NCBI RefSeq assembly: GCF_000828085.3
Contig: NZ_JXCA02000002.1
Span: 844,962 to 908,961, forward strand
DNA length: 64,000 nt
Origin: Scytonema tolypothrichoides VB-61278
GTDB taxonomy: Bacteria > Cyanobacteriota > Cyanobacteriia > Cyanobacteriales > Nostocaceae
Reading direction: 5' to 3'
In this document: positions 1-64,000 of the stretch, piece by piece
Numbering within the stretch: position 1 is the first letter of the stretch
Layout: every line of letters starts with the position of its first letter
Notes under the pieces: model-generated
What the model was told of the DNA's origin: nothing
What the model saw: only the letters and a program-made list of their open reading frames with translations
Databases searched by the model: none
Program-made: the position numbers and the translations under genes

Positions 1-689
1 GGTGCAATTGTCGTTGGCAAAGGTTCGGGTTTTGGTGGTTGGGGTTTAGGAGTAACCGTCCTTTGTCGGGGTTTGAGTGCGAGTGGTTTGGTGGTAGGTG
101 TGATTGCTGTAGGTAATGGTAATGGTTTTGGTGGTATCGTCTCAGGTGTAACTGCTGTTGGCGAAGGTAATGGTGCAAGTGGTTTGGTGACAGGAGTAAT
201 CGCTATTTTCTGAGGTTTGGGTTGCAGTTTTTGAGGAGGTGGATTTGATGATACTGTTTTTTCCTGTGTTCGTTGTGAGAGTAATACCTCAGAGGGTTCA
301 GAAGCGCTGTTAGTTTTGGGTGTAGCTGGTGATGCTGAGTTAACAGCAGAAATAGGTTTTTCAAGTTTTGCTTTTCCACCTGCAACAGAATTTTTGGCAG
401 CCCGTTGTGAAGTTTCCGGGGGCGTCTTTGTCTCATTAGGAGGAACTTCAACGAACTCAATTGGTATTGGTTGAGAGAGTTCTTGCTTGGGTGCAAAAGC
501 CCGAAGCCAATAATCACTTCCAACAAACAGAACAGAGTGCAGCAGGATGGAAGTAATTAGATAGAGGATGAGATTTTGTGGGCGATTTTCTGGGCGATGC
601 GGAAGCCGCCGCCTTTGGCGATCGCCTTTTAAAACGCGATACTTTGCGCTATTATTTCTGTTGCGCTGTGATGCATGAGACTTAGCCAT
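1..689 (-). CDS. TonB-like energy transducer (partial, C-terminus off the left edge)
   Basis: Reading leftwards from the ATG at 689, one frame stays open to the window edge (229 codons, no stop seen). It encodes a basic N-terminus of about 40 residues, one hydrophobic segment (LILYLITSILLHSVLFV, about residues 41-57), and then a long Pro/Lys/Thr-rich region. A cytoplasmic stub, a single membrane anchor and a proline-rich periplasmic spacer are the layout of TonB-family proteins, which pass proton-motive force to outer-membrane receptors. The C-terminal TonB domain would lie beyond position 1, so the family call is inferred from layout alone. Codons for about residues 19-33 (around 598-634) come from a GC-rich palindromic repeat containing GCGATCGC. 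Confidence 0.6.
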   Translation of the reverse strand, partial: MAKSHASQRNRNNSAKYRVLKGDRQRRRLPHRPENRPQNLILYLITSILLHSVLFVGSDYWLRAFAPKQELSQPIPIEFVEVPPNETKTPPETSQRAAKNSVAGGKAKLEKPISAVNSASPATPKTNSASEPSEVLLSQRTQEKTVSSNPPPQKLQPKPQKIAITPVTKPLAPLPSPTAVTPETIPPKPLPLPTAITPTTKPLALKPRQRTVTPKPQPPKPEPLPTTIA

Positions 690-1063
690 GTTATTCTGCT
701 TTCTTCCTAACAACAGCCTCAACAAGTCTTATTTAACAATGTTGGTGTCATGACTGGCAAATATCAGCACTTTGCACTTGTTTGGTGGCAATCTTTGACT
801 TGAAAGATTTACCATCTACATAATCGGCAGGATAGGGCAAATAGCGCGGTTATTCCCTGTGGAATCATAGCATCAAATTCAGTTCATTCCACCGCATTGT
901 GAAAATTTAAAGCAGCAACGCTTTGATTAATAAGTATTATTGCTTAAAAATTAGCGGGAATGCTGAGTGTTAAACTAACCTCACCCAGGGTTTGACTGAC
1001 GCCAAAACCGCTCCTCTCCTGAGTTAGGAAAGGGTTGTACAGCGAGGAGTCTTATATTGTTCC
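690..1063. other. Intergenic region, no gene seen
   Basis: About 370 bases between the start of the TonB-like gene and the stop of the small secreted protein gene, both on the - strand. I see no convincing ORF. It probably carries the promoter of the TonB-like gene. Confidence 0.5.
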
Positions 1064-1357
1064 TCAAGACTTCTTGAAAAAACTGCATATCAATTCACCA
1101 GGATCGTTATGCTCAAATGGTAAAGTAGTCCCATCTTGCTGAACCTTAACTTTAGAACGACAGTTGTAAACTTCGATAGGTCTTCTCACTCCATCTATGC
1201 TAACAGCTGCTCTGTATTCCCAATAATTTTTGGCACTTCGTTTGATATCAAGAATGCAGATTTGGTGACCATCCCAATTGCGACACACCGATGCAAGAGC
1301 TGGAAATGCTACTGCGAAAGAGAGTATTAATAGTAACAAAAAGATAACATATTTCAT
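1064..1357 (-). CDS. Small secreted cysteine-containing protein, unknown function
   Basis: A 97-aa protein with a clear signal peptide: MK, a long Leu/Ile-rich core, and a likely Ala-X-Ala cleavage site (PALA-S) near residue 23. The mature part of about 74 residues has four cysteines (CRNW, QICI, YNCRS, ELICSF), enough for two disulfides, and is mostly polar. I do not recognise the family. The signal peptide makes a real gene likely despite its size. Its neighbours (tRNA-Cys, TonB-like gene) do not point to a function. Confidence 0.6.
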   Translation of the reverse strand: MKYVIFLLLLILSFAVAFPALASVCRNWDGHQICILDIKRSAKNYWEYRAAVSIDGVRRPIEVYNCRSKVKVQQDGTTLPFEHNDPGELICSFFKKS

Positions 1358-1598
1358 CGCTTTGAACTTTTTCTTGTTGAAAAAATCACAAGCAGGAGTT
1401 AAGTAAAATGCGGTCTAACACTACCTAACATCAACTAACACATTGACATTACCACATTATCAAGCTGCAAAATCTACCCCTGAAAAATCAGGGGGATTGT
1501 TGGCTCAACGTCGAAACTTGCTTAAGCAGATTTTCACCAACATCAAGACGGACATTTATCCGTTAATGTGGTCAAACAATTTGTTACTCAACACTTAA

Positions 1599-1670
<72 letters not shown>

Positions 1671-1942
1671 GTTTGTGCGCTGATTCGCACTTGACAAATT
1701 GCACTGTTTTGTATACTAGCTTTGAAAGAGCTGATGTATTGAGTGCTAATCCATTATAGTTTAACTCATGACCAATTACAAGCTTTGGTGTGAAAGTTAA
1801 AGTCACGCCTGAATTTGGCAACAACAGGATACTAGAGGAGTGTTGAGTACTAGATTCCAAGTTATTGGATGTGGTTCATTATCAAAACTCAACACTAACC
1901 TTTATTTAGAAGCGCTTTTGCACTCACTCAAGAGTTAGAACT

Positions 1943-2545
1943 CTACGACTCAGGAGTGAGTTTGACTTCATCTGCAAAATTAGCCCGGCGGACAAAGTAA
2001 AATGGTCCAGCGATCGACCCCCAAGCATGCTCATCAGTTTGTATATCACGTCCTCGGTCAAGGCTAATCAATTTTTCTTCATCGACTTCAAATTCATTGT
2101 CAAGATAAGTCTTTTTACCATCGCGAAACACGATACAACCTTTTCCTGGCTCTACCCTGCCTTTAAAGGTGTTACCTGTCCACTCGACAATCATATTGCA
2201 GCCTGACATTAGTTCTACATCGTCGGCGCTGAGAGTTTTCAAGCGCTCAAGGTTACGGGATGCGCCGTAGAACCGTTGTTCTTCTTTTACAGTGTAGTTT
2301 TCCAAAATAATATGGTTCTGTGCGTTTGTCAAGTTCAACACCCGCAAACGATAAGGGTTATTGAGCATGTAGTCATAAGCTTGCTCAAGAAACAAACTCA
2401 CGCCTGATGATAACCCCAAAGACACAGGACGCATACAAACACGGATGTGCGCATAAAAAGGCGGGTTTTCTATAGCTTGTTCTTGATTGCTGAAATCTGC
2501 TGCCATCCAACGGGCTAACGTGGCAATATCAGTAGAATGAGTCAT
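1943..2545 (-). CDS. cpcT: CpcT/CpeT-family phycobiliprotein chromophore lyase
   Basis: A 200-aa protein matching the CpcT lyase, which attaches phycocyanobilin to Cys-153 (155) of the beta subunits of phycocyanin. Recognisable stretches include THSTDIATLARWMAADFSN at the N-terminus, ENPPFYAHIRVCMRP, LEQAYDYMLNNPYRLRVL, GCNMIVEWTGNTFKGRVEPG and SLDRGRD near the C-terminus. The open frame extends 14 codons upstream to 2587, but family proteins start at MTHSTD and the extra codons overlap AT-rich repeat-like sequence, so 2545 is chosen. It stands alone and acts in the cytosol in phycobilisome assembly. It supports a cyanobacterial origin. Confidence 0.9.
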   Translation of the reverse strand: MTHSTDIATLARWMAADFSNQEQAIENPPFYAHIRVCMRPVSLGLSSGVSLFLEQAYDYMLNNPYRLRVLNLTNAQNHIILENYTVKEEQRFYGASRNLERLKTLSADDVELMSGCNMIVEWTGNTFKGRVEPGKGCIVFRDGKKTYLDNEFEVDEEKLISLDRGRDIQTDEHAWGSIAGPFYFVRRANFADEVKLTPES

Positions 2546-2716
2546 TATGCCAATCTTGAATTCTAAATTTTGGATTGGGTCAACCAAGCTACTTGGTATT
2601 CAAAGCTACCAATGTTTAGCTGGATAAACATAAATTGTATTAAAAAGTATTGTATCGCTTGTAGTTGAGTGTTTTCTCAGGAGAATTTTTTGCTGACTAT
2701 CGTCAAGTAGGGGGAG

Positions 2717-2760
2717 ATTGCAAATTTTGAATTTGGAATTTTGAATTTGGAATTTTGAAT
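2717..2760. repeat. Short tandem AT-rich repeat (TTTTGAATTTGGAAT type)
   Basis: Near-perfect tandem copies of a 15-mer (AATTTTGAATTTGGA) lie just upstream of the TPR protein gene. The same TTTGAATT-type unit recurs at about 17464-17490 and, in coding sequence, at about 20813-20834. It resembles the STRR repeats known from heterocystous cyanobacteria. Confidence 0.7.
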
Positions 2761-2804
2761 TGATTTATGCCCTTTGTCCCTTTCTGAACCGACGAAAAGG
2801 TAAA

Positions 2805-4043
2805 ATGTCAATGCTACGACGCTTAAGTGTTACCATTACTGCGACTGCTACATTCTGTCTGTTTTGCAATTCGCTAACATTGGCAGAGACCAAAAAGCCT
2901 CAACAGCCAGATAAATTTCCCCCTAATCCGTTAGAGATTACGACGCCTGATCCACTACTACCACGTTCACCAAAAGATAAACAGCCGCTGACTCCGCAAG
3001 AGAGTCAAGATTTGCAGGCGGCGCTAGAGAAGCTTAATCAACAAGCTGCAACTACACTACAAGCAGGAGACAAGATCACAGCATTCGAGATTTGGAACCG
3101 AGAGTTGCGCTTGCGTCGCTTTTTGGGTTCATTAGCAGAGGTGCAAGCACTGTCGCGAGTGGGTGAAATTGCTTGGAGAGAAAACGATCGCATGGAAGTG
3201 CGCTACATCACACAGCGATTGCAACTGATCCAAAAACAGGCAAAATCTCAAAAGACGGCAGATTTACAACTGTTGCAAGCTTTAGGTCAAGCTTATCAAC
3301 AAGTGCGATCGCCTAAACTTGCCCTACCAATTTATGACCAAGTTTTGACAGTCGTGCGACAACAAGGAGATACTGCAGCAGAAGTAGACACCTTAAAGAC
3401 AATTGGAGAATTACATCTGAGTTGGTTTGATTATGCATCAGCAGCAGCTACTTATGAAAAATTGCTCACTTTTGCTTCCTCTAAAGGCGAGTCTGCCAAT
3501 GAAATAGCATATTTACAACAACTCGCTTACATTTACAAGCAATTAAAACAACCAGAGCAATCAATAAATATACGTAATAAGTTAGCAGAAGTCTACAAAC
3601 GCGAAAACAACCTCATTCAGTTAGCAGCATTAAAGGAATCTATTGGCTCAGACTACGAATCTTTGGCACGAGAAAATCCCAGCTTTCTACAAGAAGCTTT
3701 CAAGAACTATAAAGAAGCATACACCATAGCTTGGCAATTACAGCAATATGTTCGTGTTAGTGAAACTTTGCAAAAGTTAATTGCGTTGTATCGTTCTCAA
3801 GGACAAGTGGAAGAAGCTTTGCAAGCCAGCCAAATTCTCTTGCAGGCACAAGAGCAAGCCGTCAACTTTTACGGTTTAATGAATGCGTATGACCAAATTG
3901 GGCAAATTCATTTGCAACGCAAAGACTATCCACAAGCATTAACCGCTTTTCAAAAAGGGCTGCAAATAGCGCAAGAATTGAACTATGACCAAACATACTT
4001 CAGCGAGCAAATTCAAAAAATATCTGGACAAACTTCTCGGTAG
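2805..4043 (+). CDS. Secreted TPR-repeat protein
   Basis: A 412-aa protein starting at ATG 2805 (MSMLRRLSVTITATATF), followed by a signal peptide core and an LAE-T cleavage region. A TTG at 2760 would extend it but only adds repeat-derived codons. After a Pro-rich stretch, most of the chain is helical tetratricopeptide repeats, for example LQLLQALGQAYQQVRSPKLA, YASAAATYEKLLTFASSKGE and AYDQIGQIHLQRKDYPQALT. TPRs mediate protein-protein contacts, and a periplasmic or secreted location follows from the signal peptide. The partner is unknown. It lies 98 bp from the convergent hglT-like gene and may or may not belong to the glycolipid island. Confidence 0.75.
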   Translation: MSMLRRLSVTITATATFCLFCNSLTLAETKKPQQPDKFPPNPLEITTPDPLLPRSPKDKQPLTPQESQDLQAALEKLNQQAATTLQAGDKITAFEIWNRELRLRRFLGSLAEVQALSRVGEIAWRENDRMEVRYITQRLQLIQKQAKSQKTADLQLLQALGQAYQQVRSPKLALPIYDQVLTVVRQQGDTAAEVDTLKTIGELHLSWFDYASAAATYEKLLTFASSKGESANEIAYLQQLAYIYKQLKQPEQSINIRNKLAEVYKRENNLIQLAALKESIGSDYESLARENPSFLQEAFKNYKEAYTIAWQLQQYVRVSETLQKLIALYRSQGQVEEALQASQILLQAQEQAVNFYGLMNAYDQIGQIHLQRKDYPQALTAFQKGLQIAQELNYDQTYFSEQIQKISGQTSR

Positions 4044-4141
4044 GGAGGGAGAGAGAGAGAAGGAAAAAGTTAATGCTCAATAACTCTTTTGCTTGACTCC
4101 CACACTCACTCACTCTCTGTTTTCTCTACGTTTAGCGTTGC

Positions 4142-5407
4142 TTACACAATCTTTGCTTCTAGCTGTTTTGGTGTTTGAACAAGCTCATAAAGTTTATTCT
4201 CAAACTTTTCCATACAGACTGACCAATCAAATTCAAGTATGGATAAACGAGCTTGTTGAGACATTTTTTCTTTCAGTTCAGGATTTTCAAGAATTGAAAT
4301 CACTTTGTTAGCAAAATCAGTTGGGTTATTTGGTTGGGCTAACAAACCATTGAAACCGGGTTTGATTTGCTCTGAGGTTGAGGGTGCAATAGCAGCGACA
4401 ACAGGGGTACCAGAAGCTAGGGCTTCGTTATTTGATGTGCAGAAGTTTTCAGTGAGTGAGGGATTGACAAAAACATCCGCACGAGCATACCAGCCTAAAA
4501 GTTCTGTTCCGTGGGACTCGCCCCATACAGTTACACCGGATTTAAATTCTTCAGCACGCTTGCGGACTTCTGCATCGTAAGGACCACTTCCAATGATGAC
4601 CAAATGGACATCAGGAATTTTGGCAGCGATGAGTGGATATGTATCTATAAGTTGGGTAACATTCTTTTCTGCGGTAATGCGTCCAACAAAAAGAAGAGTT
4701 GGTCGATCATCGTTAGGAATAGGGTTATAACAGATGTTTGCCGGATTAAATTTTTGGCAATCAACTCCTTGGTAAGGGAGATATTCACTACGTTGAGATT
4801 TCATTTCTTCGTACTTAGCAAGCTGTTCTCGCGAAGAAAAGAAATTGACATCATAAACTTCGCTGAACTGCTTAATCAAAAAGGGGATGATGGGACGAAT
4901 CAGGCTGAAAAACTGATTTCCTAAGTAATATTCGATATAGGCAACAATATCTGTATGAAACAGAGATATTATCGGGGTACCTGTTTGCTTTGCGTATTCA
5001 CTCCCAATCGGGCGACCGTAACCTTGTAAATAAAGTGAGTAAAATCCTCTGATTTGTGCCGCTTCTTCAACGACTATAATATCAGGCTGGAACTTTTCTA
5101 ATAACTTTGTATCACTCCAATGTCGATAGTGTAATGGTTGTGGAAGAGATTTGTAAAATATCAGCGGCTGTGTTGGAAATGCGTAGTCAGAAAAATTAGG
5201 AAAAGCCTTTAACTCTTTTATCCCTGGCATGGGACGATTGCTAACAGATTTGGGATACTGGTCGTTGATTTGAGGGTGAATAAGAAAGACTTCATGCCCT
5301 TGCTGTAACAACCAGCGAACTCGCTGGTGTACTGCTACGGAAACTCCTGTTAAGAACGGAGCGTACAAGCTTGTAAAAATCGCAATGCGAAGAGGTTGTT
5401 TGTTCAT
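4142..5407 (-). CDS. hglT: HglT-like glycosyltransferase (GT4 family)
   Basis: A 421-aa GT-B fold enzyme. The N-terminus has RIAIFTSLYAPFLTGVSVAV and the glycine-rich loop of family 4 transferases. The C-terminal half has TLLFVGRITAEKNVTQLID and a donor-site EX7E-type motif (ENFCTSNNEALASGTPVV). HglT in Anabaena PCC 7120 (all5341) moves glucose from UDP-glucose onto the long-chain polyol aglycone to make the heterocyst glycolipid. The assignment rests on family type plus position at one end of an HGL gene set. A different lipid or polysaccharide acceptor remains possible. The gene reads toward the TPR gene with a purine-rich tract between the stops. Confidence 0.65.
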   Translation of the reverse strand: MNKQPLRIAIFTSLYAPFLTGVSVAVHQRVRWLLQQGHEVFLIHPQINDQYPKSVSNRPMPGIKELKAFPNFSDYAFPTQPLIFYKSLPQPLHYRHWSDTKLLEKFQPDIIVVEEAAQIRGFYSLYLQGYGRPIGSEYAKQTGTPIISLFHTDIVAYIEYYLGNQFFSLIRPIIPFLIKQFSEVYDVNFFSSREQLAKYEEMKSQRSEYLPYQGVDCQKFNPANICYNPIPNDDRPTLLFVGRITAEKNVTQLIDTYPLIAAKIPDVHLVIIGSGPYDAEVRKRAEEFKSGVTVWGESHGTELLGWYARADVFVNPSLTENFCTSNNEALASGTPVVAAIAPSTSEQIKPGFNGLLAQPNNPTDFANKVISILENPELKEKMSQQARLSILEFDWSVCMEKFENKLYELVQTPKQLEAKIV

Positions 5408-6428
5408 GATTTACGTGTCTTTTTGTATTTTTCCAAAGCTAAAAACTGGTGTCCAACAGAAGTACACTTGTCAGCAATAGCCCAGAGAAATTTAGGATTT
5501 ACGCATTGCAAGAGATTCTTAGTAAGCAGAAAAGATTTTCTGTTCTTACTCACCCTGACTTGAAAATAGAACTCATCAAATCAGAACGCAGAAAAGAGAA
5601 GATAAATTTTCATGTGTCCGATAGTTTGCAGTTCATGATGACTGCTATTTATATTGTTTGAAAATTAAAGTCTCATCTGTGACTCTGAATATCTTCTTTC
5701 CAGCCCTTTTCAGTAATACTCATTTGAATTAGTTATCTATTTTACGGATTGTGAGTAAGTGAAATTTTGGCTGATTAACTGCTATTTTAGATTTTCTTGC
5801 AAATAATAACTGATGAATATGCAACAATATTATCGAATTATAGTTTTTAGAAAAATATTAGGAATGTTCATATTGCACAGAAAAAATAATTTGCTTGCTA
5901 TAGATTTAGTCTTTTTTTAAGTTATATTCATACTAAAATTATATAGAAAATTTAATATTTTACAAAAAAAACTATGTTAGTATGAATCGAAATCATATCA
6001 ATGAAAAGACGGTTGTTTATTAGTCCTTTTTTGTAGCCATAATATATGTTTGATAATGTTTCGTAAAATTTCGTAGTCTAAGTGTTAATAGGATAGAGAA
6101 AGCAAAAAGTGACGACTCCACATTACTCACTGCAACGGACGTTAATATAGGCTTGTGAAGAAAATTATATGCATCGAAAAAGTTCTAAAATAAGATGAAT
6201 AAAGCGATTATATTGCCTCAGTGAGCGATTCAATTTCAAAAATTTATCTAGCACTTTAGATACCATTAAAAACTCATCGAAAGCTAAGTTAAAAATCTGG
6301 AAACTTAGATATGTTCTGCGTATTTTGTACATTCTATAAAGTACGCTTTATTTCCTTGTGTTCAAGTTTTATGGTTTTTTTGAAAAAGGCTTGAACAGTA
6401 AACGTAGTAAAACTAAGGAGACAAACAG
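5408..6428. other. 1-kb AT-rich intergenic region with an 11-bp inverted repeat
   Basis: Divergent spacer between the hglT-like gene (-) and the epimerase gene (+). No ORF is convincing; the open frame at 5449-5661 has no Shine-Dalgarno and no recognisable domain. ATTCATACTAA at 5926-5936 is matched by its exact reverse complement at 5977-5987, across a 40-base AT-rich loop. A good ribosome site, AAGGAG, ends about 9 bases before the ATG at 6429. Confidence 0.5.
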
Positions 6429-7391
6429 ATGCGTGTGTTTGTGACTGGTGGATCGGGATTTGTTGGTCGCAACCTAATAACCACTCTTGTGCAACAGGGA
6501 GTTGAAGTACAGGCGCTGGTAAAATGGGAGACTGAAATTGACATACTCAAGTCCTGTGGTGCTGTTCCAATCTTTGGAGATATTAATGACTTCGAGGTAC
6601 TGAAGTCTGGGATGGAAGGATGTACAGTTGTCTTTCATGCAGCTGCAAAGGTAGATGACTGGGGAGTTTTAGAAGAGTTCCAGAAAGTTAATATAGATGG
6701 AACACAACAAGTCATTGCTGCAGCAAGGGAAACAGGTGTATCACGTCTTGTTTATGTGAGTAGCGAAGCTGTATTGATAGGAGGAAAAGCAATCATTAAT
6801 GCTGATGAAACTCGACTTCGTCCTGTAAAACCATTAGGTCCTTATCCACTGACTAAAGCGATCGCAGAAACAAAAGTCATTGAAGCAAACTCAGCTGAAC
6901 TCACAACAGTGGTGGTTCGTCCGCGTTTTGTGTGGGGAAAAGGAGACACCACATTGTTACCACGCTTTGTTAAAGCTATCCGCAATGGAAAGTTTGCCTG
7001 GATTTCTGGAGGTCGCTATCTGACTTCTACCTGTCACGTAAAAAACTTGTGTGAAGGACTGATTTGTGTGGCAGAACGAGGAAAGGGAGGTGAAATTTAC
7101 TTCATTACTGATGGTTCGCCTGTAGAATTCCGAAGCTTTATTACAGAGTTAGCACGTACTCAAGGAGTTGAACCAGGTAGACTCAGCATACCACGTTGGT
7201 TAGCCTGGACATTGGCATGGAGTTTAGAGAGGATTTGGGAGCTGTTAAAGCTTAAAGGTTCACCTTCAATCACGCGAACAGCGTTGTGTATGATCGGATC
7301 CCAAGTCACAGTAGATGATAGCAAAGCACGACGCGAACTGGGTTATAAACCAGTGATTTCACGACAAGAGGGATTGTTAGAGATGGTATGA
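6429..7391 (+). CDS. NAD(P)-dependent epimerase/dehydratase (extended SDR, 3-beta-HSD-like)
   Basis: A 320-aa extended short-chain dehydrogenase. The N-terminal Rossmann motif is VFVTGGSGFVGRNL, the active-site Ser region is LVYVSSEAV, and the catalytic Tyr-Lys pair lies in GPYPLTKAIAETK (YxxxK). The C-terminal region is like 3-beta-hydroxysteroid dehydrogenase-type oxidoreductases, so the substrate could be a nucleotide sugar or a keto/hydroxy lipid. In an HGL island a role in oxidising or reducing a glycolipid hydroxyl group, or in sugar supply, is plausible but inferred. The start has a strong AAGGAG site. Its stop is 7 bp from the stop of the convergent glycosyltransferase gene. Confidence 0.75.
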   Translation: MRVFVTGGSGFVGRNLITTLVQQGVEVQALVKWETEIDILKSCGAVPIFGDINDFEVLKSGMEGCTVVFHAAAKVDDWGVLEEFQKVNIDGTQQVIAAARETGVSRLVYVSSEAVLIGGKAIINADETRLRPVKPLGPYPLTKAIAETKVIEANSAELTTVVVRPRFVWGKGDTTLLPRFVKAIRNGKFAWISGGRYLTSTCHVKNLCEGLICVAERGKGGEIYFITDGSPVEFRSFITELARTQGVEPGRLSIPRWLAWTLAWSLERIWELLKLKGSPSITRTALCMIGSQVTVDDSKARRELGYKPVISRQEGLLEMV

Positions 7392-7398
7392 GCTGATC

Positions 7399-8658
7399 TC
7401 ATATAGAAACCTTACTATTATCAGGTCGATTTGAAACCTGATAAGGGCGATATTCAACTAGGCGGATGTTCCAAGGACCTTTGATTTGATATGTGACTCC
7501 GCGCCAGTTAACTCTTCGCATCCTCAAGGATAATACCATCGCTAAGCCGTAAACCCACTGTGTTAAGGGAATCGCTATTAACATTTTCACTACTGTTAAA
7601 GCTGACAATTTTGTCATCGGCTCACCATGTTTGCGAATCACTTGCTGTACTCCTTGCTCTAATGCCAGCATCAGAAAAAGTAATCCCAGCGTATAAATGC
7701 TAAAGCAGCTAAACGACAAAGCTGCAATATTCCATTCTCCACTCAACAACGCCACCAGAAACAACACTATGACGAGAGTAGGCATCAGTATGCTTGAAAC
7801 AACATCACTAACTACAGCCAACCACAAAGGGTGATAAAGCCTCGCAGACAGTAGTTGGCGCATTAACGAGTATCTTAAGCTCGGTAATTCGCACTCTTCC
7901 CGATTGAGCATGATTAGAGAAGGCACAAACTTGACTTGCATCCCATGTTTTTCCAAGACCTTGCGGATCATGGTATCTTCGTTGAAGGCTTGCCCCCACT
8001 TATCTAGCAGTTCTGTTCGGTGAAGTAGTTCTGTTTTCACAGCCAAAGTCCCACCCCAAGGAATTCGGAACAAGTACATTTGCACCACTGTAGATACATT
8101 GCCTGCGTACCGCACCAAAGATCCCCAATATCTACCTGTCGGCAGGTACCAACGGTTACCCGTTGTCGCCCCGACTTTGGGATGGGCTAGAGGGCTGACT
8201 AATTCACGCAACCAATTGGGATGGACGACTGTATCAGCATCTACTAGGGCAACGACTTTGTAGGAATCGTCCAACTCCGAGACAGCTTGTATTAGGGAAC
8301 TGCATTTGAGACTACAATTTTGGCGCGCTATCCTCAAAGGACTGATTTGGACATTAGTCGCTTTTTGCTCACGGATGGTATCAGCAGCAATTTTCCAAGC
8401 CGGATCTTGCTGACTATCAACGATCAGCTTTAAATCATATTGTGGGTAGTTTTGATTTAATAGCGATCGCAAGCAATTAGTCAGAAACGGATCAACTCCG
8501 CGTAAACAGAGAATAACCGCAGTTTTGGGCAACTGGTCGTCTGGTAATGAGTTTTTCTGAGATGAACGCAGGTACAACAAAAAAACAACCGTTAAACATA
8601 CCTGACTAGCCAACCAGCCCAGTAAAGACTTAGACAGGAATATCGCCAACTCTTTCAT
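7399..8658 (-). CDS. Membrane glycosyltransferase, family 2
   Basis: A 419-aa protein with an N-terminal membrane segment (about residues 5-27) and a GT-A domain: TAVILCLRGVDPFLTNCLRSLLNQNYP, the DxD-type VALVDADTVVHPNW, and the acceptor-side NEDTMIRKVLEKHG. At least three C-terminal hydrophobic segments follow, including SILMPTLVIVLFLVALL. The arrangement resembles processive or ceramide-glucosyltransferase-like GT2 enzymes that work at the inner membrane on lipid acceptors. Glycosyltransferase genes accompany hglT in HGL islands; the exact acceptor is unknown. Confidence 0.8.
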   Translation of the reverse strand: MKELAIFLSKSLLGWLASQVCLTVVFLLYLRSSQKNSLPDDQLPKTAVILCLRGVDPFLTNCLRSLLNQNYPQYDLKLIVDSQQDPAWKIAADTIREQKATNVQISPLRIARQNCSLKCSSLIQAVSELDDSYKVVALVDADTVVHPNWLRELVSPLAHPKVGATTGNRWYLPTGRYWGSLVRYAGNVSTVVQMYLFRIPWGGTLAVKTELLHRTELLDKWGQAFNEDTMIRKVLEKHGMQVKFVPSLIMLNREECELPSLRYSLMRQLLSARLYHPLWLAVVSDVVSSILMPTLVIVLFLVALLSGEWNIAALSFSCFSIYTLGLLFLMLALEQGVQQVIRKHGEPMTKLSALTVVKMLIAIPLTQWVYGLAMVLSLRMRRVNWRGVTYQIKGPWNIRLVEYRPYQVSNRPDNSKVSI

Positions 8659-8766
8659 AATTCAGTGTAGTCTTTTTTTAAGTGAGCAGTTATCAGTAAA
8701 CAGTGAACAGTAAAGAGTGTTAGCTACAGATAACTGTTCACTTTTCACTCTTGACTGTTTGATGTT

Positions 8767-9234
8767 TTATGGGTCGAGCGAATATTTCATGACTATATTG
8801 ATAGTTGTATTTTTTTTCAGCACAAAACTCGCATCGCGAAACTTTGGTGTACCCGTTGCTATTGATATAGTTGGGTTTTTGGAAATACCAAAACCTTCTT
8901 GTGGAAGACCAAAAAAGTCTTTGTTTAGTTTATGGTCTCCATTTTGGTCATCAACAACGGCGACAGCATAAGTTCCTGGCTTCAAGCCTGAGAACTGCTT
9001 CTTTACAGAACTTCCTGTTATCTGAGTGCAACCACTTTGTACTTCACTGGTATTACTATCAGGAAATCCTTTTTCACCGGAGTATACTCTTAGGCAAACT
9101 TGACCATTTTTATGATGTAGCCCATTTACTACGACAGTAAGTGTTGCAGGTGACTCTGCATTCACTGTTCTCATTAAACTGATGATTGCTACGATAGCGA
9201 GAAAAAAAGTGTTGGCTTGAAATATTCTAAGCAT
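8767..9234 (-). CDS. DUF2141 secreted protein
   Basis: A 155-aa protein with a signal peptide (MLRIFQANTFFLAIVAIISL, cleavage near VNAES). The mature domain has features of DUF2141: LTVVVNGLHHKNGQVCLRVY, a central SGCTQ segment, and GTYAVAVVDDQNGDHKLNKD followed by the hallmark FGLPQEGFGISKN. The family is beta-rich, exported and of unknown biochemical role, often linked to lipid or envelope loci. Two cysteines could form a disulfide. It lies between two glycosyltransferase genes on the same strand. Confidence 0.8.
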   Translation of the reverse strand: MLRIFQANTFFLAIVAIISLMRTVNAESPATLTVVVNGLHHKNGQVCLRVYSGEKGFPDSNTSEVQSGCTQITGSSVKKQFSGLKPGTYAVAVVDDQNGDHKLNKDFFGLPQEGFGISKNPTISIATGTPKFRDASFVLKKNTTINIVMKYSLDP

Positions 9235-9381
9235 GATCTATGGAGTTCTCAACAAGTTCTTTTACCTTTGTCTTGAGAAGATGTGTAATGAAAGTGCATG
9301 CATTTTCCTTACATTGCGGTCTTGGTAACAGTTTTGGTCTTATCACCAACCGTATTGCGGTATAAATAGCTTCAGTCTGTT

Positions 9382-9422
9382 ATATCAAGCCTGTAGGCGA
9401 TCGCCAGTTACAGGCTTGATAT
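9382..9422 (-). terminator. Hairpin downstream of the GT2 gene
   Basis: ATATCAAGCCTGTA (9382-9395) pairs perfectly with 9409-9422 (14 bp). The 13-base loop contains the HIP1 palindrome GGCGATCGCC. It begins 15 bases past the stop of the gene at 9438-10427, so it probably marks that transcript's 3' end. No long U-tract follows. Confidence 0.6.
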
Positions 9423-9437
9423 TAGACTGGAATTGAG

Positions 9438-10427
9438 TTAATTTCCAAAAACGCTTGCCTGTTCTTGTATTGGTTTTCTTTGCAAACGTTTAGAGAGCAT
9501 TTGAGCAGCTATAAGCAGGTCTTTTATTAAAAGATATTCTGTTCCTTTTAGCTGTTTCCGCAAACTTATATAGCAACAGACTCGCTCGTAGTCATTCAGT
9601 GGGCTATACCATATGGAGAGCAAATACTCCCAAAATATTCTCCAATGTGGAAGCAGAATTTTCCCCTTTTTTGACGAATCAAACCACACTGTATATGAAT
9701 AGTAATCAGGCAGCATACTCAATGAGTATTGTGGATTGTTATCAGCAAACAACAAGTAATTTGGAAAGAACATACTCGTTGATTGTTTCGGATGGCTTCT
9801 AACAAAAAACAGGTGTTCAGGAATTTCATAAAACCGACCGATTAGACCAAGTCTTAATAACAAAATTCCGTCTGCATGACCGTAACTGCCCATAAGCGGT
9901 GTCATTCTGAGAGCACTTGCGCGCATCACGCCGTAAATTTGGTAGCAGAGGTGCTTAGTCAGAAGTTCATGAAAACGCTTGTGTGGTTTTGGTAAATCGG
10001 TTTGGAGTTGGATATCGTAGTTTTGTAGGAATTTACCGTGTTCGTCAATGAAATAAGTTTTGGAATGACACAAGATAAGGGTAGGATCTTGGTCAAGTAC
10101 CTCAATGCACTTCATCAAAAAATCTGGAGCATGCAGATCATCATGGGCTGCCCATTTGAAGTACTCACCTGAAGATAATTCAAACACACGGTTGAAGTTA
10201 CAAGCGCAACCGATATTTTTTTCGTTACGGTAGTAACGAATGCGTTTATCTTTAACAGCGTATGCTCTACAAATTTCTTCAGTCTTATCTGTTGATGCAT
10301 TATCTGAGATAATTAGCTCAAAATCTTCAAGTGTTTGAGCCAAAAGCGAATCTATGGCTTGTTTTAAAAATTTTTCGCCATTGTATACAGGCAGTCCAAT
10401 GCTTAATCTTGGCTGGTTATTGGTCAT
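9438..10427 (-). CDS. Glycosyltransferase family 2
   Basis: A 329-aa soluble GT-A enzyme. Its start is typical of family 2: RLSIGLPVYNGEKFLKQAID, FELIISDNASTDKTEEICR, then a metal-site-like AAHDDLHAPDFL. No membrane segments are apparent. It is likely to transfer a sugar from a nucleotide donor in the cytosol. The following - strand genes (hgdA-hgdC-hgdB order when read right to left) suggest envelope glycolipid or glycan assembly, but the acceptor is not shown by sequence. Confidence 0.8.
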   Translation of the reverse strand: MTNNQPRLSIGLPVYNGEKFLKQAIDSLLAQTLEDFELIISDNASTDKTEEICRAYAVKDKRIRYYRNEKNIGCACNFNRVFELSSGEYFKWAAHDDLHAPDFLMKCIEVLDQDPTLILCHSKTYFIDEHGKFLQNYDIQLQTDLPKPHKRFHELLTKHLCYQIYGVMRASALRMTPLMGSYGHADGILLLRLGLIGRFYEIPEHLFFVRSHPKQSTSMFFPNYLLFADNNPQYSLSMLPDYYSYTVWFDSSKKGKILLPHWRIFWEYLLSIWYSPLNDYERVCCYISLRKQLKGTEYLLIKDLLIAAQMLSKRLQRKPIQEQASVFGN

Positions 10428-10538
10428 AATAAAAAAAGGATGCAGAGATTCCGTGAGAGATGAGAGTTGTTGCTTGACAAGAAGTTTATGGATAAACTTT
10501 CTGTTGTTTGGATCCTAGAACACCGATTCACTAATCCC

Positions 10539-10606
10539 AAAAACCCGGTTTCTATTACCGGGAAGACCTAAAAATCGTTGGTTCAAGTAGAAGAAACCGG
10601 GTTTTT
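10539..10606 (-). repeat. Inverted repeat AAAAACCCGGTTTCT...AGAAACCGGGTTTTT
   Basis: Two 15-base arms (10539-10553 and 10592-10606) are exact reverse complements around a 38-base spacer that itself contains another CCGGG. It lies 65 bases past the hgdA-like stop. This AAACCCGGTTTCT motif recurs in many cyanobacterial spacers (remembered, not searched), so it is a dispersed repeat that may also end transcription. Confidence 0.65.
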
Positions 10607-10670
10607 TAGCCACAATTATGAATACTGAATTGATGTTATAGGGTGAAAAGTAAAGTATTCCGCGACAATT

Positions 10671-11675
10671 TTATTGAACCAATTTTTGAATGTCTGTTTT
10701 CTTGAGCCATTCCTGTGTCAGGCGCATTCCCTGTTTTAAATCAATTGTTGGTTGATAACTTAACAGGTTTTGCGCTTTCGCAATTGAATAAGCGTAAGGA
10801 CGAGTCATAAAATCTACAGCTTCTGGTAGAATATCGGCTTCTTTGCGAAAAAGTTTTTGTCCTTGATAGCGCAACTTGAGAAATAATTTCAGTTCATCTT
10901 TTGGTAAAGAAAAGGGTGCAGCTAAACCTGCTACTTCTGCTAAGTGTGTAAAATACTCTTTCCAAGTTGTTTCTTGCCCATCAGTGACATTGAATATTTC
11001 TCCGTATGCTTCTTTTTCGATAGCAAGAAAGATGGCATCAATCAGGTTATCAACGTACACGTGATTAATAACTCCCCGCCCATCATTAGCATACGCAAAT
11101 AATCTTTGCTTCATCATCAGAAGTGGTCGAACTGTCCAGGGAATACTCCCAGGTCCGTAAACATCTCCTGGTCTAATAATTATGATGCCAAAGTTGCCAG
11201 GATCGTTCAGTTCTAAAAGTGCTTTTTCAGCTTCTATTTTTGTTTGACAATAGGGATTATTTTCACCACGTAGTGGTCCATCTTCTGTGATGCGATCAGA
11301 ATAGTTAAAACCGTAGACTAGAACACTTGAGAGATGAACAAAAGTTTTCACACCAGCATTTTTCGCAGCTTGCGCTATGTTAACTGTTCCCTCAACATTT
11401 CTCTGGCGAAATTGGTCGAGTGAACCACCTTCTTTAGCCAGTTCATCTGTGTGTAAAACTATGTCTACACCTTGACACGCCTTTTGAGCAGCAGTTGGAT
11501 CAGTAACACTGCCATAAATCACCTTAGCACCCAAGTTTTGTGCTTTTTTATTCTTATCTGAAGAATCTTGTAATCCACAAACCTTCATCCCCTGCGCCAT
11601 AGCTAGTTCTGTAGCACGCAAGCCAATAAATCCGCCAATTCCAGTGATGAGGAGAGTTTTGTCGTTCAGGTTCAT
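10671..11675 (-). CDS. hgdA: HgdA-like NAD-dependent sugar epimerase
   Basis: A 334-aa extended SDR. The Rossmann motif is LLITGIGGFIGLRATELA, VHLSSVLVYG holds the Ser, and NPYCQTKIEAEKAL has the YxxxK pair. Downstream IIIIRPGDVYGPG and VINHVYVDNLIDAIFLA are typical of UDP-sugar 4-epimerase relatives. Gene order (epimerase, DevC-like, DevB-like on one strand beside hgl PKS genes) matches all5345-all5346-all5347 of Anabaena PCC 7120, where HgdA is a UDP-galactose 4-epimerase affecting glycolipid composition. The symbol rests on that synteny. It probably shares a transcript with hgdC, 84 bp upstream. Confidence 0.65.
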   Translation of the reverse strand: MNLNDKTLLITGIGGFIGLRATELAMAQGMKVCGLQDSSDKNKKAQNLGAKVIYGSVTDPTAAQKACQGVDIVLHTDELAKEGGSLDQFRQRNVEGTVNIAQAAKNAGVKTFVHLSSVLVYGFNYSDRITEDGPLRGENNPYCQTKIEAEKALLELNDPGNFGIIIIRPGDVYGPGSIPWTVRPLLMMKQRLFAYANDGRGVINHVYVDNLIDAIFLAIEKEAYGEIFNVTDGQETTWKEYFTHLAEVAGLAAPFSLPKDELKLFLKLRYQGQKLFRKEADILPEAVDFMTRPYAYSIAKAQNLLSYQPTIDLKQGMRLTQEWLKKTDIQKLVQ

Positions 11676-11759
11676 AGAAGATAAAGGATTGTAATGAAAA
11701 ACTGAGGTTGAGTTCTTTTTAAGGAGTTGTTCTTCGTCAAGCAGTACTAATGACGAATG

Positions 11760-12938
11760 CTAGAAAATATCTGCTGGATCTGTAGAGCGAAGCTTGTTAA
11801 CAGCTAGTGCTCCAGAAATCATACACATTAATATTGTTGACATGAAGACAATGATTGCATTGTTCATAGACATCATTATTGGTAATTTCGTGACTTGCAT
11901 CGCAAAATTATATAAACCTAAAGAAAATATAAATCCAGGTATATAAGCTAAAACTGCCAAGATGATAGCCTGCTGAAAAACAACATTAAATAGATAATTG
12001 TTTGCGTAACCTATGGCTTTTAAAGTTGCATAAGCAATTAATTGATTGGAAATATTACTGTAAAGAATTTGATAAACAATGACGATACCAACTACAGAAG
12101 CCATTGATAACATGAGATTAAGTATAAAACCAATGGGTGTTCTGTTAGCCCAATATTCTTTTTCAAAATCAATAAATCCTTGACGCGTAAAAACTAAGAT
12201 ATCATTAGGTAAATTAGTTTGTAAATCTCGCTGAATATTTTGCGGATTAACACCAGGCTTAAGGGTAATTGCACCTATATCTATCATTTCTGATGGGCGG
12301 CTGTTTGGAAATATTCTAAAAAAGGTAGAGTCACTGACAATTAAATTTCCATCGACCCCAAATGAGGAACCTAAGCTGAACAAGCCACCAACTCTAACTC
12401 TATAACCAGTTAATGAGTTAAAAGGAAAAACTTCAATAACTTGTTCTGTGTTTCCTTTTTCAAATTTGTCCGCAATATCTCCAAACTCTGGTCGAGAATT
12501 ACGGTCAAAAAGCACGACGTCAGGAATCTTGATTTGATCTAAATATTCATCAATTTCTGGTAGATTCATAATCGGCTTTCCTGGTTCAAACCCAATAACA
12601 TAGATTGAGTATTTGTGACCATTAACAGGATTTTTAAATTTGGCAAATCCTATATACATAGGACTAACGGACTCGACACCATTAAACCCCAAAGCTTGAT
12701 ACAAGCGAGTTCGGAAAAAGCTTTGATTTGCTGTTAATGCTTTATATTGAGAACTAACTAAAAATAAATCACCCTGGAGATGTCGATGCACCTGGGTAGC
12801 GCTGGAATAAAGAGCATCTTGGAAACCAAGTTGCATAAACATCAGAATCACAATAAAAGCAATACCAGCAACAGCCACAAGAGAACGAACTTTGTTTCGG
12901 ACGAGTTGCAGCCATGCCAAAGGAATTTTAAGAACCAT
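11760..12938 (-). CDS. hgdC: DevC-like ABC exporter permease (HgdC)
   Basis: A 392-aa MacB/FtsX-type permease with one N-terminal membrane helix (SLVAVAGIAFIVILMFMQLG), a periplasmic domain of about 230 residues, and three C-terminal helices (FILNLMLSMASVVGIVIVYQ; QAIILAVLAYIPGFIFSLGL; AIIVFMSTILMCMISGAL). The ending LRSTDPADIF is characteristic of DevC. DevC works with a DevB membrane fusion protein, a DevA ATPase and TolC to export heterocyst glycolipids. No devA lies here, as for HgdB/HgdC in Anabaena, so an ATPase must come from elsewhere. The hgdB stop is 101 bp upstream. Confidence 0.8.
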   Translation of the reverse strand: MVLKIPLAWLQLVRNKVRSLVAVAGIAFIVILMFMQLGFQDALYSSATQVHRHLQGDLFLVSSQYKALTANQSFFRTRLYQALGFNGVESVSPMYIGFAKFKNPVNGHKYSIYVIGFEPGKPIMNLPEIDEYLDQIKIPDVVLFDRNSRPEFGDIADKFEKGNTEQVIEVFPFNSLTGYRVRVGGLFSLGSSFGVDGNLIVSDSTFFRIFPNSRPSEMIDIGAITLKPGVNPQNIQRDLQTNLPNDILVFTRQGFIDFEKEYWANRTPIGFILNLMLSMASVVGIVIVYQILYSNISNQLIAYATLKAIGYANNYLFNVVFQQAIILAVLAYIPGFIFSLGLYNFAMQVTKLPIMMSMNNAIIVFMSTILMCMISGALAVNKLRSTDPADIF

Positions 12939-12949
12939 GACTTTAATAC

Positions 12950-12982
12950 AGTTGTCAGTTATCAGTTATCAGTTATCAATTT
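12950..12982. repeat. Tandem heptamer repeat (CAGTTAT)n
   Basis: Three consecutive copies of CAGTTAT lie in the 101-bp gap between hgdB and hgdC. Related CAGTTATC/GATAACTG units occur at about 8690-8750 and 34905-34942. The type matches the STRR heptamers of heterocystous cyanobacteria. Confidence 0.75.
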
Positions 12983-13039
12983 GAAGAAGAATTCAGCAAT
13001 TGGTGCAATTGGTGTATTCAGAAGGAAGAAATAAAGAAT

Positions 13040-14290
13040 TTAGTTTTCCGACTTCTGACTCCTGACTCCTTCACTGTTCACTGTTGACTGAATGTGAATG
13101 GCGACATCCACTTGTAAGTTTGTTAAACCTGCGACTCTTTGACTATCTGCTGGATCATCAATACGGATTTTTACCGGAATGATTCTGCGATCTGTGTCTG
13201 CTGCTGGATTAACACTGAGGATATTTTGTCTGTCAACTTGCAAACCAATCTCACTTACGGTTCCTTTTATTTTTTTGGCAAACGCGGTGCTAGTGATGGT
13301 CGCTTTTTGACCGATACGGACTTTGGTAATATCAGTTTGATAAATTTCTGCCTCTACATACATTTGAGATGTTTTGCCTATCTCAACAATTCCTTCATTA
13401 CTGTTCACTTCTCCTGTTTTGGCATGAATTTTCAAAATTCTTCCATCTATGGGAGATTTGAGGTACGTTAAATCAAAGTCTGCTTTTGCTTGTTGGACGG
13501 CAGTGATAGCGCTTTGGACTTCAGCTTCTGCCAACTTAACATCCACAAGACGCACTTCTTTGATACTCCCTAGTTTCGCTTTTCCCTCATTGAGCTGGTC
13601 GTTTATTGTGTTGACACTACTGTTAAGATTGGCTTTAGCTTCTGTCAGTTGCTGTTGCACTGTCCGGAGTTGTAAACGCTTGCTATCAGCGGTGGAAGCA
13701 GAAATGGCACCTTCTCGAAAAAGTTGCTGATATCGATTGTTTTCAGTTTGAGCATTTTCTAACTCAGCCTCTAGGCGAGCTATTGTTGCTTGCTTAGCCG
13801 CCACTTCTCCTTTTAATTGTGAATCTAAGCGAGCGATCGCCGCGAGTTGAGCTTCTACCTCTCCTGCTTTAGCCCCAGCTTTCACTTGTGCGAGTTGCGC
13901 TTGAGCAATTTGAACTTTGTCTGAAGCTTGTTGTAGAGATGCCTTAGCGCGACCATAACTTTCTAATAAAGCCACAACCTGTCCAGCCCGAACTTCATCT
14001 CCTTCTTTCAAGAGCATTTTTTCAACTCGAACGCCAGAGAGTGAACTCGGAGCAAACAATCTAGTCACTTCACCTTCAGGCTGCAAACGTCCCAACGCAG
14101 TCACAGCAACTCTGACAATCCTCGTTGGGGCTGTCTTTGGCGCTTTTACTGCCTCAGTTTGAATGTTAGACCTTCGTGAAAAATTATGAAACAATAGGAG
14201 TCCGGTAGCCGAAGCAACAAGAACTGCCAATAAAATTGACCACCGATAGGTCGGTTTCGTGTATAACTGACTTCCTTTTTCTGTTGCCAT
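13040..14290 (-). CDS. hgdB: DevB-like membrane fusion protein (HgdB)
   Basis: A 416-aa HlyD/DevB-family periplasmic adaptor. One N-terminal membrane anchor (YRWSILLAVLVASATGLLLF) precedes a lipoyl-like half (LKEGDEVRAGQVVALLES), a long coiled-coil hairpin (about residues 110-250, rich in Ala/Gln/Glu/Leu), the second lipoyl half (YLKSPIDGRILKIHAKTGE) and beta-barrel parts (GQKATITSTAFAKKIKGTVS). DevB bridges DevC in the inner membrane to TolC. The last dozen or so residues (SEGVRSQKSEN) are encoded by a GAGTCAG heptamer repeat and look like a tail acquired by repeat insertion. It is divergent from the ParB-like gene. Confidence 0.8.
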   Translation of the reverse strand: MATEKGSQLYTKPTYRWSILLAVLVASATGLLLFHNFSRRSNIQTEAVKAPKTAPTRIVRVAVTALGRLQPEGEVTRLFAPSSLSGVRVEKMLLKEGDEVRAGQVVALLESYGRAKASLQQASDKVQIAQAQLAQVKAGAKAGEVEAQLAAIARLDSQLKGEVAAKQATIARLEAELENAQTENNRYQQLFREGAISASTADSKRLQLRTVQQQLTEAKANLNSSVNTINDQLNEGKAKLGSIKEVRLVDVKLAEAEVQSAITAVQQAKADFDLTYLKSPIDGRILKIHAKTGEVNSNEGIVEIGKTSQMYVEAEIYQTDITKVRIGQKATITSTAFAKKIKGTVSEIGLQVDRQNILSVNPAADTDRRIIPVKIRIDDPADSQRVAGLTNLQVDVAIHIQSTVNSEGVRSQKSEN

Positions 14291-15276
14291 CTTTCATCTC
14301 AATTGTGTCATGTTGAAGGTTAGTCTAAATAGCTATATCTATTGATTGCTATGAATGGATATGAAAAATTCTCAAGAAAACTTTTCCTGTGTATATCTGA
14401 TATTTTTGACTGGAAAAGTCTTATTTTTGTTAGAAAAACTTCTACGTAATTGCTGAGTTCAAAACTACTAAAAACAACTAAGCAAGTAGTCAAAATATAT
14501 TTTGTTATACCAAATGAGACTACTTTCTCTTCCAAGATAAAGAGCAGAAAAATGACTTGTCAGACCTAGAGATGCTATTTGAAAAACCTCAGTCTCAAGT
14601 AACACGAAGCGACATCATAGATAATTTGCAAAAACCTGTCTTCCATACTCGCAAAAAAAATATATATTGTCAACTATAAATGCATATTTTTTGTTCAAAA
14701 TAATTTGATAAATTTCAGTTTTTGAAGAACAACTTTTATCCCAATAGTTGTTGCAAAAACTACAAAAAACTAAACAATTATCGTTTTTCTATAGATTTCA
14801 CTACACCACCCACTCTCTTTCTCCGTCTCTGTTTAAAACGTATATATACCTGAAAAGTGCTGTTACATCTCCCTTTAACTTTCAGGCAGATAACTAAAGT
14901 ACTAAAACAGGGAACTTTTTGATAGCGATTAACTTCCGTAATTATAAGCCAGTCAGTACTGAGACCAATCAATCATGATAAAGGTTTAAGAATGAAGTGA
15001 GAATAAATATACAAACGTCATTCTCAAAAATCAAACATAAATCCAAAAGATTGATTGGAGCAACAGCTTTCTTTCGTGTTTTTGAGCAATCCGTGAAGTT
15101 GACGATTCACCATCAAATTTATACTTTCTTTTTGAGATGGCTCTTAGCACAGTGGAGAGACATAAAACATTTTCATCAAAATTATATGAAATTTCTGTTT
15201 TTGATAGTACTGATCAAATAAACTAGCAATATCTTATTGTTAGTGTTTTCGCTGACAACACTAAAGAGCAGCAATT
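14291..15276. other. 1-kb divergent intergenic region, no gene supported
   Basis: AT-rich spacer between hgdB (-) and the ParB-like gene (+). Open frames at 14320-14535, 14778-14972 and 14997-15221 lack ribosome sites and domains and look like chance ORFs. The region should hold the hgdB and parB-like promoters. I looked for GTA-N8-TAC (NtcA) sites by eye and did not find a clear one. Confidence 0.45.
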
Positions 15277-16638
15277 ATGCCTATAAAGTCAGTACCCATA
15301 GACCAAATTAAAATAGGTCATAACCGCCGTCCCATCAACGGTGACAAAGTTGAGGAGTTGAAAGAATCAATTCAAGCTAATGGTCTATTGAACCCGATCA
15401 CAGTAGACCGAAAACTGAACTTGATTGCTGGGCTACACCGTCTTACAGCTTGTCGGCTCCTTGGTTTAGAAAAAATCGAGTGTAATATTGTTGATTACGA
15501 AGATGTTGATCAAGCGCGTTTGGCGGAGATTGACGAGAACTTTATCCGCAATGAGTTAAAACCTTTAGAGCGAGCAGAAATGCTACTAGAACGCCAGAAA
15601 ATTTTGGACAGACTCGGACTCATGGCGAAAGCAGGGGATAACCAGCATACCCTAAAAGGTCGTGAAATGATTTCACCTCCTCCCAAAACGAATTTAGAGT
15701 TTGCCAAAGAAATTGGATACAGCGAGCGTAGCTTGCAGCACGATAAGCAGATAGCCAAAGATATTCACCAAGAAGTCAAACAAAAAATAAAAGGTACGCC
15801 CATCGCCGATATAAAAACGGAATTGCTTAGGATAGCCAGAACTGGGAGTAAAGAACGTGCTTTAGCAGAACAAGCAGAACAAGCTTTGGAGTTAGCTCAG
15901 GCTAAAAAAGATAAGCAAGAAGCCCAACAGCAAGCTAAAATAGCGGCACAATCGCGACTTAGGCAACAAGAGTTACAGTTGCAAGCCTTTAAAATTGCTA
16001 TGGCAAAGAGAGAAGCTAAGTTAGCTGCAAAGAAAGCGAAATCTTTAGTTGAGGAGCATCAAGCAGGAAAACCAACAGTTGGGCAAGGCAAGCCTTGGGT
16101 GAATGTTGGTGACGAATGGATACTCAATCAACAGCATCTTGTTTATTGCGGAGATACTGCGAGTAAACAATTCACAAACCTGCTTCCTGGTAATGCGGCT
16201 CTAGCCATTGCGACTCTTTCGCCAAGTTGGAATCATGATTACTTAATAGATGAAGCTCGAATTGTCGCTGTGCTACGCTCCGAGGGCAACATTTATAACT
16301 TTTGCAGTTGTACTCGGATGCCATTTCAATACGAATTAGTCCTTAACAATTTGTATGTAGGTATTTTTTCGCGCCAATCAATATCCAAGCCACAGATACC
16401 AATTCATATAGAAGGAGTGGAGGGAATAGTTGCTTACTTACTAAATATGTATACAAATCCAAATAATTTTGTTATTGCCCCATTTATGGGACACGGTGAA
16501 ATTCTGATTGCTTGTGAAAGGATGGGACGTACCTGTTTTATTGGAGGTGAGAATCCAGAATTGATCAGTCGCGGAATCATGCGGTGGCAAGAGTGGACTG
16601 GTCAGTTAGCTTCAAAAAGCGAATCATCTGAACTATAA
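15277..16638 (+). CDS. ParB-like nuclease domain fused to a degenerate DNA-methyltransferase-like domain
   Basis: A 453-aa two-domain protein. Residues 1-100 are a ParB/Srx-type N-domain (SVPIDQIKIGHNRRPINGDK, LLNPITVDRKLNLIAGLHRL, AEIDENFIRNELKPLERAEM). A helical HTH/KorB-like middle follows, with GYSERSLQHDKQIAKDI. Residues 190-275 are a very long charged Ala/Lys/Gln-rich coiled coil. The C-terminal 170 residues look like an N4/N6-adenine methyltransferase with NAPFMGHGEILIACERMGRT-type SAM-site sequence (actual start VIAPFMGHG), but the DPPY catalytic motif is absent: IATLSPSW stands where it should be. It is probably DNA-binding without methylation. Its place just upstream of hglE suggests, but does not prove, a role in the island. 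Confidence 0.7.
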   Translation: MPIKSVPIDQIKIGHNRRPINGDKVEELKESIQANGLLNPITVDRKLNLIAGLHRLTACRLLGLEKIECNIVDYEDVDQARLAEIDENFIRNELKPLERAEMLLERQKILDRLGLMAKAGDNQHTLKGREMISPPPKTNLEFAKEIGYSERSLQHDKQIAKDIHQEVKQKIKGTPIADIKTELLRIARTGSKERALAEQAEQALELAQAKKDKQEAQQQAKIAAQSRLRQQELQLQAFKIAMAKREAKLAAKKAKSLVEEHQAGKPTVGQGKPWVNVGDEWILNQQHLVYCGDTASKQFTNLLPGNAALAIATLSPSWNHDYLIDEARIVAVLRSEGNIYNFCSCTRMPFQYELVLNNLYVGIFSRQSISKPQIPIHIEGVEGIVAYLLNMYTNPNNFVIAPFMGHGEILIACERMGRTCFIGGENPELISRGIMRWQEWTGQLASKSESSEL

Positions 16639-17176
16639 AGTTGGGTTGGTTTGGATCACTTCAAACCAACCTGTCTTGAAAAGAGGGGCTAAAAATTACA
16701 AGAACTGTCATGTTCTTATCAAACTATTCTGTTAGCGTATGCATTTGTTAAATCGCCCATGAATTTACAAAAAAATACCTTAATTGCTTCCTGAGAACAA
16801 ATTTTATCTGAAAACCTTAATAAATAACTTAACAAACGCTAAACAATAGTAAATACCTATACTTTTTTATCTTTTAAAAAGTTTATGTATGCAAACAACC
16901 TATTTAAATTTTCAAATTGCTAAAAACGAACTATTCAAATTTTTGGGTTTATGCTAGTCTTTTTATTAATTATCATGCTTCCAGGTAATAAGTATTGAGT
17001 TAATGAAAAGTTAAACATGAAAAATGATCTGCCTGCTCTTACCTGGTATTCATTCAATTATGTATTCATGTTTCCCATTGATTCGGATTGAGAGAGGTGT
17101 TTTTTCGGTAACGGATTTGTCAAATTTGGTTTGTCAAACTCCATAGAATATATTATCTTGAACGTTGAAACTGGCC
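16639..17176. other. AT-rich intergenic region
   Basis: About 540 bases between the ParB-like gene and the 98-aa gene. No ORF is supported. It may contain the promoter for the downstream small gene and perhaps hglE. GTAACGGATTTGTC at about 17107 has only half of an NtcA-type site. Confidence 0.45.
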
Positions 17177-17473
17177 ATGGGATTTATCAAGATAGAGAAC
17201 GTTGTTATTAACACCAGCTACGTTGCCGCAGTTATACTCAATCATCGAACTAGCTCTGGAGAAAAAAGCGTTTCTGTCCTTATAGCTACTCCCAAGTTTA
17301 CATTGTCTCAGTCGGAAACAATTTCTCAAAATCCTCAGAATCACTTGCCTTCTGAATGGATGGAATTTACTGGTCCAGCAGCTAACGCACTACAGGACTA
17401 TTTTACAAGTTTTAATAATGTCATCGATCTACTACCACAACATCAGGAGTCAGGCATTCATTTTGAACTTTGA
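17177..17473 (+). CDS. Small conserved-looking cytosolic protein, unknown function
   Basis: A 98-aa protein from ATG 17177 (MGFIKIENVVINTSYVAAV); a TTG at 17165 adds four residues. It has a beta-rich start, no signal peptide or membrane segment, and a C-terminal helix (AANALQDYFTSFNNVIDLLP). The beginning reads like a small sheet-forming domain that reports a value ("INTSYVAAV"), as in several cyanobacterial short unknowns. I do not recognise a named family. It lies 160 bp upstream of hglE on the same strand. Its last codons run into a TTTGAATT repeat, which may have altered the C-terminus. Confidence 0.55.
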   Translation: MGFIKIENVVINTSYVAAVILNHRTSSGEKSVSVLIATPKFTLSQSETISQNPQNHLPSEWMEFTGPAANALQDYFTSFNNVIDLLPQHQESGIHFEL

Positions 17474-17492
17474 ATTTTGAATTTTGAATTGT
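17464..17492. repeat. TTTGAATT tandem repeat
   Basis: Three imperfect copies of TTTGAATTTTGAATT overlap the stop of the 98-aa gene. It is the same family as the tract at 2717-2760 and the in-frame copy in hglE. Confidence 0.6.
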
Positions 17493-17632
17493 TATGTGGT
17501 GTTGATTGGAACTGAATCTTTTACTGTTTGCAGATAGAATAGCTGCTTCAAATAGGAAATAGTCCTTTTTTGACTCGCCACAGAAATTACTGCAGCTACA
17601 CAAAACACACTACTCACCTTAGTCTATGTTCT

Positions 17633-20600
17633 ATGTCTGCTTATTCAATTGATACTGCGTTGGCGGAATTGGAAGCCCAGGTCAATAACTTTGAAAAGGC
17701 TGTGTATAAGTCTATTGAGGAGAAAAAAATCATGTCTGATAAATCCTTGTCAGTTAACAAAATTAATAGAAAATTACAAGATAATCCTATAGCCATCATT
17801 GGTATGGCTTCTCTTTTTGCAAAATCTCGAAACTTACGAGAGTACTGGCAAAATATTATTAATAAAGTTGACGGGATTACTGACGTTCCATCGACACACT
17901 GGAACATAGAAGATTACTATGACCCCAATCCGAGAACACCAGAGGAAAAAACCTACTGCAAAAGAGGTGGGTTTATCCCACACGTTGATTTTAACCCAAT
18001 GGAATTTGGAATTCCTCCCAGCATCTTAGAAGTGACGGATGTGGCACAACTCTTAAGTTTAGTCATAGCAAAAGAAGCAATGGAAGATGCTGGCTATGAT
18101 ACATCGCGCGAGTTTAATCGCGAAACTATTGGGGTTATTTTAGGTGTCGCAGGAAGCCAATTGGGATTACCACTCGCCGCGAGGTTAGAATATCCCGTTT
18201 GGGAAAAGGTGCTTAAAAGCAGTGGCTTATCCGATGAGGATACACAAAAAATTATCAAAAAAATCAAAAGCGCTTACGTGAACTGGGATGAGAATGCTTT
18301 CCCTGGGATGTTAGGTAACGTTGTTGCTGGCAGAATTGCTAACCGTTTAAATTTAGGCGGAATAAACTGCGTCGTCGATGCTGCTTGTGCCAGTTCATTC
18401 GCTGCCCTAAAAATGGCAATTAGCGAACTCATTGAGCATCGCTGCGACATGATGCTAACTGGTGGAGTTGATACTGACAACACCATCATGGCTTATATGT
18501 GTTTCAGCAAAACACCTGCTGTCTCTCCTAGCGACAATGTCAAACCCTTCGACGCTAAGTCTGATGGGATGATGCTAGGTGAAGGTGTCGGTATGGTTGT
18601 CCTTAAGCGCTTAGAAGATGCTGTACGAGACAACGATAAAATTTACGCAGTCGTTAAAGGAATTGGCACTTCCAGCGATGGACGGTATAAGAGCATTTAT
18701 GCTCCCCGACAAGAAGGACAAGTCAAAGCCTTGCAGCGTGCTTACGATGATGCAGGTTTTTCACCTGAAACCGTCACCTTAATGGAGGCGCATGGTACAG
18801 GTACGATGGCTGGTGACCCCACCGAATTTGCATCTCTGAGAGAATTTTTCGGGGAAAACTCACACAAGCAGTACATTGCACTCGGTAGCGTGAAATCTCA
18901 AATTGGACACACAAAAGCTGCTGCAGGTGCTGCCAGCTTAATCAAAACTGCTTTGGCGCTACATCACAAGATACTACCACCCACAATTAACGTTACTGAA
19001 CCTAACCCCAAACTCAATATCCAAAACTCCGCATTTTACTTAAATACGGAAACTAGACCTTGGATTCGTGCTGAAGGGGAAGCACCAAGACGTGCGGGTA
19101 TCAGTTCGTTCGGCTTTGGCGGTACAAACTATCACGTTGTCTTGGAAGAATACGAAGCTGAACAAGAACACGCTTATCGTATACACAATACTCCTAGCGA
19201 AGTGCTGCTGTTTGCTCAAACTCCTGCACAGTTATTGGCAAACTGTGAAGAGATTTTGGGTAAATTGCAATCGCAAGATGGTAATAGAAATTACGTGGAG
19301 CTTGTAGAGGAATCTAAATCAAAAGACATTCCTCTCAACGCCGCCAGAATTGGATTTGTTGCAGCATCTTGTGAGTCGGCTTGCAAATTGCTGCAAATCA
19401 GTATTGAGTTACTGAAAACCAGAACCTCAGATTCATCTTGGGAGCATCCCCAAGGAATTTACTACCGTTCTTCTGGTCTTGAGTTGACAGGAAAAGTTGT
19501 TGCTTTGTTTTCTGGACAAGGTTCTCAATCCTTGGGTATGGGTCGGGAATTGGTGATGAATTTCCCCATTCTGCGGCGTCTTTTCGGCTACATGGATAGC
19601 CTTTTACTCAAAGATAATTTACAGCCAGTGTCGGAAATCGTTTTTCCCCGTCCTGTGTTTGAGGAAGTGGAAAAAAATACCCAAATTGTTGCATTACAGC
19701 GTACAGAATATGCTCAACCAGCAATTGGGATGTTGAGTGCAGGGCTATATAAAATACTGCAACAAGCTGGATTTCAGCCAGATTTCGTTGCCGGACACAG
19801 CTTTGGAGAACTGACAGCTTTGTGGGCTGCGGGTGTTTTGAGTGAGGAAGATTACTGCTTCTTGGTGAAAGCGAGGGGTCAAGCAATGGCGGCTCCCCAA
19901 GATCCTGATTATGATGCAGGGGCTATGCTTGCTGTGAAAGAAGAAGTCGGCAAGATAGAAGCAGTTCTCAAGCATTTCCCTCAGGTGACAATTGCTAATC
20001 TCAATTCTCCCCGTCAAGTGGTGTTAGCAGGACCTGCAGTGGAAATAGCAAAAATACGGCAAACTCTACAAGAGCAAGGGTATGCAGCCGTTTTGTTACC
20101 CGTGTCAGCAGCCTTCCATACACCGCTGATTGCTTTTGCTCAGAAAGCTTTTGCCCAAGCTATCAAGAGTACCAGTTTCCAAAATCCAAAAATACCTGTT
20201 TACACCAATGTGACAGGAAAGCAGTACCCCAAGGAAGCAGCGGATATTCAAAGAATTCTAGAGACTCACATCTCAAATGCGGTGCTGTTTAAGCAGGAAA
20301 TTGAAAATATTTATGCTGCTGGTGGTTCTTGCTTTGTTGAATTTGGTCCCAAGAAAATTCTTACAGGGTTGGTGAAAGAAATTTTGGGCGATCGCCCCCA
20401 CCTCACCGTCGCTTTGAACCCCAGCAGCCAAAAAGATAGCGATCGCTCTCTACGAGAAGCCGTTGTCCAGTTACGCGTAGCTGGTTTGTCTTTGAAAAAC
20501 CTCGACCCCTACCAATTACCACAACCTATACCCGCAACCGAGAAAAGCAAAGGGTTGAACGTGCGTTTAAATGGCATCAACTACGTGTCAGAAAAAACAA

Positions 20601-23308
20601 AAATGGCATTTGAGCAAGCTTTGCAGGATGGACACAAAGTGAAATTACCTGCAAACACATCTGAGAATAACGCTCATATTGACTCCAAATCACTCTCCGC
20701 GACACTCACCACCATCACCGCCACTCCCCTAACGGTTGCAGAAAGTAACGGACATACAAATAAATCCCTACTTCCCGTCAGCGAGAAGATTGAGGACAAG
20801 GGAACGGAACAATTCAAAATTCAAAATTCAAAATCACCGAAGATTGGAGTCTCCTCCGGAGACGCTGCGCGAACGGAGGAAACCTCCGCTCCAACTTCTC
20901 TCAAAATTCAGAATCTGGAATCTTCCCCTACCTCCCCCACTCCCTCACTGCCTGACTCCCTCACACTTCCTACTTCCCCGACTCCTCCTACTTCATCTCA
21001 ACCCATTCCACAGCCGAAAATGCCAACAAATCCAGATGAACCCGTGAACTACCAACAAGTTTTAGCAAGCTTAGAATACGTCCTGACACAATTTCAGCAA
21101 AATCAAAGCGACAGTTTACAAGTTCACGGACAGTACCTCAGCCATCAGATGGAATATGCCAAAACCTTTTTCCAACTGATGCAGCAGCAGAATTCTTTGT
21201 TTGCCAACAGCAAATCTTCAGAAGAAGCTGCACAGCTTAAGGCAGTTCTTATGGAAAGCTTAGAGCGTGGTATGATGCAGTTTCACGCTCAACAAGGTGA
21301 AACTCTACGCGTTCACGAGCAATATCTCAACACTCAGGTAGAATACACCACAAACTTTTTGCAACTCATACAGCAAGAGTATGCACAGGTTGTCAACGCT
21401 GAGGTGCCAACAACTCAACCTGTGGTGTTTCTTGACGAAACAACAGCCGCAAATAAAAAACGTGAACGTCTGATTGCTTCAGATACAACAACTATTAAAC
21501 AAGACAGTTCAGTTCCTCCTACTCATCAAAAACCAGTAACTGAAGCACAACTGCATTCAGTTGTAGAAATTGGTACTCAAACGCAGATACAGAAAGCAAC
21601 GGATTTTGTGAGTACGAATGAGTTCTCACTCAGTCCCACAAATAACTTATCTGTTACATCTGTTACCCCATCTGTTGTCCCCCTCCCCATCTCCTCACCT
21701 GTAATCACCGAAACTGTAGCAGTCACGACAGAAAGCGCTCCCACAGATGCTTCTACATCTCCTACCCCATCTGTAATCACCGAAACTGTAGCAGTCACGA
21801 CAGAAAGCACTCCCACAGATGTTTCTACAACGACTTCTCATATCAGTGTAAATGTAGCTGAGTTGGGCACAAACCTGTTGGCAATCATCAGTGACAAAAC
21901 AGGTTACCCAGTAGAGATGTTAGAGATGAACATGGATATGGAGGCAGATTTAGGGATTGACTCCATCAAGCGTGTGGAAATCCTGGGAACAATGCAGGAA
22001 ATGTACCCAGACTTGCCTAAACCAAATGTGGAAGAACTGGGAGAACTACGCACGATTGGTCAAATTGTCGAATGTTTGCAAAAGACTGCTTCTCCATCTG
22101 TTGGTGTGACATCTATTGCTGTAGAAACTCCGATTTTTATACAAGAGGATGCAAGAATACAAGAACCAGTAAAAATTGAAGAAAACTCTTCCGTTACTTT
22201 ATCACCTGAGTTCCCCATTTCTTCCCCCACCCTAGTGAGCGAAAGTGTCTCAGTCACTGAAGAAGCAGAAGCAGCAGACACAGATTTAACAGATCTCGGT
22301 CAAACCTTGTTAGCAATCACGAGTGAAAAAACAGGTTACCCCGTGGAAATGTTGGATTTGAACATGGATATGGAAGCAGACTTGGGGATTGACTCCATTA
22401 AGCGTGTGGAAATCTTGGGGACAATGCAGGAGATGTACCCCAACTTACCTAAACCGAATGTAGAAGAACTCGGAGAACTGCGTACCATCGGTCAAATTGT
22501 AGAGTATCTGCAAAAGTTAGTTGGTACGGAAAAAAAAAAGTCTCTGAACAAGTCCTCCAGCCCATCGGGTAACTCAAACAACAATCCCCTGCGTCGTCAA
22601 GTCAAACTGAAAATTCTGCCTCAACCAGATTTTCTAGATTTCACCTTACCAGAGGGGCACATCGCTTTACTCACCGATGATGGATCCCTCACCACTTCCA
22701 AATTGGCTCAACTTCTCACCGAACAAGGCTGGAAAATCGTTGTTCTCAGTTTTCCTCAATCCCTGGTTCCACAACACTCACCTTTACCCTCAGGAGTCAA
22801 TCGCGTAAATCTCGTTGATTTAAGTGAAGAACATCTGCAACAACAATTAGCCACCATTTCCACTCAATATGGTTCAATTGATGCCTTCATTCATCTCAAT
22901 CCCTTATTTGAAGTCATCTACAACGGCAAAATTCCCTATCTTGAACAAGAAAAAGCAATTGTTAAGCACGTCTTTCTCATAGCAAAACACCTGAAAAAAT
23001 CCCTCAACGATACCACACATTCTGGACGTAGTTGTTTTTGCACAGTGACTCGTCTTGATGGAGCTTTTGGATTAGGACAAAATGTTAGCTTTGGTCCCAT
23101 CAGTGCTGGTTTATTTGGATTAACTAAAACTCTTAACTGGGAATGGCAACAGGTGTTTTGTCGAGCAATTGACTTAAGTCCTCACATTGATGCAGAACAG
23201 TCAGCACAGCACATTTTTGCTGAGCTACATGACCCCAATCGTTATATTACCGAAGTTGCTTACAACTCACACGAAAGAGTTACTTTGATTAGTGCTCCCG
23301 AAATTTAA
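17633..23308 (+). CDS. hglE: HglE: PfaA-like polyketide synthase, KS-AT-ACP-ACP-partial KR
   Basis: A 1891-aa type I iterative PKS closely resembling PfaA of PUFA synthases. KS: about 45-490, active Cys252 in VVDAACASS, His motifs EAHGTGT and SVKSQIGHTKAAAG. AT: about 620-940, Ser723 in GHSFGE. A linker of some 420 residues holds repeats and a duplicated helical unit (LQVHGQYLSHQMEY / LRVHEQYLNTQVEY). ACP1 and ACP2 each have DLGIDSIKR with phosphopantetheine Ser1444 and Ser1588. The C-terminal 230 residues are only the structural half of a KR (FGLGQNVSFGPISAG); the catalytic half is in hglD. The first plausible ATG is used; ATG 17732 has a better ribosome site (GAGGAG) and is possible. Role: chain building of the heterocyst glycolipid aglycone. 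Confidence 0.85.
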   Translation: MSAYSIDTALAELEAQVNNFEKAVYKSIEEKKIMSDKSLSVNKINRKLQDNPIAIIGMASLFAKSRNLREYWQNIINKVDGITDVPSTHWNIEDYYDPNPRTPEEKTYCKRGGFIPHVDFNPMEFGIPPSILEVTDVAQLLSLVIAKEAMEDAGYDTSREFNRETIGVILGVAGSQLGLPLAARLEYPVWEKVLKSSGLSDEDTQKIIKKIKSAYVNWDENAFPGMLGNVVAGRIANRLNLGGINCVVDAACASSFAALKMAISELIEHRCDMMLTGGVDTDNTIMAYMCFSKTPAVSPSDNVKPFDAKSDGMMLGEGVGMVVLKRLEDAVRDNDKIYAVVKGIGTSSDGRYKSIYAPRQEGQVKALQRAYDDAGFSPETVTLMEAHGTGTMAGDPTEFASLREFFGENSHKQYIALGSVKSQIGHTKAAAGAASLIKTALALHHKILPPTINVTEPNPKLNIQNSAFYLNTETRPWIRAEGEAPRRAGISSFGFGGTNYHVVLEEYEAEQEHAYRIHNTPSEVLLFAQTPAQLLANCEEILGKLQSQDGNRNYVELVEESKSKDIPLNAARIGFVAASCESACKLLQISIELLKTRTSDSSWEHPQGIYYRSSGLELTGKVVALFSGQGSQSLGMGRELVMNFPILRRLFGYMDSLLLKDNLQPVSEIVFPRPVFEEVEKNTQIVALQRTEYAQPAIGMLSAGLYKILQQAGFQPDFVAGHSFGELTALWAAGVLSEEDYCFLVKARGQAMAAPQDPDYDAGAMLAVKEEVGKIEAVLKHFPQVTIANLNSPRQVVLAGPAVEIAKIRQTLQEQGYAAVLLPVSAAFHTPLIAFAQKAFAQAIKSTSFQNPKIPVYTNVTGKQYPKEAADIQRILETHISNAVLFKQEIENIYAAGGSCFVEFGPKKILTGLVKEILGDRPHLTVALNPSSQKDSDRSLREAVVQLRVAGLSLKNLDPYQLPQPIPATEKSKGLNVRLNGINYVSEKTKMAFEQALQDGHKVKLPANTSENNAHIDSKSLSATLTTITATPLTVAESNGHTNKSLLPVSEKIEDKGTEQFKIQNSKSPKIGVSSGDAARTEETSAPTSLKIQNLESSPTSPTPSLPDSLTLPTSPTPPTSSQPIPQPKMPTNPDEPVNYQQVLASLEYVLTQFQQNQSDSLQVHGQYLSHQMEYAKTFFQLMQQQNSLFANSKSSEEAAQLKAVLMESLERGMMQFHAQQGETLRVHEQYLNTQVEYTTNFLQLIQQEYAQVVNAEVPTTQPVVFLDETTAANKKRERLIASDTTTIKQDSSVPPTHQKPVTEAQLHSVVEIGTQTQIQKATDFVSTNEFSLSPTNNLSVTSVTPSVVPLPISSPVITETVAVTTESAPTDASTSPTPSVITETVAVTTESTPTDVSTTTSHISVNVAELGTNLLAIISDKTGYPVEMLEMNMDMEADLGIDSIKRVEILGTMQEMYPDLPKPNVEELGELRTIGQIVECLQKTASPSVGVTSIAVETPIFIQEDARIQEPVKIEENSSVTLSPEFPISSPTLVSESVSVTEEAEAADTDLTDLGQTLLAITSEKTGYPVEMLDLNMDMEADLGIDSIKRVEILGTMQEMYPNLPKPNVEELGELRTIGQIVEYLQKLVGTEKKKSLNKSSSPSGNSNNNPLRRQVKLKILPQPDFLDFTLPEGHIALLTDDGSLTTSKLAQLLTEQGWKIVVLSFPQSLVPQHSPLPSGVNRVNLVDLSEEHLQQQLATISTQYGSIDAFIHLNPLFEVIYNGKIPYLEQEKAIVKHVFLIAKHLKKSLNDTTHSGRSCFCTVTRLDGAFGLGQNVSFGPISAGLFGLTKTLNWEWQQVFCRAIDLSPHIDAEQSAQHIFAELHDPNRYITEVAYNSHERVTLISAPEI
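20810..21000 (+). repeat. In-frame intergenic-type repeats inside the hglE linker
   Basis: Three repeat kinds in a row are translated in frame: AATTCAAA copies (about 20813-20834), a GC-rich hairpin repeat (about 20851-20902, with TCTCCTCCGGAGACGC and CGGAGGAAACCTCCG), and a CTCCCTCA-type pyrimidine tract (about 20930-20995). The same three kinds occur in non-coding spacers elsewhere in the window. Confidence 0.8.
21699..21829 (+). repeat. 72-bp tandem duplication in hglE ahead of ACP1
   Basis: A 59-base unit at 21699-21757 recurs at 21771-21829 with three differences, with a period of 72 bases (24 codons). It encodes two copies of ITETVAVTTES plus a Pro/Thr tail. The near identity implies a recent duplication in the flexible linker. 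Confidence 0.9.
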
Positions 23309-23369
23309 CTAGATGGGAAAGATGAGAAAGATGGGATGAGTCAAGAAGTATGGAAGTAAAGAAAAAGAG

Positions 23370-23428
23370 TTATTTTTCTCCCTCTCTCCCTCCCTCTCTC
23401 TCCCTCTTTCCCTCCCTCCCTATCACCT
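23370..23428. repeat. Polypyrimidine tract (CTCCCTCT)n
   Basis: An almost unbroken run of C and T, built from CTCCCTCT/CCCTCCCT units, lies between hglE and the next gene. Related tracts lie at 30997-31040 and, translated, in hglE at about 20930-20995. Confidence 0.75.
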
Positions 23429-23434
23429 AAAACT

Positions 23435-23956
23435 ATGCTCAATAATCAAGAAATTCATTATCTTGGTCGCGTTCTCGATAGAGAAAAACAAGCTCCTATC
23501 AGTGGAGCTAAAATCTTAATTAACTTCCCGGGTTATTCATGTGTTGTCTATAGTGACTTAGAAGGAATTTATAGATTTCAGGTTCCCTTTGATGACAACA
23601 ATGTTTTGGAAGGAGAAATAACGATAGAAGCCAAGGATTACAAAACATATTATTCATTCATCAGACTATATCCTGATGAAAGAGACCTTGGTGATATTCG
23701 ACTCATTTTGCCTCATGCTCAAGAACCAGACAAGAATGATAGTTTACTCACAATTATAGCAGGTATCATGATAGTATTAGCTTTAATTGTAGCGGCGCTT
23801 ACTTTACCTCCACCTCAAGAAATACCGCCTCAAGAAACACCAGATACTCAGAGCAACCTTCAAAAGCAGATTTATATTTCAAGTTATATAGCGGTTTTTA
23901 AAGGTTTTTCTATATCAAGAAAATCTCATAAAAACGGTTATAAAGTAGCCTCTTAA
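23435..23956 (+). CDS. Small membrane protein with a carboxypeptidase-regulatory-like beta domain
   Basis: A 173-aa protein. Residues 1-95 look like a CarboxypepD_reg/CNA-B-type beta sandwich: YLGRVLDREKQAPISGAKIL, YSDLEGIYRFQVPF, and ending GDIRLILP. One membrane helix follows (LTIIAGIMIVLALIVAALTL, about residues 105-125), then a short Pro/Gln-rich segment and a basic tail. There is no signal peptide, so it would sit with the domain on one face and the tail on the other. It lies exactly between the two halves of the ketoreductase (hglE and hglD). It may tether or order the PKS at the membrane, but that is only inferred from place. Confidence 0.65.
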   Translation: MLNNQEIHYLGRVLDREKQAPISGAKILINFPGYSCVVYSDLEGIYRFQVPFDDNNVLEGEITIEAKDYKTYYSFIRLYPDERDLGDIRLILPHAQEPDKNDSLLTIIAGIMIVLALIVAALTLPPPQEIPPQETPDTQSNLQKQIYISSYIAVFKGFSISRKSHKNGYKVAS

Positions 23957-24021
23957 TTCCAAGGTGTCAAGAGGTTGAAAAATCATTTTTGAAACAATTC
24001 AACAAGGTAAACAGGTAATTT

Positions 24022-25767
24022 ATGACATTACTCACAACGATTCGTCCTACATCAGTTTTCCTCGTAAGTGGCGGCGCAAAAGGAATCACAGCTAAGTGTA
24101 CTATCAAATTAGCACAACACTCTCCTTGCAAATTTATTCTCATAGGTCGTTCAGAACTCCTAGACAAAGAACCAGATTGGGCTAAAGATTGTTTTGATGA
24201 ACCAGTTTTGAAAAAACGCATTATGGAATACCTTCTCTCTTTGGGAGAGAAGCCCATACCTGTGAATGTACAAAAGCTTTATAACAAAGTCATCTCTAGT
24301 CGAGAAATCAAACAAACTTTAGAAGCAATTCAACAAGTAGGAGGTCATGCTGAATACTTGAGCGTTGATGTCACGAATGGAGAGGAATTAAAGCAGAAAC
24401 TTGCGACTGTCATTGAGCGTAGTGGACCGATTAATGGCATCATACACGGCGCTGGTAATTTAGCTGATAAATTGATTGAAAAGAAAACAGAACAGGATTT
24501 TGAGAAGGTTTATACTGCCAAAGTAAAAGGTTTGGAAAATCTTTTATCTTGCATTAAACCCAGTGAACTAGAGTATTTGGTTTTGTTTTCTTCTGTCACA
24601 GGTTTTTACGGGAATATTGGTCAGACGGACTATGCGATCGCCAACGAAATTCTCAACAAATCAGCCCATCTCATCAAGCAACGCTACCCCGAATGTCATG
24701 TTGTAGCAATAAATTGGGGCGGTTGGGAAAGCGGTATGGTGACACCACAATTGAAAAAAGAGTTTGCCCGACGTGGTATTGATATTCTCCCTGTTGAAGT
24801 TGGGACACAAATGCTTGTCAACGAATTGCATCCTGCTAATCGCCAAACAGCACAAGTTGTCATTGGTAGTCCTCTGGTTCCTCCTCCTACACCACTAAAC
24901 CCCGAACTACAAACTTATCGTATCAGGCGTAAACTTTCATTAGAAGCCAATCCATTTTTACTCGACCATACCATTGCTGGTAAACCAGTTTTGCCAGCGA
25001 CTTGTGCGGTGTCATGGATTGTCGATGCTTGCGAACAACTTTACCCAGGTTATAGATTTTTCAGTAACACAGATTTCAAAGTTTTGAAGGGAATTACTTT
25101 TAATGAAACCTTGGCGAGTGAATATATTTTAGACTTGCAAGAAGTTTATAAAACTGATTCGCAAGAAATCATCTTTCAAGCAAAGATATGGAGTAAAACC
25201 CCAGAAGGTAGAACTAATTATCATTTCAGTATTGCTCAAGTTCGGCTAGTGCGAGAACTACCTACTAGTCCTACTTATGAACCATTAAATCTTGAAGAAG
25301 ATAACATCATCACGATGACTGGTAAAGATTTTTATCAAGTCAAAACAACATCTCTGTTTCCATTGTTTCATGGAGACTCTTTTCAAGAACTCAAAAAGGT
25401 CTTAAACATTAATCCGGAAAAAATCACGGCTGAGTGTATTTGGCATGAAATTACAGATCAACAACAAGGACAGTTTCCCATTGGATGGGTTAATCCTTAT
25501 TCAATTGACTTAAGTACCCATCCTTTATGGATTTGGATGCAGCATTTTCATCAAGAAATCTGCTTACCCGCAGGGCAGCAAAAATATGAGCAATACACGC
25601 GGGTTCCTTGTAATACGCCTTTTTACGTTTCTTGTGAAATTAAGACGAAAACAGCAAGTAGTATAGTTGCTGATTTCATCGTACATGATGCTCAAGGAAA
25701 AATTTGCTCGCGTCTGTTGGGAGGTAAAGGGACTATTATACCAACTCAATCCTTGAGAAGTAATTAA
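24022..25767 (+). CDS. hglD: HglD: ketoreductase (catalytic half) and dehydratase
   Basis: A 581-aa protein. Residues 5-290 are the NADPH-binding catalytic part of a PKS KR: VFLVSGGAKGITAKCT, LIGRSELLD, SSVTGFYGN with Ser191, and TDYAIANE with Tyr204 and Asn208. From about 300 on is a PKS dehydratase hot-dog region with the His motif FLLDHTIAGKPVLPATCAV (HxxxGxxxxP) and a second lobe (PLFHGDSFQELKKV). The protein would reduce and dehydrate beta-keto intermediates; it needs the structural KR half at the end of HglE. It is on the same strand, 65 bp after the membrane protein gene. HglD of Anabaena is likewise ketoreductase-like. Confidence 0.8.
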   Translation: MTLLTTIRPTSVFLVSGGAKGITAKCTIKLAQHSPCKFILIGRSELLDKEPDWAKDCFDEPVLKKRIMEYLLSLGEKPIPVNVQKLYNKVISSREIKQTLEAIQQVGGHAEYLSVDVTNGEELKQKLATVIERSGPINGIIHGAGNLADKLIEKKTEQDFEKVYTAKVKGLENLLSCIKPSELEYLVLFSSVTGFYGNIGQTDYAIANEILNKSAHLIKQRYPECHVVAINWGGWESGMVTPQLKKEFARRGIDILPVEVGTQMLVNELHPANRQTAQVVIGSPLVPPPTPLNPELQTYRIRRKLSLEANPFLLDHTIAGKPVLPATCAVSWIVDACEQLYPGYRFFSNTDFKVLKGITFNETLASEYILDLQEVYKTDSQEIIFQAKIWSKTPEGRTNYHFSIAQVRLVRELPTSPTYEPLNLEEDNIITMTGKDFYQVKTTSLFPLFHGDSFQELKKVLNINPEKITAECIWHEITDQQQGQFPIGWVNPYSIDLSTHPLWIWMQHFHQEICLPAGQQKYEQYTRVPCNTPFYVSCEIKTKTASSIVADFIVHDAQGKICSRLLGGKGTIIPTQSLRSN

Positions 25768-25796
25768 CGAGAAAACAAGTGCAATTTAGCTCTTAT

Positions 25797-25815
25797 TCCC
25801 TAGCATTGCTAGGGA
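25797..25815. other. Small perfect hairpin between hglD and hglC
   Basis: TCCCTAGC pairs with GCTAGGGA around a 3-base loop, 30 bases past the hglD stop and 129 before hglC. No U-tract follows. It could be an RNA-processing or attenuation structure within the transcript. Confidence 0.4.
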
Positions 25816-25943
25816 ATGCTTACTAGGACTTATTCAGTGTGCTAGAACCAGAGAGAATCTGACGCAATACATTCCCAGTCAGAAGCTGACAACAATCAAT
25901 CTAACAAGAGAATACTTTTTTCATTCACTAAAAAAAATCAATC

Positions 25944-28900
25944 ATGGAAAAGATCGCAATTATTGGATTTTCATGTCTGTTTCCTGATGCGAAAAATACT
26001 GAAGATTTTTGGAATAATCTTATCCAGCAGAAAGATTCAACATCATCAATCACTGCAGAAGAAATTGGAGTCGAACCACAAATATTTTATGACCCAGTCA
26101 AAGGTAAACCAGAAAAAATCTATTCTTTAAAGGGAGGATTCATCCGCGACTTTCACTTTGATCCAACAGGATACAAGCTACCAGCAGACTTTCTGCAAAG
26201 TTTAGATAACACCTTTAAATGGTCACTTGATGTTGCAAAACAAGCTTTGCAACATAGTGGGTATTTAGGAAATGAATCTGTTCTGTCAAAATGTGGAGTC
26301 ATATTAGGCACTCTCTCTTTACCTACGAAATTATCTAATCAATTATTCGCTCCCATATATCAGCAGGTACTAACACCTGCATTGAGAGAACTTTTGCAGT
26401 GTGAAGACTTCGATTTGGCTGACTTGAAAGCATCACCAGAAGCCTCAATTTACAACGCAATGGTTTCTGGTTTGCCAGCTGCTATCATTGCCCAAGCCCT
26501 GTCTTTATCCAATATTCATTTATGCATTGATGCTGCGTGTTCTTCACCATTATATGCAACGAAGCTTGCTTCTCATTATTTGTGGACACACAAAGCAGAT
26601 GTGATGTTGGCTGGGGGAATTAGCTGTTCTGATCCTCTGTTTTTGCGGATGTTATTTTCTGGTATCCAAGGATATCCAGAAGACAACGACCTCAGCCGTC
26701 CTTTAGATAAATCTTCCAGAGGACTGATCACCGCTGATGGAGTTGGGATGGTTGTGCTGAAACGATATAGCGATGCAGTGCGAGATGGCGATCGCATTTA
26801 TGCCACCATCTCCGGTACTGGACTCTCCAACGATGGTCGAGGAAAACATTTACTCAGTCCCAGTTCCAAAGGGCAAATTCTTGCTTTTGAACGCGCTTAC
26901 AAAGAAGCACAAATCAGTCCAAAAGACATTGATTACATGGAGTGTCACGCAACTGGCACATTGCTAGGAGACACCACAGAGTTTAACTCAATAGAAACCT
27001 TCTTTGGTCAGCATCAGGCAACTCCTCTAGTCGGTTCCGTCAAAGCAAATGTTGGTCACCTGTTAGTTGCTGCTAGTTCGGTTAGCTTAATTAAGGTGAT
27101 TTTAAGTATGTCCAAGGGTGTCATCCCCCCGACAATTAATGTTGCTGACCCCATAGGAACTGAAAACAACGTCATTTCACCTGAACGAATTGTTACAAGT
27201 GCAGCCAATTGGTCTCAGAAAGGACCAGTCAAACGAGCCGCTATCAGTGCATTTGGTTTTGGTGGTACTAATGCACACATGATTTTGGAACAGGGAATCG
27301 TAGAACAGGGGGGACAAGAGAATGTACCCGTGCTACCAGCCAAAATCGCCATTGTTGGTATGGATGCCTTTTTTGGTTCCTGCAATGGATTAGATGCCTT
27401 TGACCGCAGCATTTACGATGGTAGGCAGCATTTTATACCCCTTCCGCCTGAGAGATGGCACGGTTTAGAAGACCAACAAGACTTACTCCAGAAATACGGC
27501 TTGCCAGATGGTAAAGCACCAGTAGGAGCTTACATCCAAGATTTACAAATCGATACCTTATCTTACAAAATTCCCCCGAATGAACTGTCCAAACTGAATC
27601 CGCAACAACTCTTACTTCTGAAAGTCGCCGATCGCGCCCTAAAAGATGCCCAAATCAAAGAAGGTGCAAACGTTGCAGTGATCATCGCCGCAGAAACAGA
27701 ATTTTCTGTTCACCAGTTACAGCAGAGATGGAATCTCTCTTGGCAGATTAAACAAGGCTTAGTTGCCGGGGAAATTTCTTTACCAGAAGAAAAGATTGCT
27801 GAATTAGAAACCATTGTCAAAGATGCGATTCACCATCCAGTAGAAACTGGCGAATATGTGAGTTACATCTCCAACATCATGGCGAGTCGAGTTTCTTCAT
27901 TGTGGGATTTCACAGGTCCAACATTTACTATTACGGCTGGAGAGAATTCCACATTCAAGGTGTTGGAAATCGCACAAATGCTACTGACTGCTGGGGAAGT
28001 GGATGCTGTGCTTGTGGGTGGTGTTGATTTAGCTGGCGGGTTGGAAAATATCTTGCTGCGAAGTTCCTCATCACAAATAAACACAGGGGTCAATACCCTA
28101 AGTTACGACCAAAAGGCGAATGGTTGGATGGTTGGTGAGGGTGCGGGCGCTGTTGTTCTGAAGCGCCAGGATACAGCAAGAAAAGAGGGCGATCGCATTT
28201 ATGCAGTCGTTGATGCCATTAGTTTTGCACAACAGCATTCTACATCCAATGACTTGCACAATCGCCTAACAACACCTGATGCAGCAGCCATCAACTCCGT
28301 CTGTCAACAAGCTTTCCAGATAGCAGATATCAAGCCCACAGACATTGAATACCTGGAAGTTTGTGGAAGCGGTATTCCCCAAGAAGATGAAGCAGAAATC
28401 AAAGGTTTAGTTCAAGCTTATCCTTCAGAGAAAAATGGTCTTAATTGTGCGATCGGTAGTGTCAAGGCAAATATCGGTCACACATATGTCGCTTCAGGAA
28501 TTGCTAGCTTAATTAAAACTGCTCTTTGTCTCTATCATAGATACATTCCCGCAACTCCCAAATGGTCTGGTGTCAAAAACCAAGAAATTTGGCAGGGTAG
28601 TTCCTTCTATGTCACCCCAGAATCAAGACCTTGGTTTTTAGGTAAAGAGGCGAAAAAGCGAGTTGCTGCAATTAATAGTATGGCAATAGATGGGACTTAC
28701 ACTCACGTCATTTTGTCAGAAGAACCAGAGCAAGTACAGCGCCACAGCAAGTATTTGGAACAAACACCATTATATCTGTTCCCCATAGCAGGTCAGAATC
28801 GCTCCGATTTACTAGACCAGATTAACTCTCTCAAAACAACCATCGAAAGTTGTAGTTCTTTAAATGTTGCTGCCAGCCAAACTTTTGCTCTCTATAAACA

Positions 28901-30770
28901 ACATGTTGAGGCAAATTACGCGCTTGCAATTCTTGGACGCAACAAAAACGAATTAGTAAGAGAAATGGAAGCTGCTTTCAAAGGTGTAAATAATGCCTTT
29001 GAAAACGGGGAAGACTGGCAAACACCAGCTGGCAGTTATTTTACAGCAAAGCCAGTCGGTAAAAAGGGAGGTGTAGCATACGTTTATCCTGCAGCAATTA
29101 ATTCTTATCTTGGTATCGGTCGTACACTCTTCCGTTTATTTCCCAGAGTTTACGATGACTTGGTCATCAAAAATCTTTTCAGTCTTTTCGCCGAAGTTTC
29201 TCAGCTTGTTTTTCCCAGAAGCTTGAATAAACTATCAACTAGGCAGTTAGAAAATCTCGAAAAGCAATTGCTTAATGATTCCTTGGCAATCCTTGAAACT
29301 GACATGGCATTTGCCAGACTCATTACTACAATTATCCGAGATGATTTTCGGGTTAAGCCAAAGTATGTTTTTGGGTATAGCCTAGGCGAGACAAGCATGA
29401 TGTGTTCAATGGGAGTATGGAGCAACTTTAGCGAAGGAATTAGTGCTTTTCACACATCCTCTTTGTTTGCAGACAGGATATCTGGACCGAAAAACGCTGT
29501 ACGCGAATGTTGGGGATTACCATCAGCACAACAATCGCCAGACGATGATTTCTGGAGTACCTATCTTTTGATGGTAAGTCCATCCCAAGTTAAAGAATGC
29601 CTCAAAAATGAAAATCGCGTTTATTTAACTCAAATCAATACACCAGAAGAAGTTTTAATTGCTGGTGATACAGCAGCTTGTCAGAGAGTGATAAAAACTC
29701 TGGGTTGTAATGCTTTTCGCGCTCCTTTCAATCATGCAATCCATTGTGAACCAATGCGATCAGAGTACGAAGAAGTTGTTAGAGTCAACACTTTACCATC
29801 TCATAATATACCAGGTATTGTGTTTTATTCTTCAGCGGAGTGTCAACCCATCACATTAGAAAGCAGTGTCATCGGTCGCAATCTTGCACAAGGCTTGTGT
29901 CAACAGCTTGATTTTCCTCGTTTAGTGAACCGAGTTTATGACGATGGGGCAAGAATTTTTATCGAAGCAGGTTCTGGTAATATCTGCTCTCGATGGATTG
30001 ATAAAATTCTAGAGAATAAAGAACATATGACCGTATCTCTTAATAGAAGAGGTGTAGATGACCATACTTCTATTATCAGAGCATTAGCAAAACTCTTCAG
30101 TCATCAAGTTTCTCTGGACTTATCAGCACTGTACAGTCAAGAAACAGAAACATCCACTCAACTTAAACCAACTGTGAAAACTCTCACTTTAGGAAGACAC
30201 TCTCATGCGGGGGTTCCCCCAGTAGAGGGAAGTGTCCGTTCTGGAAACATAATTCTTACCAAAATATTGAGCGACGAAAACCGTAAAAAATTCCAAAACT
30301 TAGCAATCAAAAAACCTCTTCATGCTGTTAGTCAGCAGTATCAGAACATCCCTCTTTCTACAAATTCTGAACTGACACATTCTCATCAAGAGTCAACCAC
30401 TATCCACAATCCTATAACCCATCCCCGCAACATCACCATATCAACACCTATGCAAGAAGAAAAAAACTTGAAAAATACCACGAATAACAATTTTGAGGCG
30501 AGAGAACAGTTACAATATGGTGAGTTAACGGAAACTCAAAAAATCATTCCCCCATCCATTATTCATCCAGTTTCCATCACTCAAAAACTTAACGAATCAA
30601 CACCTCTAAATAACTTACATCATTCTCAGTACGAAAAGTTCAGCAATAACCATTCTCGGGTTCATAACGCTCACGCTAACTTCTTAAAATCCCGACAAAA
30701 ATTCAGCCAACAACTCAGTGAAATTATTCAACTACAACTAGCTTGTGCTGAAAACTTACTCAAGCAGTAA
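25944..30770 (+). CDS. hglC: HglC: KS, chain-length-factor-like and acyltransferase domains
   Basis: A 1608-aa protein. KS: about 1-450, Cys199 in IDAACSSPL, His in ECHATGT and SVKANVGH. A second KS fold (about 460-950) has Glu667 where the active Cys should be (TAGENST) and PQEDEA where the first His motif should be, so it is a non-condensing chain-length-factor partner; SVKANIGH is retained. An AT-like domain (about 1060-1370) carries Ser1146 in GYSLGE. The last 230 residues are low complexity, then helical (NFLKSRQKFSQQLSEII). The layout is like the N-terminal half of PfaC joined to PfaB. It would elongate the aglycone chain. Codons near 30193-30238 come from a palindromic repeat. Confidence 0.8.
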   Translation: MEKIAIIGFSCLFPDAKNTEDFWNNLIQQKDSTSSITAEEIGVEPQIFYDPVKGKPEKIYSLKGGFIRDFHFDPTGYKLPADFLQSLDNTFKWSLDVAKQALQHSGYLGNESVLSKCGVILGTLSLPTKLSNQLFAPIYQQVLTPALRELLQCEDFDLADLKASPEASIYNAMVSGLPAAIIAQALSLSNIHLCIDAACSSPLYATKLASHYLWTHKADVMLAGGISCSDPLFLRMLFSGIQGYPEDNDLSRPLDKSSRGLITADGVGMVVLKRYSDAVRDGDRIYATISGTGLSNDGRGKHLLSPSSKGQILAFERAYKEAQISPKDIDYMECHATGTLLGDTTEFNSIETFFGQHQATPLVGSVKANVGHLLVAASSVSLIKVILSMSKGVIPPTINVADPIGTENNVISPERIVTSAANWSQKGPVKRAAISAFGFGGTNAHMILEQGIVEQGGQENVPVLPAKIAIVGMDAFFGSCNGLDAFDRSIYDGRQHFIPLPPERWHGLEDQQDLLQKYGLPDGKAPVGAYIQDLQIDTLSYKIPPNELSKLNPQQLLLLKVADRALKDAQIKEGANVAVIIAAETEFSVHQLQQRWNLSWQIKQGLVAGEISLPEEKIAELETIVKDAIHHPVETGEYVSYISNIMASRVSSLWDFTGPTFTITAGENSTFKVLEIAQMLLTAGEVDAVLVGGVDLAGGLENILLRSSSSQINTGVNTLSYDQKANGWMVGEGAGAVVLKRQDTARKEGDRIYAVVDAISFAQQHSTSNDLHNRLTTPDAAAINSVCQQAFQIADIKPTDIEYLEVCGSGIPQEDEAEIKGLVQAYPSEKNGLNCAIGSVKANIGHTYVASGIASLIKTALCLYHRYIPATPKWSGVKNQEIWQGSSFYVTPESRPWFLGKEAKKRVAAINSMAIDGTYTHVILSEEPEQVQRHSKYLEQTPLYLFPIAGQNRSDLLDQINSLKTTIESCSSLNVAASQTFALYKQHVEANYALAILGRNKNELVREMEAAFKGVNNAFENGEDWQTPAGSYFTAKPVGKKGGVAYVYPAAINSYLGIGRTLFRLFPRVYDDLVIKNLFSLFAEVSQLVFPRSLNKLSTRQLENLEKQLLNDSLAILETDMAFARLITTIIRDDFRVKPKYVFGYSLGETSMMCSMGVWSNFSEGISAFHTSSLFADRISGPKNAVRECWGLPSAQQSPDDDFWSTYLLMVSPSQVKECLKNENRVYLTQINTPEEVLIAGDTAACQRVIKTLGCNAFRAPFNHAIHCEPMRSEYEEVVRVNTLPSHNIPGIVFYSSAECQPITLESSVIGRNLAQGLCQQLDFPRLVNRVYDDGARIFIEAGSGNICSRWIDKILENKEHMTVSLNRRGVDDHTSIIRALAKLFSHQVSLDLSALYSQETETSTQLKPTVKTLTLGRHSHAGVPPVEGSVRSGNIILTKILSDENRKKFQNLAIKKPLHAVSQQYQNIPLSTNSELTHSHQESTTIHNPITHPRNITISTPMQEEKNLKNTTNNNFEAREQLQYGELTETQKIIPPSIIHPVSITQKLNESTPLNNLHHSQYEKFSNNHSRVHNAHANFLKSRQKFSQQLSEIIQLQLACAENLLKQ
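30193..30238 (+). repeat. In-frame palindromic repeat within hglC
   Basis: GACACT...AGTGTC arms enclose the exact palindrome GGGGGTTCCCCC. It is translated as THAGVPPVEGS-like residues (actual SHAGVPPVEGS) in the variable C-terminal linker. The core GGGTTCCCCC repeat type also occurs in spacers, e.g. at about 52673-52686. Confidence 0.75.
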
Positions 30771-31115
30771 TAACTGATAGATTATAGGTTCCCCTGTAAT
30801 TTATTTCCTACCTTCTATCATCTGTTCCCTATAGCAGTCCTATTTGAGTTGTGAAATCAAGACATGAGATCAGGGAAATGAGGAAGGATATTTCCCCACA
30901 CCCTTCGGGTATGACCTCCGGTCACGCTGCGCTTTAGCCCTTTGGGCGTGCGCAAAGCGCATACGCCAGTCGCCTAGGTCGGGAAAGCCGTCATTCGCGC
31001 TGTCTCACTCCCTCACTCCCTCCCTCACTCCCTCACCTCCAACAGTGTTCACGACTTATTTAGGATTGCTATATACTCTCTCCTCTGTCTCCTGTGTTAA
31101 TCATTTAAGGGAATC
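30771..31115. other. Spacer with GC-rich palindromic repeats and CTCCCTCA tract
   Basis: About 345 bases between hglC and the PfaD-like gene. From about 30897 to 30990 it holds a cluster of palindromic units (CACCCTTCGGGTATG, GACCTCCGGTC, GGGCGTGCGCAAAGCGCATACGCC), and from about 30997 to 31040 a CTCCCTCA tandem tract. No ORF. The PfaD-like gene starts at a GTG with TTAAGGG ahead of it. Confidence 0.65.
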
Positions 31116-32789
31116 GTGACTGTGAAAATCGAAGATGCAGCACTAGGTAAATACAATAACGGTATTAACTTTTTTGGTAACTCCTTCAATCACAATGAAG
31201 TTTGGAAAGGTTCTTTAGATTGTGTTGCTTTTGAACAATCAGCCATCAAAGATAAATTACTAAATATAAATAAAGCTTGTTACATCGTAAGAGTAGCGGG
31301 AAAAATTGGTGTCACCAACGAGGGTTATTCTTGTCCTACTGAGAATGGGAAAACAGGACAAGTAGAATTGTTGATGACAACTCCACCCATGCCAACACAT
31401 CATTTAGGAGACCCCAGTTTTCTTGCCTCTCATGGTGTAAAATATGCTTACGCAACTGGTGCTATGGCTGGTGGTATTGCATCCGAAGAGATGGTCATTG
31501 CACTAGGAAAAGAGAAAATATTGAGTTCTTTTGGTGCTGGTGGTTTAAGTCCAGACCGTCTGGAAGCAGCTATTAACCGTATTCAACAAGCCTTACCTCA
31601 AGGTCCCTACGCTTTTAATCTCATTCATAGTCCGAATGAACCTGCTATTGAACGTCGTGCTGTGGACTTATACATCAAATATGGTGTCAGAACCATAGAA
31701 GCCTCAGCATTTTTAGACTTGACTCCCAATATTGTTTATTACCGTGCGGCTGGGTTAGGGGTAAATGCAGCCAATCAAATTGAAATCAAAAACAAAGTCA
31801 TCGCTAAAATCTCTCGTCGAGAAGTCGCCAGTAAATTTCTCCAACCTGCACCCTTAAAAATTCTGAAAGAACTGGTTGAAAAAGGACTCATTACTGAGTT
31901 CCAAGCAAATCTTGCATCTCAACTTCCTATTGCCGATGATATCACTGTGGAAGCTGATTCTGGCGGACATACAGATAATCGTCCTCTCGTTTGTCTTCTA
32001 CCTTCTATCTTGGCATTAAAAAATGAAATTCAGGAAAAATTTCGCTACTCAACACCTATTAGAGTTGGAGTGGCTGGAGGAATTGGTACACCAGAATCAG
32101 CTTTAGCTGGCTTTATGATGGGTGCTGCTTATGTCGTCACTGGTTCAATTAATCAGTCCTGTGTTGAAGCTGGAACTTCTGAACATACCAAGCAATTGTT
32201 AGCACAAGCAGAAATGGCTGACATGATGATGGCACCAGCCGCTGATATGTTTGAAATGGGAGTCAAACTTCAAGTTTTAAAAAGAGGAACGATGTTCCCT
32301 ATGCGAGCGCAAAAACTGTATGAGATATACAGAAATTATAACTCACTTGAAGATATTCCGACTGAGGAAAGAGAGAAACTAGAGAAACAGATTTTTCGTA
32401 AGACTATTGCTCAGATCTGGGAAGAAACTGCAACTTATTTATCTAAAAGAAATCCAGAAAAACTCGGGAAAGCAATCAACAATCCCAAAATAAAAATGGC
32501 AGCAATTTTTCGCTGGTATTTAGGATTATCTTCTCGCTGGTCTAGTTCTGGAGAAAAGGGTCGAGAAGTTGATTATCAAATTTGGTGCGGTCCAGCGATG
32601 GGTAGTTTTAATGACTGGGTTCGTGGTTCTTATTTAGCTGAGCCAAAAAATCGCCTAGTGGTTGATGTTGCTCATCATATCATGACTGGAGCAGCATATT
32701 TATACCGCATTCAAAGTTTAAAACTTCAAGGACTGCACATTTCGGATGATTACTGTCAGTATCATCCAGTGAGTTCTTCTGGCTTGTAA
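31116..32789 (+). CDS. PfaD-type enoyl reductase (FMN, nitronate monooxygenase fold)
   Basis: A 557-aa protein from GTG 31116 (TTAAGGG ribosome site). It is the usual length and sequence of PfaD: a TIM barrel with PMPTHHLGDPSFLASHGVKY, FGAGGLSPDRLEAAI, the FMN/substrate motif VEADSGGHTDNRPLVCLLP, then VGVAGGIGTPESALAGFMMG and VTGSINQSCVEAGTSEHTK, and the C-terminal PMRAQKLYEIY. PfaD reduces enoyl intermediates in trans on PfaA-type ACPs. Here it would supply the missing ER activity for saturating the long glycolipid chain. It is on the same strand as the PKS genes and lies between hglC and hglB. Confidence 0.85.
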   Translation: MTVKIEDAALGKYNNGINFFGNSFNHNEVWKGSLDCVAFEQSAIKDKLLNINKACYIVRVAGKIGVTNEGYSCPTENGKTGQVELLMTTPPMPTHHLGDPSFLASHGVKYAYATGAMAGGIASEEMVIALGKEKILSSFGAGGLSPDRLEAAINRIQQALPQGPYAFNLIHSPNEPAIERRAVDLYIKYGVRTIEASAFLDLTPNIVYYRAAGLGVNAANQIEIKNKVIAKISRREVASKFLQPAPLKILKELVEKGLITEFQANLASQLPIADDITVEADSGGHTDNRPLVCLLPSILALKNEIQEKFRYSTPIRVGVAGGIGTPESALAGFMMGAAYVVTGSINQSCVEAGTSEHTKQLLAQAEMADMMMAPAADMFEMGVKLQVLKRGTMFPMRAQKLYEIYRNYNSLEDIPTEEREKLEKQIFRKTIAQIWEETATYLSKRNPEKLGKAINNPKIKMAAIFRWYLGLSSRWSSSGEKGREVDYQIWCGPAMGSFNDWVRGSYLAEPKNRLVVDVAHHIMTGAAYLYRIQSLKLQGLHISDDYCQYHPVSSSGL

Positions 32790-32808
32790 GCAGTACATAA
32801 AGGATTTT

Positions 32809-32898
32809 AGGACTTACGCAAAAACTCTTTGAAACCCTCTTAACTTCGTGAGCTTCGTGTCCTTTGCGGTTTTTTTTTCATAATTTTGCGTAAGTCCT
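32809..32898. mobile_element. MITE-like 90-bp element with 15-bp terminal inverted repeats
   Basis: AGGACTTACGCAAAA (32809-32823) and its exact reverse complement (32884-32898) flank a 60-base core with CTTCGTG and CCTTTGCGGTTTTTT. It has no ORF, which suggests a non-autonomous transposable element. It lies between the PfaD-like gene and hglB. A fragment of the core (AAACCGCAAAGGACG) recurs at about 51419. Confidence 0.75.
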
Positions 32899-32943
32899 GG
32901 GTTTTTAAAAATCGTAGACTATTCTATTAGAGGTGTGTAAATA

Positions 32944-34461
32944 ATGGCTTCAAAACAGTCTCATACGGCGGAAGAAATTCAAGCATACCTGGTGTCTATT
33001 CTTGCTGAGGCACTTCACATTGCACCTGATGAAATCAATGTTCAAGATTCATTAGAGAACTACGGTTTGAACTCAGCCCAAGCTATGCTTCTCATCACCC
33101 AAGCAGAAAAAATGTTGGGATTTGAAGTCTCTCCAATGCTGCTATGGCATTATCCAAATATTGAAGCACTTTCCGAGCGTTTAGCTGAAGAATCGCAAGC
33201 TTTGGAGTCACAAGTTGAAGACAAAGTTACCCCTCGAAAAAATCTTTCTGTTTTTAAAACGATAACGGTAGATTTGAGTGCAGAAACTGTTCTTGACTCG
33301 AACATTCGTCCCTCATCGAGTTATACATTTACCACAGAACTAAATAATGTCTTCTTAACTGGAGGAACAGGCTTTTTAGGTGCTTTCCTAATTGATGAAC
33401 TACTGCGGACGACTCATGCAGATATCTACTGCTTAGTACGTGCTACCACTTCTGAGGAAGGTAAGCAAAAGCTGAAGAAAAACCTGCAACAATATTTACT
33501 TTGGAAAGAAGAGTTCAGCCCAAGAATTATCGCTATTCCTGGAGATTTATCTCAGCCACTCTTAGGTATTAGCACTGAAGGTTTTGAAATGTTGGCAGCT
33601 AATCTTGACGCTGTGTATCACAGTGCTGCTATGCTGAACTATGTCTATCCATACTCAGCATTAAAGACTGCGAATGTTTTGGGAACGCAAGAAGTCATAC
33701 GTTTAGCAAGTACAATCAAACCCAAACCTCTACATTACGTTTCCAGTGTTGCTGTTTTTGAATCATCTGCTTATGCTGGCAAAGTTGTTAAAGAACAGGA
33801 TGACTTTAACCATTGGGAAGGGATTTATCTGGGTTACTCTCAAACGAAGTGGGTTGCGGAAAAGTTAGTGAAGATTGCTGGCGATCGCGGACTTCCCATT
33901 ACCATCCACAGACCACCACTGATATCAGGGCACAGTCAAACAGGCATATCTAACACTCATGATTTTACCAACCTAATGATCAAAGGTTGTCTTGAGATGG
34001 GATATTTTCCAGACGTGGACTATATGCTGGATATGTCTCCTGTGGACTATGTGAGTCAGGCGATCGCCTATCTCTCAAGACAAAAAGAATCCATAGGCAA
34101 AGCTTTCCACTTACAACATCCTGAACCTATCTCCTTGAAGATGTTAGTTGAGTGGATGCACTCTTTTGGGTTGCCAATTGAATTGGTTCCTTACGATGAG
34201 TGGCAATCAATGTTAGTAAAAAATGTCACTTCCCAACAAAATCCTTTGTACACACTGCGACCATTCTTGCTTGAGAGATGGTCTCAAGAAGGACTTACCA
34301 TTCCAGATTTGTACCTGCAAGCTAATAGACCAATTATTAGCTGCCAAGAAACTCTTAAAGCACTTGCTGGAAGCTCTATTGTCTGTCCACCAATAGACTC
34401 GAAATTGTTGATGACATACGCCTCTTACTTGATTTCGAGTGGTTTCTTGAACGTTGCATAA
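32944..34461 (+). CDS. hglB: HglB: acyl carrier protein fused to a thioester reductase
   Basis: A 505-aa protein (also named HetM in Anabaena). Residues 8-82 are an ACP with the phosphopantetheine Ser44 in [13 protein letters not shown]. From about 135 on is a thioester-reductase Rossmann domain: [45 protein letters not shown] and [13 protein letters not shown] (YxxxK). It would accept the finished chain on its ACP and release it reductively as an aldehyde or alcohol, giving the terminal hydroxyl of the heterocyst diol/triol. The reading frame is intact. It ends the + strand PKS run; a G-rich octamer array starts 17 bases after the stop. Confidence 0.9.
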
Positions 34462-34477
34462 AACGCCAGGATTGAAA

Positions 34478-34513
34478 GGGGTGTAGGGGTATAGGGGTGT
34501 AGGGGTGTAGGGG
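34478..34513 (+). repeat. G-rich octamer array (GGGGTRTA)4GGGG, potential G-quadruplex
   Basis: Five GGGG runs (34478, 34486, 34494, 34502, 34510) are separated by four-base loops TGTA, TATA, TGTA and TGTA. The pattern fits an intramolecular G-quadruplex on the + strand, and so in the 3' end of the hglB transcript if it extends this far. Confidence 0.85.
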
Positions 34514-34780
34514 AGCCAGTGCCGTGGGTAGTCGCCCTTGTCTTGGGGGCTAGCGTGCCGTAAGACATAGGATTTTCCTCTCCCCCACACCCTTACCCCC
34601 CTAGCTTTTGTTATTTAATTGACAAGTTGGGTTAAAGCACATCCAAAACCCAACAATTTTTTTTGCTTACACAAAAAGGCAAAGACGCAAAATTCTTATG
34701 AGCGCCTTTGCATATTTGCATGAGATTTTGACAGTGAACAGTTATCATATCAAGTTCGATTAATTACTTACAATAAAAAC

Positions 34781-34866
34781 ACCTCACCCCCATCCCCTCT
34801 GGTGAACTCGCACCAGAGGGGTGCCCGATAGCGTAGCGTGCCGTTAGGCATAGGGCGGGGTGAGGT
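34781..34866. repeat. Nested inverted repeat ACCTCACCCC/GGGGTGAGGT
   Basis: Outer arms at 34781-34790 and 34857-34866. An inner perfect 11-bp hairpin, CCCCTCTGGTG/CACCAGAGGGG (34794-34804, 34811-34821), has a 6-base loop. The remaining arm carries GTAGCGTGCCG-type repeat sequence. It is a dispersed structural repeat with no coding content. Confidence 0.7.
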
Positions 34867-35035
34867 TCTTGGTTTTTTATAAGTGTTCATCCGGACATGA
34901 TATCAGTTATCAAATTATTGTTAATTGATAACTGATAACTGAAACAAAAACTATCTTAAAATTGTCAAATCTTGCTATGAACAATGCTGGCAACACTGCC
35001 ATCTTAATTAAATGGCAATGTCTATGAGTCGCGTA

Positions 35036-35755
35036 TCAATACTGCCAGCACTTGAAATTCAAGCCATAACCTTCCACCGCAACAACTGCAACAGAATTAT
35101 TATCAGGTACAAGCTCTAGCAAACTCCATTGTTGCTCTGTTTTTAGCAATGCTTGTCCTCCTGGAGTGAGAGAAACCTCTATTTGCTCTAGTTGAGCAAT
35201 TCCTACTCCAGTGGCTTTTAAATATGCTTCTTTGCAAGTCCAGTAGCGGAAAAACACTTGTTGCATTTGATGGGGAGGAAGCCCACACATCAGTGCATAT
35301 TCCCCTGGTGAAAAGTATCGTTTCGCAAGGGCGAGAACGTCGGAAATTGGGCGGATGTACTCTAGATCTACTCCTACGAGGCGATCGCAACTCACTGCAC
35401 ACAGAGCTAACCCTTGTGAATGAGTTAAGTTAAACCATATTTTACTATGAGCAAATGTATCTGCTAACACTGGCTTGCCAGAGGATTCATAACAGAACTG
35501 CAACTGTTGCGGTTCTACACCCAAATAGCGACCCAATATTGTTCGCAGTATCCCCCGACCAGCAATAAAACGTTGTCGATGCTGTTCTTTATAGAACCGT
35601 TTTGCCCGACAAACTTCGTCGCTGGAGAGGGTTGCTGTCAAATGTTGCAACTGTGTTTCTGGTCTGTCAAGGTCGATTCGCCAGACATGAACTTCATCCT
35701 GCAACAAAGTTAAATCTGCCGATGCAGGTAGCCACAAATGATTATTAACAGTCAT
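35036..35755 (-). CDS. hetI: HetI-like 4'-phosphopantetheinyl transferase
   Basis: A 239-aa Sfp-type transferase. Motifs are FIAGRGILRTILGRYL, KIWFNLTHSQGLALCAV, the Mg site VGVDLEYIRPISDVLALAKR and the catalytic WTCKEAYLKATGVGI (WxxKEAxxK). It would move phosphopantetheine from CoA to the Ser residues of the HglE and HglB carrier domains, and to other ACPs/PCPs in the cell. It is convergent with hglB, as hetI is beside the hgl genes in Anabaena PCC 7120. Length and motifs are normal, so it should be active. Confidence 0.9.
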   Translation of the reverse strand: MTVNNHLWLPASADLTLLQDEVHVWRIDLDRPETQLQHLTATLSSDEVCRAKRFYKEQHRQRFIAGRGILRTILGRYLGVEPQQLQFCYESSGKPVLADTFAHSKIWFNLTHSQGLALCAVSCDRLVGVDLEYIRPISDVLALAKRYFSPGEYALMCGLPPHQMQQVFFRYWTCKEAYLKATGVGIAQLEQIEVSLTPGGQALLKTEQQWSLLELVPDNNSVAVVAVEGYGLNFKCWQY

Positions 35756-36322
35756 TGAGTCACGCAGTAATAGTCAGCTAATGCCTGAATTAGATACTTA
35801 AATTTTGAGGGGACTGCTGCTAACACCGGTATCGAACGCCGGTGTTATCTATCGTCCCTAACTCATTGTCCGGTAATTTACCACTCTCGCGACAAGTGTA
35901 GAGGAGGCAGTGGGTTGCCCAGAGTAGCGCCTTCGGGTATCTTCTCCACCAGACGCTACCCGTTCGCCCCCTGCAGGGTTATCTCGGGGGTGCAGGGAGT
36001 TCCCTTCGTGCATGCAAACTCCCGTGATGTGTGGATTTAGCCCAGTTTCCCCTCGTCTGGGTTTTCATCGAAAAACCTCAATCTCACACTCAAATTAAAG
36101 TCAAACGGCCTTGTCGCTTTTTTCAAGAGATACAAGAAAAAGTGCGTTGTCAAAATCAGTTTTGCTTTTTGACTTCCCGTTATTATACAGCTTTTAACGG
36201 TTATCCTGATAGTTTTTTTGTAACCGATTTTTAATTTTTTAACTATATAATAAGTTCTTCTAAGATCAAGACCGCCTCAGTTCAATTCTGAACTGAGGCG
36301 GTCTAATTTCGAGACGATATTA
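35756..36322. other. Spacer with palindromic repeats
   Basis: About 570 bases. From 35880 to about 36030 it is a chain of GC-rich hairpin units (CGCCTTCGGGTATC, CCAGACGCTACCCGTTCGCCC, CTGCAGGGTTATCTCGGGGGTGCAGG). The rest is AT-rich. The open frame at 36031-36234 has no domain or ribosome site and is not called. Confidence 0.55.
36270..36303 (-). terminator. Perfect 15-bp hairpin after the glycine-zipper gene
   Basis: GACCGCCTCAGTTCA pairs without mismatch to 36289-36303 around a 4-base loop, 20 bases after the stop of the - strand gene. The stem is strong, but only a short mixed T-rich stretch follows on the - strand. Confidence 0.7.
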
Positions 36323-36724
36323 CTATCTCTTTCTGATTTGATTGATAATTACACCTGTTGCTGCACCTGTTGCTGCACTGCCAAAGGTACCTTTACCACC
36401 GTTAGTAATACCATTAGTCACTGCACCGGCGGCTGCACCTACTCCAGCATCTTGAATGATGCTGCGTTTCTCTCTTTCTCTACGACTGCCTCTAAGATCA
36501 TTAGCACCATTAATAGCAGCACCAGTACCAGCACCATTGATGGCACCCTTTACTACGTTACGTCCTCTAATGAGGCTTGAGGCAGCGCCAACACCAGCTC
36601 CAATGGCTGTATCCTCAAGGATTTTATCATCAGCAGACGCAGGTTGAGCAGGCACTATGGTAACACCAGCTAAACTTGCAGCCAATAGGCTGGGCATAAA
36701 TGCGCGTTTCAAAATTTTGTTCAT
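36323..36724 (-). CDS. Secreted glycine-zipper protein
   Basis: A 133-aa protein with a signal peptide (LKRAFMPSLLAASLAGVTIV, cleavage near PASA-D). The mature part has repeated glycine zippers: AIGAGVGAASSLIRG, GAINGAGTGAAINGA, GVGAAAGAVTNG and GAATGVIINQIRKR. It also has a charged RGSRREREKR insert. Glycine-zipper proteins insert into or pack against membranes, often the outer membrane, but specific functions differ. No link to the heterocyst genes is visible beyond location. Confidence 0.75.
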   Translation of the reverse strand: MNKILKRAFMPSLLAASLAGVTIVPAQPASADDKILEDTAIGAGVGAASSLIRGRNVVKGAINGAGTGAAINGANDLRGSRREREKRSIIQDAGVGAAAGAVTNGITNGGKGTFGSAATGAATGVIINQIRKR

Positions 36725-36855
36725 AGAATCACCTTTTCAACTCATCAACCGACTAGATAAAAGTTGAAATTGTTCAGTTTTTACCTTTCCTCTAGTCTAG
36801 ACAATTGGAAACTTTTTCTCCATGAAAATGCTTTCATGATTACCGTACCTTTTAT

Positions 36856-37125
36856 TCAAAATGCCTGAATCCACTCTTGGACAGAATATTCAGTCCAGAT
36901 GCCATTTTGCCAATAAGGATCAGCTTCAACCAACTGGCGTACGATCGCTTCGTTTTCCGCTTCATAAATGCCAAAAACTTTCGTGACATCTGTCGTAGGA
37001 CCAATAGTAATTAACACACCAGATTCTTTCTGTTTTGCTAGTCCATCTAGATGCGCTTGACGGTAAGGAGCGCGTTTTTCCAGAACGTCTTGGCAGTAAC
37101 TTCCCCACATGACAAATTTAGGCAT
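36856..37125 (-). CDS. YciI-like protein
   Basis: An 89-aa protein from MPKFVMWGSY. The open frame continues 19 codons upstream to 37182, but that part is derived from an AT-rich repeat and does not fit the family. YciI-like proteins are small ferredoxin-like folds; the His-Asp pair is seen here as RQAHLDGLAKQKESG and EADPYWQNGIW. The C-terminus (TEYSVQEWIQAF) is typical. The biochemical role of the family is unsettled. It lies 99 bp downstream of pheT on the same strand and could be cotranscribed with it. Confidence 0.75.
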   Translation of the reverse strand: MPKFVMWGSYCQDVLEKRAPYRQAHLDGLAKQKESGVLITIGPTTDVTKVFGIYEAENEAIVRQLVEADPYWQNGIWTEYSVQEWIQAF

Positions 37126-37224
37126 AATTTTACGCAATTTCAAATCCAAAAAATCAAAATTCAACAAAACAGGAACAAACAAGAGGAAAGAATTTCTTTA
37201 GTTTTCACTCTTGTTTCTTGTGGC

Positions 37225-39657
37225 TTAACTCCTCAAAGTCACGCCGAATTTCTCCGCTAGGGCTTCGCGGACTTTATTATGTACTGGTTCAATTTCGTTA
37301 TCGGTGAGGGTGCGATCCCCTACCCGATAAATCAAGCGAAATGCCAAACTCCGCTGTCCTTGGGGCACGTGTTCCCCGCGATATTCATCAAACAATTCTA
37401 CAGACTCCAGTAATTCTTTACCTGCTTTGGTGATGACTTTTTCAATTTCGGCAACACTCACCTTAACAGGCGCAAAGAACGCAATATCTCGGTCTGCGGC
37501 TGGATAAGTAGAGTAAGAGCGGAATTGTCGTACTAAGATTTTATCATCGTCCAGAGAATCCAAAAGCACATCTAAATCTAACTGGAACAGGTAGACTGAA
37601 TCTGGTAAACCTTTTTCTTGGCGTAGTTGGGGATGCAATTGCCCAAACACACCAAGCCTATTACCTCCTAGCCATAGGGAAGCTGTGCGTCCTGGGTGCA
37701 AGCGGGAATCTCTGCAATCAGGTTGATATTCTACCTGCAAGCCAAACTGTTGAAACACGTTTTCTAAAATACCTTTGGCTTCAAACCAGGTCATAGGTTG
37801 CTGGCGATCGCTTCTTGTCCACTTGCTAGAAGAAATATCGCCTCCCATAATCCCAGCAATGGCGTCTGATTCTTGCAAACCTTCTTCTTGCCAGAAAATC
37901 CGTCCAATTTCAAAGCCGTTCAGCGAACCATTACCCTGTTCTAGATTGTATTGAAATGCATCAATTAATCCTGATATCAAATCAGTTCGCAACGCCGAAT
38001 ATTCCACAAATAACGGATTTGCCAAAACGATTTGTCTATCTTCCCCAGGTTTGACCAAGGAATAATGGATTAATTCTGTCAATCCTTCTGCTCGCAATAC
38101 AGTTCGTAACTTGCGAATCAATTCTTGTTCAAGAGGCAAATAACCTGCTTCTGCCTTATCTGGTAAGGTGTCGCAAAAGCGATCATAGCCGTAGAGACGA
38201 GCAATTTCTTCAATTAAGTCTATTTCCCGTTCTAAGTCGCGGTAACGATAGGGAGGTACGCAAACCGTCCACTTGTTATCGGGTATGGAAGTGAGTTGAC
38301 ATCCCAATGCTGTGAGAATGCGTTCAACATCTTGGCTTTGGATTTCTCCTGTTTCCTCTCCCAAATCGATTGGTCCGAGAACCTGGTTGACTCGATCCAA
38401 GCGTAATTCAATCGAACGCGACCAGGTAGAACGGTCAGGACGAGAATCATTAATTTCTTGATGTATGATCACTCCTCCAGACAGTTCGCTAATCAGCGAT
38501 AACGCACGACGAGTTGCGACTTCCAACTCAGCGCGGTTGACTCCTCGTTCGTATCTTCCAGAGGACTCACTTCTTAAACCGACACTACGGGAAGAACGGC
38601 GAATTGCGACTGAATCAAATAACGCTGCTTCTAAAACGAGGTTTTGAGTTCCATCATGCACTTCGGTTTCTTCACCACCCATAACTCCGGCGATCGCAAT
38701 CGGTTTGTTGTTCGCAGTGATCAGCAAATTTTGTGTAGATAGAGTACGAGTTTGTCCATCTAGAGTTTTAAGAGTTTCCCCAGTGTTGGCGAAGCGGACA
38801 CCAATCGCCAGATTCTCACTTTCAGCAACCGATTGTAAACGCTTAGCGTCAAAAGCATGCAGCGGCTGTCCCCATTCCAACATCACGTAGTTAGTAATAT
38901 CTACGATATTATTGATGGGTCGCACTCCAGCAGCACGCAAGCGCTGTTGCAGCCACTCAGGTGATGGTGCAATTTTTACCTGGTCAATCACCGTGCCAAT
39001 GTATGCTGGGCAAGCTTGTGTATCAGCGATTTTTAAATTAAGATTAAACCCACCTAGAGAAATCGAAACTTCACTTGGTTGGGGAAGTGTGAGTTTTGCC
39101 CCTGTCAACGCTGTGACTTCCCGTGCGATACCAACCATACATAAAGCATCAGCACGGTTAGCAGTCGCGGTGACATCTAAAATCACATCATCTAAACCTA
39201 ACAGTGGACGCACATCGCTACCAAGTGCCAAGTTCTCTTGAGGAAAAATATGAATTCCGTCTACATCATTGGGCAAACCCAGTTCCTTGAGGGAACAAAT
39301 CATCCCCTGTGATGGAACTCCTCGTAGTTTTGCGGGTTTTATTTTTAAATCGATGTTTGGTAAGTAGGTGCCTACAGTTGCTACGGGTACGTAAATATCT
39401 GCCCGGACATTGGAAGCACCACAAACGATATTTAAAGTTTCATCCGTACCGATATCGACTTGGCAAACACTTAACTTGTCGGCGTTGGGATGCGGTTGTC
39501 GTTCCAGCACTTTCCCCACAACAACGCCTGCAGCCCAAGTGCGGCGATCCTCAATATCTTCTACCTCAAACCCAGCAAGTGTCAGCGTTTCTGCTAGTTC
39601 TTCTGGGCTAAGTTTCAACTCCACTAGTTCTTGCAACCATTTCAGTGAGATACGCAT
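37225..39657 (-). CDS. pheT: Phenylalanyl-tRNA synthetase beta subunit
   Basis: An 810-aa protein of normal length. Domains in order: an N-terminal tRNA-binding OB fold ([20 protein letters not shown], about 40-150), B3/B4 editing region with [13 protein letters not shown] (about 200-390), B5 (about 410-500), the catalytic-like core ([11 protein letters not shown]) and a C-terminal anticodon-binding FDX-ACB domain ([17 protein letters not shown]). It pairs with PheS, not in the window, to charge tRNA-Phe. A housekeeping gene that shows the region is chromosomal. Confidence 0.95.
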
Positions 39658-40104
39658 GGTCTTGTGTTGCCTTGTCTGAAATCTAAGCTAAATCATAATG
39701 CACAGACTATTCTAGAACTATTCCACGAAGTTCCTCACGTCGAGTTGCAGCGAGCAAGATTTCATCAAAATTTTATTATCAGTAATTATCCGGATATGCT
39801 ATTATAGGTTAGTATCCAAACTTGATACTAACAGTAAATATTCTAAAACCTATAAAAAAATCATAAAGGGTTGACTTTCTTTTTAAAAAGACAAGCCGAA
39901 GACATAATTCAAGAAACTTTAGTTAAGCTAAGGCGCGATTCTTGAGTCTCTAAAAGCAGGTCATTTCAAGTTTCATTCCTGATATGCAGGTCTATGACTT
40001 GTTGGACGATAACTAGACTGTCGTTTTTTGACTATACAAATATGATGAGCTTCGGTGTCTATTTCTTGCAACTTGAATACAATGGCCGCTTAATCACTAA
40101 ATCG
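39658..40104. other. Intergenic region upstream of pheT
   Basis: About 450 bases between pheT (start at 39657) and the stop of the PATAN-receiver gene. AT-rich, with no supported ORF. It should contain the pheT promoter. Confidence 0.45.
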
Positions 40105-41523
40105 CTAAGCCAAATACGTAAATACAATTTTGAGTAAATCAGCACGAGTAAAAGGCTTAGTTAAATATCCAGAGGCTCCTACCAATCTTGCTTTGACTCG
40201 GTCTACAAGTCCCTTGTTTCCTGTTACCATAATGATGGGAGTTTTTTTGAACATTGAATTATTTCGGACAATTCGGCATAGTTCATAACCATCCATCCCA
40301 TCCATATTTAAATCCAGTAAAATCAGGTCTGGTTTGTACCGAATAATTGACATCACCGCTTTCAGTGGGTCATTGATTGTCACGACAGAAAAATTTTCAT
40401 CTTCTAAAAAGCGACTAATTTCTTTAAGCATGGTGGGACTATCATCTACAGAAATAATTTTGTAGACTTTTCGTGGAGTGACAATATCAGAAGTTCCTGC
40501 TTCATGTTTGGGATTGTTGTTATTGGAGATTGTTGATTTCTGAATTTGTTCCTTCTTAGGAGAAACCGAAGTTTGTCGCTGTTGAGTCGCGACATGACTC
40601 GCAGAAATAGCAGAGTTATCCGAATATGTGGTCTGAGTTGACCCTACTTCTGAATCAACCAGTTTGGTATGAGCTGATTCCGTAACAGAACGAGAAGCTT
40701 GTATAAAATCTGTAAATGTCTTTGGTAATTTATCAAAGGGCGGATCTGGTTCATGCAATAGTATAGTGCCATTTAAAATATGAGGGTATAATGTTTTAGC
40801 TAGTTGGATTTCGTCTTGATTCATAATCACTGACAAATGTCGCAAACTAAAACCCTTCATCCACTCAGTTAACTGAGGCTCAATCCCTGATAAATTCTTT
40901 TGATGATCTGTGGTTTTCATTAACAAATATGGACGTTGATAGGGAGAAGAAATTTGCGGTCCTAATGAATACCAATTCTGCAACTTTTGTTGGCAACGTT
41001 CCGCAATTTTTTCTACATCAAGCTTGCAAATAGTTGGAACTCGATAATCAGAATCTGTTAATGTAAAAGTCCCTTCTTTAGTTAAAAAATATGATTCTAG
41101 CACTTCTTTTACCAATTCTTGGATCAGGACTGCTGCTTGTGTAGAATGTAGATACCGTTCGCTCACTAACCAGCAGATAGCTTGATATTCAGGAGGTATT
41201 GGCGGAGGAATCAATGCCTCTGGAGTATGACTGTGATGGACGACCGATTGAGTCTTGCTGTCTGGTTCAAACATTAAACGTAATTGAACACGAACCTCAC
41301 CAACGATGCTAGGAACATGATGGCTTAGGCGACGCAAATGACGTTCCAAGCGATCAAAAGGTTCAACTGAATGGGTAGCATATGTTATTCTTCCCTGCTC
41401 TAGATATATTGACCAGGAAATAGAACTGCTAAGCACTTGTAAACAAGTACTCTCAGAACAATTAGATAAATGTCTCAATAAGCTGAGAGGACGTAGTTTG
41501 GTAAATGTGCCAAAATTATTCAT
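40105..41523 (-). CDS. PatA-like response regulator (PATAN domain plus receiver)
   Basis: A 472-aa protein. The N-terminus is a PATAN/DUF4388-type domain (LRPLSLLRHLSNCSESTCLQV, then WSIYLEQGRITYATHSVEPF). A helical middle and a Ser/Thr/Gln-rich linker (about 285-345) follow. The C-terminal 120 residues are a CheY receiver: acidic pair in ISVDDSPTM, phospho-acceptor Asp in LILLDLNMDGMDG, Thr in IIMVTGNKG, Lys in GYLTKPF. PatA controls heterocyst spacing in Anabaena, but other PATAN-receiver proteins (PixG, TaxP1 types) act in phototaxis. Sequence alone does not decide. There is no DNA-binding output domain. Confidence 0.75.
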   Translation of the reverse strand: MNNFGTFTKLRPLSLLRHLSNCSESTCLQVLSSSISWSIYLEQGRITYATHSVEPFDRLERHLRRLSHHVPSIVGEVRVQLRLMFEPDSKTQSVVHHSHTPEALIPPPIPPEYQAICWLVSERYLHSTQAAVLIQELVKEVLESYFLTKEGTFTLTDSDYRVPTICKLDVEKIAERCQQKLQNWYSLGPQISSPYQRPYLLMKTTDHQKNLSGIEPQLTEWMKGFSLRHLSVIMNQDEIQLAKTLYPHILNGTILLHEPDPPFDKLPKTFTDFIQASRSVTESAHTKLVDSEVGSTQTTYSDNSAISASHVATQQRQTSVSPKKEQIQKSTISNNNNPKHEAGTSDIVTPRKVYKIISVDDSPTMLKEISRFLEDENFSVVTINDPLKAVMSIIRYKPDLILLDLNMDGMDGYELCRIVRNNSMFKKTPIIMVTGNKGLVDRVKARLVGASGYLTKPFTRADLLKIVFTYLA

Positions 41524-42579
41524 TTCTCTAAAGATTTTCTGTAAAAAAAGACCGATTGTTTAAATTTTCGAGTGATCGGTAATAATAGTATCTCTCTAAC
41601 TTTGAGATTTCTTTATACAGAAATTTTCTCTTAATTTGGGTTTGATACATATATTACAAGCTTGAAAGGGATATTATAGCTAGTCTGTTACATTTTTTCG
41701 TAACATAACTAACAAAGGAGATTTTTAAACTTTTTTAAACAAAAAAGAACTTGCACTCCTCACCAACTCATGCAAGTGGGTGGAGAGTGAGGTGTCAGCT
41801 TCTCAACCAAATCTTTGAAAAAGTGGTTCCCAGCCAGTGGTAGCTCACAGGGGTCTTTTTAGAGTCAAGTCAGTCAACGAGCAATCGTGGGGCTTGACAA
41901 ATAACCAAATCAAGGCTGACTTGACTCCAGACAAGATACATCCCAATCTCCCATTTATTGCATTCTGAGTTGTCGTTGCTGAATTTTGCATTCTTGTTCA
42001 ATGTTATTAGTTGAGCATTAGTACTAAAGATGTTGTGATATGAGCCTTTAACTAACGTTTTTAACCGCTAGTACCGCTAGCGTTCGTCAAAAGTGAAGGT
42101 AACAAGTCAAAAGTAGTATATCTCAAGGCTTTTGGCTGTTTCAAATGGTTGCTTTATTTCCGCCGCGTTGTACTAGCAACATAATTAAGAAACACCATCC
42201 CCCTGTTCAGAGTTAAGACAACAGAGTTAAGCGTGTTTCGTAAGGAGTGATTTGATAAACTTCAATGAGTTCTTTTCATCTAATATCCTACCTTTCTACA
42301 TCGAATCTTTAAATTTCTATGTCAGCAAAGGTACTGACATATTGTATCGTATACGTATTACGTATAAAACTCGTTTTTATTGCAAAGAAGACCATGCTGA
42401 CTATTTGTTGGCTCAGTTTTACTTGAATATGTCTCAAATCAAATTCCACAAAAAAATTGTCATGAATTTAGCAGCGGAATTTTATTATATAAATAGTAAA
42501 CTGTTTGAACTCAAATAAATTGGATATGGTTTTCTCGGTGCTAGAAACTATATACTTTGAGGAAAAGGAAAGCTAAGCT
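41524..42579. other. 1-kb intergenic region with a 12-bp inverted repeat
   Basis: Divergent spacer between the PATAN-receiver gene and the vWA gene. GAGTCAAGTCAG (41862-41873) has its exact inverse at 41916-41927. The open frame at 42252-42518 follows an AAGGAG but starts at TTG and has no recognisable domain; it is left uncalled. Confidence 0.5.
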
Positions 42580-43281
42580 TTGGACTTTAACATAACACAA
42601 AAAGTTATGCGGGATACATTAAAACTTGATGAAGTAGTGGAGTTTGCTGAAAATCCAGAACCTCGTTGTCCTTGTGTGCTTCTTCTAGATACATCTGGCT
42701 CAATGCAAGGTGTAGCATTAGATTCATTAAATCAAGGTTTACAGAGTTTCAAAGAAGAATTAACAAAAAATTCCCTAGCGGCAAGGAGGGTTGAAGTAGC
42801 AGTAGTTACTTTTGATAGTCATGTCAATGTAGTACAAGACTTTGTGACTGCGGACCAATTTAGTCCGCCGATGCTGACAGCACAGGGACTGACGAGTATG
42901 GGTGCTGGAATTCATAAAACCTTGGACATGATTCAAGAACGAAAAGCTCAATATCGTGCTAATGGTATTGCTTACTATCGTCCTTGGGTATTCATGATTA
43001 CCGATGGTGAGCCACAAGGCGAGTTTGAAGATGTTGTAGAGCAAGCAGCGCGGCGTCTACAAGAAGATGAGGCAAGAAAGCGTGTCGCATTTTTTACTGT
43101 TGGAGTAGACAATGCGAATATGGCGCGCTTAACTCAGATAGCTGTACGTACACCCTTGAAACTCCAAGGACTCAATTTTGTTGAAATGTTTGTTTGGCTA
43201 TCAGCCAGTATGTCAGCTGTTTCTCATTCCAAAGTAGACGAACAAGTGGCACTACCACCTATTGGTTGGGGTTCTGTTTAG
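42580..43281 (+). CDS. von Willebrand factor A protein, TerY/YegL-like
   Basis: A 233-aa single-domain vWA protein. The MIDAS metal site is complete: PCVLLLDTSGSMQGVAL (DxSxS), the Thr in AQGLTSMGAGIH, and the Asp in VFMITDGEPQGEF. No signal peptide is present, so it is cytosolic. TTG 42580 has a purine-rich site upstream; ATG 42607 (MRDTLKL) is the alternative. It is the first of three adjacent genes (vWA, PP2C, kinase), the arrangement named the TerY-P triad and also seen as yegL-yegK-yegI in E. coli. In such triads the vWA protein is thought to be the scaffold or substrate. Confidence 0.85.
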   Translation: MDFNITQKVMRDTLKLDEVVEFAENPEPRCPCVLLLDTSGSMQGVALDSLNQGLQSFKEELTKNSLAARRVEVAVVTFDSHVNVVQDFVTADQFSPPMLTAQGLTSMGAGIHKTLDMIQERKAQYRANGIAYYRPWVFMITDGEPQGEFEDVVEQAARRLQEDEARKRVAFFTVGVDNANMARLTQIAVRTPLKLQGLNFVEMFVWLSASMSAVSHSKVDEQVALPPIGWGSV

Positions 43282-43332
43282 TACAAGATGTGACAGAATG
43301 CTCAAACAAGAGCAGTAACTAAAAGATCATCT

Positions 43333-44115
43333 ATGAACACTTCTAAACAAAGACCTCATTGGCGGGTAGTAGCTGCATCGGTATGTGGAACAAGTCATTT
43401 GAAGAACAAACAATTGTGTCAGGATGCTCACCATTGGCAAATTTTGCCAGATAATATCTTAGTGGTTGCGGCAGCGGATGGAGCAGGTAGTGCAAGCATG
43501 GGTAAGTTGGGAGCAATGATTGCTGTGGAAACAGCGATAGAAAACATATCTATCAAAGAATTTTCTCGACGAACACTAGTCGATGATAGTGCTGTGCGCT
43601 CACTTTTGACCGAGGCAATAATTTCTGCCAAAAAAGCGGTTGAGGAAGAGGCTGTCGCTTGCCAGAAGCAGTCATTGGATTTAGCAAGTACGCTGATTAT
43701 TGCGTTGGCAACACCAGAATTTGTGGCAGTGGCACAAATCGGGGATGGTGTGGCAGTGGTAAGAGATTTTCAAGATAACCTCATTGCGCTGACCATACCT
43801 GACAGTGGTGAATATATCAACGAGACAGTTTTTTTGACCTCACCGACAGCCCTAGATGCTGTGCAACTGAGATTATGGCGTCAGGCAGTAGCCAATGTTG
43901 GTGTCCTCACAGATGGACTACAAATGCTTGCCATGAATATGGCTGTGGGAGTTCCTCATAAACCATTCTTTCTTCCACTATTTGACTTCGCAGCGAATGC
44001 TGATGACAAAACAGTGGCAAAAGAGCAGTTAGTAAGGTTTTTGCGTTCCGAGCGAATTACGCAACGTACAGATGATGACTTGACACTCATAATTGCTGCT
44101 TTGAGTGATTTATAA
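43333..44115 (+). CDS. PP2C-like protein phosphatase
   Basis: A 260-aa phosphatase-fold protein. Motifs are VVAAADGAGSASMGKLGAMI (metal-binding DGxG), FVAVAQIGDGVAVV, and GVLTDGLQMLAM, ending RTDDDLTLIIAAL (metal Asp near the C-terminus). These suit a Mn/Mg-dependent Ser/Thr phosphatase of the short YegK type. The start ATG is 52 bp after the vWA gene, and 65 bp separate its stop from the kinase gene, so one transcript is likely. It would reverse phosphorylation by the neighbouring kinase. Confidence 0.85.
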   Translation: MNTSKQRPHWRVVAASVCGTSHLKNKQLCQDAHHWQILPDNILVVAAADGAGSASMGKLGAMIAVETAIENISIKEFSRRTLVDDSAVRSLLTEAIISAKKAVEEEAVACQKQSLDLASTLIIALATPEFVAVAQIGDGVAVVRDFQDNLIALTIPDSGEYINETVFLTSPTALDAVQLRLWRQAVANVGVLTDGLQMLAMNMAVGVPHKPFFLPLFDFAANADDKTVAKEQLVRFLRSERITQRTDDDLTLIIAALSDL

Positions 44116-44180
44116 ACTATGTCGCGAATTCGTTTGTCTGGAAGTGTATAAACTCATAGAGTATCTATAAAAAATATATC

Positions 44181-46370
44181 ATGCAGGTACTACGTTGTCT
44201 TCCCAACCAACAAATCAGTAATGTCAGCCTGACCGTAAGTTTAGGACGAGGCGGTGAGGCATGCATATACACAGTACCGACAGATGCTGGTTTAGTGGCC
44301 AAAGTTTACCACAAACCAACACCTGCCCAAGCTCGCAAACTGGAGGTCATGCTTGCCCACCCGCCGGACAACCCAACCGCCAGCTTGGGGCATATTTCCA
44401 TAGCTTGGCCGATTGAATTGTTGCGATCATCGAACGGATCCCGTGAGGTGATAGGTTTTTTGATGCCGCGCATTCAAGGAATGCGTCCAATCATCGACTT
44501 TTACAATCCCAGAACTCGGCGTCAGCACTGTCCTTTGTTCAACTATCAGTACTTAATTCGCACTGCTCGCAATCTCGCTTCAGCTTTTGCTGCGTTACAT
44601 GAGCGTGGATACTGTGTCGGCGATGTGAATGAATCCAATATCCTCGTCAGTGACATGGCATTGGTGACAATAGTAGACACCGATTCATTCCAAGTAAAAG
44701 ACCCAGAAAATGGAGTTATTTACCGGTGTCATGTAGGGAAAGCAGAATTTACCCCACCAGAACTTCACAACAAAACCTTTGCTCAGTGCGATCGCAATTT
44801 TAGTCATGACTTGTTTGGGTTAGGGGTACTGATATTTCAACTGTTAATGGAAGGGACACACCCATTTTCTGGGATTTATCAAGGACCTGGTGAACCTCCA
44901 CCATATGAAGCACGTATTGTTAGTGGACATTTTACCTATAGTCAAAAACGTAGCGTCCCCTACGTTCCAACACCTATCGCACCTGGTTGGGATATTCTTC
45001 CTCTGGGTTTACAGGAACTATTTATACGTTGTTTTGAGGATGGTCACAACAACCCCCAGATACGCCCCAATGCTCAAACTTGGCTCACAGCACTGGCTGA
45101 TGCGGAAAATTCGCTCATCAGCTGCACTGTTAACCCCCAGCATCGCTATAGCAACCACTTGAACAAATGTCCTTGGTGCGAACGTACATTGCGATTGGGT
45201 GGACGTGATCCATTCCCATCTTTAAAGGCGATCGCAAATAAAGAACATTTACAACCGCGAGTACAAAAGAAAAAACGCCAAACTCAAGCTCCTCGTACAC
45301 CGCAACCAACCATTCCGTTCAACACTCATTATCGTAGTTCAGGGTTTTCCCAAAAAATTCCTTACTATAAACCTCAGAAAAAGCAGAATTTATACCCTGT
45401 TGTTTTCTGCTTGCTTGGTCTTGTTGGTGCCTTGGGGTATTTGGATTTAATGGTAAAATTCACAAATCGCCCCTTTATTGCTCAAAATTCTTACGCTCAG
45501 CAAAATTTAATTTCTTTGCAACAGAATCAAAGTCACAAAAATCAAAATTTTGCTGATTACTACAAGCAAGGTCATGCTTCATACAAAGTGAAAGATTATC
45601 AACAAGCCATTGAAAGTTTCACTCAAGCAATACAAAAAGATCCAAAATACGCAAAAGCTTATGTAAATCGTGGAAATGCACACTATAACCTCAAAGAGTA
45701 TGAAGCAGCACTTGCAGACTACAATCAAGCAATTGGCATCAATTCCACGGAAGTAAAAGCGTATGTCAATCGAGGAAATTCCCGCTATATGCTTGCCGAA
45801 TATAGCACTGATCCAGACAAAGAATATAATCTAGCAATTGCAGACTATAACAATGCCCTGCGTCTTAATCCGAAGGAAGTGGAAGCATACATCAGACGAG
45901 GTGTTGTTCGCTCACAAATGGCTAAATATAGTGGCGATTCTCAACAGGAATATAAAAAAGCAATTGCTGACTTCAACCAAGCACTAAGCCTGAATTCATC
46001 AAAAGCCGAAGCCTTTTTTCAGCGAGGTTTGGTACGTTATCAAGTTGCTCAATATAGCAGTGATTTTGAGCAAGAATATAAACACGCAATTGCGGACTTT
46101 AATCAGGCATTGAGTATCAATCCCAAACTGTCAAAAGTCTATTTAAAACGAGGTGTTGTCCGCTACGAACTTGCACAATATGGAGGTGGCAAATCTAGTC
46201 AGTATCATCAGCAAGCAGTTGATGATTTGCAGAAAGCTGCCAAAATATCTTTGGAACAAGAAGATATGGATAATTACCAACAAGCATTAAGCAGCATCTG
46301 TGTTGTCGTGGAAAACAAATGCGATACTTTTTTGCAAACCACCACGAATACATCCTCACAAAGCAACTAA
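44181..46370 (+). CDS. Ser/Thr protein kinase with C-terminal TPRs (YegI-like)
   Basis: A 729-aa protein. The kinase domain (about 10-310) has the Gly loop LGRGGEACIY, Lys in LVAKVYHK, catalytic loop CVGDVNESNILV (Asp and Asn present, HRD changed to VGD) and DTD in place of DFG, so it is an unusual but probably active kinase like YegI. A small Cys motif NKCPWCERT (about 330) follows. One membrane helix is at about 410-430 (YPVVFCLLGLVGALGYLDL). Then come at least five TPRs, some with an 8-residue insert (AEYSTDPDKEYNLA). Cytosolic kinase and exported TPRs suggest a transmembrane receptor kinase. Confidence 0.85.
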   Translation: MQVLRCLPNQQISNVSLTVSLGRGGEACIYTVPTDAGLVAKVYHKPTPAQARKLEVMLAHPPDNPTASLGHISIAWPIELLRSSNGSREVIGFLMPRIQGMRPIIDFYNPRTRRQHCPLFNYQYLIRTARNLASAFAALHERGYCVGDVNESNILVSDMALVTIVDTDSFQVKDPENGVIYRCHVGKAEFTPPELHNKTFAQCDRNFSHDLFGLGVLIFQLLMEGTHPFSGIYQGPGEPPPYEARIVSGHFTYSQKRSVPYVPTPIAPGWDILPLGLQELFIRCFEDGHNNPQIRPNAQTWLTALADAENSLISCTVNPQHRYSNHLNKCPWCERTLRLGGRDPFPSLKAIANKEHLQPRVQKKKRQTQAPRTPQPTIPFNTHYRSSGFSQKIPYYKPQKKQNLYPVVFCLLGLVGALGYLDLMVKFTNRPFIAQNSYAQQNLISLQQNQSHKNQNFADYYKQGHASYKVKDYQQAIESFTQAIQKDPKYAKAYVNRGNAHYNLKEYEAALADYNQAIGINSTEVKAYVNRGNSRYMLAEYSTDPDKEYNLAIADYNNALRLNPKEVEAYIRRGVVRSQMAKYSGDSQQEYKKAIADFNQALSLNSSKAEAFFQRGLVRYQVAQYSSDFEQEYKHAIADFNQALSINPKLSKVYLKRGVVRYELAQYGGGKSSQYHQQAVDDLQKAAKISLEQEDMDNYQQALSSICVVVENKCDTFLQTTTNTSSQSN

Positions 46371-46393
46371 GTACGGCGCTACCTCACCAAAGT

Positions 46394-46420
46394 TCTGATC
46401 TGAGGAAACCTCGGATCAGA
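46394..46420 (+). terminator. Hairpin terminator after the kinase gene
   Basis: TCTGATCTGAGG pairs with CCTCGGATCAGA (one G-T wobble) around AAA, 23 bases past the stop. A short T-containing stretch (CTTGTTT) follows. Confidence 0.7.
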
Positions 46421-46816
46421 CTTGTTTCAAAGTATGCTCTATGTCTCTGGTTATCTCCCTGAGTCTTGCAAAGGGTTGCGCCAACAAAGCTATTTTTACT
46501 ATTGATTATTTTTTGTGTTGTGAATTCCGTAACAAGTTTATTTATTACTCTTATGAAAGAGTAGGACTCGGTTATTTTATCTGGTGTTATCTTGCGTTTT
46601 TTAAAAACTTCTTAAGTGCTCTTATCTGTAGCTTTCAGATATTTATAAAGCTTTTTCATTTTTTCATACTTAAGATAGGTTTATTTATATTGTCTTCATA
46701 CTTAAGTGTGAATTTACGGCTAAATTATATACTGAGAAAATTAAAAAACAACTTTTTCTCTACTTAGCCCATGAAAAGTTGATGACTCATCTACCTAAAT
46801 ACCTAGAGATAAGCTT
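46421..46816. other. AT-rich spacer upstream of rfbF
   Basis: About 400 bases with no gene I trust. The open frame at 46441-46767 encodes a Phe/Leu/Ile-rich stretch as expected from AT-rich DNA and has no clear ribosome site. It probably holds the promoter of the polysaccharide genes. Confidence 0.45.
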
Positions 46817-47590
46817 ATGAAAGCAGTGATTTTGGCTGGGGGTCTTGGTACACGTATAAGTGAAGAAACGAGTATTAAACCTAAGCCTATGGTGGAAATT
46901 GGTGGTAAGCCTATATTATGGCATATTATGAAAATTTATTCCACCTACGGCATTAATGAATTTATTATCTGCTGTGGTTACAAAGGTTACGTCATTAAGG
47001 AGTATTTTGCCAACTACTTCCTACATATGTCAGACGTAACCTTTGATATGCGATTTAACCAGATGAACGTGCATGCAGGGAAAGCAGAACCCTGGCGTGT
47101 CACCTTAGTAGATACAGGTGACAACACAATGACGGGTGGACGGTTGAAGCGAGTCAGAGAGCATATTGGTAATGAAACTTTTTGCTTCACCTACGGTGAT
47201 GGTGTCAGTAATGTCAATGTTGAAGAGTTAATTAATTTTCACAAAAAACAAAATAATTTAGCAACAATGACAGCAGTTCAACCACCAGGACGCTTTGGTG
47301 CTATTGTCTTAGGACAAGAACAAACAAAAATCACTAGTTTTCGGGAAAAGCCAGAGGGAGATGGGGCCTGGATTAATGGTGGTTATTTTGTGTTAGAGCC
47401 AGAAGTCATCAATTTCATTAATGATGATTCCACCGTTTGGGAACAGACACCATTAGAAAAGCTGGCAGAAATGGAACAGCTATCTGCTTACAAGCATAAT
47501 GGGTTTTGGCAACCAATGGATACTTTACGAGATAAAAATTATCTCGAAGACTTGTGGAAGAATAATAAGGCTCCTTGGAAAGTATGGTGA
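46817..47590 (+). CDS. rfbF: Glucose-1-phosphate cytidylyltransferase
   Basis: A 257-aa nucleotidyltransferase of the RfbF type: [20 protein letters not shown] (signature loop), [35 protein letters not shown] (metal Asp) and [19 protein letters not shown]. The length is as in known RfbF (257 aa). It makes CDP-glucose from CTP and glucose-1-phosphate, the entry to CDP-linked deoxysugars. In Anabaena PCC 7120 an rfbF gene (alr2825) opens the heterocyst polysaccharide island, which fits the genes here. The next ORF follows 103 bp later on the same strand. Confidence 0.9.
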
Positions 47591-47693
47591 GATAAAAGAA
47601 GAAAAAAGTTACTTCGTTCTTAACTCATCGTTATTGATTTTTTACTTTTCATTCTTGATTCATATTTCTAGATTCCGGGAGCAACTCGTACTC

Positions 47694-48911
47694 ATGTATG
47701 ACTTCGCGATTATAGGCGGTGGGATTGTTGGTCTTTCTACCGCTATGGCTTTAGGTAAACGCTATCCCAATGCTCGTATTCTAGTTTTAGAAAAAGAGAA
47801 CAACTGGGCTTTTCACCAAACAGGTAATAATAGTGGCGTCATTCATTCTGGTATTTACTACAAGCCGGGTAGTTTCAAAGCTAAATTTTGCCGTGACGGT
47901 TGTCGTTCAATGGTGGAATTTTGCCAAGAACATGGAATTGAGCATGAAATTTGCGGTAAGGTCATAGTTGCTACTAATGAAACAGAGTTACCTCGCCTAG
48001 AAAATCTTTACACGCGAGGTTTGGAAAATGGCATAGACGTTAAGAGAATTACTCCAGAGGAAGTCAGAGAAATTGAACCTCATGTCAGCTGCGTTGGGGG
48101 AATTCTAGTTACTTCAACTGGTATTGCAAATTACAAGCAAGTTTGCCATAAATATGCTGAAATTATTAGACAGCAGGGAGGAGAACTGCGTCTCAATACC
48201 AAGGTTGAAAAAATAGTTATCAGTGGAAAACATCAGGTATTAGAAACAAACCGTGGTCCAGTTGAAACTCGCTTTGTGATCAATTGTGCTGGATTACATA
48301 GCGATCGCGTTGCCAAAATGGGCAAAACTGATCCAAAAGCAAAAATTGTTCCTTTCCGGGGAGAGTATTACGAACTCACACCAGAAAAACGCTACTTGGT
48401 GAAAGGTTTGATTTACCCAGTTCCCAATCCAGACTTTCCCTTCTTGGGTGTCCATTTTACACGCATGATTGATCAGAGCGTACACGCAGGACCAAACGCA
48501 GTCTTGAGTCTTAAGCGTGAAGGCTATAACAAAACAGACTTTGACTTGCGTGATTTTGCAGAAGTGATGACCTATCCTGGTTTTTGGAAACTCGCAGCTA
48601 AACACGCTGACGAAGGAATCCAAGAAATTATTCGCTCCTTTAGTAAAGCAGCTTTCACCAGAAGTTTGCAAAAACTCATTCCCGAAGTTCAACAACAAGA
48701 CTTAGTTCCCACTCACGCAGGTGTTCGCGCCCAAGCACTGATGAATGATGGCAAACTGGTGGATGACTTTTTGATTGTTCAAGGTCAAAACTCCGTTCAT
48801 GTTTGTAATGCCCCTTCACCAGCAGCAACATCTTCCATAGAAATTGGCAAAGCAATTGTTGACAAAATTCCCCAACAGCCACATCTCAAAGCTGTAGTCA
48901 CTCAACTCTAA
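47694..48911 (+). CDS. lhgO: FAD-dependent L-2-hydroxyglutarate oxidase-like protein
   Basis: A 405-aa DAO-type flavoenzyme. The start is ATG 47694 (MYDFAIIGGGIVGLSTAMAL); the frame is open back to 47499 but that overlaps rfbF. FAD motifs: GGGIVG, then HQTGNNSGVIHSGIYYKPGS, FVINCAGLHSDRVA and FPFLGVHFTRMID, all typical of LhgO. The canonical reaction is oxidation of L-2-hydroxyglutarate to 2-oxoglutarate. Set inside sugar genes, it may instead oxidise another hydroxy acid made for the polysaccharide; sequence favours LhgO. Confidence 0.8.
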   Translation: MYDFAIIGGGIVGLSTAMALGKRYPNARILVLEKENNWAFHQTGNNSGVIHSGIYYKPGSFKAKFCRDGCRSMVEFCQEHGIEHEICGKVIVATNETELPRLENLYTRGLENGIDVKRITPEEVREIEPHVSCVGGILVTSTGIANYKQVCHKYAEIIRQQGGELRLNTKVEKIVISGKHQVLETNRGPVETRFVINCAGLHSDRVAKMGKTDPKAKIVPFRGEYYELTPEKRYLVKGLIYPVPNPDFPFLGVHFTRMIDQSVHAGPNAVLSLKREGYNKTDFDLRDFAEVMTYPGFWKLAAKHADEGIQEIIRSFSKAAFTRSLQKLIPEVQQQDLVPTHAGVRAQALMNDGKLVDDFLIVQGQNSVHVCNAPSPAATSSIEIGKAIVDKIPQQPHLKAVVTQL

Positions 48912-48922
48912 AATATTTTGTT

Positions 48923-48968
48923 TGCCTGTGCTTGGTTAAGTTAATAGTGTTAAGAAAAAGCACAGGCA
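48923..48968. other. 11-bp inverted repeat after the LhgO-like gene
   Basis: TGCCTGTGCTT (48923-48933) and its exact inverse (48958-48968), 11 bases past the stop, with a 24-base loop. No U-tract. It could be a weak 3' structure. Confidence 0.5.
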
Positions 48969-49035
48969 TTGTGGCATTTGTCAATTTGCGAGAACATCTA
49001 ATTTAAGGTTGTAATTAGTTGTCAGGGGAAAACTA

Positions 49036-49977
49036 ATGTTCCTTAACTCAGATGTTCAGCGAATCGTTCTTGTGTGTGCTGCTGATAATAACTATGCTAT
49101 GCCACTCACTGTCACAGTTCGTTCAGCAGTTGCCAACCTGAAAAAGAATTATCAGATAGCATTATATGTTCTTGATGGAGGTATTACCGAAGCTAACAAA
49201 CACAGAGTTAGTAAATCTTTTAACAAAGAAAAGGTCAGTATTTCATGGATACAGCCAGATAATGCAGTCTTTGAAAATTTAGTCTTGACCAGACATTTAA
49301 CACTGACTTGCTATTATCGGCTTCTGATTACCGAATATTTACCAAAAGAGTTTCACAAAGCCATTTACTTAGACACCGACATGGTAGTGACGGGAGATTT
49401 GTCAGAGTTATGGGCGATTGACATGGGAGATAACTACGCATTAGCAGTTCAAGACGATGTTGAATTGTACGTAGGAATGTCTAAAGGTTTAAGAAACTAT
49501 CGTGAGGTCGGAATTAGTCCGGATGAGAAATATTTCAACTCCGGACTTTTAGTGATAAATCTTGACAAGTGGCGGTCAGAGGATATTGGCAAAAAAGTCC
49601 TTGAATACATCAAACAAAATAGAGAATACGTACGCAATGATCAGGATGGTTTAAACGCAGTTCTTGCTGGGAAATGGGGAGAACTTCACCCAAAATGGAA
49701 TCAAATGCCCAAAATACATGAATATTCATCCTGGCAAGACAGCCCCTTCACGGAGGATATTTATAACGAACTGCAACACAACCCTTGCATCATTCACTTT
49801 ACGAATTCTCCCAAACCCTGGTATGCAGGATTGCGAGAAGAATGTAAACATCCTAAAAAACATTTGTTCTTCCAATATCTTGACATGACGGACTGGTCAG
49901 GATGGCGAGACACCATTTGGAGACGGTTTTGGAGAAAATTCATGAAAGTAACATCGTTGACGACTTCAAAACTTTAA
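49036..49977 (+). CDS. Glycosyltransferase family 8
   Basis: A 313-aa GT-A retaining transferase of family 8 (LgtC/glycogenin-like). RIVLVCAADNNYAMPLTVTV begins the domain, and the metal motif is in KAIYLDTDMVVTGDLSELW (DxD). YFNSGLLVINLDKWR, NDQDGLNAVL and IIHFTNSPKPWYAG are also family hallmarks. AGGGGA lies upstream of the ATG. It would add a hexose to the polysaccharide repeat unit or a lipid carrier in the cytosol. Confidence 0.85.
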   Translation: MFLNSDVQRIVLVCAADNNYAMPLTVTVRSAVANLKKNYQIALYVLDGGITEANKHRVSKSFNKEKVSISWIQPDNAVFENLVLTRHLTLTCYYRLLITEYLPKEFHKAIYLDTDMVVTGDLSELWAIDMGDNYALAVQDDVELYVGMSKGLRNYREVGISPDEKYFNSGLLVINLDKWRSEDIGKKVLEYIKQNREYVRNDQDGLNAVLAGKWGELHPKWNQMPKIHEYSSWQDSPFTEDIYNELQHNPCIIHFTNSPKPWYAGLREECKHPKKHLFFQYLDMTDWSGWRDTIWRRFWRKFMKVTSLTTSKL

Positions 49978-49988
49978 ACATGGTGTGT

Positions 49989-50095
49989 TACGGTGCATAA
50001 GATATCAAAAGATCACTAAAGGCAAAAATTTCTGTAGTCATCAATCCATTACGATGAAACTGCCTAAACCATCCTACACAGAATAATGCACCGTA
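49989..50095. repeat. Inverted-repeat element upstream of the epimerase gene
   Basis: TACGGTGCAT (49989-49998) and ATGCACCGTA (50086-50095) bound a 107-bp stretch without coding content. GTTACGGTGC-type ends recur in cyanobacterial spacers, so a small decayed non-autonomous element is likely. Confidence 0.5.
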
Positions 50096-50153
50096 CTTCA
50101 CCAAGGTAATTCGTTTACGAGATGAAATTAAACTTAAATAGGAATGAAAAACA

Positions 50154-51182
50154 ATGAGAATTCTAGTCACTGGTACTGAAGGTTATCTTGGTAGTTTATT
50201 ACCTCCGTTGTTAATTGAACGGGGACATGAAGTTATCGGAGTAGATACTGGTTATTACAAAGTAGGTTGGTTGTACAACGGTACTGAGATAACAGCCAAA
50301 ACTCTCAATAAAGATATTCGCAATATCACCGTAGAAGATTTGCAAGGTGTTGATGCGATCGTTCACATGGCTGAACTGTCGAATGATCCCACTGGACAGC
50401 TTGCACCACACATTACTTACGAAATTAACCATAAAGGGTCAGTTCGTCTTGCCAAATTGGCAAAAGAAGCTGGTGTGCGTCGCTTTGTGTATATGTCCTC
50501 ATGCAGTGTTTATGGTGTTGCTACTGAGGGTGATGTTACAGAAGAATCTTCTGTCAATCCCCAAACCGCCTATGCAGAATGTAAGACATTAGTAGAGCGA
50601 GATGTCAAGCCATTAGCAGATGATGACTTCTCTCCTACCTTTATGCGAAACGCCACTGCTTTTGGTGCTTCCCCCAGAATGCGCTTTGATATTGTTTTGA
50701 ACAATTTGGCAGGTTTAGCATGGACAACCAAAGAAATTAAGATGACTAGTGATGGTACGCCTTGGCGTCCATTAGTTCACGCACTCGATATTTGCAAAGC
50801 AATTGTTTGCGCAGTAGAAGCACCTCGTGATATTGTCCATAACCAAGTTTTTAACGTGGGAGATACAGCAAATAATTATCGAGTCAAAGAAGTTGCCGAA
50901 ATTGTTGCTCAAGTTTTCCCAGATTGTAAATTGAGCTTTGGCACTCAGGGTGCAGACAATCGCAGTTATCGCGTCTCTTTTGAAAAAATTAATACCGTTC
51001 TACCTGGCTTTAAGTGTGATTGGAATGCTCAACGAGGAGCACAACAGTTGTATGATTTGTTCTCGCAAATTGATATGACTGAAGAAGTTTTCTTATCTAG
51101 AGGCTTCACTCGCTTAAAGCAATTAGAATATCTCATCCGTACCCAACAAATTGACAAAGATTTCTTCTGGAGTCAAAAGTAA
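50154..51182 (+). CDS. NAD-dependent epimerase/dehydratase
   Basis: A 342-aa extended SDR: RILVTGTEGYLGSLLPPLL (Rossmann loop), AIVHMAELSNDPTGQL, YMSSCSVYGVA and AYAECKTLVERD with a YxxxK pair. Then FMRNATAFGASPRMRFDIVLNNL and a C-terminal region usual for nucleotide-sugar enzymes. The AELSNDP motif marks a subgroup often paired with CDP- or dTDP-sugar genes. AGGAA precedes the start. It would act on the nucleotide sugar for the heterocyst polysaccharide; which step it does is not clear from the motifs. Confidence 0.8.
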   Translation: MRILVTGTEGYLGSLLPPLLIERGHEVIGVDTGYYKVGWLYNGTEITAKTLNKDIRNITVEDLQGVDAIVHMAELSNDPTGQLAPHITYEINHKGSVRLAKLAKEAGVRRFVYMSSCSVYGVATEGDVTEESSVNPQTAYAECKTLVERDVKPLADDDFSPTFMRNATAFGASPRMRFDIVLNNLAGLAWTTKEIKMTSDGTPWRPLVHALDICKAIVCAVEAPRDIVHNQVFNVGDTANNYRVKEVAEIVAQVFPDCKLSFGTQGADNRSYRVSFEKINTVLPGFKCDWNAQRGAQQLYDLFSQIDMTEEVFLSRGFTRLKQLEYLIRTQQIDKDFFWSQK

Positions 51183-51209
51183 TTATCTTGCATTGATAAG
51201 TCAAAAAAG

Positions 51210-51260
51210 TGATTTCAATAATTACGAATCAAATCTTTGAATTCGTAATTATTGAAATCA
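51210..51260 (+). terminator. Perfect 20-bp hairpin after the epimerase gene
   Basis: The 20 bases at 51210-51229 are exactly complementary to 51241-51260, with an 11-base loop. An outer CATTGAT/ATCAATG pair (51191-51197, 51258-51264) overlaps it. It starts 28 bases past the stop. The stem is AT-rich, with no U-tract. Confidence 0.65.
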
Positions 51261-51264
51261 TCAA

Positions 51265-51594
51265 TGTATCATAGGATGGTAATTAAACCATGCAAACAAT
51301 AACATATTCTAATGATTGAAATTGAGAAAATGTATATTGTAAAACTTAACTGTTTTGATGAGGAGTTTTGAGAAGCTAAGATTACTCCCTTCGGTGCCCA
51401 AAGAATACCTATTTAAAAAACCGCAAAGGACGCTAAGGAAGAAAAAAGAAGATAGGTAATTTTCTACCAATAAGGGAGTAGCTGTTATAGCAGTATTATG
51501 ATTTTAATACCTGATTTATGTATATTGCTGAAGCCTTAAGTCTTCTTATCATTTTTATACCTTCGCTTCTTCAAATAAAAAGTCATCATAACAT
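51265..51594. other. Spacer with a fragment of the 90-bp MITE core
   Basis: No ORF. AAACCGCAAAGGACGCTAAGG at about 51419 is the inverse of the core of the element at 32809-32898, without its terminal repeats; the remainder is AT-rich. Confidence 0.5.
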
Positions 51595-52641
51595 ATGCAA
51601 AATCCGCAGCAACTCAATCCACATGAAACACAAGCTGATGTACAGTCCACCATGAAGAAACTACTCACTATCGCTATTCCCACTTACAACCGCGCCCAAC
51701 TACTTGATAAGCAACTGGCATGGGTTGCTCAAGCGATCATTGGTTTTGAATTTGAATGTGAAATTTTTGTTTCAGATAATTGTTCAACTGATAATACTCA
51801 AGAAGTGATTAAAAAGTGGCAAAAAAATCTCAGCCACATCACATTTAAATATAGCAGGAATGCAGAAAATATTGGTGTCATGCGGAATATCATTCATTGC
51901 TTAAAATCCGCAACGACCAAATATGTTTGGACAATTGGTGATGATGATCCCATTCAGGATAAAGCAGTTGCTTATGTCATCAACAAACTCAAAAAATATG
52001 AAGATTTATCATTATTGTTTCTTAACTTTTCTGGTCGTAATCAAAAAACTGGGGAACCTGTACACCCACCCACAATAATAGGTAACCGTTGGTTTGATGT
52101 TGATAGTGAAGACGGAAGCGGTGACCCAAAAGCTATCTTTGAACATTGTTTTTCAAAAAGTGTTGGCGCAGTTATCTTTCTGACGGCTTCGATCTATCGT
52201 ACTGATTTAGTACAACGCGCTCTTCAAATTTGGTCAGAAGCTGAGAAGAACTGGATATCTTTAGCATACTTGGCTGGGTATTGCGCTGCTAATGGCAGGA
52301 TAATTGTTACGAAAGATACCTACATGGAATGTATTGTTGGTGTGAGTTATTGGCAAAAAGACCCACAATCGGCACTATTAATGCAATACAAGCACTTACC
52401 GGAAGTTGTCACGAAATTGGAGGAAAACGGATACTCTAGACAATTTTACCGTAGGATGATGTTCCAGAGTTTCAAAGAAGCTAATTTGAAAGTTTTCTTA
52501 GGTGCTTTGAGAAGATGGCCTATGTTCGCTATTAAAACAATAGTTCCCTTTTTGACTTTAGTCGGTCTGTCTGTTTTTGACGCAGTTCCTACTAAAGAAT
52601 TCAAAATGGCACAAACAACGGAACCATTCACTCAAAATTGA
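51595..52641 (+). CDS. Glycosyltransferase family 2
   Basis: A 348-aa GT-A enzyme. After a polar leader of about 18 residues comes KKLLTIAIPTYNRAQLLDKQ, EIFVSDNCSTDNTQEVIKKW and the metal motif VWTIGDDDPIQDKA. The C-terminal 60 residues include a hydrophobic stretch (FAIKTIVPFLTLVGLSVFDA) that may bind the membrane. The ATG at 51652 (MKKLLTIAI) is an alternative start. It is likely to build the polysaccharide repeat unit. Confidence 0.8.
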   Translation: MQNPQQLNPHETQADVQSTMKKLLTIAIPTYNRAQLLDKQLAWVAQAIIGFEFECEIFVSDNCSTDNTQEVIKKWQKNLSHITFKYSRNAENIGVMRNIIHCLKSATTKYVWTIGDDDPIQDKAVAYVINKLKKYEDLSLLFLNFSGRNQKTGEPVHPPTIIGNRWFDVDSEDGSGDPKAIFEHCFSKSVGAVIFLTASIYRTDLVQRALQIWSEAEKNWISLAYLAGYCAANGRIIVTKDTYMECIVGVSYWQKDPQSALLMQYKHLPEVVTKLEENGYSRQFYRRMMFQSFKEANLKVFLGALRRWPMFAIKTIVPFLTLVGLSVFDAVPTKEFKMAQTTEPFTQN

Positions 52642-52659
52642 CGAAAATAAGACTTGTGA

Positions 52660-52712
52660 GCCAGCGCGGTCTTGGGGGTTTCCCCCATGAGCGACTGGCG
52701 AACCCCGAAGGG
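52660..52712. repeat. GC-rich palindromic repeat
   Basis: GCCAGCGC/GCGACTGGC arms surround GGGGGTTTCCCCC, followed by AACCCCGAAGGGGT. It is the same family as the unit inside hglC and related to those near 30900 and 34520. Confidence 0.7.
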
Positions 52713-52744
52713 GTAATGAATAAAATGAACAAGGTAGTTATTCT

Positions 52745-53596
52745 ATGTTTAAAAGTACTATCAACAAAATATCTCAGTTGACATCTGAGTTAGGTTACAG
52801 AGCAGCACTCCTAAACCATGCAAGGAAATTGCCTGCTTTGGAAGAAAGCGATCGCGTGATTGTCGATACCCTCAAACGCGATGGAGTTTATGTGACAACA
52901 CTCGAAAAGTTGGGACTTGGCTCTACATCTGATCTTCTCCAAGCATCTTACAAGCAACTATCTAGAATGACAGATGCAGGCAATAGCCACCTAACGAAAA
53001 GACTGCCGCAAATTTACACGGTTACAGATTTAGCAGAATTTTCTCAGTGGGGACGGGAACAAAAGTTACTTAATATCGTTGAAAATTACATCGGTCTTCC
53101 TGTTGCCTTTCAGGGCGTACATTTACGTAAAGATTTTCCCAACGAAAATCAGTTTGGCACATTGCTATGGCATAAAGACTCAGAAGACCGTCGGATGGTC
53201 AAATTGATTATTTATTTGTCCGATGTAGAAGAAAAACACGGTCCTTTTGAATACGTTCCGGTATCTTTGACTCCTTTACATAGTCTCAGTTATTACCGAA
53301 TTTACTACAAGCTTTGGCAGTCAGGCTACTTAGGAATCACTGATGAACAACTTAAGGAAGTCATCCCGCAAGACAAGTGGAGATCATGTCCAGGACCCGC
53401 AGGTACTGTGATTTTTACAGATCCAAAAATTGCTTTACACCACGGAACTCTACGGTCAGAAGACAGGTCAGCACTATTTTTTGCTTACACTGCAAACCCA
53501 CCGAAGCGACCAGAACTTTGCACCCAATACTGGGATGATACTTTTGCAAAGCCAGAGTCATATCAAGAACCATCATCTGTGACAGCCCTAAGATAG
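52745..53596 (+). CDS. Phytanoyl-CoA dioxygenase-like Fe(II)/2-oxoglutarate oxygenase
   Basis: A 283-aa protein. A first metal pair lies in FGTLLWHKDSEDRRMVKLII (HxD), and a distal His and 2-oxoglutarate-binding Arg in IALHHGTLRSEDRSALFFAY. LIIYLSDVEEKHGPFEYVP is the usual beta strand between them. PhyH-type enzymes hydroxylate small molecules using O2 and 2-oxoglutarate. Here the substrate might be a sugar or lipid precursor of the polysaccharide; that is inferred from location. Needing O2 implies action before the heterocyst becomes micro-oxic. Confidence 0.75.
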   Translation: MFKSTINKISQLTSELGYRAALLNHARKLPALEESDRVIVDTLKRDGVYVTTLEKLGLGSTSDLLQASYKQLSRMTDAGNSHLTKRLPQIYTVTDLAEFSQWGREQKLLNIVENYIGLPVAFQGVHLRKDFPNENQFGTLLWHKDSEDRRMVKLIIYLSDVEEKHGPFEYVPVSLTPLHSLSYYRIYYKLWQSGYLGITDEQLKEVIPQDKWRSCPGPAGTVIFTDPKIALHHGTLRSEDRSALFFAYTANPPKRPELCTQYWDDTFAKPESYQEPSSVTALR

Positions 53597-53813
53597 TGCA
53601 GTTCTTAGATTGAAGAATTTCTTTGTGTTTTTAGTCTACCTTGAAGCCCTTTTGGTGAACTGTTGTCTGTCTTCGCCTTACCCTCGGTGCATAATGATTG
53701 CTGTCTCACCCGTATATATATAGGGGGCTTCAAGAAAAGTTGCAAAAAACACGAAGAAAAAACCGAAATGACCCAAAACCACTGTGTAGCTATAATTTCA
53801 AGCGAGGTTACCC

Positions 53814-54365
53814 ATGATTTTTGTAGAAACTGAACTCAAAGACGCTTATATCATTGACCTAGAACAAAAGCAAGATCATCGTGGTTTCTTTGCCCGTACT
53901 TTCTGCGCTCAAGAATTCGAGGCACATGGTTTAAAGCCAACAGTTGCTCAATGCAATCTATCTTTTAACTACAAAAAAGGGACGCTGCGGGGAATGCATT
54001 ATCAAACTCTACCAGCAGCGGAAACAAAATTAGTCCGGTGTACCCAAGGTGCTATCTATGATGTGATTATTGATATGCGTCCTGAGTCTCCGACTTATCT
54101 TCAATATATCGGTGTGGAATTAAGTGCAGAAAACCATCGCGCCTTATATGTTCCAGAAATGTTTGCTCATGGCTATCAAACACTAACAGACTCTGCTGAG
54201 GTTGCGTATCAGGTAGGAGAATTTTACACACCTGGATATGAGCGGGGGTTACGCTATGATGATCCATTTTTCAATATTCAATGGCCATTGGAAGTGACTG
54301 AAATTTCTGAGAAAGATAAGAATTGGCCTTTGATGACAATGATGAGCGTTGGAGGAAATGTTTAG
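53814..54365 (+). CDS. rfbC: dTDP-4-dehydrorhamnose 3,5-epimerase family protein
   Basis: A 183-aa cupin-fold RfbC-type epimerase: LEQKQDHRGFFARTFCAQEF, CNLSFNYKKGTLRGMHYQ (catalytic His region), KLVRCTQGAIYDVIIDMRPE, VPEMFAHGYQTL and RGLRYDDPFFNIQWP. The length and motifs are complete. It epimerises C3 and C5 of a 4-keto-6-deoxy nucleotide sugar; with rfbF nearby the substrate may be CDP- rather than dTDP-linked. AGGTTACCC precedes the ATG. alr2830 holds the same place in the Anabaena HEP island. Confidence 0.85.
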   Translation: MIFVETELKDAYIIDLEQKQDHRGFFARTFCAQEFEAHGLKPTVAQCNLSFNYKKGTLRGMHYQTLPAAETKLVRCTQGAIYDVIIDMRPESPTYLQYIGVELSAENHRALYVPEMFAHGYQTLTDSAEVAYQVGEFYTPGYERGLRYDDPFFNIQWPLEVTEISEKDKNWPLMTMMSVGGNV

Positions 54366-54665
54366 TTGTTAGTAGCAAGCCAGTGCGGTGATGGGAAAAA
54401 CGACTAATTAACAATCAACAACTACTCCCTTCCGACTTCTTAATTACCTCTGACAGCGAAACGTATTTTCTCTGCGTTCTCTCTCTTGAAAAGGTATGAG
54501 TCTCCTCCACCAGACGCTGCGCGTTCGCCCTTGGCGTGCGCTTGCGCTTACGGAGGAAACCTCCGCTCATACTTTTCGCTGCTTCCTCTGCAGTTTTCAA
54601 ATTGGTAATCTTTTGGCGGGAAAGGAGTAAGCAATTCGCAAATATTATTCATAGGAGATTAACCA
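54366..54665. other. Spacer with hairpin repeat
   Basis: 300 bases. At about 54488-54575 a hairpin repeat reads TCTCCTCCACCAGACGCTGCGCG and CGGAGGAAACCTCCG, the same unit that is translated in hglE at about 20851-20902. No ORF. A strong AGGAGATT lies 6 bases before the next start. Confidence 0.7.
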
Positions 54666-55976
54666 ATGATTATCGTAGATCGCGCCTTACAAGCTCGTGC
54701 AGAAGCAGGTAACCCCATCAAGGTTGGGATGATCGGTGCTGGCTTTATGGGACGGGGAATTGCCAATCAAATTAAAAATTCCGTTCCTGGTATGGAGTTG
54801 GTTGCTATCTCTAACCGAAGTATTGATGCAGCTGGGCGAGCATATTCGGAAGCAGGTATTGAAGATTATAAAGTCGTTTCCACAGTTACCGAATTAGAAG
54901 ACGCGATCGCCCGCAATCAATACGCAGTCACCGAAGATCCAATGTTACTGTGTCGCGCCCTTGGGATCGATGCTCTCATTGAAGTGACAGGCGCAGTAGA
55001 ATTTGGTGCTCATGTTGTGATGGAGGCGATCGCCCATCACAAGCACATCATTATGATGAACGCCGAATTGGATGGCACCATCGGTCCTATTCTCAAAGTT
55101 TACGCTGACAAAGCAGGAGTTATCCTCACCGCCTGTGATGGGGATCAGCCAGGAGTGCAAATGAATCTCTACCGCTTCGTCAAGAGTATCGGCTTAACTC
55201 CACTGTTGTGTGGTAATATCAAAGGCTTACAAGACCCCTATCGTAATCCGACGACACAGGAAGCATTTGCTAAGCGTTGGGGTCAAAAAGCTCATATGGT
55301 CACCAGTTTTGCCGATGGAACAAAAATATCCTTTGAGCAAGCAATAGTTGCTAACGCCACAGGTATGACAGTTGCCAAGCGGGGAATGCTGGGATACGAC
55401 TTTAACGGTCATGTTGATGAAATGACCAAAATGTACGATGTCGAACAACTCAAAGAACTGGGCGGTATCGTTGATTATGTCGTTGGTGCAAAACCCGGTC
55501 CAGGGGTCTTTGTCTTTGGAACCCACGACGATCCCAAACAACGTCACTACCTCAACTTATACAAGTTAGGTGAAGGTCCGCTTTACAGCTTTTACACTCC
55601 TTATCACCTCTGTCACTTTGAGGTACCATTGTCTGTTGCTCGCGCTGTCCTTTTCCAAGATTACGTCTTAAGTCCTTTAGGTGGTCCTCTGGTAGATGTG
55701 ATCACCACTGCCAAAATCGACCTCAAGGCTGGAGAAACCTTGGATGGCATTGGCTACTACATGACATATGGGCAATGTGAAAATTCCAACATCGTTCAAG
55801 AGCAAAACCTATTACCCATTGGTCTGGCAGAAGGATGTCGCCTGAAGCGAGATGTTCCAAAAGACCAAGTCCTGACCTACGACGATGTAGAACTCCCTGA
55901 AGGTAGACTGTGCGATAAACTACGAGCTGAGCAAAACGCTTATTTCACTAAATCCAAAACTTTAGCAGCAGTTTAG
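54666..55976 (+). CDS. NAD(P)-dependent oxidoreductase with SAF-like C-terminus
   Basis: A 436-aa protein. The N-terminal Rossmann domain is KVGMIGAGFMGRGIANQI, with a homoserine-dehydrogenase-like EVTGAVEFGAHVVMEAI and ACDGDQPGVQMNLYRFV. The C-terminal 80 residues (DLKAGETLDGIGYYM, IGLAEGCRLKRDVPKDQVL) resemble a SAF domain, as in sialic-acid synthases and FlgA. Such proteins occur in sugar-modification clusters and are thought to oxidise or reduce a branched or keto sugar. The exact substrate is unknown. It corresponds in position to alr2831 of the Anabaena HEP island. Confidence 0.75.
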   Translation: MIIVDRALQARAEAGNPIKVGMIGAGFMGRGIANQIKNSVPGMELVAISNRSIDAAGRAYSEAGIEDYKVVSTVTELEDAIARNQYAVTEDPMLLCRALGIDALIEVTGAVEFGAHVVMEAIAHHKHIIMMNAELDGTIGPILKVYADKAGVILTACDGDQPGVQMNLYRFVKSIGLTPLLCGNIKGLQDPYRNPTTQEAFAKRWGQKAHMVTSFADGTKISFEQAIVANATGMTVAKRGMLGYDFNGHVDEMTKMYDVEQLKELGGIVDYVVGAKPGPGVFVFGTHDDPKQRHYLNLYKLGEGPLYSFYTPYHLCHFEVPLSVARAVLFQDYVLSPLGGPLVDVITTAKIDLKAGETLDGIGYYMTYGQCENSNIVQEQNLLPIGLAEGCRLKRDVPKDQVLTYDDVELPEGRLCDKLRAEQNAYFTKSKTLAAV

Positions 55977-55988
55977 GTAATTTCCTTA

Positions 55989-56030
55989 ACCGAAGTTAAC
56001 TCATACTTAAGTTATGGTGTTGACTTCGGT
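55989..56030 (+). terminator. Hairpin after the SAF-type oxidoreductase gene
   Basis: ACCGAAGTTAAC (55989-56000) pairs with GTTGACTTCGGT (56019-56030), one G-T pair, beginning 12 bases past the stop. The 18-base loop is AT-rich. There is no strong U-tract. Confidence 0.6.
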
Positions 56031-56170
56031 AGCAAAAATAGCATACGTTGGGTAGTAAAGAATCTCTAGTCTTAAGTAAAACTTATGCAAAGACTATGAG
56101 GTTTTTCTTTCGATTTGATGTTATTCCAAACATAATAAATCTTTAACTACTCTTACTTCTCAGCACACTT

Positions 56171-56800
56171 ATGGCATCTCAGTTAGTTCAGCGTACAGTT
56201 AGTATTATTAATCGTTTATCACAACAAGTACTTTATCCTTGGTTAGAGGATAAAGACTTTGACAATTGCCGCAAGAACTTCCTTTGGTTTGGCAGTGGCG
56301 GTCTCGTTCACAAAGGATTAGACTTAGTACTAGAAGGTTTTGTCCAAAAGCCTGACTTTCATTTAACTATTTGTAGACCGATTAGTCAAGAAGAAGATTT
56401 TGTCAAAGCTTTTTATAAGGAACTTTATCAAAAGTCAAACGCTCACACTATAAGATGGATTGATGTAAGCAGTCAAAAATTTAGAAATATCCTTAATAGC
56501 TGCGTTGGCATTGTCTATCCTTCTTGTTCGGAAGGTGGAGGTGGCAGCGTCATTAATTGTATGCATGCAGGTTTAATACCAATTGTCAGCTATGAAGCGA
56601 GTGTAGAAGTACAAGAAGATTATGGTGTCATTTTCAAAGACAGTTTGCTCGAAGAAATCAAGCCAGAAGTCCAAATCATTTCTCTCCTTTCTTAAGAAAA
56701 ATTAATAAAGATGGCAAGAACCTCTTATGAATTTGGCAGAGAAAATCAGACAAGATAAAAAATTACAAAAAATTATAGAAACACTATAGAAAAAAGAACA
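56171..56800 (+). pseudogene. Decayed GT4 glycosyltransferase, N-terminus lost and two in-frame stops
   Basis: The open part (174 codons to TAA 56693) is the C-terminal half of a family 4 transferase: FLWFGSGGLVHKGLDLVLE, RWIDVSSQKF, and the EX7E-like SCSEGGGGSVINCMHAG. After the TAA the same frame goes on with EKLIKMARTSYEFGRENQTR, TAA at 56756, then KITKNYRNTIEK, which together form the usual family C-terminus. So two stop codons break one ancestral frame. The N-terminal donor/acceptor half is missing. The gene cannot make a normal enzyme. Confidence 0.8.
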
Positions 56801-56835
56801 AGAAATCACTTTGCTGAAAAACGAGGTATTGATTC

Positions 56836-57593
56836 ATGCCTAAAATTAAATTATTAGATAAGCTTAACTCTCGTCTCAACTTTCAACTTCGAGATCTCAA
56901 TACTAGAGTTTGTCACTGGGTTTTACAAGTGAAAAGCCAACCACTCACAGTTAGGGAAAAACCTGCCATAGTGTTTTCTCCAGTTCAAGATGATGAAACA
57001 ATAGATTGTGGAGGAATTATTGCTCTCAAACGTTCTCAAGGAATACCTGTCATGGTCGTTTTCCTCACAGACGAACACTACGGTAGACTAGCAGAATGGG
57101 TGAAACCGGAAGAAATTATCCACGTTTGCCAGCAAGAGGCTATCAGCGCTCTAGATAACTTAAGTATGGAAAAATCGGAAACAGACTTCCTCGGTCATAC
57201 TGATAGTTTCCTAGGCAAGCTTAGCAGCGAACTGCGCCAACCGTTAATTGCTCATCCGGTCGCACTGCTGAAATTCTTTTCAACCAGGAGAAGTTTATGT
57301 ACCCTACAGCAAAGACTGTTCCCCCAGATTATGAGGCGACTTATGAATGAGTTGGCTTGGCGATGGCGATGCTTTAGCTTTCTCGCCGCCCAAGGGCGAA
57401 CGCCCAATCCGGAATTTTCTTAGAGTTATTGCAATACCCTATTTGGATCTTCTGGTATAACCTGTTGCCATTTAAGTTCTTTTTGCAATACTTCACTCAC
57501 GATTACCGACTGTGTATCAGTTCTGTTCATCAACAAAAAAAGCTATTAACCAATACAAATCTCAAGTTCCCAATTTACCCAATCAGTTACTAA
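56836..57593 (+). pseudogene. Decayed PIG-L/LmbE-type deacetylase
   Basis: The start frame gives FSPVQDDETIDCGGIIALKR, a PIG-L zinc motif in which the first His is replaced by Val. Near 57276-57282 the frame shifts by one base: the -1 frame continues with NQEKFMYPTAKTVPPDYEAT, reaches TGA at 57348, then a TAG, passes through a GC-rich hairpin repeat (about 57380-57412) and resumes as ELLQYPIWIFWYNLLPFKFF to 57590, the family C-terminus. A lost zinc ligand, a frameshift, two stops and a repeat insertion together mean a pseudogene. Confidence 0.85.
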
Positions 57594-57785
57594 CTTCTCT
57601 CCTTACGAAATATTTATTAAAAATTAACACTCTTAAAATCACGTTTTAGTATCTTGAGAACAAGTAGGGGCTTGAATCAGATTTGCATTCAGAGTCTGTG
57701 AACTGTTAAGTGTTGGTGCAGTATTCGGAACAAACCTATCACCACCTGTAGATAGTTGTATGGAGTCAATACATTAAGGAATCAT

Positions 57786-58886
57786 ATGAAAATTGCCTTG
57801 GTGCATGATTATTTAACCCAGAAAGGAGGCGCAGAGCGCGTTTTCGAATTACTCTGTAAGCGCTACCCTGAAGCAGACGTTTTTACTTCCTTATACGACC
57901 CCGAAAAAACCATTGACATTGGTGAGCGCATTGTCAACACAACCTTCTTGCAAAATATTCCAGGAGCAGCGAAGTATTTTAGGTTGATGGCTCCCTTATA
58001 TTTTCCAGCCTTTCGCGCCTTAGATTTGCAAGACTACGACCTTATTATCAGCAGTAGCACAAGCTTTGCCAAAGCAGTGCGAAAGAACCCCCAGGGTCGC
58101 CATATTTGCTTTTGTCATAACATTACCCGTTTTTTGTGGGACACAGAAACTTATTTACGTGAGTACGGAGATTATCGATATTTTGCTCCATTAATCGAAC
58201 AAGTTTTTGAAATGATGAGAAAGGTAGACCTTGCCTACGCACAGGAACCTGACCTTTACATTGCTAACTCCAGTATTGTAGCTCGTCGGATTAAAAGTAC
58301 TTACGGCAAAGATGCCATTGTTATTAACTATCCGATTGACACCAGTAAATTTGTTTTTTCAGATACAAAAGAAGATTTTTATCTTGCCTCGGCTCGGATG
58401 ATCAGCTACAAGCGTCTTGATATAATAGTCGAAGCTTTTAACTGGCTGGGATGGCGGTTGCTGATATCAGGAAATGGTCCAGAAAGGGAGAGGTTAAAGT
58501 CTAAAGCATTATCCAATATTGAGTTTTTAGGACATGTAACTGATATACAACGCACTCAGTTGTTTTCTAAAGCAAAGTCTGTTATAGTTGCAGCCCTAGA
58601 AGATTATGGTTTAGTTCCAGTAGAGGCCAATGCGAGTGGAACACCTGTCATCGCTTATGGAGCGGGTGGGGTATTAGATACTCAAATACCTGGTAAAACA
58701 GGAGTCTTTTTTAAGAAACAAACACCCGAATCACTCAATCGTGCACTACTAGAAGCCAGGGAAATCGATTGGGATTACAACAACATCCGTAATCATGCAG
58801 TGGCAAACTTTTCAGAGGAAGCTTTCTTTAACAAAGTTGAGCAAGTTATTGAACAAGCTTGTACTGTAAATACATTATTCATTTAA
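57786..58886 (+). CDS. Glycosyltransferase family 4
   Basis: A 366-aa GT-B enzyme from ATG 57786 (MKIALVHDYLTQKGGAERVF, with TAAGGA upstream); an earlier in-frame start at 57756 lacks a ribosome site. The N-terminal GGAERV loop, HICFCHNITRFLWD and the C-terminal ASARMISYKRLDIIVEAF, LLISGNGPERERLK and LEDYGLVPVEANASGTPVIA (donor-binding Glu) are intact. Enzymes of this type (WbaZ/WcaC-like mannosyl- or rhamnosyl-transferases) build exopolysaccharide repeat units. It corresponds in place to alr2832 in Anabaena. Confidence 0.85.
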   Translation: MKIALVHDYLTQKGGAERVFELLCKRYPEADVFTSLYDPEKTIDIGERIVNTTFLQNIPGAAKYFRLMAPLYFPAFRALDLQDYDLIISSSTSFAKAVRKNPQGRHICFCHNITRFLWDTETYLREYGDYRYFAPLIEQVFEMMRKVDLAYAQEPDLYIANSSIVARRIKSTYGKDAIVINYPIDTSKFVFSDTKEDFYLASARMISYKRLDIIVEAFNWLGWRLLISGNGPERERLKSKALSNIEFLGHVTDIQRTQLFSKAKSVIVAALEDYGLVPVEANASGTPVIAYGAGGVLDTQIPGKTGVFFKKQTPESLNRALLEAREIDWDYNNIRNHAVANFSEEAFFNKVEQVIEQACTVNTLFI

Positions 58887-58910
58887 TTTGTTAGCTGAGG
58901 GATAGTAAAA

Positions 58911-61154
58911 GTGGTTCAGAGCAGTCTTAGTCCATACGGGAATCCAGTTACTGAGTCAGAACCGGGTTACGGACAACTATTTGCGGTTTTAATACGGAGA
59001 TTTCCTTGGTTTTTGGCAGCATTTGTGGCTTCTGTTGCCGTTGCAGGTGTGATGACAAAAAAAACAGCTCCTACCTATAAAAGCTCAATGCAGCTGTTGG
59101 TAGAACCTAACTATCAAGGAACGAAAGAAGGTGGTGGTGTAGACAGTCAGTTTACTGACCCTACTGTTCAGGTAGACGCTGCAACCCAACTAAGCTTGAT
59201 GCAAAGTTCTCCTCTGCTTAAAAAAGCAGTGACTGAACTCAAGTCCAAATATCCAGACATGACCGTAGGTGAGTTAAAAAGTTCTTTGGTTGTAAGTCAA
59301 ATTAAAAACAAAGACGATAATGTTGCTACTAAAATATTTCAGGTGCAATATACTGAGAAAGACCCAGTAAAAACACATAAGGTTCTGCAAGCAATTCAGA
59401 AAGTTTATTTAGCTTACAACATTCAGCAGCAGAAGGAGCGTTTAAAAAAAGGGCTTAAAGTTATTCAAGAACAGTTAGACGGAGCAAGAAATGAAGTAAC
59501 TAGGGCTGAGGGTGAGTTACGAGACTTTCGCATAGGGAAGAATCTTACAGGGAAGAATCTTATAGATCCAGAGACACAGGCAAAAGCTACACAGGACGAA
59601 TTGACTAGGATTCTGCAAGAGCGTGGCACCGCTCGTTCTCTGTACAAAGAAGCAGAAGTAACGTATAAAAATATACAAAAACAACTCCAAAGTACACCAC
59701 AGAATGCCCTTGTCGAAGCTCGTCTGAGTCAATCTACTCGTTATCAAGGACTACTGAACGAAATTCAAAAAACAGAACTGGCTCTAGCACAAGAACGCTT
59801 GCGCTTTACAGAGGAAGCTCCAAGTGTGCAGAAGTTGGCCGGTCAACTTCAAAGTCAAAAAGCACTATTGCAGGAAGAGCAAAAACGAACCTTAGGGGCA
59901 GAGTCTGCTCAAGCAATTAGCCAAGCACCGTCTCTCCTACAACAAGGACAGAAGAGCGCAATTGACCTCAACCTTGCTGCGAAGTTAGTGGACACACAAA
60001 CAACAATGCTGTCTTTAAGCGCAAAAGACGAAGTTCTGGCGAAAAAAGAGGGAGAACTACGTGAACAACTCACAAAATTTCCCAAGTTGTTAGCTGATTA
60101 CGGTCGTCTACAGCCGCAAGTACAACTGAGCCGCGAAAGATTGCAGGAACTTTTGAAAGCAGAACAGCGATTACGGCAAGAACTTGCCAAGGGAGGATTT
60201 AACTGGGAAATCGTGGAAGAACCCCAAGAAGGTACACGCCAGGGTCCCAACGAACAGCAGAATCTCATGTTAGGTGCAGTAGTTGGGTTGATGTTAGGAG
60301 GTATTGCTGCGTTTGTCCGTGAAGCGGCTGATGATTCAGTTCACACCACAGCTGAGTTAGAGAGGCAGGTTGCTTTACCGATATTGGGAACAACTCCCAA
60401 GTTACCACCAGCTAAAACCAGAGAATCAGTTATCAAGTTACCATTTGGTAAGCCAGATGTCCCTGCCCCTTGGACAATTCAGGTATTGCAATCTTCACCG
60501 CGTTGGGAATCGCTAGATCTGATTTATAAAAACATTGAACTTTTGAACTCTGTTGCTTCGTTCAAATCTTTGATGATTACCTCAGCTTTATCAGATGACG
60601 GTAAGTCAGGTCTGGCATTGGGCTTAGCAATGAGCGCAGCTCGTTTACATAAACGGGTACTGCTGATTGATGCCAACCTACGTGAACCCAGCCTGCACAA
60701 ACAGCTAAATCTTCCTAACGAACAGGGGCTTTCAACTTTATTAGCAAGTGAGGTCACAATACCCAATCAGATTAGTATCCAATCCTCAGGCTCATCCTAT
60801 ATCGACATTTTGACCGCAGGACCAACACCTGCTGATCCAGCTAATCTGCTAAGTTCCCCTAAGATGCAGCAATTAATGGCAACATTTGAGAATAACTATG
60901 ATTTGGTACTTGTAGATTCAACCCCAGTTCTTGGCTTAGTTGATGCGATGCTTACGGCCTCATCTTGTCGTGGCGTGGTGATGGTAGCTAGCATAGGTAG
61001 AGTGACTCGAACTCAACTCACACAAGCTACAGCCATGTTGAGCCGGTTAAACTTACTTGGAGTTGTGGCAAATGGGGTCTCAAATTCTAGTAGTACATTT
61101 GTGCCATATACACATCAACAACGATTTGCACTGCAACAAGCTGTAGAGAAATAA
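58911..61154 (+). CDS. Wzc/GumC-like polysaccharide chain-length and export protein
   Basis: A 747-aa protein from GTG 58911. N-terminal Wzz domain with membrane helix WFLAAFVASVAVAGVMT (about 34-50), periplasmic coiled coils (about 160-430), a second helix (NLMLGAVVGLMLGGIAAFV, about 450-468) and a cytosolic P-loop domain. Walker A is SALSDDGKSGLAL with Lys565, Walker A' VLLIDANLREP, and Walker B LVLVDSTPVLG. The C-terminus (FVPYTHQQRFALQQAVEK) has only one Tyr, not the usual cluster. It sets chain length and assists export of the polysaccharide. It lies 24 bp after the GT4 gene. Confidence 0.85.
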   Translation: MVQSSLSPYGNPVTESEPGYGQLFAVLIRRFPWFLAAFVASVAVAGVMTKKTAPTYKSSMQLLVEPNYQGTKEGGGVDSQFTDPTVQVDAATQLSLMQSSPLLKKAVTELKSKYPDMTVGELKSSLVVSQIKNKDDNVATKIFQVQYTEKDPVKTHKVLQAIQKVYLAYNIQQQKERLKKGLKVIQEQLDGARNEVTRAEGELRDFRIGKNLTGKNLIDPETQAKATQDELTRILQERGTARSLYKEAEVTYKNIQKQLQSTPQNALVEARLSQSTRYQGLLNEIQKTELALAQERLRFTEEAPSVQKLAGQLQSQKALLQEEQKRTLGAESAQAISQAPSLLQQGQKSAIDLNLAAKLVDTQTTMLSLSAKDEVLAKKEGELREQLTKFPKLLADYGRLQPQVQLSRERLQELLKAEQRLRQELAKGGFNWEIVEEPQEGTRQGPNEQQNLMLGAVVGLMLGGIAAFVREAADDSVHTTAELERQVALPILGTTPKLPPAKTRESVIKLPFGKPDVPAPWTIQVLQSSPRWESLDLIYKNIELLNSVASFKSLMITSALSDDGKSGLALGLAMSAARLHKRVLLIDANLREPSLHKQLNLPNEQGLSTLLASEVTIPNQISIQSSGSSYIDILTAGPTPADPANLLSSPKMQQLMATFENNYDLVLVDSTPVLGLVDAMLTASSCRGVVMVASIGRVTRTQLTQATAMLSRLNLLGVVANGVSNSSSTFVPYTHQQRFALQQAVEK

Positions 61155-61247
61155 AACTACGGCACAGCTTGGCGCAAGGCGCACACTGCCTGAATATGCC
61201 TGGCGAGACTAACGACAACGAACGCACAAGCAAAAATATAAATCAAG

Positions 61248-61287
61248 CGGCACATGCTACCTAGAAAAGCATATGCCGTATTTTTTC
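61248..61287 (+). terminator. Rho-independent terminator after the Wzc-like gene
   Basis: CGGCACATGCT pairs with AGCATATGCCG (one mismatch) around a 9-base loop and is followed by TATTTTTT. It lies 93 bases past the stop. Confidence 0.75.
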
Positions 61288-61290
61288 TTA

Positions 61291-62827
61291 GTAGCGGCAG
61301 GAGTTTAACGGATTTCGGCGGAATTAAGAGTCCGCCATGCGGCGGGGTCCATCATGCCGGGGAATGAGGAGATACACCGACTCGTGATGATAACCAGAGG
61401 TTGTCAAACTTGTGGGGGTACAGGACTTGCGCTGGCTTGGCTTTTTTCTGTCTATGTGATTAGTCAATTTTGGTATATTACTAAACTGCGTTCTAAACCC
61501 TAACTTTCAAATAGCGATAGTTCTTGATGGAACTAGACAATCAAAATTTATAAATTAGGCTTTTGAACGCGAATTGGTATAAGTAGCTCAACTTAATTAT
61601 CTGTTTTTGTTCGCGCAGCGTCTCCGTATCTCCTCTGGAGACGCCCTCGTTGCAAAGCGACACGCTGAATGCAGGGGAAGGTTTTTCCGTAAGCGCAAAG
61701 CGTGCCACTAGGCATACGCGAGTGCGTGTCCAGAGAACATAGGTTGCTGGATCTTTACACGGGTTTTACCCAACCCGACAGTAATTGTGGTTAAAATAGT
61801 CAAATTCTCATTTTCTCTTCCCACAACAACAGCACGCTTGGAGTGCATTGTGGCAGCGCAAGTTACCAAGTGCCTCGTGCTTTCTTTAACGTAAGTAATT
61901 AAGTCAATTTGGTATTAATTAAAAGACAAAATGTTAATTGTTAATTGTGTATTGTGATATTTCAAGGCAGAGTATATAACTACCTATTCCCAAAGAGCAC
62001 AATCAAAGTGTATCCTACATCAAACTACTTACGGACAAGAGAAATCACCTTGTCTTAATACGTCTTGTTTTATGGATAGAAGAAAACTTAATACATCATA
62101 TATGCTTTTTTTACTCATAATAAGTTTCTTAGAGAATATCTCAAAAGATTTATGCGAATAGAATTCGCTACTAGACAAATGAAATCCGTCCGCGCGAAAA
62201 GCAAGAAAAATCATGACTTTCAATGCCGTACAGGCGGCTTTTGAGTGTATGGGGACGAATAGAATTCGCCTCGTCAAGTAAAAATAAGGCTTGAAGAGAT
62301 ATTTTGTTAGAAGTATTGGAACTCAAATTTATCTCAGCGTAGTTCGTGCAAAGCACTAAAATTATTGAGTTTGTGTCTTTTGATTAGTTGTGATAGCTAT
62401 GCTTTTTTTTAACAACGATTTTAAATCACGTACGGTGACAAGGAAGGGTCTTCTTTCGTAATTACACAAGCTATCTCATTCATAAGAACTTAATAATTAT
62501 CGGAAAAACGTCGTTGTTCTTTAAAGACTAAATAAAGCTCTCTATATGTAACGGTTCGTCTTATATGCTAGATATTAAATCCCCCTAAGAAACACAAGAG
62601 TGGAGTTTCTGAGATTATCTGAAAACTACTATTGTTGTATGATATACATTTCTGGTAAAGAATAATTAACCAAGATGTGCAATTGTTAATAGGGATAATT
62701 GTGTTATCTTTTTGCACTCGATTACTCCATGTTTTGGAGTAAAGAGCAAGATCCATTTCGGACTCTTTGGCTTTAGTAGCCTTAAATATTAGGTCGGCAA
62801 TCTACCATAGTATGAGTGAAGATACAT
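61291..62827. other. 1.5-kb intergenic region with repeats, no gene supported
   Basis: GC-rich palindromic units lie at about 61310-61370 and 61612-61740 (GCGCAGCGTCTCCGT, CTCCTCTGGAGACGCC, TAAGCGCAAAGCGTGCC). The rest is AT-rich. The 14-mer CGAATAGAATTCGC occurs at 62155 and 62256. Open frames at 62029-62277 and 62568-62756 lack domains and ribosome sites. The hepC promoter should be near the right end. Confidence 0.5.
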
Positions 62828-63667
62828 ATGACAACCTCAATAATACCAACATTACAGAATTACTATACAGTGAAGCAGCAGCAGCAACAAGATAATCCCT
62901 CTCAGTACTGCACACTTCAATGGCGTCGGGGTCAATTGCTGGTCATCCCTCCTGGAGGCATAACACAACCCTATATGCCTTCACTGGATAGAACAGAATT
63001 GTTAGTGGAGTGTCTAAAGCGTTCTCCTGCAAATTTAGTACGCATAGATCCAAGACTTGGTGAAACAAGATTAAGATTTTGGGCAGATGCGTGCGCTCAA
63101 GCCAACAAGCCCATATTCCTGCGCATACCCTCAATCGATAAACAACCGAAAGCACTAGACTCCGCATTGTGGTGGTTGAAGCGTTTTACTGACTGGCTCA
63201 CTGCCTTGATTTTTCTGCTTGCTGTAAGTCCAATCATGTTAGGGTTGGTTTTGTTCATGCGCATTTCCTCCCCAGAACCAAGACTACTTTTTTCTTCCCA
63301 ATGGCATGTTGGTGAACGAGGAAAACTCTTTAAGGTTTTCAAGTTTCGTACAACTACAGCCAGCAAAAAAGCAATGGGAGATAAGGGTATTACATATCCA
63401 GAGGATTTGTGCGATGGAGAAGATAGTCAGAATCTGACAACACTGGGAGGATGGATGCATAAGTACGGACTAGATCATCTGCCGCAATTATTGAATGTAC
63501 TACGCGGTGAAATGAGTTTGACTGGACCTCGTTGCCGGACTTTGGAAGATGCAGTACGACTCAGTGCACAAGCACAACGACAACTCAACAGATTACCAGG
63601 AATGATGAGGTCATGGGAGGTTGAGGCAGAGTCGAACCTTTTACATCTGGATAGTTCAACTCTGTGA
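62828..63667 (+). CDS. hepC: HepC-like sugar transferase for heterocyst polysaccharide
   Basis: A 279-aa protein from ATG 62828 (MTTSIIPTLQNYYTVK); a GTG at 62816 adds four residues. After a 120-residue N-terminal region comes a membrane hairpin (WLTALIFLLAVSPIMLGLVL) and a bacterial sugar-transferase catalytic region: KLFKVFKFRTTTAS, YGLDHLPQLLNVLRGEMSLTGPRCRT. This is the phosphoglycosyl-transferase type that starts repeat-unit assembly on undecaprenyl phosphate. The N-terminus and the gene after it fit HepC (alr2834) of Anabaena, needed for the outer heterocyst envelope layer. Confidence 0.8.
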   Translation: MTTSIIPTLQNYYTVKQQQQQDNPSQYCTLQWRRGQLLVIPPGGITQPYMPSLDRTELLVECLKRSPANLVRIDPRLGETRLRFWADACAQANKPIFLRIPSIDKQPKALDSALWWLKRFTDWLTALIFLLAVSPIMLGLVLFMRISSPEPRLLFSSQWHVGERGKLFKVFKFRTTTASKKAMGDKGITYPEDLCDGEDSQNLTTLGGWMHKYGLDHLPQLLNVLRGEMSLTGPRCRTLEDAVRLSAQAQRQLNRLPGMMRSWEVEAESNLLHLDSSTL

Positions 63668-63808
63668 TTTGTTGTTCGTTACCTCATGGCTTGAACACCC
63701 TTGAGGTCTTTCACCAACTATAAATATTGGTTCCACCCTTGGAAAGTGACTTTCGCTCTGTTTATTATGACAAAACAACTACTGGAACTTACAGTAGTAA
63801 GTAAAATT

Positions 63809-63840
63809 GCCGCACGTCAGTCAACGCGTTGCGGCTTTTT
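63809..63840 (+). terminator. Rho-independent terminator between hepC and hepA
   Basis: GCCGCA (63809-63814) pairs with TGCGGC (63830-63835) across a 15-base loop, then TTTTT. It lies 142 bases after the hepC stop and 62 before the next start, so the next gene should have its own promoter or depend on read-through. Confidence 0.65.
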
Positions 63841-63901
63841 GTAAGACCATAGTATTTAGAGCACTCTATCTTCCCTGCAAAACTACGGTTGAATCTCACT
63901 C

Positions 63902-64000
63902 ATGCATGTCAAACTATCTAAATCAGGCCAAAATTTACTTAAGAATTTAGTCAAGACTACTAAGTTCTGGCAGGACAACCACCTAATAGTGCGAGAATTT
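63902..64000 (+). CDS. hepA: Probable HepA, N-terminal 33 residues (runs off the right edge)
   Basis: An open frame from ATG 63902 to the window end encodes a basic start and TTKFWQDNHLIVREF, which resembles the leader of HepA-type ABC transporters before the first membrane helix. hepA follows hepC in Anabaena PCC 7120; it encodes an ABC exporter needed for heterocyst polysaccharide. Only 33 codons are seen, so the call depends mostly on gene order. No strong ribosome site is visible. Confidence 0.55.
   Translation, partial: MHVKLSKSGQNLLKNLVKTTKFWQDNHLIVREF

Follow-up and report, generated by a model that had tools for sequence, protein, structure and literature searches.

In Anabaena sp. 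PCC 7120 the glycolipid (HGL) and polysaccharide (HEP) islands of the heterocyst envelope are separate, HGL at all5341-all5359 and HEP at alr2825-alr2841 or alr2822-alr2841; the locations given in an earlier note on this DNA agree with these published ones (PMC4390870, PMC7065334). The genes alr2822-alr2824 are counted within the HEP island (PMC7065334) and decrease along with the HEP genes in mutants of sigC and sigE (PMC4390870). An HGL island has been defined as a cluster of at least 7 of 19 Anabaena genes, and the variable presence of hetN has already been noted (PMC11804610). We found no published description of the two islands in juxtaposition, and the main text of the HGL survey (PMC11804610) contains neither the term HEP nor Brasilonema.

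Here we analyse a stretch of 64,000 nucleotides (the window; G000:C2:844962-908961), located on a 1.04 Mb contig of a 7.9 Mb Brasilonema genome, in which the two islands are neighbours. We consider it highly likely that HGL and HEP are ordinary separate clusters that were joined by one inherited two-break rearrangement in one Brasilonema clade. As an arrangement of two known islands, this gene order is new.

The window contains a complete HGL island

Domain scans placed the whole HGL island within the window (4142-35755, from the hglT-like gene to hetI), with the following components:

4142-5407, minus strand: hglT-like GT4 glycosyltransferase, the left end of the island (Pfam Glycos_transf_1)
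10671-14290, minus strand: hgdA (epimerase), hgdC (DevC permease) and hgdB (DevB membrane fusion), from domain scans
17570-34461, plus strand: hglE, a small ORF, hglD (KR-DH), hglC (KS-CLF), hglG (PfaD) and hglB (ACP-thioester reductase), from domain and family models
35036-35755, minus strand: hetI phosphopantetheinyl transferase, the right end of the island (NCBIfam 4PPT_HetI, E 2.9e-127, above cut-off)

The assignments are based on domains, family models and gene order rather than on a direct comparison with the PCC 7120 sequences, and the scans confirmed the hglT-, hgdABC-, hglEDCB- and hetI-like genes that the earlier note had named up to 35.8 kb. The family models TIGR01185 (devC) and TIGR02971 (DevB) matched hgdC and hgdB above cut-off, and the run from hglE to hglB is PUFA/PKS-like. 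A 96% identical copy of the hglT-like gene lies at the same position in genome G024. With clustered homologues of hglT, hgdABC, hglE/D/C/G/B and hetI, the locus is an HGL island by the published definition.

The Anabaena island likewise has hglT, hgdABC, hglE to hglB and hetI, and in both hetI is convergent to the hgl run. Unlike in Anabaena, no hetN lies between hglB and hetI in the window, where the interval (34462-35035) is only 574 bp long. Gaps of less than 0.6 kb between hglB and hetI are also found in other Brasilonema genomes, in G076 and in some Rhizonema and Scytonema-like loci; in Nostoc the gap is about 1.4-1.8 kb.

The HEP island begins within the window and keeps its left flank

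The HEP island is only partly contained in the window, starting at 42580 if a trio of genes like alr2822-2824 is included and at 46817 if it is not:

36323-41523, minus strand: ancestral HEP left flank, comprising gly-zipper, YCII, pheT and PATAN(DUF4388)-receiver protein genes (from domains; same order beside HEP in the unlinked genomes G087 and G076)
42580-46370, plus strand: VWA, PP2C phosphatase and kinase-like/TPR protein, equivalents of alr2822-2824 by position (from domains, comparators, PMC4390870 and PMC7065334)
46817-63667, plus strand: HEP genes rfbF, DAO, GT8, epimerase, GT2, PhyH, rfbC, DRL oxidoreductase, GT, PIG-L, GT, Wzc and hepC (from domains and comparators)
63903-64000, plus strand: start of hepA (ABC exporter), which continues to C2:910710

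The order cytidylyltransferase-RfbC-GT-Wzc-hepC-hepA identifies the island as HEP. Just the first ~98 bases of hepA fall in the window (full gene, C2:908863-910710), and beyond it HEP-type genes (GT, Wzy-like) run on to about C2:918563. The proposal that HEP genes follow from 46.8 kb therefore stands for rfbF, rfbC, GT, Wzc and hepC, but hepA is mostly outside. The VWA-PP2C-kinase/TPR trio lies immediately before rfbF in all comparators examined (G131, G195, G042, G076, G087), and from this position we infer that it represents the same three genes as alr2822-alr2824. With the trio counted in HEP, the gap between the islands is 6.8 kb (35756-42579); the separation of about 11 kb given in the earlier note holds under the narrower definition of HEP.

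The PATAN-receiver gene is divergent from the trio (40105-46370), an arrangement kept at the head of HEP in several genera. The kinase-like protein has no HRD or DFG motif, with GD and DTD at the corresponding positions, and PADLOC matches to it were dismissed as weak kinase-domain similarities. The trio resembles the vWA-PP2C-kinase 'TerY-P triad', and the arrangement may be a phosphorylation switch for polysaccharide synthesis. This flank (VWA-PP2C-kinase and PATAN-receiver) stays with HEP even when the surroundings change.

The intergenic region between wzc and hepC is long (61155-62815) and holds a 102-bp element (61479-61580) with a 98% copy at C2:103654, along with further short multi-copy repeats. 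HepA of the unlinked genomes G025 and G026 (L022, L024) is only 63-64% identical to that of the window, with most surrounding HEP genes at 84-97%; this drop in identity suggests that hepA has been replaced or is fast-changing within the genus.

The same junction is present in five assemblies

The junction of hetI with the gly-zipper gene was found in five Brasilonema-group genomes (G000, G024, G022, G027 and G023), which are monophyletic with support of 100/100, G025 falling outside the clade. In G024 it is located on a 7.78 Mb contig with all genes collinear, and gene order is conserved throughout the window between G000 and G024. A single contig of G027 spans hglC to Wzc across the junction, and a contig of G023 starts in the hetI 5′ flank and carries it. 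In G022 one contig runs from hetI to pheT, and HEP is on another, whose start lies shortly before the receiver gene.

The G000 assembly is a draft in 31 contigs, and short repeats with several copies lie near the reciprocal joint described below, both of which would suit a joining of the two blocks by misassembly. However, five independent assemblies carry the same junction, among them G024 on its 7.78 Mb contig and G027 on the contig from hglC to Wzc, and the reciprocal junction is also consistent, leaving a misassembly with a negligible probability. The physical linkage of HGL and HEP pointed out in the earlier note is real, and misassembly is excluded for practical purposes.

Linkage is rare in the family

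Positions of hglB and hepA were collected for 220 genomes in 56 genera, 206 of which have both genes. The two share a contig in 64 of these 206, at a median distance of 2.24 Mb; the closest pairs are 30.6 kb (G024) and 31.0 kb (G000) apart, and all other same-contig genomes show at least 187 kb. In 142 drafts, including the linked G022 and G027, the genes are on different contigs and the contig measure alone is blind to linkage. A survey of 80 named hglB loci, covering up to 10 kb of flank each and including some loci too short to tell, found HEP-flank genes after hetI only in Brasilonema angustatum and Brasilonema CT11. Only two of the 64 same-contig genomes fall below 187 kb, and they belong to this clade; this rules out a general Nostocales arrangement and makes the linkage indeed unusual.

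Linkage might instead have been ancestral in heterocystous cyanobacteria and lost elsewhere, as could be read from G076, where the islands are collinear and hetI lies 279 kb from the gly-zipper gene. Yet it is absent from all measurable genera outside the clade and from both the sister genome G025 and G026, and distances elsewhere are random. An ancestral state is accordingly very improbable.

A two-break rearrangement accounts for the junction

The boundary between the two ancestral neighbourhoods could be narrowed to a short interval:

36241-36284, no strand: rearrangement breakpoint, hetI 5′ flank joined to the 3′ flank of the gly-zipper gene (from the limits of flank homology)

Homology to unlinked hetI flanks stops at 36240, and homology to unlinked gly-zipper flanks begins at 36284 (G087) or 36314 (G025, G076). 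After hetI, the unlinked genomes have a phycobilisome-linker gene and cluster (G025, G026, G076) or cobalamin genes (G087). The stretch from pheT to HEP is intact in G025, G076 and G087, and before the gly-zipper end of this flank are a SnoaL gene (G076, G087) and a HEPN-RNase III gene (G025, G076, G087). The phycobilisome-linker and HEPN-RNase III genes are now adjacent to each other in the linked genomes, at G000:C3:355797-358361, at G024:C1:3449507-3451964, in G022:C18 and in G027:C358, and G023:C147 matches G000 across this reciprocal joint at 95.6% identity. Since the former neighbours are adjacent elsewhere in all five linked genomes, we attribute the linkage to a two-break rearrangement. 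The HEPN-RNase III protein itself (L028:5815-6981; G000:C3:357186-358361) has an unusual combination of Swt1-like HEPN, RNase III and dsRNA-binding motif.

In the proposed sequence of events, the gly-zipper, YCII, pheT and PATAN-receiver genes would already have been the left flank of HEP when, in the ancestor of one Brasilonema clade, two breaks joined the hetI 5′ flank to the gly-zipper 3′ flank. The reciprocal ends, with the phycobilisome-linker and HEPN-RNase III genes, would have been joined to each other and the new order inherited by the descendants. In the complete genome G024, the way in which the reciprocal joint is ordered and oriented is incompatible with a single simple inversion, so excision and reinsertion or an additional inversion is needed; the collinear islands of G076 would allow excision and reinsertion. 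Junction, reciprocal junction, single clade and rarity are direct observations, and the order has probably been retained through descent, as has the remainder of this region of local conservation.

Proximity shows no sign of joint control or selection

It had been suggested that one locus may specify both envelope layers and so allow them to be inherited or regulated jointly. At its end the HGL run converges on hetI, and transcription of the receiver gene diverges from that of VWA. The minus strand carries hetI, the gly-zipper, YCII and pheT genes and the receiver gene, and the islands neither share a transcription unit nor lie free of unrelated genes between them. As four minus-strand genes including pheT separate them, no plus-strand transcript can span both. 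Scans of the window found 14 NtcA-type sites where 9.0 were expected (a count attained in 7 of 100 shuffles), most of them inside genes, 8 DIF-type motifs against 7.3 expected, and no HetR-type palindrome. Shared NtcA, DIF or HetR sites above chance were not apparent in the window, and such motifs were discarded as a convincing link. Joint regulation is thus not borne out, nor is joint inheritance, both islands being present in nearly all genomes of the family, linked or not. The proximity is probably without regulatory effect.

Circular HGL-HEP distances compared with a uniform distribution gave KS p values of 0.23 (59 near-complete genomes) and 0.87 (one genome per genus, 28 genera), neither set departing from uniform. 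For any one arrangement, an approach to 31 kb has a probability of 0.008; the probability that at least one of 28 genera shows it is about 0.2. Selection could nevertheless keep the linkage, if proximity coordinates the envelope layers through a shared domain or timing or helps them to travel jointly. All five genomes of the clade retain it, and the Anabaena islands, though unlinked, respond to the same developmental programme (PMC7065334). Against selection stand the single origin, the fit of distances across genera to random placement, the lack of motif enrichment in the window, the division of the islands by pheT and other minus-strand genes, and the fact that nearly all other genomes function with megabase distances; moreover, the whole-window order is conserved between G000 and G024, so that retention of the linkage does not in itself point to selection. 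We regard maintenance by selection as improbable, and find it quite improbable that the juxtaposition alters the timing or dosage with which glycolipid and polysaccharide are deposited and was kept by selection in the Brasilonema clade for that effect. The linkage is best read as an inherited rearrangement of neutral or nearly neutral effect. The gene order is real, derived and specific to the lineage, with no evidence that it has a function.

Comparison with described and unlinked islands

With the linkage settled as real, dated to one clade and its breakpoint located, the locus offers a natural control: by comparing related strains whose islands are linked or unlinked, one can test directly whether genomic proximity affects envelope assembly. 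The unlinked G025 (Scytonema RU_4_4), G026 (Brasilonema UFV-L1), G076 and G087 have the same genes and the same immediate HEP flank as the window. Unlike in the window, their hetI adjoins a phycobilisome or cobalamin cluster and their pheT flank adjoins the SnoaL and HEPN-RNase III region.

The HEP island of Anabaena PCC 7120 (alr2825-alr2841 or alr2822-alr2841) shares with the window its cytidylyltransferase start, RfbC, oxidoreductase and GTs, as well as a Wzc-like gene, hepC, hepA, further GTs and the three genes before rfbF. In Anabaena PCC 7120 HGL is far away; in the window, by contrast, the hetI 5′ flank runs into the left flank of HEP, and HGL sits 6.8-11 kb upstream of the HEP island.
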